Below are positions 1-27,873 of a stretch of DNA of 27,873 nucleotides, piece after piece. This DNA comes from a virus, in the IMG/VR virus record IMGVR_UViG_3300042731_004648, positions 1-27,873 of that record. The stretch is one strand, 5' to 3'. Below the pieces are notes generated by a model. That model ran no database searches and was not told where the DNA came from. It saw only the letters and a program-made list of their open reading frames with translations. Position 1 is the first letter of the stretch. The number at the start of each line of letters is the position of its first letter. The translations under genes were made by a program, and so were the position numbers.

Positions 1-821
1 ACCAGGGCCAGCAGCAGGAGGCTGCGAAGGACCAGGACCAGGGCCAGCAGCAGGAGGCCGGCAAGCAGCAGGGCCAGCAGCAACAGCAGCAGGGCCAGCA
101 GCAGGAGGCCGGCAAGCAGCAGGGCCAGCAGCAACAGCAGCAGGGCCAGCAGCAACAGCAGCAAGACCAGGATCAGGGTCAGCAGGCGCAGGCCGGTGGT
201 CCGGTCATGGGTCTCGGGATGCAGCAGCCCGCCCAGCAGCAGGGCATGAGTTACATGGACCAGATGGTCCAGGACCAGCTCGCCCAGGACAACATGCTGG
301 AGCAGGGCTACATGCAGGACCAGGGCCAGCAGATGGGCATGGGACAGCAGCCCGCCCAGCAGCAGATGGGCATGGGCATGGGACAGCCGCAGGGATGCGG
401 CGGCGGCGGCGACTACATGAACGAGTTCGAGTTCGACGAGTCCACGATCGACGCGGAGATCGAGCAGCAGCTCGGTGGCGTCGATCCGCTGGGGCTCGGC
501 GGTCTCGGGGAGGCGGCTTCGCCGATGCAGGCCAGCTCCGGCATGGGCGGCATCGACTTCAGCTCGCTCCACATGACCCCGGAGCTGGCGGCGGCTCAGC
601 GCGCCGCGGAGCTGCGTGGTGATCTCCCGATGGGTCAGGTCATGCAGGCGGCGGCCGTCCAGGCCAGCACGCCGCAGGTGCAGGTCCAGTCCCAGCAGAA
701 CGAAGGCGTCTCCCGGCTGGGCGGCGTCAGGACGGCCTCGACGAGGCCCGTCAACGACCTCCAGGTGGCCCAGAGCCTCTGGAAGTCCGATCCGGTCATC
801 CCCGACCCCTACCAGCGGTAG
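1..821 (+). CDS. Gln/Met/Gly-rich protein, C-terminal part (5' end outside window)
   Basis: The reading frame is open from base 3 to the TAG at 819-821 and enters from upstream, so the N-terminus is missing. The first ~65 visible residues are low-complexity (runs of Q with G, E, K and D) and are encoded by a 51-bp tandem repeat. A Met/Gln/Gly-rich stretch follows, then an acidic patch (EFEFDESTIDAEIEQQ) and a more ordinary Ala-rich C-terminus ending in PDPYQR. No catalytic motif is visible. It sits directly before the probable decoration and major capsid genes, a position where phages often encode portal, protease or scaffold/core proteins. A scaffold or internal head protein is therefore plausible, but this is inference from position and composition only. 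The first in-frame ATG in the window (207) is probably internal, because the repeat-encoded sequence runs through it without a break. Confidence 0.75.
   Translation, partial: QGQQQEAAKDQDQGQQQEAGKQQGQQQQQQGQQQEAGKQQGQQQQQQGQQQQQQDQDQGQQAQAGGPVMGLGMQQPAQQQGMSYMDQMVQDQLAQDNMLEQGYMQDQGQQMGMGQQPAQQQMGMGMGQPQGCGGGGDYMNEFEFDESTIDAEIEQQLGGVDPLGLGGLGEAASPMQASSGMGGIDFSSLHMTPELAAAQRAAELRGDLPMGQVMQAAAVQASTPQVQVQSQQNEGVSRLGGVRTASTRPVNDLQVAQSLWKSDPVIPDPYQR
42..164 (+). repeat. 51-bp tandem repeat (coding, Gln-rich)
   Basis: Two identical 51-bp units lie at 42-92 and 93-143. A partial third copy of the last ~21 bp of the unit follows from 144. The unit is 17 codons long, so copy-number change keeps the frame and only lengthens or shortens the Gln-rich region. 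The unit itself contains smaller CAG/CAA-based repeats. Confidence 0.85.
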
Positions 822-845
822 GAGACGGGCTAGTTCGTCCCCGGG

Positions 846-880
846 GAACCGTTCGCCTGGTTCACGGCTGCTGCCAGGCG
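846..880 (+). other. Overlapping inverted repeats in the 822-936 gap
   Basis: The 115-bp gap before the decoration-protein gene holds two inverted repeats. GAACC (846-850) can pair with GGTTC (859-863). CGCCTGG (854-860) can pair perfectly with CCAGGCG (874-880). They share bases 859-860, so the two hairpins exclude each other. No T-run follows, so a classical intrinsic terminator is not supported. Folding is read by eye. Confidence 0.35.
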
Positions 881-911
881 GATTGACCCGAGGATGCGAG
901 TGAGTAAGCGG

Positions 912-926
912 CTAAACTCTTGAGAG
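912..926 (+). promoter_or_regulatory. Possible weak copy of the GTTGATAG element
   Basis: CTAAACTCTTGAGAG lies 10 bases before the ATG at 937. It matches the copy before the tail-tube gene (GTAAACTGTTGATAG) at 12 of 15 positions. It overlaps the likely SD (GAGAGG), so part of the likeness may come from that. No flanking stem is visible here, unlike four of the five exact copies. Confidence 0.3.
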
Positions 927-936
927 GTATCCCGAA

Positions 937-1551
937 ATGGCACTTCCCGGCCAGGCTTCGGGCGAGTGGACTGAGTCGAGCGGATTCCTCCGCGAGCTGC
1001 ACCGGGGCGTTCACAACGCCTTCGCTACGCTCACGGCGGATGCGTTCAACCAGGCCAACCCGCCCACAGGCAAGGGCACGGCTACCGAGGCGACGATGTT
1101 GGTGGGTGACACCAAGGTCGGCGTCAGGGGTGGTAGCTGCTGCTTCACCCGCCCCGATGCGGGCAACAACTTCGTCGGCGGACCCCTCGCTGGCGCGGCG
1201 AGCGTGGCGAACCAGCGTCCGCTCGGCGTCTTCATCAACGACGCGCTGGGTCACGCCTTCGAGAACTCTCCGGGCGAAGCGTCGGGTCAGGGGCCGTATA
1301 TGTCCTCCCAGGGCACGTTCGGCAACCGGCTCTACGAGACCCAGGTCCAGATCGGCGGCGGTGCGGGCAACCCCCTCACCTACACGCCGGGGGACTGGCT
1401 CTACGCCTCCGTCAACGGCCTGCTCACGAACGTCGAGGCGGACAGCTTCGAGGTCGAAGAGGGCGGCGCCGGCACCGCAACCGTGGTCGCCATCTTGAAG
1501 CACGCCCCCGAGGCGGACTTCCCCGAGATGGCCTACGACCAGCGCATCTGA
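937..1551 (+). CDS. Probable capsid decoration / head accessory protein
   Basis: A 204-residue protein starting at an ATG preceded by GAGAGG. It is Gly/Ala-rich with short beta-prone stretches (for example LYETQVQIGGG and GDWLYASVNGLL) and a C-terminus predicted to be compact. It has no signal peptide, membrane segment or enzyme motif. It lies immediately before the major capsid gene with 13 bp between stop and start, so the two are surely co-transcribed. A small beta-rich protein just upstream of the major capsid protein is where lambda-gpD-like or other head decoration proteins are usually encoded, which is the basis of the call. I do not recognise a specific family. A head-fibre or minor capsid protein is the alternative. 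Confidence 0.5.
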   Translation: MALPGQASGEWTESSGFLRELHRGVHNAFATLTADAFNQANPPTGKGTATEATMLVGDTKVGVRGGSCCFTRPDAGNNFVGGPLAGAASVANQRPLGVFINDALGHAFENSPGEASGQGPYMSSQGTFGNRLYETQVQIGGGAGNPLTYTPGDWLYASVNGLLTNVEADSFEVEEGGAGTATVVAILKHAPEADFPEMAYDQRI

Positions 1552-1564
1552 GGAGGTGACGACG

Positions 1565-2443
1565 ATGCCTACCAGCACCATCAGCAACGCTCAGCGTGCG
1601 CGCTACATCGCCCACCACCTCCGCACGGCTGCGGGGCGCCAGTTCCTGGCCGCCTCGATGATCCAGCCCCTGCGGACGCGGCGGGACTACGCCAGCGTCG
1701 GACGCCGGACCTTCCTCGTCGAGCAGCTCCCCGATGGGGCGCTCGCTCTGTACGACAAGGATCCGGACGTGACGGCCTACGTGATCGGCGAGGAAGCCGA
1801 GAACATCCTGGCCGTCCAGAAGCCCCGGCGCGTCCACTTCCCGCTCTTCGAGATCGCCTCGAACCCGGAGATCCCACTCACGCAGGTCAAGGAGCGCCGC
1901 TTCGACCTCCTCCAGCGTGCGCAGGACCTCGCCAAGGCGCAGATCCAGGCCGCCGAGGACGAGCGCGTCTTCGCCGTCATGGACGCCATCGCCACGACCG
2001 GCTTCGACTCGATCGGACCGACGAACCCGGACATCCCGGTCGCCGCGCCGCTCACGCCGTCGGTCATGGCGGACGCCTTCGGGCTCATCGAGCGCCACTC
2101 CCTCATGGTCGCCCGCATCTACATGAACGCGGTGGACTACGCGGACATCCGCAAGTGGGGGCGTGACATCCTCGACACCGAGAGCCAGCAGGTCCTCCTC
2201 CGCACCGGCCTCCAGGCCGTCCTGTGGGGTGCACAGATCATCACGAGCCGCCTGGTCCCGGCCGGGTTCGTGTACGTCTGCACCGAGCCCGAGTACTTCG
2301 GGCGCATCCCGGTCCGTACCGAGCTGACCGTCCTCTCCGCGGACGATCCGAAGGCCCGGACCATCGGCTACTCTTGTTTCGAGAATGTGGGCATCGGAGC
2401 CCACAACCCGCGCGGGTTGACCCGGCTCCTCATCAGCCGGTAG
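1565..2443 (+). CDS. Major capsid protein (HK97-fold type)
   Basis: A 292-residue protein likely to form the icosahedral shell. Features that fit a phage major capsid protein are the helical N-terminal segment with many charged residues, the long central helix region (QVKERRFDLLQRAQDLAKAQIQAAEDERVF), an A-domain-like segment with repeated hydrophobic strands, and a C-terminal stretch ENVGIGAHNPRGLTRL followed by LISR. A conserved 'NP(R)G' tail of this kind closes many HK97-type capsid proteins. A GTG at 1556 would add three residues, but it lies on the last base of the SD AGGAGG (1551-1556). ATG 1565 has ideal 8-base spacing and is chosen. The gene is followed by a strong terminator, as expected for a highly expressed unit. 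The family assignment is from pattern memory and not from a search. Confidence 0.75.
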   Translation: MPTSTISNAQRARYIAHHLRTAAGRQFLAASMIQPLRTRRDYASVGRRTFLVEQLPDGALALYDKDPDVTAYVIGEEAENILAVQKPRRVHFPLFEIASNPEIPLTQVKERRFDLLQRAQDLAKAQIQAAEDERVFAVMDAIATTGFDSIGPTNPDIPVAAPLTPSVMADAFGLIERHSLMVARIYMNAVDYADIRKWGRDILDTESQQVLLRTGLQAVLWGAQIITSRLVPAGFVYVCTEPEYFGRIPVRTELTVLSADDPKARTIGYSCFENVGIGAHNPRGLTRLLISR

Positions 2444-2470
2444 TTCTCGGAACCACTGGGCTTCCACGGC

Positions 2471-2506
2471 ACGGCCGATCCCTCCGGGGGTCGGCCGTTG
2501 CTTTTT
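2471..2506 (+). terminator. Intrinsic terminator after the major capsid gene
   Basis: CGGCCGATCCC (2472-2482) pairs with GGGGTCGGCCG (2487-2497), with one T-G wobble. The loop is the tetranucleotide TCCG. An outer A-T pair (2471/2498) extends the stem to 12 bp, and a T-rich tract TTGCTTTTT (2498-2506) follows. This is the clearest rho-independent terminator in the window. It separates head genes from the endonuclease gene. Confidence 0.85.
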
Positions 2507-2543
2507 GTGGTGTGTTGCGGTGCATTATGGTATGGTTCTACCC

Positions 2544-3503
2544 ATGAAAGCCGTACCGTGTCCTTTCAGTTCGGATGAACTGCGCCGTCTCGTCTATGAA
2601 GAACGGCTGACCGACCGTGAGATTGCAGAGCGGGTGCCGGAGGGTACGATCCGACGGGTTCAGAGCTGGAGGAAGCGCTCCGGTGTCAAGGCCCAGCCTC
2701 GCTGGTCTCGGACGACAGTCCCTCCGATCCAGGGACGCCTTCAGTCTCTTCTAGTCGGGTCGATGCTGGGAGACGGGCGCCTGAGCTGTCCATCGGGCGT
2801 CACAACCCGGTTCCAAGAGAACCACACGGCGTCTCAGCTTCCTTACCTGGAGTGGAAGGCGCAGATGTGGGGTTCATGGGGACGACCAATCGCGCCCGTC
2901 GAGTGGGCGACGAACGGCAAGGTCTACCTCGGTCATCGGTTCCACACGGTGTCTCACCCGGATCTGAACGAGTGGCAGGCCCTGTTCTATCCGTCCAGAG
3001 GGAAAGGCGCGAAGAGGCTCGCTCCGGAGGTTGCGGGTCTTGTGGACGAGTTCGCCTTGACTGTTTGGTATCTCGACGATGGTTGTGCTTCGTGGTGGCC
3101 GGACATCACCTTTGGGATGGATGCTTCGTCCAGAGAAGTCGCTGAGAGCATCTTCGAGAAGTTTGGCCTCCGTCCGCGTTGGCAACCAAAGAAGGGCTTC
3201 ACCGGTGAGTTCCACATGGAGCGTGAGGACACGGCCCACCGGTTCCTGGACATCATTCGTCCCCACGTCCCCCGGTGCATGGCTCATAAGCTCAGGGGCT
3301 TCGGCTTCATGGGCAAGCACTACACGGTGAGGAAGAAGATCGACCCGGCTGCCTTGCGGCGCATGGCGGCCGATGAAGTGCCGATCCGGGTGATGGCGAA
3401 GCGCCTTGGGGTGGGCGCCTCGACCATCTCTCGGTGGCTTCGCAAGCTGGAGATTTCTCATTCACGCAGGCGTGGGCGGCCGTCGAAGTTGGACTGCGGG
3501 TAG
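2544..3503 (+). CDS. LAGLIDADG homing endonuclease with flanking helix-turn-helix regions
   Basis: A 319-residue site-specific DNA endonuclease that would promote its own spread by cutting alleles lacking it. Two LAGLIDADG-type motifs are visible: LLVGSMLGDG (~69-78, acidic Asp77) and LTVWYLDDG (~172-180, Asp178/179), about 100 residues apart as in single-chain enzymes. Residues ~10-48 look like a helix-turn-helix (LTDREIAERVPEGTIRRVQSWRKRSG), and so do ~268-302 (VMAKRLGVGASTISRWLRKLEI), followed by a basic GRPSK tail. The DNA looks less GC-biased than its neighbours, which suggests acquisition. No SD precedes ATG 2544. In-frame ATG 2532 and TTG 2505 are alternative starts. It lies alone between the capsid terminator and a separate promoter-like sequence, so it is free-standing and not inside an intron. 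Confidence 0.88.
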   Translation: MKAVPCPFSSDELRRLVYEERLTDREIAERVPEGTIRRVQSWRKRSGVKAQPRWSRTTVPPIQGRLQSLLVGSMLGDGRLSCPSGVTTRFQENHTASQLPYLEWKAQMWGSWGRPIAPVEWATNGKVYLGHRFHTVSHPDLNEWQALFYPSRGKGAKRLAPEVAGLVDEFALTVWYLDDGCASWWPDITFGMDASSREVAESIFEKFGLRPRWQPKKGFTGEFHMEREDTAHRFLDIIRPHVPRCMAHKLRGFGFMGKHYTVRKKIDPAALRRMAADEVPIRVMAKRLGVGASTISRWLRKLEISHSRRRGRPSKLDCG

Positions 3504-3533
3504 GTCTGATTCTGTTGTTAACCCGATCCTGGG

Positions 3534-3562
3534 TTGACACGACCGGATCAATAACCCATAGT
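3534..3562 (+). promoter_or_regulatory. Sigma70-type promoter candidate
   Basis: TTGACA (3534-3539), a 17-bp spacer, then CATAGT (3557-3562). The -35 matches consensus exactly and the -10 matches at four of six positions. Transcription would begin about 7 bases later, at or next to the ATG at 3570, giving a leaderless or nearly leaderless message. A short inverted repeat (TTAACCC/GGGTTGA, 3518-3537) overlaps the -35. Confidence 0.5.
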
Positions 3563-3569
3563 CCGCGGC

Positions 3570-5849
3570 ATGACGGAGGTGATCCTGCGTTGTCGCACCT
3601 GCGGACAACCCTTGCCGACGCTGACCCGGACCGAGCTGGGGAGCCGCTTCGTGCGGCTTCTCCATCCCGACTCCGAGGAGACCGACGGGGGCTTCGAGAT
3701 CGACGGCAAGAGCGTGGCCGTGCGCACGTCCAAGCTCAATGCTCAGTCGGACCGTCCCACCCGCCGTTGGTCCTTCTCCAAGGGGTCTGGCGACACCGAT
3801 CCGGACGAGTGGTTCTGGATCGGCCTCAGCTCAGCGGGAGATCGGGTCCTACGGGCCTGGATTGTCCCGGCCGCCGAGTGGACAACGCGCGTCACCCACG
3901 TCTCCGAGAGCCCAACATCTCAGTGGGCGCCCTTCCAGACCTTCCCCTCATCCGAGCATCCAGAGCCTCTGGCTGCCCACGAGATACAGGAGTCCATCAT
4001 GGTGGCACAGCCGCTCACCGCACGTAACTTCCAGCGTGGCACCTTCAAGCGCTACGTGGCGATCATGAAGTTCAACATCGGATCGCTCTCCAACAGCCAG
4101 ACCCCAGTGGACATCGAGCGCAACGAGTACGTTCACTTCGACGGCTATACGCTCCGCTTCAACGGTGACAGCCCCAACCAGGCCGACTGGGTGGACTACC
4201 GCAACGTCGCCTCGCGGACGATCGTCTCGGCCATCAACAACGGGTGGCTCGTCGAGGTCCCCGAGGGGGTTGCGGTAGACGTCAACCAGTGGAACTTCCA
4301 GCCACCATCGGCCAACATCCAGATGAGCGCGGCTGACCCTTACAAGGCCCAGCAGCAGGGTCGGGGGCAGTGGGCCGATGGCAGTGTGGTTCACCAGGAG
4401 GACCAGCAAGTCGGCACTGTGGCGGGCTACGTCCAGCAGACCAACATGCAGAACCAGCAGGCGTGGGACAAGCGCTTCGCCCAGCAGCAGTTCCAGGGTC
4501 AGGCCGTCCAGGTCCAGCACCAGCCTCAGCAACAGCCGATGCCCCAACAGCAGGTCCTGACCTCCTCGACGGCCGGCATGAGCGGGATGCCCCGCCAGGC
4601 CAACCAGGGTCCGCGCTTCATCCAGCACCAGCCGCCCCCGGTGATGGATCACGCCACCATGAACCCGATGTTGGCGGGGGGGTCCAACGTCGAGCCCCAG
4701 GATGCTCGTGTCGTCGCCAGCGTTCCGATCCGAGTCCCGGCGAAGCAGACGGCCAACATCGCTACGGGCAAGATGAACAACGGCCAGGTCGCCTACGACC
4801 GCGAAGGCAAGGTCGCTCCGCGCCCCGGGATGGTGACGGCCTACTCGAACATGGACGCGCAGGGCACGGCGGGACTCGGCGTCGTCCGTGACAAGCACGG
4901 CAACGTCATCGGCCAGTCCGGTCAGTTCGGCCAGCAGTATGGTCAGTTCGGTCCCGGTCAGTTCCAGGGACAGCAGGGTCACGGGCTCCAGCCGGCGTTC
5001 CAGCAGCCTCAGCAGGGCTCCATGCCTCCCGGCCAGATGATGCAGGAGGGCATCGTCTTCCAGACGCAGGGCGTCGGTCAGCAGGCGCAGCAGGCCACCG
5101 GCACGTACCATCAGGCGTCGGGGCAGGCGTTCGGAGGCGGCGAGCAGATCGTGGGCCGCGTCGGTCAGACCCGCGGCCAGGTTCCGGCCGGCCCTGGTCA
5201 GGTCCTCGACCCGCAGGGCAACCCGATGACTCCCGCGGCTCGTCAGAACCCGACTGAGACGCCGGTCATGCGCGGCCCGGATGGCAGCCCGATCATCGTG
5301 GCCGGCCCGAACGGCCAGCCCATGATGCTCATGCAGGGTCCGGACGGATCGGCCCAGTACGTCACGCCGATGGTCGTGGCGGGTCCGGACGGGATGCCCC
5401 AGCTTGTTCCTCCGGGCCAGACGGTCTCCGAGGAGCAGATGATGGGATCCGTCCCGGAGACGGAGACGGGCGACATCGACCCGGAGCAGATCGAGCTGGT
5501 GGAACAGCCGCAGGTCACGGAGGAGCACCAGCAGCTCGCTGCGGAGGCGGCCCCGACGCCGGCAGCCGCTCCCGAGCCCCAGGGGCCGCCTGAGCTGCAC
5601 CCCGAAGCCGCCGAGCTGCTGAAGGGTCGCAAGCCGGTCAAGGAGATGGCGACGCGCGTGATCGGGGCCAAGATGTTCTGGCCCAACTTTCCGGACAACT
5701 GGCCCTTCAAGTCGAAGGCTGAGCTGCGGATGAAGCTCGCGGAGCTGCATGCGGAGCACCCGGCCTGCCTCAAGGCCATCTACATGGCCGAGAGCACGGG
5801 CTTCCAGGCGAAGATGCTGGAGAAGTGGCCGGACTTGCTCACGGCGTAG
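3570..5849 (+). CDS. Chimeric protein: nuclease-like N-terminal domain fused to a Gln/Gly/Pro-rich phage structural protein
   Basis: A 759-residue continuous frame with two unlike parts. Residues 1-~140 carry CRTC (8-11) and the order DG..VAVRTSKL (45-55), RRWSF (65-69), DEWFWIGL (79-86), AWIVP (96-100), SQW (117-119). From memory this order resembles a small PD-(D/E)XK-type nuclease domain found in phage and intron endonucleases, in which the core usually reads E-V-K-T-S. Here it reads A-V-R-T-S, so catalysis is doubtful. The second part begins at Met144 (ATG 3999) with a good SD (ACAGGAG, 3986-3992). It has a compact domain (~150-235), then a long low-complexity Q/G/P/M-rich region with several GPDG/GPNG motifs (~565-625), and a folded C-terminus (~695-759). 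ATG 3570 has no SD but follows a promoter-like sequence. Two products, or a true fusion, are both possible. Confidence 0.7.
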   Translation: MTEVILRCRTCGQPLPTLTRTELGSRFVRLLHPDSEETDGGFEIDGKSVAVRTSKLNAQSDRPTRRWSFSKGSGDTDPDEWFWIGLSSAGDRVLRAWIVPAAEWTTRVTHVSESPTSQWAPFQTFPSSEHPEPLAAHEIQESIMVAQPLTARNFQRGTFKRYVAIMKFNIGSLSNSQTPVDIERNEYVHFDGYTLRFNGDSPNQADWVDYRNVASRTIVSAINNGWLVEVPEGVAVDVNQWNFQPPSANIQMSAADPYKAQQQGRGQWADGSVVHQEDQQVGTVAGYVQQTNMQNQQAWDKRFAQQQFQGQAVQVQHQPQQQPMPQQQVLTSSTAGMSGMPRQANQGPRFIQHQPPPVMDHATMNPMLAGGSNVEPQDARVVASVPIRVPAKQTANIATGKMNNGQVAYDREGKVAPRPGMVTAYSNMDAQGTAGLGVVRDKHGNVIGQSGQFGQQYGQFGPGQFQGQQGHGLQPAFQQPQQGSMPPGQMMQEGIVFQTQGVGQQAQQATGTYHQASGQAFGGGEQIVGRVGQTRGQVPAGPGQVLDPQGNPMTPAARQNPTETPVMRGPDGSPIIVAGPNGQPMMLMQGPDGSAQYVTPMVVAGPDGMPQLVPPGQTVSEEQMMGSVPETETGDIDPEQIELVEQPQVTEEHQQLAAEAAPTPAAAPEPQGPPELHPEAAELLKGRKPVKEMATRVIGAKMFWPNFPDNWPFKSKAELRMKLAELHAEHPACLKAIYMAESTGFQAKMLEKWPDLLTA

Positions 5850-5858
5850 AGCGTCTCC

Positions 5859-5881
5859 GCCTAATCCGTTGATAGATAGGC
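5859..5881 (+). promoter_or_regulatory. GTTGATAG element in a hairpin loop, before 5889
   Basis: GTTGATAG is at 5868-5875, 13 bases before the ATG at 5889. GCCTA (5859-5863) pairs with TAGGC (5877-5881), leaving a 13-nt loop (ATCCGTTGATAGA). The gene start lacks a strong SD, so this element may take part in initiation or in transcription of the unit. It could act as a promoter element or as an RNA hairpin; the sequence alone does not decide. Confidence 0.5.
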
Positions 5882-5888
5882 TGGTTCG

Positions 5889-6230
5889 ATGGACGACACA
5901 CCACGAACCGCCCGAGACATCACCGACAGCCAGAGGGTCTTCATTCAGGAGCATCTGGCTGCCGGGCGTCGTGCCTTCTACGCGCTCAAGTCGCGGTGGG
6001 AGGAGATCCTGACGTGCATCGAGGAGCACGCCTCGCCGCACGGTCGAGAGATGGCTTACAAGTTCGCGGGCGACCACATGATGGCGGTCCCCGAGGAGCT
6101 GAAGGCGATGGAGGAAGCTCTGGACGCCGTCACCCTCGGAGTCAACGACTTGGAGACGAAGCGTCTCAAGGAGAAGATGCCGGGCCGCACGGTGGATGAC
6201 TTCGCCAACGCGACCGACACCCGGTTGTGA
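5889..6230 (+). CDS. Small helical protein of unknown function
   Basis: A 113-residue soluble protein, mostly charged and helix-prone: EHLAAGRRAFYALKSRWEEILTCIEEHAS, then EELKAMEEALDAVTLGVNDLETKRLKEKM, which could form a coiled coil. No signal peptide, membrane segment or known motif is seen. It is the first gene after a GTTGATAG element and ends 4 bp before the SWIM-type protein gene, so they probably share a message leading on to the amidase gene. I do not recognise a family. A small virion or assembly protein is possible but is only inferred from its neighbours. Confidence 0.7.
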   Translation: MDDTPRTARDITDSQRVFIQEHLAAGRRAFYALKSRWEEILTCIEEHASPHGREMAYKFAGDHMMAVPEELKAMEEALDAVTLGVNDLETKRLKEKMPGRTVDDFANATDTRL

Positions 6231-6234
6231 GGCG

Positions 6235-6963
6235 ATGGCTCTGAACGCGGATGAGGAGCGCCGACGCCGCATCGCTGCGCGTGCCCTTCGTCGGTACGCC
6301 AAGGACAACCCGGGCGGTGAGTGCTTCGATGAGGGCGAGTGCCACTCGTTCTACCCGGCCGTCGGGCCGCAGACGACCTTCGACGTCCGGCCTGAGTTCA
6401 ACGACGTCGAGCTGGATGGGGTCGGCTACCGCTGGGAGAAGGGGCAGCGCTACCGTGACTCCGAGAGGATGGAGCGGGTTGCAGCTCGCATCCTCCAGCC
6501 GACGGATCGGGTCCAGCTCAAGACGGCGGACACCATCCCCGAGATCTTGTCGGGCTTGAATCCACGGGTCGAGCGCAAGTCCAGGGCGTGCTCATCGCGG
6601 AAGCTCCGCATGAGTCCTCAGATCTTGCGGTTCACCTTCGGCGTGTCGTGCTCTCCCCCGACGGGCTCGGGTGAGGAGCACATCGTCAAGGTCAAGGTGG
6701 TTCCGAAGACCAAGCACCCGCGCTTCAAGATCACCCAGGCCGACGTCAGGATGTCGTGTTCATGTCCAGCGTGGGTGTGGTGGGGCTCCGAGTGGCACGC
6801 TAAGCAGCGCAAGTACCTCGACCAGAAGCTCCGTGGATCGGGCTCGGCGCCCGACGTCCGTGATCCAGATCGGGTCAACATGGTGTGCAAGCACACCTAT
6901 CTCGTTCTCCAGCGCATCAGCGACTGGACGCTCACGCATCCGGCTCACCGCCGGAGGAGATGA
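6235..6963 (+). CDS. SWIM-like zinc-binding phage protein
   Basis: A 242-residue protein with a C-terminal zinc-binding pattern of the SWIM type (CxC ... CxH): CSC at 175-177 in SCSCPAWVWWG, and CKH at 218-220 in NMVCKHTYLVL. The insert between the halves (~40 residues) is aromatic and basic. SWIM motifs bind DNA or proteins in other systems, and similar CxCPxF/W...CKH proteins are common unknowns among phage structural genes (from memory). The N-terminus is highly basic (DEERRRRIAARALRRYAK) with extra cysteines at 30 and 36. ATG 6235 is preferred over an in-frame upstream start at 6196, which would overlap the previous gene by 35 bases. The SD is weak (TGAGG). The gene ends two bases before the amidase start. 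Confidence 0.6.
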   Translation: MALNADEERRRRIAARALRRYAKDNPGGECFDEGECHSFYPAVGPQTTFDVRPEFNDVELDGVGYRWEKGQRYRDSERMERVAARILQPTDRVQLKTADTIPEILSGLNPRVERKSRACSSRKLRMSPQILRFTFGVSCSPPTGSGEEHIVKVKVVPKTKHPRFKITQADVRMSCSCPAWVWWGSEWHAKQRKYLDQKLRGSGSAPDVRDPDRVNMVCKHTYLVLQRISDWTLTHPAHRRRR

Positions 6964-6965
6964 AG

Positions 6966-8234
6966 ATGGCCGTCAAGGACTTCGGAAAGGCTCTCTCCTA
7001 CACCAGCAACCAGCTACTCAAGCTTGGCGTGGATCGGGAGTGGGTCCACGCCTTCTGGCGCGACCAGACGCCCCAGGGCCAGATCATCCACGAGGCGGGG
7101 ACCTACGGCGAGGCCCCCGAACACGCTGAGGACGACCAGTTCTTCATCAACCAGGTCGTCATCGACGTCCAGCGCTTCGTCTTCGGCGATGAGGGCGACG
7201 CGGCGATGGACTTGCCCGAGCAGCCGGCCACCGAGAAGGAGATGGACGGCAAGCTCGGGCCGATGACCTTCACCCGGATGACGACCTGGCTGGACTTTGT
7301 CAACGACGGCATCGAGGAAGAGATCCTGCTCGACCGCGTCCCCGAGATGACGTCGAGCGACCACATCATCTGGGCCGGCAAGCAGGTGCCCGTCCCGGGC
7401 GTACAGATCGTGTCACTGGAAGAGGAGAACGGCCTCGACCTGATCGCGGGCTCCAAGAAGAAGTGGGGGAAGAAGGAGAAGGGCTTCTCGTCCTGGGCCT
7501 CGAAGGCCCGCACGAAGGACATCCTCACGCTGGCCGGCCAGCACGAGAAGTGGGCGCGCATCCTGGGCTTCGTTCACTGGGACGCGGGGTGGAGTTCCGA
7601 GGGTGCCTACAAGATGCTCCTCCGACGGGGTCTTGGCTCGACCTGCGGTGTGGACCGGCCGCGCAAGTCGGACGGCCAGGTCATCGCCTATCAGTGGCTC
7701 GATCCTGGCCTCTACTACGGCTGGCACGGGTCGTCGGCGAACCCGCGGTCGCTCTTCAGCTTCGATATGAGCTGCGCCGTTTACGCCAAGTACAGCGACA
7801 AGTACAAGGCGCTCTGCGGCATCGAACGCCCGCTGCTCAAGATCAGTTCCCACGAGAAGATCGGTGGGAAGGTCTTCCTGGGCATGTACCGGGACCAGGT
7901 CCTCACGATGATGAGGATCCTGAAGGCGCTGAGCGAGTTCACTGGGCTGCCGTACCACTGGCCGCTCAAGGCCGACGGCAGCTTCCAAGGCAGGAACTAC
8001 AAGCGCCTGTGGAAGGACGACTTCCACGGCGTGGCGGAGCATAGGCATCTGCCGAGCACGACGAAGTGGGACTGCCGGGGTCTGTTCGCCCAGATCTGCG
8101 CCCTCCTACTCAGCGTCCCCGAGCTGATGGCGGAGTTCCCCGAGTTCGTCGAAGCTCACCGTCTCCACGACGCCCACTGGGGGCCGTGGCTGGACAAGGT
8201 CAAGGCGTCTTGGCGCTGGAAGGAGTTGTGGTAG
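6966..8234 (+). CDS. N-acetylmuramoyl-L-alanine amidase with peptidoglycan-binding-like region
   Basis: A 422-residue cell-wall hydrolase candidate. The C-terminal half fits an Amidase_2/PGRP-like zinc amidase: GFVHWDAGW (~201-209, His204 as first zinc ligand), YQWLDPGLYYGWHG (~242-255), NPRSLFSFD (~259-267) and EHRHLPSTTKWDC (~358-370), with His359/His361 and Asp369 or Cys370 as remaining ligands. A segment MDGKLGPMTFTRM (~93-105) resembles the DGxxGPxT core of a peptidoglycan-binding domain. It would cut the bond between muramic acid and the stem peptide. No signal peptide or holin gene is nearby. Its place among virion genes suits a virion-associated lysin for DNA entry as well as an endolysin. 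Of the two close ATGs (6960, 6966), 6966 is chosen because the SD GGAGGA (6953-6958) has proper spacing only to it. Confidence 0.75.
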   Translation: MAVKDFGKALSYTSNQLLKLGVDREWVHAFWRDQTPQGQIIHEAGTYGEAPEHAEDDQFFINQVVIDVQRFVFGDEGDAAMDLPEQPATEKEMDGKLGPMTFTRMTTWLDFVNDGIEEEILLDRVPEMTSSDHIIWAGKQVPVPGVQIVSLEEENGLDLIAGSKKKWGKKEKGFSSWASKARTKDILTLAGQHEKWARILGFVHWDAGWSSEGAYKMLLRRGLGSTCGVDRPRKSDGQVIAYQWLDPGLYYGWHGSSANPRSLFSFDMSCAVYAKYSDKYKALCGIERPLLKISSHEKIGGKVFLGMYRDQVLTMMRILKALSEFTGLPYHWPLKADGSFQGRNYKRLWKDDFHGVAEHRHLPSTTKWDCRGLFAQICALLLSVPELMAEFPEFVEAHRLHDAHWGPWLDKVKASWRWKELW

Positions 8235-8235
8235 G

Positions 8236-8267
8236 ATGGCGGCCCTAAAGCGTTGATAGGCCGTCAT
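8236..8267 (+). promoter_or_regulatory. GTTGATAG element in a hairpin loop, before 8282
   Basis: GTTGATAG is at 8252-8259, 22 bases before the ATG at 8282. ATGGCGGCC (8236-8244) pairs with GGCCGTCAT (8259-8267) over 9 bp with one G-T wobble, enclosing a 14-nt loop (CTAAAGCGTTGATA). This is the strongest stem of the set. Bases 8241-8277 are nearly the same as 25200-25236, upstream of the tail-tube gene. Confidence 0.55.
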
Positions 8268-8281
8268 CAGCAGAGGTCACG

Positions 8282-8725
8282 ATGATCTACGAGTTCCAAT
8301 GTCAGACGTGTGGAGATCGAACGGACCGCCATGTCCGAGTGGCGCAACGTCACGATCCCCAGCCGTGTCAGGTCGCGGACTGTGACGGGGAGGCGGTGTA
8401 CCGCTTCAACCCCGAGAACACGGCCTTCGTCCTCAAGGGGCACGGCTGGCCTTCCCGCGACGCCAAAGCCACCAAGTCCATGAAGGCTCGGCAGGCGAAG
8501 GCGAAGAAGGCCGCCCGGGACCACGTGCGTCGTCCGACCCTCCAACCCAACTTCGCCGGTCAGCCGACCGAGACGTGGGCGGACGCGAAGGATGCTGCCC
8601 ATCAGTTCAACGCGAAGGAGAAACCCGAGGTCCCTCTCGACACGTCGAGCTACGACGGACTTGTCGAGAAGGAACGGATCTCCAAGCCCAAGCCCAAGGC
8701 TACGTCGGTAGCCTCTCCGGCCTGA
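8282..8725 (+). CDS. FmdB-type zinc-ribbon protein (first of two)
   Basis: A 147-residue protein that begins like FmdB-family putative regulatory proteins (MxYEFxCxxCG): Cys7/Cys10, then a second pair at Cys29/Cys34, making a small N-terminal zinc ribbon. The rest is Lys/Ala-rich and probably extended (KARQAKAKKAARDHVRR, KERISKPKPKA). FmdB-like ribbons have no fixed function and occur often in phage genomes; DNA, RNA or protein binding is possible. A second FmdB-like gene is at 19097. Both are the first gene after a GTTGATAG element, which suggests a linked role. The SD is AGAGGT at 8272-8277. The spacing between the second Cys pair is wider than the usual CxxC. Confidence 0.7.
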   Translation: MIYEFQCQTCGDRTDRHVRVAQRHDPQPCQVADCDGEAVYRFNPENTAFVLKGHGWPSRDAKATKSMKARQAKAKKAARDHVRRPTLQPNFAGQPTETWADAKDAAHQFNAKEKPEVPLDTSSYDGLVEKERISKPKPKATSVASPA

Positions 8726-8743
8726 CTCACAGGAGCGACTGGC

Positions 8744-9805
8744 ATGAATCGAGCCGTTCACCTTCAGACCGCTGGCGTGGATCGCATCCTGCTGGAGGGG
8801 GTCATCGACGGTCGCCCCTTCCGTGAGCGCCAGTGGCATCACAAGCAGGGCGTCTACCTGGCTCCCTCGCAGGTGGTTTCGCAGTTCCTCTTCGCCGGCA
8901 TCCAGGCGGACTACTCGCAGCTCGTCGAAGCCGAGCTGTCGATGGCCGACCTCGGCTACCCCTTCGCGGCGACATCCGAGACCTTCTCCGGATGGGCCGA
9001 CTTCGTCACGGACGAGGGTGCCCCGCTGCCGGTGAAGATCCAGGACCTGGCGACCGGCGGCCAGATCTCCCTGTCCACCTTCGACAGCATCCTGCTGGAG
9101 TCGCCTCCTTCGGGCGCGCTGACTGGCGGTCCGACGTTGGCGACGGCGGCCATCCCGGGCGACCTGAATCTGACCGGCACCAACCTCACCGCCGTCGCTC
9201 CGGTCGAGAGCAAGCTCCTCGTGGTCGAGCCCGGCCGCATCGACGGTGTGGACGCGACCGTGTCGCGGGCCTTCGGCGCCACCAAGTACCTGTTCGTCCG
9301 CAACCAGGACTGGCAGAGCTGGCTCCGGATCGGCCTCACCGGGACGCTCACAGCGGCCCAGTGTGTCGCGGCCATCAACGACGCTGTGGCGGCCTACGCC
9401 CAGAGCGTCGGCAAGCTCCGCCCGATGTTCCCGCCGCGCGGGAGCTGGGACGCGGGCTACTACCCCAACATCTTCGCCGTCACTCCCGCTCCGGGCGGCG
9501 CCGCCAACACCATCGGACTCTACGCCCACGGTGAGGCGTCTCGGATCGAGGTCGCCTCGGTGGCCGATGTCGAGGCCGTCGTGGGCGTGGGCAACTCCGC
9601 CAACGTCCTGCTGCTCGGGCTGGGCGCGGGAGCGCTGAGCAACGTGGGCGCTGGCACGCGGGGCACGGTGGTTCACGCCGACATCGTCCACGGCGGAACC
9701 ACGCTCAGCGTGGGTGTCGGCGACGTCCCCGTCGGTACAGCGATCGGTGACATCGTCTACGTCAACATCAACGGGCGTGACCTCCACGTCCTCATCACGA
9801 GCTAG
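8744..9805 (+). CDS. Beta-rich virion-type protein of unknown function
   Basis: A 353-residue protein rich in Gly, Ala, Val and Thr with alternating hydrophobic stretches typical of phage beta-structured proteins. No enzyme motif, signal peptide or membrane helix is visible. The N-terminus (RAVHLQTAGVDRILLEGVIDGRPFRERQW) and a central LTGTNLTAVAPVESKLLVVEPGRID look like strands. The stretch GTLTAAQCVAAINDAVAAYAQ resembles the short helical module seen in repeat proteins of the downstream tail genes. The SD CAGGAG lies 8 bases before the ATG. It is followed after 11 bp by another beta-rich protein gene. Together they could be head-fibre, tail-fibre or decoration proteins; this is inferred from composition and place. 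Confidence 0.65.
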   Translation: MNRAVHLQTAGVDRILLEGVIDGRPFRERQWHHKQGVYLAPSQVVSQFLFAGIQADYSQLVEAELSMADLGYPFAATSETFSGWADFVTDEGAPLPVKIQDLATGGQISLSTFDSILLESPPSGALTGGPTLATAAIPGDLNLTGTNLTAVAPVESKLLVVEPGRIDGVDATVSRAFGATKYLFVRNQDWQSWLRIGLTGTLTAAQCVAAINDAVAAYAQSVGKLRPMFPPRGSWDAGYYPNIFAVTPAPGGAANTIGLYAHGEASRIEVASVADVEAVVGVGNSANVLLLGLGAGALSNVGAGTRGTVVHADIVHGGTTLSVGVGDVPVGTAIGDIVYVNINGRDLHVLITS

Positions 9806-9816
9806 GAGCTGACCTG

Positions 9817-11139
9817 ATGGCCGACCAGCTACGAGTAGTCAGGGCGACCGGGGCCGATGGTCCGGTGCTCTTGACGGGCATCTTCGCGGGCATCAGCAAG
9901 CGCCCGACGGACCAGTACAACAAGGGCAAGCAGCCCGTGTACGTCCCGGAGTCCAGCACGATCCCAGCGCTTGGCGCGGCCGGTCTCACGACGGCTCTGG
10001 TCGATGGGTTCATCGACCTTGATCCGACGATGGACGTCCAGCGGATGCTGAACGAGGACGACGGCAGCATCAACTTGCTGACCGCGGCCGGGGACGTGTC
10101 CAACTCGGGCGTCTATGACGACGCCGCCGTCGGTGAGGGAGTCGTTGCAGGCGCCAGCCTTCTCGCCGGTCCCAACCGGGTGAACGTCGTGGGCTCGCTC
10201 TTCACTTCGCTGTCGCCGGTCACCACGCAGCTCCACGTCCGTGACGCGGCACAGCTCGTGGGCGTCACAGGCGGGGCGACGAAGAACACCTCGGCGGCGG
10301 GTGCCAACGTCCTGACCGTGGCGGTCAACGGCGGCCTGTCCCACAACTTCCTCGTGACCCAGTCGGCCACGCTGGCGAACGGCGTCCTTCTGCGCGAGCT
10401 GATGCAGGGCTTCGCCGCCGCGGGCTTCAGCACTGACGAGCTGTTCGCTGACCTGTCGGACGCGGCGGCATCGGTAGGCACGCTCACGTTGACGGCCAAC
10501 GTCCAGGACGGCGACGAGGTCGAGATCGACGGCAAGACCTACACCTTCCAGGTGGCGCTGACCGACGTGGATGGCAACGTGCTGGTCGGGGCGTCGGCAT
10601 CGGACTCGATCGACAACCTCATCGCGGCCATCAACCTGGGGGCGGGGGCGGGCACGCTCTATGCGGCCTCGACGACGTTGCATCCCTCTGTCTTCGTGGC
10701 CCCGGGGGCCGGCGACACGATGGATGCGACCGCCAAGGAAGCGGGCGTGGCCGGCGATGCCATCTCCACGACCGACCCGACCGACACCGGCGGCGCGATG
10801 GCCTGGGGGGCGGCGACGCTGGGCGGCGGTGCCGACGGCACGACCGTCCGCATCTCCAGCCCACTGGGGTCCTCCTTGGAGGTCGTCGCGTCGGGTCTGG
10901 CGACCGTGCTGGGCATCACCCCGGGCACGGACACCCCGGCTGTGCGTGGGACGGTCGCCGAGGGTGACTTCGACACCTTCGAGGACGGCCTCATCGAGGT
11001 CCTGGACACCAACGGGGAGTATCCCGTCGGTACGGCCTCCGGCGACTACGCCGTTGTGATGGCGAACGGTCAGCTCACGGTGCGGACCGTCATCTACGAC
11101 AGCGTCTCCTTCGACGCTCCCTTCGCTATCGTCGCGTAG
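9817..11139 (+). CDS. Beta-rich virion-type protein with an IDGKTYTF module
   Basis: A 440-residue Gly/Ala/Thr/Asp-rich protein. Residues ~221-275 contain a recognisable module (DGDEVEIDGKTYTFQVAL ... VLVGASASDSIDNLIAAIN) that, from memory, recurs in large phage tail and fibre proteins, where one or several copies form small beta domains. The region before it (LSHNFLVTQSATLANGVLLRELMQGFAAAGF) looks like a related, diverged unit. The C-terminus (GEYPVGTASGDYAVVMANGQLTVRTVIYDSV) is strand-rich. A good SD (TAGGAG) precedes the ATG and the gene is tightly linked to the one at 8744. It is probably a surface or tail-associated structural protein. No receptor-binding or enzymatic motif is visible. 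Confidence 0.65.
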   Translation: MADQLRVVRATGADGPVLLTGIFAGISKRPTDQYNKGKQPVYVPESSTIPALGAAGLTTALVDGFIDLDPTMDVQRMLNEDDGSINLLTAAGDVSNSGVYDDAAVGEGVVAGASLLAGPNRVNVVGSLFTSLSPVTTQLHVRDAAQLVGVTGGATKNTSAAGANVLTVAVNGGLSHNFLVTQSATLANGVLLRELMQGFAAAGFSTDELFADLSDAAASVGTLTLTANVQDGDEVEIDGKTYTFQVALTDVDGNVLVGASASDSIDNLIAAINLGAGAGTLYAASTTLHPSVFVAPGAGDTMDATAKEAGVAGDAISTTDPTDTGGAMAWGAATLGGGADGTTVRISSPLGSSLEVVASGLATVLGITPGTDTPAVRGTVAEGDFDTFEDGLIEVLDTNGEYPVGTASGDYAVVMANGQLTVRTVIYDSVSFDAPFAIVA

Positions 11140-11158
11140 TCGGGCGTGACGTGAAGGG

Positions 11159-11488
11159 ATGGAGTCGATCCATGAGTACCTGGCCGAACGCAAGAGTGAG
11201 TTCTACGGTCTCGACTGGAGACCGCGGAACCTCTTCTTGTCCGGCCAGGTCCAGGAGATCTACTCCGATGCGTACCAGTTCTACCTCGACCTTGTGGACC
11301 TCCCGCTTCACGAAGAGGTGGGCGGAGCGCAGCTCGTCGAGTGGCGCAAGCAGATCCGGTGGGCGCTGGAGTCGGCCCGGAAGAACCGGCAGATGGACCA
11401 CCAATCCTTCATCGGGGCCATCGCCCGGGTGTACGAGTTCGGGAACCGCATCTTCAGGCGTCTACGGAAGTCTGAGCTGTCAAGGTAG
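11159..11488 (+). CDS. Small unknown protein
   Basis: A 109-residue, charged, aromatic-rich, probably helical protein (EYLAERKSEFYGLDWRPRNLFLSGQVQEIYSDAYQFYLDL; WRKQIRWALESARKNRQ). It has no signal, membrane segment or known motif. It starts 19 bp after the previous gene. The purine-rich GAAGGG sits too close to the ATG to be an ideal SD, so translation may depend on coupling. It ends with KSELSR and the stop is followed by a GTG-started gene after 6 bp. I do not recognise a family. Confidence 0.65.
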   Translation: MESIHEYLAERKSEFYGLDWRPRNLFLSGQVQEIYSDAYQFYLDLVDLPLHEEVGGAQLVEWRKQIRWALESARKNRQMDHQSFIGAIARVYEFGNRIFRRLRKSELSR

Positions 11489-11494
11489 GAAGTT

Positions 11495-11722
11495 GTGAGC
11501 TACAACTACGACAGATCCGGTCAGAAGCAGGTGAAGGCTGCTATGTGGGAGGCGATGCTGAATCGCAAGTCCAAGGCGATCCAGTCTGCTCTGGCGGCTG
11601 GAGACTGGCTGGGAGTCAGGAAGTCCACTCAGGAGATGCTCGAAACGGTTGCGTACTTCGCGCAGCGGGCGGGTGACTCATCGACAGCTTCGTCTCTCTA
11701 CCGGGCGTCGAGTAACCTCTGA
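11495..11722 (+). CDS. Small unknown protein (GTG start)
   Basis: A 75-residue basic, helical protein (KQVKAAMWEAMLNRKSKAIQSALAAGDW; STQEMLETVAYFAQRAGDSSTASSLYRASS), perhaps two or three helices in a small bundle. The start is GTG 11495, supported by an SD within AGGTAGGAAG that overlaps the previous stop codon. No recognisable family. The 12 bases TCTGAGCTGTCA near its start signal recur at its own stop codon (11718-11729). Confidence 0.6.
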   Translation: MSYNYDRSGQKQVKAAMWEAMLNRKSKAIQSALAAGDWLGVRKSTQEMLETVAYFAQRAGDSSTASSLYRASSNL

Positions 11723-11748
11723 GCTGTCAGGCTAGGAGCTGAAACGAC

Positions 11749-12219
11749 ATGGCACGAATCGGAATGGTCCGTGATGACCTCGACGACGCTCAGGTGCTGC
11801 TCGCAGACCTGGAGAACACGTCGCAGGAGAGCTACGAGTTCCGCGATGGGCAGGAGCGCTACTTCGCCCGCGAGGGGCTGGAGGAGGCCGTGGACGCCTG
11901 GCGTCTCACCAACTCCATCGCCGCGGTCACGTCGGCGGCCATCATCGCGGCGACGGTTCCCGTTGGTGGTCCGGTGGACGTCTCCATCGCCACCCTCAAC
12001 GGCATCCACGCCTCGATCCTGGCGCTCGGTGCGGCGGCCAAAGAAGACCTCCAGGACATCCTGGCGCCCCACTTCTATGAGACGGAGATCTTCCAGCTCT
12101 CCTTCCGTTCGGGCAAGCTGGCGTTCTACGCGAATCCCAGCTTCGCCTACGGAGGTGTGGCGGGGGCCGCTCTGGAAGTCGTCGAGGACGACGGGGTCAC
12201 GGCGTACCACGTTCCGTGA
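11749..12219 (+). CDS. Unknown protein with a hydrophobic central segment
   Basis: A 156-residue protein. The N-terminus is acidic and helical (DDLDDAQVLLADLENTSQESYEFRDGQERYF). Residues ~55-95 are hydrophobic and Ala/Ile/Val-rich (IAAVTSAAIIAATVPV, GIHASILALGAAA), long enough for one or two weak membrane-like or buried helices. The C-terminus has strand-like pieces ending in VTAYHVP. The SD is TAGGAG, about 10 bases before the ATG. The next gene overlaps its stop (GTGA). No family is recognised. A holin-like role crossed my mind because of the hydrophobic stretches, but the acidic N-terminus and soluble C-terminus do not support it. Confidence 0.65.
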   Translation: MARIGMVRDDLDDAQVLLADLENTSQESYEFRDGQERYFAREGLEEAVDAWRLTNSIAAVTSAAIIAATVPVGGPVDVSIATLNGIHASILALGAAAKEDLQDILAPHFYETEIFQLSFRSGKLAFYANPSFAYGGVAGAALEVVEDDGVTAYHVP

Positions 12220-12473
12220 GCCCAGCGATCCCAGCGGACGCGAAGATCCACCGAACATCTGACCTGTACTTGGCTGCGGCCTTCCTCTGCTCGGGCATCA
12301 AGTTCGAGGGCGGAGAGCGCCTGAACGAGAAGAAGGTCGAGTTCGTCTTCGTGGATGAAGTGGGCGCGCTCCAGCAGGTCAGAGCCGACTACTTCAGCAA
12401 CCGCCTCACTGGCGACCTGATGCAGTTCACTCAACATGTTAAGGCTCTCAAGAGCCTCGTCCACTCCCTGTGA
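12216..12473 (+). CDS. DUF5659-like small protein
   Basis: An 85-residue protein whose layout (KIHRTSDLYLAAAFLCSGIKFEGG ... KKVEFVFVDEVG ... YFSNRLTGDLMQFTQHVKALKSLVHSL) resembles, from memory, the DUF5659 family of small phage proteins: 'TsDlYLAAfL..G', a beta hairpin ending in F-x-F, and a C-terminal helix that ends in a lysine-containing LK motif. Function is unknown for that family. The start is GTG 12216, overlapping the previous stop by four bases, so translation is coupled. Confidence 0.6.
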   Translation: MSPAIPADAKIHRTSDLYLAAAFLCSGIKFEGGERLNEKKVEFVFVDEVGALQQVRADYFSNRLTGDLMQFTQHVKALKSLVHSL

Positions 12474-12480
12474 GGTCGTC

Positions 12481-13626
12481 ATGAATCCGATGGATGCTTG
12501 GAACGCCTTCGATCACCGTCATCGGGCCGCGTCTGACTACCACATCTACGAAGTCACCTTCTCCGACGCCCTCAAGAAGGACAAGCACAAGCGTGACATG
12601 GCCCTGGGGCGTCGGTTTCCGACGGGATGGACCGAACTGAAAGACGGGACCTTCGCGGCCAGTCCCCACACTTCGGGTGCCGCCCGTGGGCTCAAGGACA
12701 AGGATACCGGCAAGGCCATCTCCAAGGATGAGATGTTCAAGCGTCAGAAGAGGGGGTCGGTGGAACACGTTCTCGCTGCGTGGGAGGCTTTCGATCTCCG
12801 CATGGCCGCTCCATCCTACCTGGAGTACAGGAAGCGTAAGGAGCGCCAGGGGAAGCCCGCCCTCTCTCAGGAGGAGTGGAAGCGGAAGCTCCAGACCACG
12901 GGTCACGTTCCCGCCGAGGAGGAAGAGGAGGAGCCCAAGAAGAAGCAGCGTGGCGGCCCTCGCAAGAAGAAGGACAAGGGAGGCCCTCCTGGGGATCCCT
13001 TTGCCCCCCGTGATTCTCCCGAGTTCCAGAAGTTCCGTGAGTGGGCGCTGAAGAACAAGGAGAAGCTGGAGAAGGCAGAGAAGGCCAAGGGTGAGAAGGC
13101 CAAGGGCGAGAAGAGCTTCGCTGAGAAGAAGCAGGAGTGGCTGAAGAACGTCAAGGATCCCGAGGAGCGCAAGCGCATCCAGAAGATGGATCCGAAGGAG
13201 TTCGAGGCGATGGCCGCTGCTGTGGCCGACGAAGAGGAAGAGGGCGGGGAGAAGAAGGCAAGCTGGTATCGTCGAGAGGTGAGAGCTGCGATGGCGCTGG
13301 TTCGCTACCGCGAGGCAGCCCAGAACGTCATCACCTTCGACGGCATCAAGATGCTGGAGCGGGCAGCTCGCGAGCCGTTCATGGCAGAACGCCACATCTA
13401 CACGGTCACGCGGCTGGCGAAGGACACCTACGAAGTGTCCACGCAGGCGGATCCCGAACGGTGGCCGGGGAAGGACCCCACGAAGTACGTCTACAAGTTC
13501 GTTCCATTCGGCGATCGTACCTTCACCGTTCAGGTGGTCCGCAACTCGGGATGGGGGCTCCTGCCGCTCTACTACGCTGTGGGACACGGCGACTCTCGCA
13601 AGGGCCAGAGCTTCTTTGTCAGCTAG
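12481..13626 (+). CDS. Lys/Glu-rich unknown protein
   Basis: A 381-residue protein. The N-terminal ~140 residues are mixed alpha/beta with many charged groups. Residues ~145-260 are extremely Lys/Glu-rich, with runs such as EEEEEEPKKKQRGGPRKKKDKGG and repeated EKAKGEKAKGEK, and are likely extended or a single charged helix. The C-terminal ~120 residues look folded (HIYTVTRLAKDTYEVST ... YVYKFVPFGDRTFTVQVV) with a strand-rich pattern. ATG 12481 is preferred to an upstream in-frame start that would lie within the preceding gene; GAGG precedes it. It is the last gene of the unit that begins at 8282. No family is recognised. Confidence 0.65.
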   Translation: MNPMDAWNAFDHRHRAASDYHIYEVTFSDALKKDKHKRDMALGRRFPTGWTELKDGTFAASPHTSGAARGLKDKDTGKAISKDEMFKRQKRGSVEHVLAAWEAFDLRMAAPSYLEYRKRKERQGKPALSQEEWKRKLQTTGHVPAEEEEEEPKKKQRGGPRKKKDKGGPPGDPFAPRDSPEFQKFREWALKNKEKLEKAEKAKGEKAKGEKSFAEKKQEWLKNVKDPEERKRIQKMDPKEFEAMAAAVADEEEEGGEKKASWYRREVRAAMALVRYREAAQNVITFDGIKMLERAAREPFMAERHIYTVTRLAKDTYEVSTQADPERWPGKDPTKYVYKFVPFGDRTFTVQVVRNSGWGLLPLYYAVGHGDSRKGQSFFVS

Positions 13627-13631
13627 GTAGG

Positions 13632-13661
13632 CCAGCCAGAATCCGTTGATAGAACTGCTGG
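13632..13661 (+). promoter_or_regulatory. GTTGATAG element in a hairpin loop, before 13677
   Basis: GTTGATAG is at 13645-13652, 24 bases before the ATG at 13677. CCAGCCAG (13632-13639) pairs with CTGCTGG (13655-13661), seven pairs with one bulged C, around a 15-nt loop (AATCCGTTGATAGAA). A separate SD (GGAGG) lies downstream, at 13665-13669, so the element is not the ribosome-binding site. Confidence 0.5.
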
Positions 13662-13676
13662 GTCGGAGGTCCCTGC

Positions 13677-14576
13677 ATGGGCGTTGTCTTCCGACCATCG
13701 CAAGAGCTGGGTCCTGAAGACCTGGACATCAACCTGACCGACTCTGGCGGATCGCCCACCAACGTCGCCTATATCCGGTACGCCATCTACTATGTGGACC
13801 CGGAGACCAGCCTGGAGATGTTGGTAGGCGACCCGGCGCGCACCCCCCTCAACCCGTCGGTGGGGACGTACTACGCCGCCTTCATCTTGCCCAGCTCGGC
13901 ACCGATCGGCGACTACGTCATCCGCTGGACCATCCGGCAGACGGTCACGTCGTCGGAGACGACGTTGGTGCAGGAGTTCGGCGTCGTGGACGACATGACG
14001 CAGATCTCCTCGCTCTACTCCGACGCTACTCTGGCCCTCATCCGGAGCCTGCGCATCAAGCTCCGCGACAACAACCCCGACCGGAACTACCACTTCCGCC
14101 CGGCGACAGGCGAGGGCGTCCTCAAGGCTCAGACGCGGGTATTCGGCCAGATCTGGGAGGATGAGGAGCTGGTCGATTACATGGAGAACGCCCTCGACCT
14201 CATCAATATGTACCCTCCCGAGACGTGCCTCACGTCCATCGACCGGCTCGTCTCGTCGAAGCGGTCGTGGAGGTCTCTCCTCTTGGAGGGAGCCATCTTC
14301 TACGCGCTTCGCGCGGTGACGTTGAACTGGATCGTGGACGAGTTCGACTACAGCATCGGCGGCATCAGCCTGAGCATCAACAAGGCCAGCGCCTACCAGG
14401 GGATGGCGGATGCAGCCAAGCAGAACTTCGACGGCTTCGTGGAGGCCGCGAAGCGTACTGTCAAGATCACAAGGGGCCTGCGCCAGAGCCGGTTCGGCTT
14501 CGGCATCCGGTCGGCGTTCGGCCCCGCCGTGAGACCGGGGGTCCTCACCCCCAAGAACTTCACATCGGTGTTCTAA
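13677..14576 (+). CDS. Probable head-tail adaptor/neck protein
   Basis: A 299-residue protein of two parts. Residues 1-~105 form an Ig-like strand-rich region (YIRYAIYYVD ... GTYYAAFILP ... GDYVIRWTIRQTV). Residues ~115-299 are helical: LRIKLRDNNPDRNYHFRP, then EDEELVDYMENALDLINMYPPET, a hydrophobic helix LLLEGAIFYALRAVTLNWI, and SLSINKASAYQGMADAAKQNFDGFVEAAKRTVK. That helical layout recalls gp6/gp15-like connector (adaptor) proteins: an acidic helix, a hydrophobic helix, then a strand followed by a helix ending in basic residues. It opens a new unit that also carries the tail-completion and terminator candidates, which supports a neck role. The assignment rests on pattern and order only. Confidence 0.6.
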   Translation: MGVVFRPSQELGPEDLDINLTDSGGSPTNVAYIRYAIYYVDPETSLEMLVGDPARTPLNPSVGTYYAAFILPSSAPIGDYVIRWTIRQTVTSSETTLVQEFGVVDDMTQISSLYSDATLALIRSLRIKLRDNNPDRNYHFRPATGEGVLKAQTRVFGQIWEDEELVDYMENALDLINMYPPETCLTSIDRLVSSKRSWRSLLLEGAIFYALRAVTLNWIVDEFDYSIGGISLSINKASAYQGMADAAKQNFDGFVEAAKRTVKITRGLRQSRFGFGIRSAFGPAVRPGVLTPKNFTSVF

Positions 14577-14595
14577 CACCGGGAGATCACATCAC

Positions 14596-14994
14596 ATGAC
14601 CGAACAGAATAAGCAGCCGCAGCCCGAACCTCAGCAGCCTCAGCAGCCTCAGCAGCCCGTCCAGCACATGATCAAGCTGGAGCAGCCCGAGTTCGACGTG
14701 GCTGTCAAGCTGTCGAGGGACAAGGACACGGCTCTGAAGGAGATCGGCCTTCGCTTCCTTGCAACGATGGAGGCGTCCAGGCACTACGGCAACCTCCTGT
14801 CGGGCGAGCAGCAGTACCTCCAGAGCCTCATCGCCAAGTACGATCTGCCGCCCCAGAGCTATCTGTCCTTCGGTATGGACGGGACCGTGACGGCGACGAT
14901 CCCGCCGATGGCCCCGCCGATGCCTCCCATCGAGCAGCCGTCGTCCGAGACGGCCCCGCCTGCCGAGGAGATGAGTGGCAAACCCACCGGATAG
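14596..14994 (+). CDS. Small Gln/Pro-rich-ended unknown protein
   Basis: A 132-residue protein with a low-complexity Gln/Pro N-terminus (repeated PQQ), a folded middle (~25-100, including LKEIGLRFLATMEASRHYGNLLSGEQQYLQSLIAKYDLPPQ), and a Pro-rich C-terminus. The start codon is preceded by GGGAGATCACATCAC. That 15-base context recurs at 25998-26012. Its last 20 bases overlap the next gene. No family is recognised; a virion or assembly accessory protein is likely from context. Confidence 0.65.
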   Translation: MTEQNKQPQPEPQQPQQPQQPVQHMIKLEQPEFDVAVKLSRDKDTALKEIGLRFLATMEASRHYGNLLSGEQQYLQSLIAKYDLPPQSYLSFGMDGTVTATIPPMAPPMPPIEQPSSETAPPAEEMSGKPTG

Positions 14995-16360
14995 GAAGAC
15001 GCAGCTCCTGGAGGTCTGGGATCCCAGCCTCCCTCTGCCGCCCATGAATGTGATGGCGATCCGCTCTCACATCCCTGGGACGGTGGACATCCGCTGGGAT
15101 GACCCCGGTTCGCTCCCCGCGAACATCAGCTTCCCGGTGAAGGGCGTCAACGTCTACCGTGCCTTCGACTCGCACTTCGGACCCTACGTCCGCCTCAATG
15201 AGGCGCCGATCCAGGCTGCCTTCTGGCGCGACCACACCCAGCTCGAGTGGGTCCACGGCGAGATCGTCACGAACGACCGCTGGATCTACCGCGGCGACCA
15301 GCCGACCAGCGAGCCTGGGTGGCTCCCAGCCTACATCTTCCAGACGAAGCATCCGTTCGTGAAGGCCGACACGCGCGGCTACACGACCAGCAATCCCGAC
15401 CACCTGCATACCTCGGATCCCCGGGACGTCACCGTCACCATCGACGACGTGCCCGTGGCTCCGACAGCGGTGGTGGGGGCCAGCGGCGAGGTCTCACTCC
15501 AGGTCATCAGCGATCCCGAGCCGCTGACCGAGACCATCACGCCGTCTCGGCTGCCGGGGCCGGACAGCGTCGTCAGGTGCTCCTACTGGCGGGTGCGGCA
15601 GGCGGTCCGCACGGACCTGTGGAACCGCATCTTCTACCGGGTCACCACCGTCGCCGAGGTGGACGGCCAGCTCGTCGAGACGCCCCTCACGAGCGACCAG
15701 GTGAAGACGGCGACTCCGCTCCAGACGGAGCCCCTGGACTACGTCTGGGAGGAGGCCGTCAGGCGCAACCGCTGGATCGCCTACCAGGGCGGAGAGCGGG
15801 TCAAGGTCTTCATCCGGAAGGCCAACGGGGCGCTCTGTTCCTGTGTGGACCTGAACCATCGGCAACTCCCCAAGGCTGACTGCGGGGTCTGCTTCGGAAC
15901 GTCGATCCGTGGTGGGTACGAAGGTCCCTACGAGATCATCGTGCCCCCCGACGAGTCACCAAAGGAGAAGCGCTGGCAAGCCACAGGCATCACCCCGTCT
16001 CAGGTGAGATCTGTTTGGACTGGTCCGGTTCCGCTGCTCAGCCAGCGGGACTTCATCGTCCATCAGAACGGAGACCGCTACGCCATCGGGCCGGTCACGA
16101 CGTACACGGCTCGGGGGGCCATCCTCCAACAGCACTTCGATATGTCGATGCTGGGTGAGCTGGACATCCGCTACAAGGTGCCCATCGCGGGGACCGATCT
16201 GCTAGCCTATCCGGAGACGCGCACCGCGTCTCCGACGGGCGGGGACAACGCGACCGACCAGCTCATTCACCCGCAGATCACCGAGGACATCAACGTGCCT
16301 GACGGGCACGAGCACCGGGGCAACACCCCGACCTTCGAGAACATCCGCCATGACGGGTAG
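14975..16360 (+). CDS. Four-Cys phage structural protein (neck/connector region)
   Basis: A 461-residue protein starting at GTG 14975, with GAGGAG four bases before it, inside the end of the previous gene. The N-terminal ~130 residues look like a fibronectin-type or other beta-sandwich fold (VDIRWDDPGSLPAN ... KGVNVYRAFDSHFGPYVRLN). Residues ~148-215 (DPRDVTVTIDDVPVAPTAV ... VVRCSYWRV) resemble repeated modules in the tail sheath. A probable zinc knuckle follows: Cys288, Cys290, Cys303, Cys306, in CSCVDL ... CGVCFGTSIRGGYEGPYEI. From memory, a C..C-x-GTGxxGGYxGP pattern occurs in large-myophage structural proteins of unknown function. Its place between adaptor-like and tail-completion-like genes suggests a neck component. 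Confidence 0.6.
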   Translation: MANPPDRKTQLLEVWDPSLPLPPMNVMAIRSHIPGTVDIRWDDPGSLPANISFPVKGVNVYRAFDSHFGPYVRLNEAPIQAAFWRDHTQLEWVHGEIVTNDRWIYRGDQPTSEPGWLPAYIFQTKHPFVKADTRGYTTSNPDHLHTSDPRDVTVTIDDVPVAPTAVVGASGEVSLQVISDPEPLTETITPSRLPGPDSVVRCSYWRVRQAVRTDLWNRIFYRVTTVAEVDGQLVETPLTSDQVKTATPLQTEPLDYVWEEAVRRNRWIAYQGGERVKVFIRKANGALCSCVDLNHRQLPKADCGVCFGTSIRGGYEGPYEIIVPPDESPKEKRWQATGITPSQVRSVWTGPVPLLSQRDFIVHQNGDRYAIGPVTTYTARGAILQQHFDMSMLGELDIRYKVPIAGTDLLAYPETRTASPTGGDNATDQLIHPQITEDINVPDGHEHRGNTPTFENIRHDG

Positions 16361-16721
16361 CGACTTCCTCAGCCTTCAACGGTCCGCCTGGGACGAGTTC
16401 GATAAGCGGGCCTCCGTGCGTCGTCTGGCGGGTCGGATCGATCCGAAGACCAAGTCCGGGGTGAAGCGGGAGCTGCAACGGCTCACAGGACGTCACCGTC
16501 GGCGGGGAGAGGCTCTGTCCCGGTTGATCGGGGCGTTGGACCTCTACGACCTCGGCACGGTGGACATCATCGCCCCCTGGCAGCTCGACACGCCGACGGG
16601 ACTGCACTCCTTCCGCTTGGAGCAGACGGCACCGACCGTGGCTCCCATCACCGACACCGAGCTGGTCGTGACCTGGGAGAAGGTCGATGGCGGCTACCAG
16701 ATCGGGTTCGAGCTGACATGA
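16350..16721 (+). CDS. Small unknown neck-region protein
   Basis: A 123-residue protein. The N-terminal half is basic and helical (RRLAGRIDPKTKSGVKRELQRLTGRHRRRGEALSRLI). The C-terminal half is strand-rich (TVDIIAPWQLD, TELVVTWEKVDGGYQIGFEL). It overlaps the previous gene by 11 bases and the next by four (ATGA), so translation is coupled on both sides. No family is recognised. Its tight coupling to the gp10-like gene suggests the two products act together. Confidence 0.65.
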   Translation: MTGSDFLSLQRSAWDEFDKRASVRRLAGRIDPKTKSGVKRELQRLTGRHRRRGEALSRLIGALDLYDLGTVDIIAPWQLDTPTGLHSFRLEQTAPTVAPITDTELVVTWEKVDGGYQIGFELT

Positions 16722-17224
16722 GCGGCGAGGTCTCCATCGAGCGCAGCTTCTACTTCGCTCCCTTCGCCAGGGCGACGCGAGCAAAGGTCACACTGTTTCG
16801 GCGTCGCGCCCAGGTACTCGACTTCGCCGGCCGAGAGGCCATCAAGGAGATCCAGAAGGAGATCCGGAGGTCCAGCTGGCTTCATCCGCCCAAGCGGCTT
16901 CTGAAGAGCTGGTCGTACAAGGTCGGGCCGAATACGGTGAAGATCTCGTCGGACCACCCGGCCGCCAAGTTTCTGGACGAGGGGGTGAAGCGGCACCAGA
17001 TGTCGCCGCCGCGCCGTCGCGTCCCCATCATCACTGACGACGGCCGTCTCATCTTCCGAGACATGACTGCGAAGTCGCTGGCCGACGGACGGTGGATTCA
17101 TCCCGGCTACCACGGAAAGCACTTCCTTCGCCGGGGAGCAAAGAAGGCGCGAGAGCGCATCAAGCAGATCCTCGCCGACAACGTCATCGCGCAGGTCGGT
17201 GAGATCATGGGCTTCAGGAGGTAG
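16718..17224 (+). CDS. HK97-gp10-like tail completion protein
   Basis: A 168-residue protein. It has the hallmark layout of HK97-gp10/tail-completion proteins: an N-terminal helix with basic residues (DFAGREAIKEIQKEIRRSSW), a strand pair ending in HPAAKFLDEGVKRHQMSP (~99-116; family pattern 'HPYAxYlExGTxxHxixP'), a second HPG motif in RWIHPGYHGKHFLRRGAKKA, and a closing basic helix (ARERIKQIL). In other phages this protein sits at the head-tail interface or completes the tail. It overlaps the previous gene (ATGA) and is followed after 5 bp by the Lys-rich repeat protein. Confidence 0.7.
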   Translation: MSGEVSIERSFYFAPFARATRAKVTLFRRRAQVLDFAGREAIKEIQKEIRRSSWLHPPKRLLKSWSYKVGPNTVKISSDHPAAKFLDEGVKRHQMSPPRRRVPIITDDGRLIFRDMTAKSLADGRWIHPGYHGKHFLRRGAKKARERIKQILADNVIAQVGEIMGFRR

Positions 17225-17229
17225 CAACA

Positions 17230-17787
17230 ATGCACGTGAAAGGTCTCAAGGAGGGTGATACGACTCTGGCCGACATCGGCATGGTCGTCCCCGAGGGTAA
17301 GATCGTGAACATTCCTCACAACCTAGCCCGGCGGTCGAAGGACCTCCAGGCGGCTATCGACGCGGGTGACGTCCATCCGTCGGCGACCAAGGCGGCTCAG
17401 GACGCTCACCGGAACGCTCCCAAGATGGCTCCCCGGCCTCCCCTTCCGCCGCGGGCGGCTCCGCGTCAGGTTCCCAGTCCGGTGCAGGAGATCGCCGAGC
17501 TGAAGCGGGCGGTGGACCAGCTCATCAAGCGCGTGGGCAAGCTGGAGGGAGACAACGAGTCCCTCAAGGCCAAGGTCGCGTCACTGGAGCCGGCCAAGGT
17601 CGCGTCACTGGAGCCGGCCAAGGTCGCGTCACTGGAGCCGGCCAAGAAGGAGCCGGCCAAGAAGGAGCCGGCCAAGAAGGAGCCGGCCAAGAAGGAGCCG
17701 GCCAAGAAGGAGCCGGCCAAGAAGACCACCGCGAAGAAGGCGCCGGCCAAGAAGACCACCGCGAAGAAGGCGGGCGACAAGGAGTAG
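17230..17787 (+). CDS. Coiled-coil protein with Lys-rich (KKEPA) repeat tail
   Basis: A 185-residue protein. The N-terminal ~55 residues form a small domain ([30 protein letters not shown]) of a sort often seen in phage structural genes. A Pro-rich linker (~68-84) follows, then a heptad-like coiled coil (~86-120, [25 protein letters not shown]). After that come three VASLEPAK units and five KKEPA units, and the tail alternates KKTTA with KKAPA. The tail looks like the Lys/Ala/Pro-rich tails of histone H1-like and some actinobacterial HU proteins, so DNA binding is possible, but so is a plain charged linker. SD AGGAGG overlaps the upstream stop codon. Confidence 0.7.
17572..17718 (+). repeat. 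Two coding tandem-repeat arrays (3 x 24 bp, 5 x 15 bp)
   Basis: Three identical 24-bp units (17572-17595, 17596-17619, 17620-17643) encode KVASLEPA. Five identical 15-bp units (17644-17658 to 17704-17718) encode KKEPA. The perfect identity shows recent expansion or slippage. Both unit lengths are multiples of three, so length can change without loss of frame. Confidence 0.92.
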
Positions 17788-17790
17788 CTC

Positions 17791-19053
17791 GTGTTCTTCG
17801 TCCTCGGCAGCGCGGTCAAGCGCAGGATCATGCACGAGCTTCGGCACGCCTTCAGCAGGCACCCGATCTACCGCAAGATCGTGCCCTTCATCCAGCAGCA
17901 GTACGTCTTCAAGGAGCGGCCTCAGTTCGGGATCGTCATCAAGACGGCCTCGGCGACGCCGGCCTTGCTCTCGGCGGACCACTTCGTGGGAACCATCGTG
18001 AGCCACGTCATGCTGGCGACTGCCGAGGGCCGTCCCGGCCAGTCCATCGAGTGGGTCCGTGAGGACGTGCAGGCGGTCAAAGCCAACGGGGACGTCTTCC
18101 CTTCGCCTCCGGGTGTGTACTTCGTCGAGATCCTGAAGGAGCCAGAGGACACTCAGGAGGGGCGTCAGTACGGGTCCTTCAAGGTGGACGTCTTCCTGAC
18201 GGTCCATGACGAGCGGGTGCTGGAGTGGACCAATGCGGTGACGCCGGCCGGAACTCAGTTCCAGCTCGCCCACACGCCAGCCCAGGGAACCGTCTTCGTC
18301 TCCCAGGACAGGAAGTGGCCGCTGACGGAGGGCACTGAGTACGAGATCGACTACACTCACGGCACGCTGACGCTGCTCCGAGACACCGACCCCAGGGTGG
18401 ACATCTTCATCGACTACCGCTGGTTCCTGGAGACCCGCGGGCCGTTCGACATCGACTGGAACACGGCGGACAACCAGGCGATCCCCGGGGTTGTCATGGC
18501 CTTCGGTCGCCGCGTCCAGGCGGAGGGCGTCACGGCCGAAGGTGAGCAGCAGATCGGCGACAAGCAAGCCATCGTCGTCACCGGTCATCGTGTCGAGGCG
18601 GCCGACGAGTACGGCGGTCAGACCGAGATCTCGGTAGACTTCGACGTTATCGCCCGAGACCCGACGCAGATGGAGGAGGTGGCCGATCTGGTCTTCTTCC
18701 ACCTCTGGGCGGAGCGGCGGCTCAAGCTGGCCGACGACGGGCTCGTCCTCACCGACTTCAGCTTGGGTGGCGAGGTCGAGGAGAGCTACGACGAGACCGA
18801 GCAGACCTTCTACTACAACACCACCTTCTCGATGACGGTCCGGACGGACTGGGCGATCTTCGTTCCGAAGCCGCTGACCTTCCGGCACATCAGCTACATG
18901 AGCCAGGACTCAAAGGAGCACATGGCCCTGCTCAACGACGAGCAGGCTGCCCGTCTCCAGTCTGAGCTGGAGATGGACCGGAACCTGGGGCTCACGCTGA
19001 ACAACCGGATGCACCTCCGCGACCGGACCTGGAACTACGAGAGCATCGCCTAG
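17791..19053 (+). CDS. Probable tail terminator / sheath-stabiliser protein
   Basis: A 420-residue protein starting at GTG 17791 with AAGGAG six bases upstream. The N-terminal part ([35 protein letters not shown]) is helix plus strand. The middle contains a beta module ([28 protein letters not shown] ... [28 protein letters not shown]) like those in the sheath. The C-terminal third ([49 protein letters not shown]) is acidic, with a helix followed by strands. It lies between the gp10-like tail-completion gene and the sheath gene, where myophages usually encode a tail terminator or T4-gp15-like sheath stabiliser. That placement is the main reason for the call; the family was not confirmed. Confidence 0.55.
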
Positions 19054-19062
19054 CGCGAATCT

Positions 19063-19070
19063 GTTGATAG
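19063..19070 (+). promoter_or_regulatory. GTTGATAG element before 19097
   Basis: An exact GTTGATAG copy, 26 bases before the ATG at 19097, preceded by GAATCT as in the other copies (AATCC/AAACT). Unlike the other four, I find no convincing stem around a 13-15 nt loop; only a 4-bp ATCT/AGAT is possible. The SD (GGAGG, 19085-19089) is separate. The TTG within this motif is in frame with the next gene but is not a credible start. Confidence 0.45.
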
Positions 19071-19096
19071 ATGAGCATGGGTACGGAGGCGTGTCC

Positions 19097-19555
19097 ATGC
19101 CCATCCATGAGTACAAGTGCGAGCCCTGCGACGTTGTCTTCGAGCAGTTCTTCAAGACCCGCTCGGAGGTGACGGACCAGTATCCCTGCTGCTTCTGCGG
19201 AGCACCGGCCACGAAGGTCATCTCGGCCGCCAACTTCACGTGGGGCACCCCCACGATGACTCGGGACGGCAACTCCGGAGTCTACGCGGTGGACTTCAAC
19301 CTCGACCAGGTGGTCGGCCGCGATGCCAAGAAGCGCAAGCTCCACGTCGAGCAGCGCGAGAAGGCGAAGCGGGAGGCTCGCCGCCAGTCCCCGTCGGGGG
19401 TCCTGACCCGCGACAGGAACGGTGAGTACACGGGCACGCCTCAGAAGATCGTCTCGGCCCGCAACACGCTGGCCGGACACGTGAACCAAGCCTACCGAGA
19501 TGCCCGGTCTGGGCGTGGCGGGTGGCGCGAGGGTGAGAGCCCTTCTCCTTCGTAG
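19097..19555 (+). CDS. FmdB-type zinc-ribbon protein (second of two)
   Basis: A 152-residue protein with an N-terminal zinc ribbon typical of FmdB-like proteins: MPIHEYKCEPC (Cys8/Cys11) and CCFCG (Cys31/32, Cys34). A basic, extended C-terminal part follows (RDAKKRKLHVEQREKAKREARRQ). It is a distant relative of the gene at 8282. Like that gene it is the first after a GTTGATAG element. It directly precedes the sheath gene with a 105-bp gap. ATG 19097, with GGAGG 7 bases before it, is chosen over an in-frame TTG at 19064 that lies inside the conserved element. Confidence 0.72.
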   Translation: MPIHEYKCEPCDVVFEQFFKTRSEVTDQYPCCFCGAPATKVISAANFTWGTPTMTRDGNSGVYAVDFNLDQVVGRDAKKRKLHVEQREKAKREARRQSPSGVLTRDRNGEYTGTPQKIVSARNTLAGHVNQAYRDARSGRGGWREGESPSPS

Positions 19556-19560
19556 GAGCA

Positions 19561-19572
19561 GCCCTTCGGGGC
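19561..19572 (+). other. UUCG-tetraloop hairpin before the sheath gene
   Basis: GCCC-TTCG-GGGC forms a short, very stable C(UUCG)G tetraloop hairpin six bases after the second zinc-ribbon stop codon. No T-run follows. It may stabilise or mark an RNA end. The rest of the 105-bp gap (19573-19660) holds the SD of the sheath gene (TAGGAGAGG) and no other clear signal. Confidence 0.45.
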
Positions 19573-19660
19573 GGAGATGTACCTCGGATCGTCGCAGCTC
19601 ATCGGGCGTTCGTCCGGCAGATGAAGACACACGACTCACACTCGTAGGAGAGGTCCTGAC

Positions 19661-22600
19661 ATGACCGCACTGAATCTCGGCGGCTACCTTCCCCCCGGCG
19701 TCTACACGAGAACCATCAACGAGCAGCAGATCGCTGCGCTGCTCACGTCGCTCCGCCTCCCGGTCTTCATCGGGGTCGGCACGGAGGAACTGACGCAGAC
19801 CGGGATCGAGGTGGTCCGCGGCAGCTCGTCCTCGGTGGACAACCTCATCACGGCCGAAGATGTCTCGGCTCGGTTCGTCGTGGACGACACGGACCCGAAC
19901 AACCCGGTCCTCGGGTCCGTCAGCGGCGCTGTGCTGACCTTCATCGTCCGCAACCTGCCGATTGTGGATGGCACCGGCGCCGGACGGACGACGACCGACC
20001 CCAACGACCTCTCGGTCACAGTGGATGGCGTTCCGGTGGTGATCGCCTCGGTGAACGGCGCCACGGGTCGTGTCACGCTCCAGACCTACCCGCCCGCGGG
20101 CTCCGAGGTCCGCTGCACCTACTTCTTCAACCGCACCGACACGCGCATCACCGATGACCTGAGCGACCAGGTCACCGACGGTGCCGCGACGATGCGCTTC
20201 GTCTCCGAGGCGACTTACGTCGTCACCGAGGGCGTCAACGACAACCTCATCTTCACGGTGGACGGCGTCGAGTGGGACGTCACGATCCCGCCGGCCTCCT
20301 ACTCGGCCGCGAGCCTCAAGGCGATCATCGACGGTCTCTCGATCACGGGTCTGACCGTCTCGACCGAAGCGACGGAGACGGGCGGCACGCGCCTCGTCTT
20401 TTCGTCCGCCCATCAGATCGTCATGGGCAGCGGCACCTTCAACGCCGTCTCGGGCCTGGCGAACGGCGCCTCGACGAACCGCAACACCGTGTTCACCACG
20501 TTCCAGGGTCCGATCGTCACGGGCTCGAACGGCGGCATCGCCACGACCGATCCGTCCCACGTCACCGTGCTCGTGGACGGTGTCCAGGTCATCCCGACGG
20601 CGGTAGACGGCAGCGCTCGTCGGATCACCTTGGTGGAGGCTCCGGCTGACGGCGCCACCGTGCTCGTCACGTACTACTTCAACACCTTCCAGGACACCTA
20701 CGACCACCTCCCCAACACCGACGTCACGTCCATCATCCGCGCCGGCTATGCGGAGGGTCGCAGCGACTTCGCGGACGGCCAGGACTTCGTGCTGGCGAAC
20801 GACCATATCAACTGGGGAACGGCGGTCGCCGTCGAGTCGGGCCTGTCGGCCGGGACCAGCTCGCAGATCTTCGGCTCCGTACAGATCGTCCCGACCCTCG
20901 TGGACGACTACCAGTACCTCGCGGAGGTCTCGCGCTACATCGACACGAGCGTTCTGCCGGCGGTCCGTCGTCAGAACGAGTTCGTGCTGGGCGACATCCC
21001 GACGACCGGCAACGGCCGTGACACCCCGCTGGGAATCGACCTGCACCAGACCATCACCAACGACCGCATCGACCTGCCGACCAACCGGCCGGATCTGGTC
21101 TCGGTCGTCGGCGCTCCCACGCTCTTCGAGGCGACCCTGGCGACGGCTCTCACCTCGTTGGAGGTGGACAGCTCGACCCGCCGCGTGAAGACCAAAGAGT
21201 ATGTGGCCCCGGACGATCTCGTCTTCGCCACGTACTTCTACAACCGGATCTCGGACGACACGTTCACGCTCACGGTCGTGGCCCCCGGTGGCACGGGCGT
21301 CGGCTCCTATCAGGTCTCGTCGGCTCTCCGCGGCGGCTCCCTGCTGCACCAGGTCCGCTTCGGCGCCAAGGGCGGCGGACTCACCGAGAACGTCGTCTTC
21401 CCGCGCGGCTTCGATCAGCTCCACGGCATCATCCACACGGGTGGCGGCACGGTGGGCGCGGTCAACGAGGTCGTGACCGTCACGTTCCTGTCGGTGGCGG
21501 CCACGCCGGCCAGCTACACCACCGGATCGTCCGATCTGTATCTGCTCTACGCGGGCGCTTCGGACGAGATGGCGATGGACGTGGACGCCGCGGGCGCCTT
21601 CACTGTGGACATGGACTCCCCGGCCGTCGGCGGCGTCGTGAGCGACGTGGACTACTTCGACGCCGCCCCGAACCTCATCGCCGACATCGTCGCGGCCACC
21701 AACGACGTTCTGGAGCTGGAGGTCACCTACATCGACGGCAGCGGCAACCTCCAGACCGACACGCTGACGGTCACCTTCACGACCAACTTGCCGAACCCGG
21801 CTCCTGCCGATCTCGTCACCGACATCAACGCGGCGGCCGTGGCTCAGTGGGGCGCGGGCTCCGACATCGTGGCCGTGGTTTCGTCTCTCGGCCGGTCCCG
21901 CCTCTACTTGCGCGTCGCGCAGATCGGCACCGAGGTCCAGCTCCCGGGGACCGTCTGGCCGGCTCTGAACTGGCAGTTCGACTCCAAGGCGTCGATCCGC
22001 ATCCTGACCAGCTCGACGGCGGCGGCCGACATCGGCTTCCCGTCCTCCAAGCAGAACGTCACCTGGGCCGCCGCGCCGTCGGCGGTCGTGGATCCCGCGA
22101 CGATCCTCGGCTCCCAGGCAGCGGGCCTCGGCTTCACGGTCGCGGCCACGAACGACACGCTCGACCTCACCGTGAACGGCTCGCCGATCTCGCTGACCGT
22201 GCCGTCGTCGCTCTACGGTACCTACTCGGCCAACGCGATGGCCGGCGTGCTGAACCACCTCATGGCGGTCGAGCTGGGCCTCACGACCGACGTGGTCGCC
22301 GCGGACGGTCCGGTCAGCCACCTCGCTTCCCCCTCGCCGATCCTGACGACCGGCGGCGCTGGCATCTTCTCGGCAGGCGACGTCGGCAAGAGCATCGTCG
22401 TTGCGGGTTCGGCGGATCCGCTGAACGACGGTGCCTACACCATCGTCGGCTTCACCAACCCCAACAACGTCACGCTGGATCGGGCTTTTGCCGGTGCGGC
22501 CGACGTGGCCGTTCCGGTCGTTACGATGGGGATGCAGAGCTTCGCCTCGGCGGCCTACAACACCTACATCCGCATCACATCGGTGGACACCACGATCCCG

Positions 22601-24301
22601 TCCGATGCGGTCTACCGCAACGCGGGTAGCTCGCTCAGCACGGCGACGGGCTCGATGAACGACACGCTGGGCTTCAGCGATGACTTCACGGCGTCGGCCG
22701 GCGCGGTGACGAGCGAGGAGATCGTCACCGTTCTGAACGGCACCCCGGCTTTCCTCTCGATCGCCTCGGCGCACCTCGTGGACGTCACGGGCTCGGGCAC
22801 CTTCTTCAGCATCACCTCGCACACGACGGGCGCGCTCAGCTCCATCGTGTTCACGACCTCGGCGGACACGGCCTACGTGACCGGCACGGGGATCGGCATC
22901 GAGGTGGGGGACGGCGACCTCGGCAACGATACGGCGGTCCAGGGCTACAACGTGGCCTCGTCACTCGGGGCGGGCGGATCGGGCACCACGGACCCGACCG
23001 CGGTCTCGGGATATGTCGGGCAGACCTACACGGACCCGACGACGGGTCTGCGCATGACGGTCCTCCAGGCCGACGACGGTGCCTACCCGTCCGGCGGCAC
23101 CTTCACCCTGGAGATCTCCGACGTCCACATCGCCGACGCGGCCGTGCCGAACTGGGCGATCCCGGGCGTCGAGTTCCTGGTGACGGACACCCTGAACACG
23201 ACCATCGGCGACACGGCCACGATCGAGACGTTCAAGAGGACCGGCGTCGAGCCCTCCATCGGGGACGTCTACTACGTGGACTACAACTACGCGAAGACCA
23301 ACTTCGACGTGAACATCTACAGCCGCATCCGCGACGTCATCGCGGCCTACGGCGAGATCGCCACGCAGAACCAGCTCACGCTGGCCGCCAGCCTGGCCTT
23401 CACGAACGGCGCGGTCTTCGTCGGCCTGAAGCAGGTGCTCAAGCAGGAGGGGCTGGAGACGGCCTCGACGCAGACCTTCATCGAGGCCATCGACGAGCTG
23501 GAGCGCCCGCTCGATGGCAACGTGAAGCCCGACATCATCACCCCGCTCACGGGTGACCTGGACGTCATCGACTACCTGGGCCGCCACTGCGCGATCCAGT
23601 CGGGCATCCGGCACCAGGGCGAGCGCATCGGCATCTTCGGTGTCGAGTCGGGCGTCACTCCCGGGCAGATGCAGGTCATCACGTCGGGCATCACCAACGA
23701 GCGCCTGTGGGGCATCTACCCCGACTCGGCGGTCGTGGCGATCATCGACCCGGCCGGACGTGAGCGCGAGGTCCTGATCCCCGGCTACTTCATGGCGGCG
23801 GCCTTCGCTGGCTCGGCGGTCTCGCCGCAGTACGACGAGGCCACGCCCTTCGAGCGGCGCGAGATCAACGGTCTGCGCCGCCTGGGGCGCCCGCTCACCG
23901 AGGTCGAGAAGAACCAGGTGGCCGTGACCGGCGCGACCGTCCTGGAGGACGTGGACAACCGCGTCCGGGTGCGGCACGCGCTCACGACGGACCTCACCAA
24001 CGACCTCACCAAGCTGCCGACGGTCATCCAGATCAAGGACCGCATCCACAAGGGCGCCCGGCGCGTCCTGGATCGGTTCATCGGGACCAAGTTCCAGGAC
24101 CAGCGCATCACCGATGTCGAGCAGGCCCTGAACGAGTACCTGAAGCAGGAGCGGCAGGCCGAGATCATCGGGCAGTTCTCCCCCGCTTCGGCGGAGCGGG
24201 ATGAGAACGACCCGACCACCCTGCTCGTGACGGCGACCTACACGCCGATCTTCCCGCTGCTCTACATCGTCGTCACCTTCCGTCTCCGCTCGGCGCTGTA
24301 G
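19661..24301 (+). CDS. Contractile tail sheath protein, very large
   Basis: A 1546-residue protein that would form the contractile sheath around the tail tube. The N-terminus has the sheath signature YLPPGVYTRTI followed by LPVFIGVG. The C-terminal ~330 residues match the conserved sheath core: INEQ-like helices, IDELERPLDGNVKPDIITPLTGD, GERIGIFGVESG, ITNERLWGIYPDSAVVAI, LIPGYFMAAAFAG, and the closing strand ITDVEQALNEY ... TYTPIFPLLYIVVTFRLR. T4 gp18 is ~660 residues, so roughly 700-900 residues are extra. They include repeated beta modules (~111-160, ~295-345, ~475-535) with the pattern TTDPxxxxVxVDGVxV ... GATGRVTL ... V-x-C/V-T-Y-x-F-N. They also include units of the type NDxLxxTVDG (near 188, 685, 830). 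Extra domains probably decorate the tail surface. The SD is TAGGAGAGG. Confidence 0.85.
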   Translation: MTALNLGGYLPPGVYTRTINEQQIAALLTSLRLPVFIGVGTEELTQTGIEVVRGSSSSVDNLITAEDVSARFVVDDTDPNNPVLGSVSGAVLTFIVRNLPIVDGTGAGRTTTDPNDLSVTVDGVPVVIASVNGATGRVTLQTYPPAGSEVRCTYFFNRTDTRITDDLSDQVTDGAATMRFVSEATYVVTEGVNDNLIFTVDGVEWDVTIPPASYSAASLKAIIDGLSITGLTVSTEATETGGTRLVFSSAHQIVMGSGTFNAVSGLANGASTNRNTVFTTFQGPIVTGSNGGIATTDPSHVTVLVDGVQVIPTAVDGSARRITLVEAPADGATVLVTYYFNTFQDTYDHLPNTDVTSIIRAGYAEGRSDFADGQDFVLANDHINWGTAVAVESGLSAGTSSQIFGSVQIVPTLVDDYQYLAEVSRYIDTSVLPAVRRQNEFVLGDIPTTGNGRDTPLGIDLHQTITNDRIDLPTNRPDLVSVVGAPTLFEATLATALTSLEVDSSTRRVKTKEYVAPDDLVFATYFYNRISDDTFTLTVVAPGGTGVGSYQVSSALRGGSLLHQVRFGAKGGGLTENVVFPRGFDQLHGIIHTGGGTVGAVNEVVTVTFLSVAATPASYTTGSSDLYLLYAGASDEMAMDVDAAGAFTVDMDSPAVGGVVSDVDYFDAAPNLIADIVAATNDVLELEVTYIDGSGNLQTDTLTVTFTTNLPNPAPADLVTDINAAAVAQWGAGSDIVAVVSSLGRSRLYLRVAQIGTEVQLPGTVWPALNWQFDSKASIRILTSSTAAADIGFPSSKQNVTWAAAPSAVVDPATILGSQAAGLGFTVAATNDTLDLTVNGSPISLTVPSSLYGTYSANAMAGVLNHLMAVELGLTTDVVAADGPVSHLASPSPILTTGGAGIFSAGDVGKSIVVAGSADPLNDGAYTIVGFTNPNNVTLDRAFAGAADVAVPVVTMGMQSFASAAYNTYIRITSVDTTIPSDAVYRNAGSSLSTATGSMNDTLGFSDDFTASAGAVTSEEIVTVLNGTPAFLSIASAHLVDVTGSGTFFSITSHTTGALSSIVFTTSADTAYVTGTGIGIEVGDGDLGNDTAVQGYNVASSLGAGGSGTTDPTAVSGYVGQTYTDPTTGLRMTVLQADDGAYPSGGTFTLEISDVHIADAAVPNWAIPGVEFLVTDTLNTTIGDTATIETFKRTGVEPSIGDVYYVDYNYAKTNFDVNIYSRIRDVIAAYGEIATQNQLTLAASLAFTNGAVFVGLKQVLKQEGLETASTQTFIEAIDELERPLDGNVKPDIITPLTGDLDVIDYLGRHCAIQSGIRHQGERIGIFGVESGVTPGQMQVITSGITNERLWGIYPDSAVVAIIDPAGREREVLIPGYFMAAAFAGSAVSPQYDEATPFERREINGLRRLGRPLTEVEKNQVAVTGATVLEDVDNRVRVRHALTTDLTNDLTKLPTVIQIKDRIHKGARRVLDRFIGTKFQDQRITDVEQALNEYLKQERQAEIIGQFSPASAERDENDPTTLLVTATYTPIFPLLYIVVTFRLRSAL

Positions 24302-24324
24302 TGGGCGGGGCGGTAGAACCAGAG

Positions 24325-24356
24325 GGGGCTGGAGCTGCTGCGGCGGCTCCAGCCCC
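24325..24356 (+). terminator. Strong hairpin after the sheath gene (terminator-like, no T-run)
   Basis: GGGGCTGGAGC (24325-24335) and GCTCCAGCCCC (24346-24356) are perfect 11-bp inverted repeats around a 10-nt loop. No T-tract follows, so it may slow or end transcription only partly, or protect the sheath mRNA 3' end. It lies between the sheath stop and ATG 24367. If GTG 24301 were the start of the next gene, it would encode an Ala-rich stretch. Confidence 0.5.
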
Positions 24357-24366
24357 TGACTCCGCC

Positions 24367-25215
24367 ATGACCGACCGTCGAGTTGCTGTTCTGAAGCAAG
24401 GGGAGCTGCCCCAAGGGGCGCTGCTGTACCGCACTGAGCACTCCGCGTGGGACCTCCGCAAGCGTGTCTTCCACTACGCCGGCAGGGCGGACGTCTTCGG
24501 TCAGGACCATCCGCTCCGTCTCCTCTACGAGCACCTGTTGGTCGGCTTGCAGCCGGCCGATCTGATGATGCTCCGCGGGGTCGCCCAGGTGGACGCGGCG
24601 GTAGCGGCCTTCCTCTACCTCTACCCCGACCGCATCAACCACCCCTCGATGGGCGAGTTCGTGGACTTCGTCTGTCGGTTCGAGCGGTGGGGGTCGGTCG
24701 GGTCGTTCGCGGGGACCAAGCCGTCCCTGCTCTACGTGCTCCAGGCCATCCGTGACGTGCTGCCGTCGGCCTCCGACCAGGCAGCTCTCTCGGATCAGGC
24801 CCTGACCGACGTGCTCATGGACGCCGTGTCGGTGCTGGACAAGTCCTTCACCCTCGACATCACGCTGGGGGTCCTTCCTGGCGTCGAGACGGTCCACCAC
24901 GAGTCGGATCGGGTGGCTTTCGTGGAGGTCGCTCCGGGGACGGAAGAGGACGTCTGGGATGGGATCTTCGCGGCCGGCAAGGTGCTGGCCGCCGTCGTCC
25001 GCCCCGAGGTCGGCGATGGTCGCCGTAACGTCACGTTCATGCGGCGCTCGATGCTGGTGTGGGACCTTGACTTCGACGTCTTCGCGGCGCGTCTGAACGC
25101 GGCTGAGCCGGGATGGAGGATGGAGTCACCCCTGGCGATCGTGAGTCCTGCGGGTGGAACGGCCATCCCATCACAGGATCTTGTGAGCCTGATGGTCGGG
25201 GCCGTAAACTGTTGA
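24367..25215 (+). CDS. Unknown protein between sheath and tube genes
   Basis: A 282-residue protein from ATG 24367. It has helical stretches (DHPLRLLYEHLLVGLQPADLMMLRGVAQVDAAVAAFLYLYPDRIN; GTKPSLLYVLQAIRDVLPSA) and a more strand-like C-terminal part (GRRNVTFMRRSMLVWDLDFDVFAARLNAAEPGW). No known motif is seen. GTG 24301 (overlapping the sheath stop, TAGTG) would add 22 residues, EGAGAAAAAPAPDS-like low complexity that is read across a strong hairpin. Neither start has a clear SD, so the choice is uncertain. Its position between sheath and tube suggests tail assembly. Its stop (TGA 25213-25215) lies inside the next GTTGATAG element. Confidence 0.6.
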   Translation: MTDRRVAVLKQGELPQGALLYRTEHSAWDLRKRVFHYAGRADVFGQDHPLRLLYEHLLVGLQPADLMMLRGVAQVDAAVAAFLYLYPDRINHPSMGEFVDFVCRFERWGSVGSFAGTKPSLLYVLQAIRDVLPSASDQAALSDQALTDVLMDAVSVLDKSFTLDITLGVLPGVETVHHESDRVAFVEVAPGTEEDVWDGIFAAGKVLAAVVRPEVGDGRRNVTFMRRSMLVWDLDFDVFAARLNAAEPGWRMESPLAIVSPAGGTAIPSQDLVSLMVGAVNC

Positions 25216-25221
25216 TAGGCC
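25200..25221 (+). promoter_or_regulatory. GTTGATAG element in a hairpin loop, before 25244
   Basis: GTTGATAG is at 25211-25218, 25 bases before the tube ATG. GGCC (25200-25203) pairs with GGCC (25218-25221) around a 14-nt loop (GTAAACTGTTGATA), the same loop length as at 8245-8258. Bases 25200-25236 match 8241-8277 at 30 of 37 positions. The SD AGAGGTGAG is downstream. Confidence 0.5.
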
Positions 25222-25243
25222 GTCTCTGGCAGAGGTGAGCTGA

Positions 25244-25942
25244 ATGAAGACCGGCAACTACATCTACCGACAGGGTGTCGCCCCCGAGACTCGGGTGGCC
25301 GTCTCCCAGAAGAACAAGATCTTCACCAAGCACGAGGGTCTGACCGAAGGCGGCTTCGTCCAGGTGGGTGTGCTCAGCACGTTCGACTTGTCCGAGTCGC
25401 GTGGCGTCGAGCCGGTGCGTGGGGTGGGCTATGGCGATCAGGTCGCCGAGCTGGTCCCGGGTGTGACCGAGCCGATGGCGCTCACTCTGAACCGGATGCT
25501 GCTGTACCTCAGCAACATCTTCCAGGTGCTCGGGTACAAGGCCGGAGGATCGGGTCTGGTCCGCTCGCTGAAGCATCACCAGTGGCCCTTCGACATCAAG
25601 CAGGAGCTGGTGATGAGCCAGCTCAGCTCGAACGACGCCGAGGGCCTGGGCAACGGCTTCAACTACAAGAACAGCTCGGACGCGCCGGACACCTTCAAGG
25701 CCCTTTTCACCTTCTACGAGGCGTGCTGGATCAACTCCTACGACACCTCGTTCCCGGCCGATGCCGCCCAGGTGACGGAGAACTGCTCCGTGACCGTGAC
25801 CGACGTCATCGACGGCACCTCGTCCTACAACTCGGTCGTCCTCGACTCCGGCAACAACCCGTTCGTCACGACCGACAAGACCGGCTCCTTCCGGTTCGAG
25901 GGGTCGGGCTCGGCCGCCCCGACGGTCCCGGGTCTGGGCTAG
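25244..25942 (+). CDS. Probable tail tube protein
   Basis: A 232-residue protein. The N-terminal two-thirds has the beta pattern and motifs expected for a myovirus tail tube: VGVLSTFDLSESRGVEPVRGVGYGDQVAELVPGVTEPMALTLNRMLLYLSNIFQVLGY, which fits 'interaction with sheath or neighbouring subunit, then a helix' in T4-gp19-like tubes. The segment SLKHHQWPFDIKQELVM ... YEACWINSYDTSFPADAAQVTENCSVTVTDV also fits the usual tube C-terminal part. It ends with a Gly/Ser/Pro tail. It follows the sheath gene with one gene between them, which is close to the usual sheath-tube order. ATG 25244 has the SD AGAGGTGAG. T4 gp19 is ~163 residues, so it is somewhat longer. Confidence 0.7.
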   Translation: MKTGNYIYRQGVAPETRVAVSQKNKIFTKHEGLTEGGFVQVGVLSTFDLSESRGVEPVRGVGYGDQVAELVPGVTEPMALTLNRMLLYLSNIFQVLGYKAGGSGLVRSLKHHQWPFDIKQELVMSQLSSNDAEGLGNGFNYKNSSDAPDTFKALFTFYEACWINSYDTSFPADAAQVTENCSVTVTDVIDGTSSYNSVVLDSGNNPFVTTDKTGSFRFEGSGSAAPTVPGLG

Positions 25943-25962
25943 TCCCCGACCTTCGTTCCTCG

Positions 25963-26086
25963 TCAGCCTCTGGCTGATGTTCGCACGGCGCGTGCGTGAG
26001 ATCACATCACATCCAATGAAGATGAAACTGGAGCCTGTTACTGGGCCTCGCCCAGGGTAGATGTGAAGGAGATCCGATAGCATCGG
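25963..26086 (+). other. Hairpin cluster in the 189-bp gap after the tube gene
   Basis: Four inverted repeats, each with a 3-nt loop, lie in the largest non-coding gap: TCAGCC/GGCTGA (25963-25977), CGCACG/CGTGCG (25982-25996), CTGGGC/GCCCAG (26041-26055) and CCGAT/ATCGG (26074-26086). No T-run follows any of them. The gap also holds a 15-base copy of the start region of the gene at 14596 (25998-26012) and a 14-codon ATG frame (26016-26060). A small RNA, a processing region or a gene remnant are possible. Confidence 0.4.
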
Positions 26087-26131
26087 TCAGCTCAAGGCAC
26101 GCGCCTCCAACCCATCCCATCGGAGGATCAC

Positions 26132-27127
26132 ATGAGCGGGCTCGCTGCTATCCAGGCATCCCTTCGTAAGCTCCAGAATCTCGGTCAGGCGGAGACCGAG
26201 TTCGACCTTCCAGCGTTCAAGATGCGGCTCAAGATCCGCCTCTTGTTCCCGGCTGAGGAGCATGTCGTTCACACCATCGCCGACGCCGCCCCAGACGAGA
26301 CGCTGCCTTACTTGGACACCTACCACTGGGAGTGCGTCTCGCGGGTGCTCATGGCGGTCTGGATCGACGGGCAGGCCATCTTCAACTTCACCGACGTGAC
26401 CCGCATGTCGCAGAACCACGACCGCGAGATGATCGAGGTCCTGGTCGAGGAGCAGGACGAGGCCACAGGGAAGACGGTCGAGAAGGCGCAGTGGATGGAG
26501 AAGGCGGCCCTGCTCAAGCCGGTGGTCAGGAGCTGGGGCCGGGACATTCTGAACATCATCTTCAAGAAGTTCCGCGAGCTGAGCGACGAGCAGACGGCGA
26601 AGTCGAGGCAGGGGGTCGAGTTCAAGTTCAACTCGATCGAGGACGAGATCAAGGTGCTGGAGGCTCGCATCCGTGTGCTCAAAGAGCGTCTCGACAACGC
26701 GGCCGTCGTGGACAAGGCGGTGGCGACCTTCCAGAACGTCGTGCAGAGGCCGCTGGAAGAGGAAGAGGCCGTGCAGGTCGAGGAGTCCTTGGACGTCCGC
26801 GACGATCGGTCCCTACGTTCTCAGCGTCCCGATCCGGAGCCGCCAACGACAGCTCCGGTCCCGCCGCTGGAGTCGGCTCCGTCTCCGGATCCGGCTCCGG
26901 TCATGGACGAGCCGCCTGTGCTGGCCCCGCCTCCGGCTCGACGTCGTCCGCAGGTGCTCACCCAAGACGGTCAGGACATCCCGGTCTACCACCATGATGG
27001 GGGCGTCCTGGAGGAACACGAGGCCCCCATCACGGCGCCCCCGATCGACGCTCCGCCGTCTGTCGGCCACAACCCCCACTTCACTGGTGGTCGTCACGTG
27101 CGCGACCGTAGCCAGCGGAAGCCGTGA
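26132..27127 (+). CDS. Coiled-coil, Pro-rich-tailed protein in the tail-assembly-chaperone position
   Basis: A 331-residue protein. Residues 1-~160 form a folded helical domain with a distinctive aromatic cluster (YLDTYHWECVSRVLMAVWIDGQAIFNFTD) and a helix-rich end (LLKPVVRSWGRDILNIIFKKFREL). A coiled coil (~166-200, IEDEIKVLEARIRVLKERLDNAAVVDKAVATF) follows. Then comes a low-complexity Pro/Glu/Asp-rich tail (~215-325). It is preceded by the hairpin-rich gap and a strong SD (GGAGG). The gene after a tail tube is commonly a tail-assembly chaperone, which is the only basis for that suggestion. Its stop overlaps the next GTG start (GTGA). Confidence 0.6.
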   Translation: MSGLAAIQASLRKLQNLGQAETEFDLPAFKMRLKIRLLFPAEEHVVHTIADAAPDETLPYLDTYHWECVSRVLMAVWIDGQAIFNFTDVTRMSQNHDREMIEVLVEEQDEATGKTVEKAQWMEKAALLKPVVRSWGRDILNIIFKKFRELSDEQTAKSRQGVEFKFNSIEDEIKVLEARIRVLKERLDNAAVVDKAVATFQNVVQRPLEEEEAVQVEESLDVRDDRSLRSQRPDPEPPTTAPVPPLESAPSPDPAPVMDEPPVLAPPPARRRPQVLTQDGQDIPVYHHDGGVLEEHEAPITAPPIDAPPSVGHNPHFTGGRHVRDRSQRKP

Positions 27128-27873
27128 ATCGGGAGCAGATCGAGGAACTTCAACAGCTCTCCTCCGTGGCTGAAGCGCAGGAGCGAGAGTCGGTCTATCT
27201 GCGAACGGATCTCTCGCAGGCGTTCGGCGACCTGGAGGACATGCTCTTCCGGGGGTTCATCACCACGGTGGCCGACTTCGGTGAGGTCCGGATCCTGCTG
27301 AAGTCGGTGTCGCCGGCCGAAGTTCACCTGGCCGGCTACTACGCCGACACCATCGACGGGATCGACCACGCCGCTCGCAACCGCTACCTCTTGGCCGCTT
27401 CGGTCTTCCTCATCAACGGGTCGAACGTCCTGGCGAAGCGGGCCGAGATCTTCGAGGACGTGGTGACGACCCTGGCGTCGCTCTCGACCGACATGCAGGC
27501 AATCCTCCTGCTGCGTGTGATCCAGCTCCTGGATCGTAGCACGCGCTGTATGCACCAGGTCGATGGCTACTGTTGGCACCCGATGTCGCGGCAGCGGTGG
27601 CTGGCTGTGCGGGGTCTCCAGCTCAATAGCTCGTCGGTGACAGGCGTGCCTGGAACCGACGTTCTGGGCTTGAACCAGTGCCAGCAGCTCTGGCTCGCCT
27701 TGAATCGCCTGGAGGACGACCGGATCCAGCGGGAGTCCGAGTGGGACAACGCCAAGTTCGTGGCCTCGACCTGGTCGAAGGGGGTCAAGCAGATCAACGC
27801 GCGCGACCGGACACGCCTGAGAAGCCTGGACCTGGAGCGTCAACACACCTTCCTTCGGGCCGCGGGGATGGAG
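27124..27873 (+). CDS. Tail-region protein, possible second assembly chaperone (3' end outside window)
   Basis: A frame open from GTG 27124 to the window end (250 codons, no stop), so it is C-terminally incomplete. It begins MNREQIEELQQLSSVAEAQ and then has LRTDLSQAFGDLEDMLFRGFITTVADFGEVRILLKSVSPAEV, a helical region (AARNRYLLAASVFLINGSNVLAKRAEIFEDVVTTLASLSTDMQAILLLRVIQLL) and an aromatic/Cys segment (CMHQVDGYCWHPMSRQRW). The start overlaps the stop of the previous gene by four bases (GTGA), so the two are translationally coupled. From memory, similar proteins in large myophages lie just after the tube and before the tape-measure gene and may be chaperones. That is an inference; no catalytic motif is visible. 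Confidence 0.65.
   Translation, partial: MNREQIEELQQLSSVAEAQERESVYLRTDLSQAFGDLEDMLFRGFITTVADFGEVRILLKSVSPAEVHLAGYYADTIDGIDHAARNRYLLAASVFLINGSNVLAKRAEIFEDVVTTLASLSTDMQAILLLRVIQLLDRSTRCMHQVDGYCWHPMSRQRWLAVRGLQLNSSSVTGVPGTDVLGLNQCQQLWLALNRLEDDRIQRESEWDNAKFVASTWSKGVKQINARDRTRLRSLDLERQHTFLRAAGME

Follow-up and report, generated by a model that had tools for sequence, protein, structure and literature searches.

In phage phiEco32, middle and late promoters consist of a single element (tAATGTAtA) that is read by the host polymerase together with the phage sigma factor gp36, and transcription starts 6-8 bases downstream (PMC8948821). The late promoters of T4 (TATAAATA), which depend on gp55, gp33 and gp45, are built from one block near the start site and have no -35 (see also PMC5780444). 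Among jumbo phages, the late promoters of phiKZ and AR9 are phage-specific and are read by a phage multisubunit RNA polymerase (PMC5312081, PMC7598289), and jumbo phages that have no polymerase of their own often carry sigma homologues, as reviewed in PMC13282480. For the clade of huge phages that share the major head protein phrog_2522, a literature search found no promoter described.

Here we report that an octamer, GTTGATAG, recurs ahead of virion genes in one member of this clade, and we estimate a probability of about 0.8 that this word forms the central part of a phage-specific late promoter made of one contiguous element without a -35. A readable promoter code would allow operons and likely late genes to be called directly from metagenomic contigs, the variation of the element illustrates a possible joint drift of promoter and reader from one related phage to another, and one conserved protein can be named as the candidate reader.

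The phage and its left extension

The window analyzed here, a stretch of 27,873 bases, is a whole IMG/VR record and lies among the virion genes of a huge myovirus whose relatives are 200-530 kb in size. Genes were found for the major head protein (phrog_2522), a neck/tail-completion protein, a tail protein and the tail sheath; the features used below as landmarks are as follows.

1556..2443, + strand: major head protein (phrog_2522, E 6e-50), the query for finding relatives
2471..2498, + strand: intrinsic terminator 3' of the major capsid gene, a 12-bp stem followed by TGCTTTTTG
19661..24301, + strand: tail sheath with a long N-terminal extension fused to it (phrog_2839, E 2e-29)

At 76-81% identity, relatives of the major head protein occur on contigs as long as 529 kb. 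The nearest named ones are the uncultured LR745208 (76%), Tunturiibacter phage Tunturi_5 (47%) and Bacillus phage G (37%), the last two being distant cultured relatives of the clade. A second record, L003, is 100% identical to the window over 12,440 bases and represents the same phage; it lengthens the left end by 7.9 kb, through the head maturation protease and the portal gene, to give 35.8 kb of one phage with a noncoding share of 7%. Further contigs of this phage, sought with the right-end protein and with TAATCCGTTGATAG-N-GGAGG, yielded none of use.

A 14-base element precedes virion genes

A sequence-only reading had described five exact copies of GTTGATAG on the coding strand, 13-26 bases before a start codon, and scanning both strands of the window confirmed these positions and distances: the copies begin at 5868, 8252, 13645, 19063 and 25211, all on the + strand, and end 13, 22, 24, 26 and 25 bases, respectively, before the start codon. 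Its estimate of fewer than one chance copy also held, since shuffled sequences contained a mean of 0.24 copies (maximum 2) compared to the five observed, and one-mismatch variants elsewhere occurred close to the chance level. All copies had been placed in intergenic gaps and none inside genes. This is accurate for four of the five, which follow the preceding stop codon, and no further copy exists on either strand, but the fifth, at 25211, reaches into a gene, its TGA being the stop codon of ORF 24301-25215. The reported likeness of the bases upstream of the octamer is real, and alignment of the sites extends the unit from 8 to about 14 bases (TAAWCYGTTGATAG), with the octamer as its core.

The left extension is independent of the window in which the octamer was first seen and thus served as an out-of-sample test; it contains a sixth exact copy (L003:4578), on the same strand, in a gap and 34 bases before an ATG. 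A weight matrix built from the six exact sites and run on both strands of the 35.8 kb added two more, for a total of eight, all of them on the + strand and ahead of genes, 10-34 bases before start codons. Three sites (913-926, L003:4578 and L003:1167) had been missed by the sequence-only reading. The sites other than L003:4578 are listed here.

L003:1161-1174, + strand: element TAATCTGTTGATAC with a one-mismatch copy of the octamer at L003:1167, 27 bases before GTG 1202
913..926, + strand: degenerate element TAAACTCTTGAGAG, score 15.8, overlapping the SD, 10 bases before ATG 937
5862..5875, + strand: promoter-like element TAATCCGTTGATAG, 13 bases before ATG 5889
8246..8259, + strand: promoter-like element TAAAGCGTTGATAG, 22 bases before ATG 8282, flanked by a 10-base inverted repeat
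13639..13652, + strand: promoter-like element GAATCCGTTGATAG, 24 bases before ATG 13677
19057..19070, + strand: promoter-like element GAATCTGTTGATAG, 26 bases before ATG 19097
25205..25218, + strand: promoter-like element TAAACTGTTGATAG, 25 bases before ATG 25244, overlapping the stop of ORF 24301-25215

The eight sites scored 15.8-28.0 and the ninth-best position on either strand of the 35.8 kb scored 9.0. When each of the six exact copies was left out of the matrix in turn, it still ranked within the top 7 positions of the same sequence. Random sequences of the same dinucleotide make-up gave a mean maximum score of 12.3 and 0.16 hits at scores of at least 15, indicating that site 913-926 taken alone does not exceed chance; it is likely, but not certain, to belong to the set, and the gene that follows it (ATG 937) precedes the major capsid gene and its block. 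In addition, an unbiased EM run on the gap sequences of this phage returned taatCcGTTGaTA as the top motif, that is, it rediscovered the element.

Since the octamer contains TGA-TAG, a word without function might recur near stops and starts merely through stop and start codon context. We find this explanation scarcely credible given the excess over shuffled sequences, the out-of-sample sixth copy and the diverged counterparts that an unseeded search found in relatives (see below). The tandem stops, which had also been pointed out, were rejected as a functional feature and are incidental because the forms in relatives (TTTGTAG, TTAATA) lack them.

A probable promoter without a -35

The 60 bases upstream of the sites share no block and contain no conserved -35, and a host sigma-70 promoter (TTGACA/TATAAT, 16-18-base spacing) was not matched at any site, in agreement with the initial observation that no -10/-35 pair could be recognized. 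The sole sigma-70-like match in the 27.9 kb lies in a gap that lacks the phage motif.

3534..3562, + strand: sigma-70-like TTGACA-N17-CATAGT before ORF 3570; about one such match is expected by chance

These results also bear on whether the element could instead be an operator, at which a phage repressor or activator would modulate another promoter. A 14-base element with two conserved halves suits contacts by two HTHs, and the conserved two-HTH protein described below could be an ordinary DNA-binding regulator. Nevertheless, no -35/-10 pair occurs at the sites, the lone sigma-70-like match being at a motif-less gap; moreover, with at most 13 bases to the start codon at 5862 and 913, little room is left for a separate promoter downstream, and we regard this reading as very unlikely. 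For the promoter reading, the spacings of 10 and 13 bases leave room for a start only within or just after the element, so RNA would probably start within or just 3' of it and have a short leader that carries the ribosome-binding site.

The sequence-only reading had left a promoter, an RNA element and a processing site as options. Under the last two options, the motif would act in the transcript, as a loop or an endonuclease cut that sets mRNA ends or the translation of a block. Its location directly 5' of the SD is compatible with such a role, as are inverted repeats that enclose some sites (10 bp at 8246, spanning 8236-8270, and 7 bp at L003:1161, spanning L003:1150-1185) and place the motif in a loop. 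Pairing of a site's own flanks was also weakly greater than cross-pairing in the window phage (P 0.03) and in one relative, G006 (P 0.047), but this excess was absent in a second relative, G008 (P 0.24). Furthermore, folding z-scores at the eight sites were ordinary (-1.55 to +0.54), the sites have conserved sequence rather than a common structure, and that sequence is altered in relatives. Two sites (25211 and L003:1161) overlap the stop codon of the preceding gene, which suits a DNA signal. Action in the transcript thus appears unlikely, and the promoter option is well supported by an element that is oriented, precedes genes, overlaps coding sequence twice, recurs in diverged form, and has neither a -35 nor an unusual fold.

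We propose that a single contiguous element of 14-15 bases (TAAWCYGTTGATAG in this phage) would stand ahead of the first gene of each virion-gene operon, that the promoter is most likely of the late class, and that it would probably be recognized by the host's own RNA polymerase after reprogramming by a factor from the phage. Judged by analogy, the single-element promoters of phiEco32 are the closest functional analogue: they too are one contiguous element before late genes with no -35, and even the first half (TAAT) is similar, although the remaining sequence differs, the phage groups are unrelated and the element described here is longer. T4 late promoters, which use phage-encoded specificity factors on the host polymerase as the element described here probably would, resemble it in being one block that lies before virion genes with no -35, and differ in sequence and length.

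Diverged forms of the element in related phages

The exact octamer is not conserved, as there was no enrichment in 34 related records relative to a reversed control. To identify altered versions we took 20 relatives and ran unseeded EM on the gaps of their virion regions (45-100 kb per relative), which revealed that several of them have altered versions of the element at the same position before genes. Conservation in related phages, whose absence had been named as a refutation, does not extend to the exact octamer but is seen for a diverged motif in G006, G008, G002, G013 and G024. In G006 the form CATAATCCnTTTGTA occurs at 27 sites in 257 kb (none for the reversed pattern), 25 of them on one strand and concentrated at 150-247 kb, and in G008 the form is AATAATCTnTTAATA; hits to these patterns in the region read fell in gaps in 16/16 and 14/16 cases, respectively. 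Weaker forms were present in G002 (the closest relative, 81%), G013 and G024.

Each of these five unseeded motifs matched the window motif in the same register in column-permutation comparisons (G006, CATAATCCnTTTGT, P 0.011; G008, ATaATCTaTTAATA, P 0.0003; G013, P 0.008; G024, P 0.028; G002, 0 of 3000 permutations as good). Thus, 5 of the 20 motifs reached P<0.03, compared with about 0.6 expected by chance. The window matrix scored above shuffles in the gaps of most of 18 relatives, with a combined z of about 9.5 (0.7 for the reversed matrix) whose calculation assumes independent records; this does not hold strictly, as G022 and G024 appear to be one virus. The element is also found ahead of corresponding genes: it lies upstream of both G008 ORFs related to the genes at 13677 and 19097, and upstream of the G006 ORF related to the gene at L003:1202. 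The skeleton common to the relatives is roughly nAATCY-n-TTnnTA.

No clear form of the motif was found in G019, G010, G028 or LR745208, nor in two cultured phages, Tunturi_5 and phage G (searched over its first 50 kb); seeded EM was also applied to many 20-kb loci, with too few gaps to be decisive. A different motif, about GCCTATAG, recurs in the gaps of G010 and LR745208 and could represent a further dialect or a separate class of promoter.

A candidate reader of the element

A search for a phage sigma factor or RNA polymerase had been suggested; it turned up a sigma-region-4-like protein in nearly all records and no match to the RNA polymerase beta subunit. The RNA polymerase beta-subunit family (PF00562) had no match in the records of 21 relatives, with a control that matched in 14/14, suggesting that reading by a polymerase of the phiKZ/AR9 type is unlikely; this search could miss remote phiKZ-type subunits, and the genome of the window phage itself is incomplete. 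The single-subunit, T7-like polymerase (PF00940) likewise gave no match, with a control that matched nowhere either.

A sigma-region-4 search gave matches in 23 of 24 relatives, and most of the stronger ones belong to one conserved family of about 200 aa whose members are mostly 36-49% identical to the G002 protein. These proteins have a sigma-region-4 HTH and, C-terminal to it, another conserved block (TTCQSEVAxRLxLTQGRVRHRF); they have no region 2. In the records checked, the gene sits some 10-20 kb upstream of the portal gene. A family profile detected the protein in 39/41 records, the exceptions being G006 and the short L003 record, and matched Tunturi_5 (2e-5) and phage G gp3 (0.006) marginally. 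In a predicted model the protein consists of two tandem helical HTH-like units, the first of which (residues 28-98) is similar to sigma region 4, with a best Z of 6.9 over 65 residues at 2.4 A, and the second of which comprises residues of about 111-160; a Foldseek search with this model gave no match at E<=0.001. The annotated sigma factor gp3 of Bacillus phage G, encoded near the terminase gene, has its sigma-region-4 HTH some 9 kb ahead of the portal, which is similar to the location of the candidate, from which it is distant in sequence.

The best candidate for the factor would be this sigma-region-4-like protein with its two HTHs, whose gene precedes the portal gene, and it is attractive as a reader since both halves of the motif are conserved; by comparison, gp36 of phiEco32 lacks region 4. 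The link between factor and motif is nonetheless a hypothesis, given that the copy of the window phage would lie beyond the left end of the 35.8 kb and that G006, which has the strongest motif, has no detectable copy (ten ORFs scanned around its portal gene included none that was sigma-like), so the two-HTH protein may not be the reader. Tentatively, and with more doubt than confidence, we suggest that the protein could be a new kind of promoter-specificity factor that combines sigma region 4 with a second HTH in the absence of region 2, reads both halves of the element contiguously, and drifts together with the promoter to give each phage its own dialect. A sigma-region-2 protein of G002 (169 aa) was rejected as a common reader since it occurs in no other relative or phage. 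By eye, a sigma-70-like TTGACT-N18-TATAGT precedes the G002 two-HTH gene (L215, about 9940-9990), as would be expected if the factor were made before the late genes.

Other features of the window

Just past the terminator of the major capsid gene, positions 2505-3503 encode a LAGLIDADG endonuclease (PF03161, 5.6e-17) with a C-terminal HTH, a probable mobile gene within the capsid block. In the 1546-aa protein of 19661-24301, the C-terminus is that of a tail sheath, and the long additional N-terminal part matches DUF2460 weakly. Tandem coding repeats of the QQGQ type (GGCCAGCAGCAG) occupy positions 1-150 within an ORF that ends at 821, and tandem repeats of about 15 bases (TTGGCCGGCTCCTTC), which were listed as terminator-like, lie on the minus strand at 17650-17780 near the end of ORF 17230-17787.
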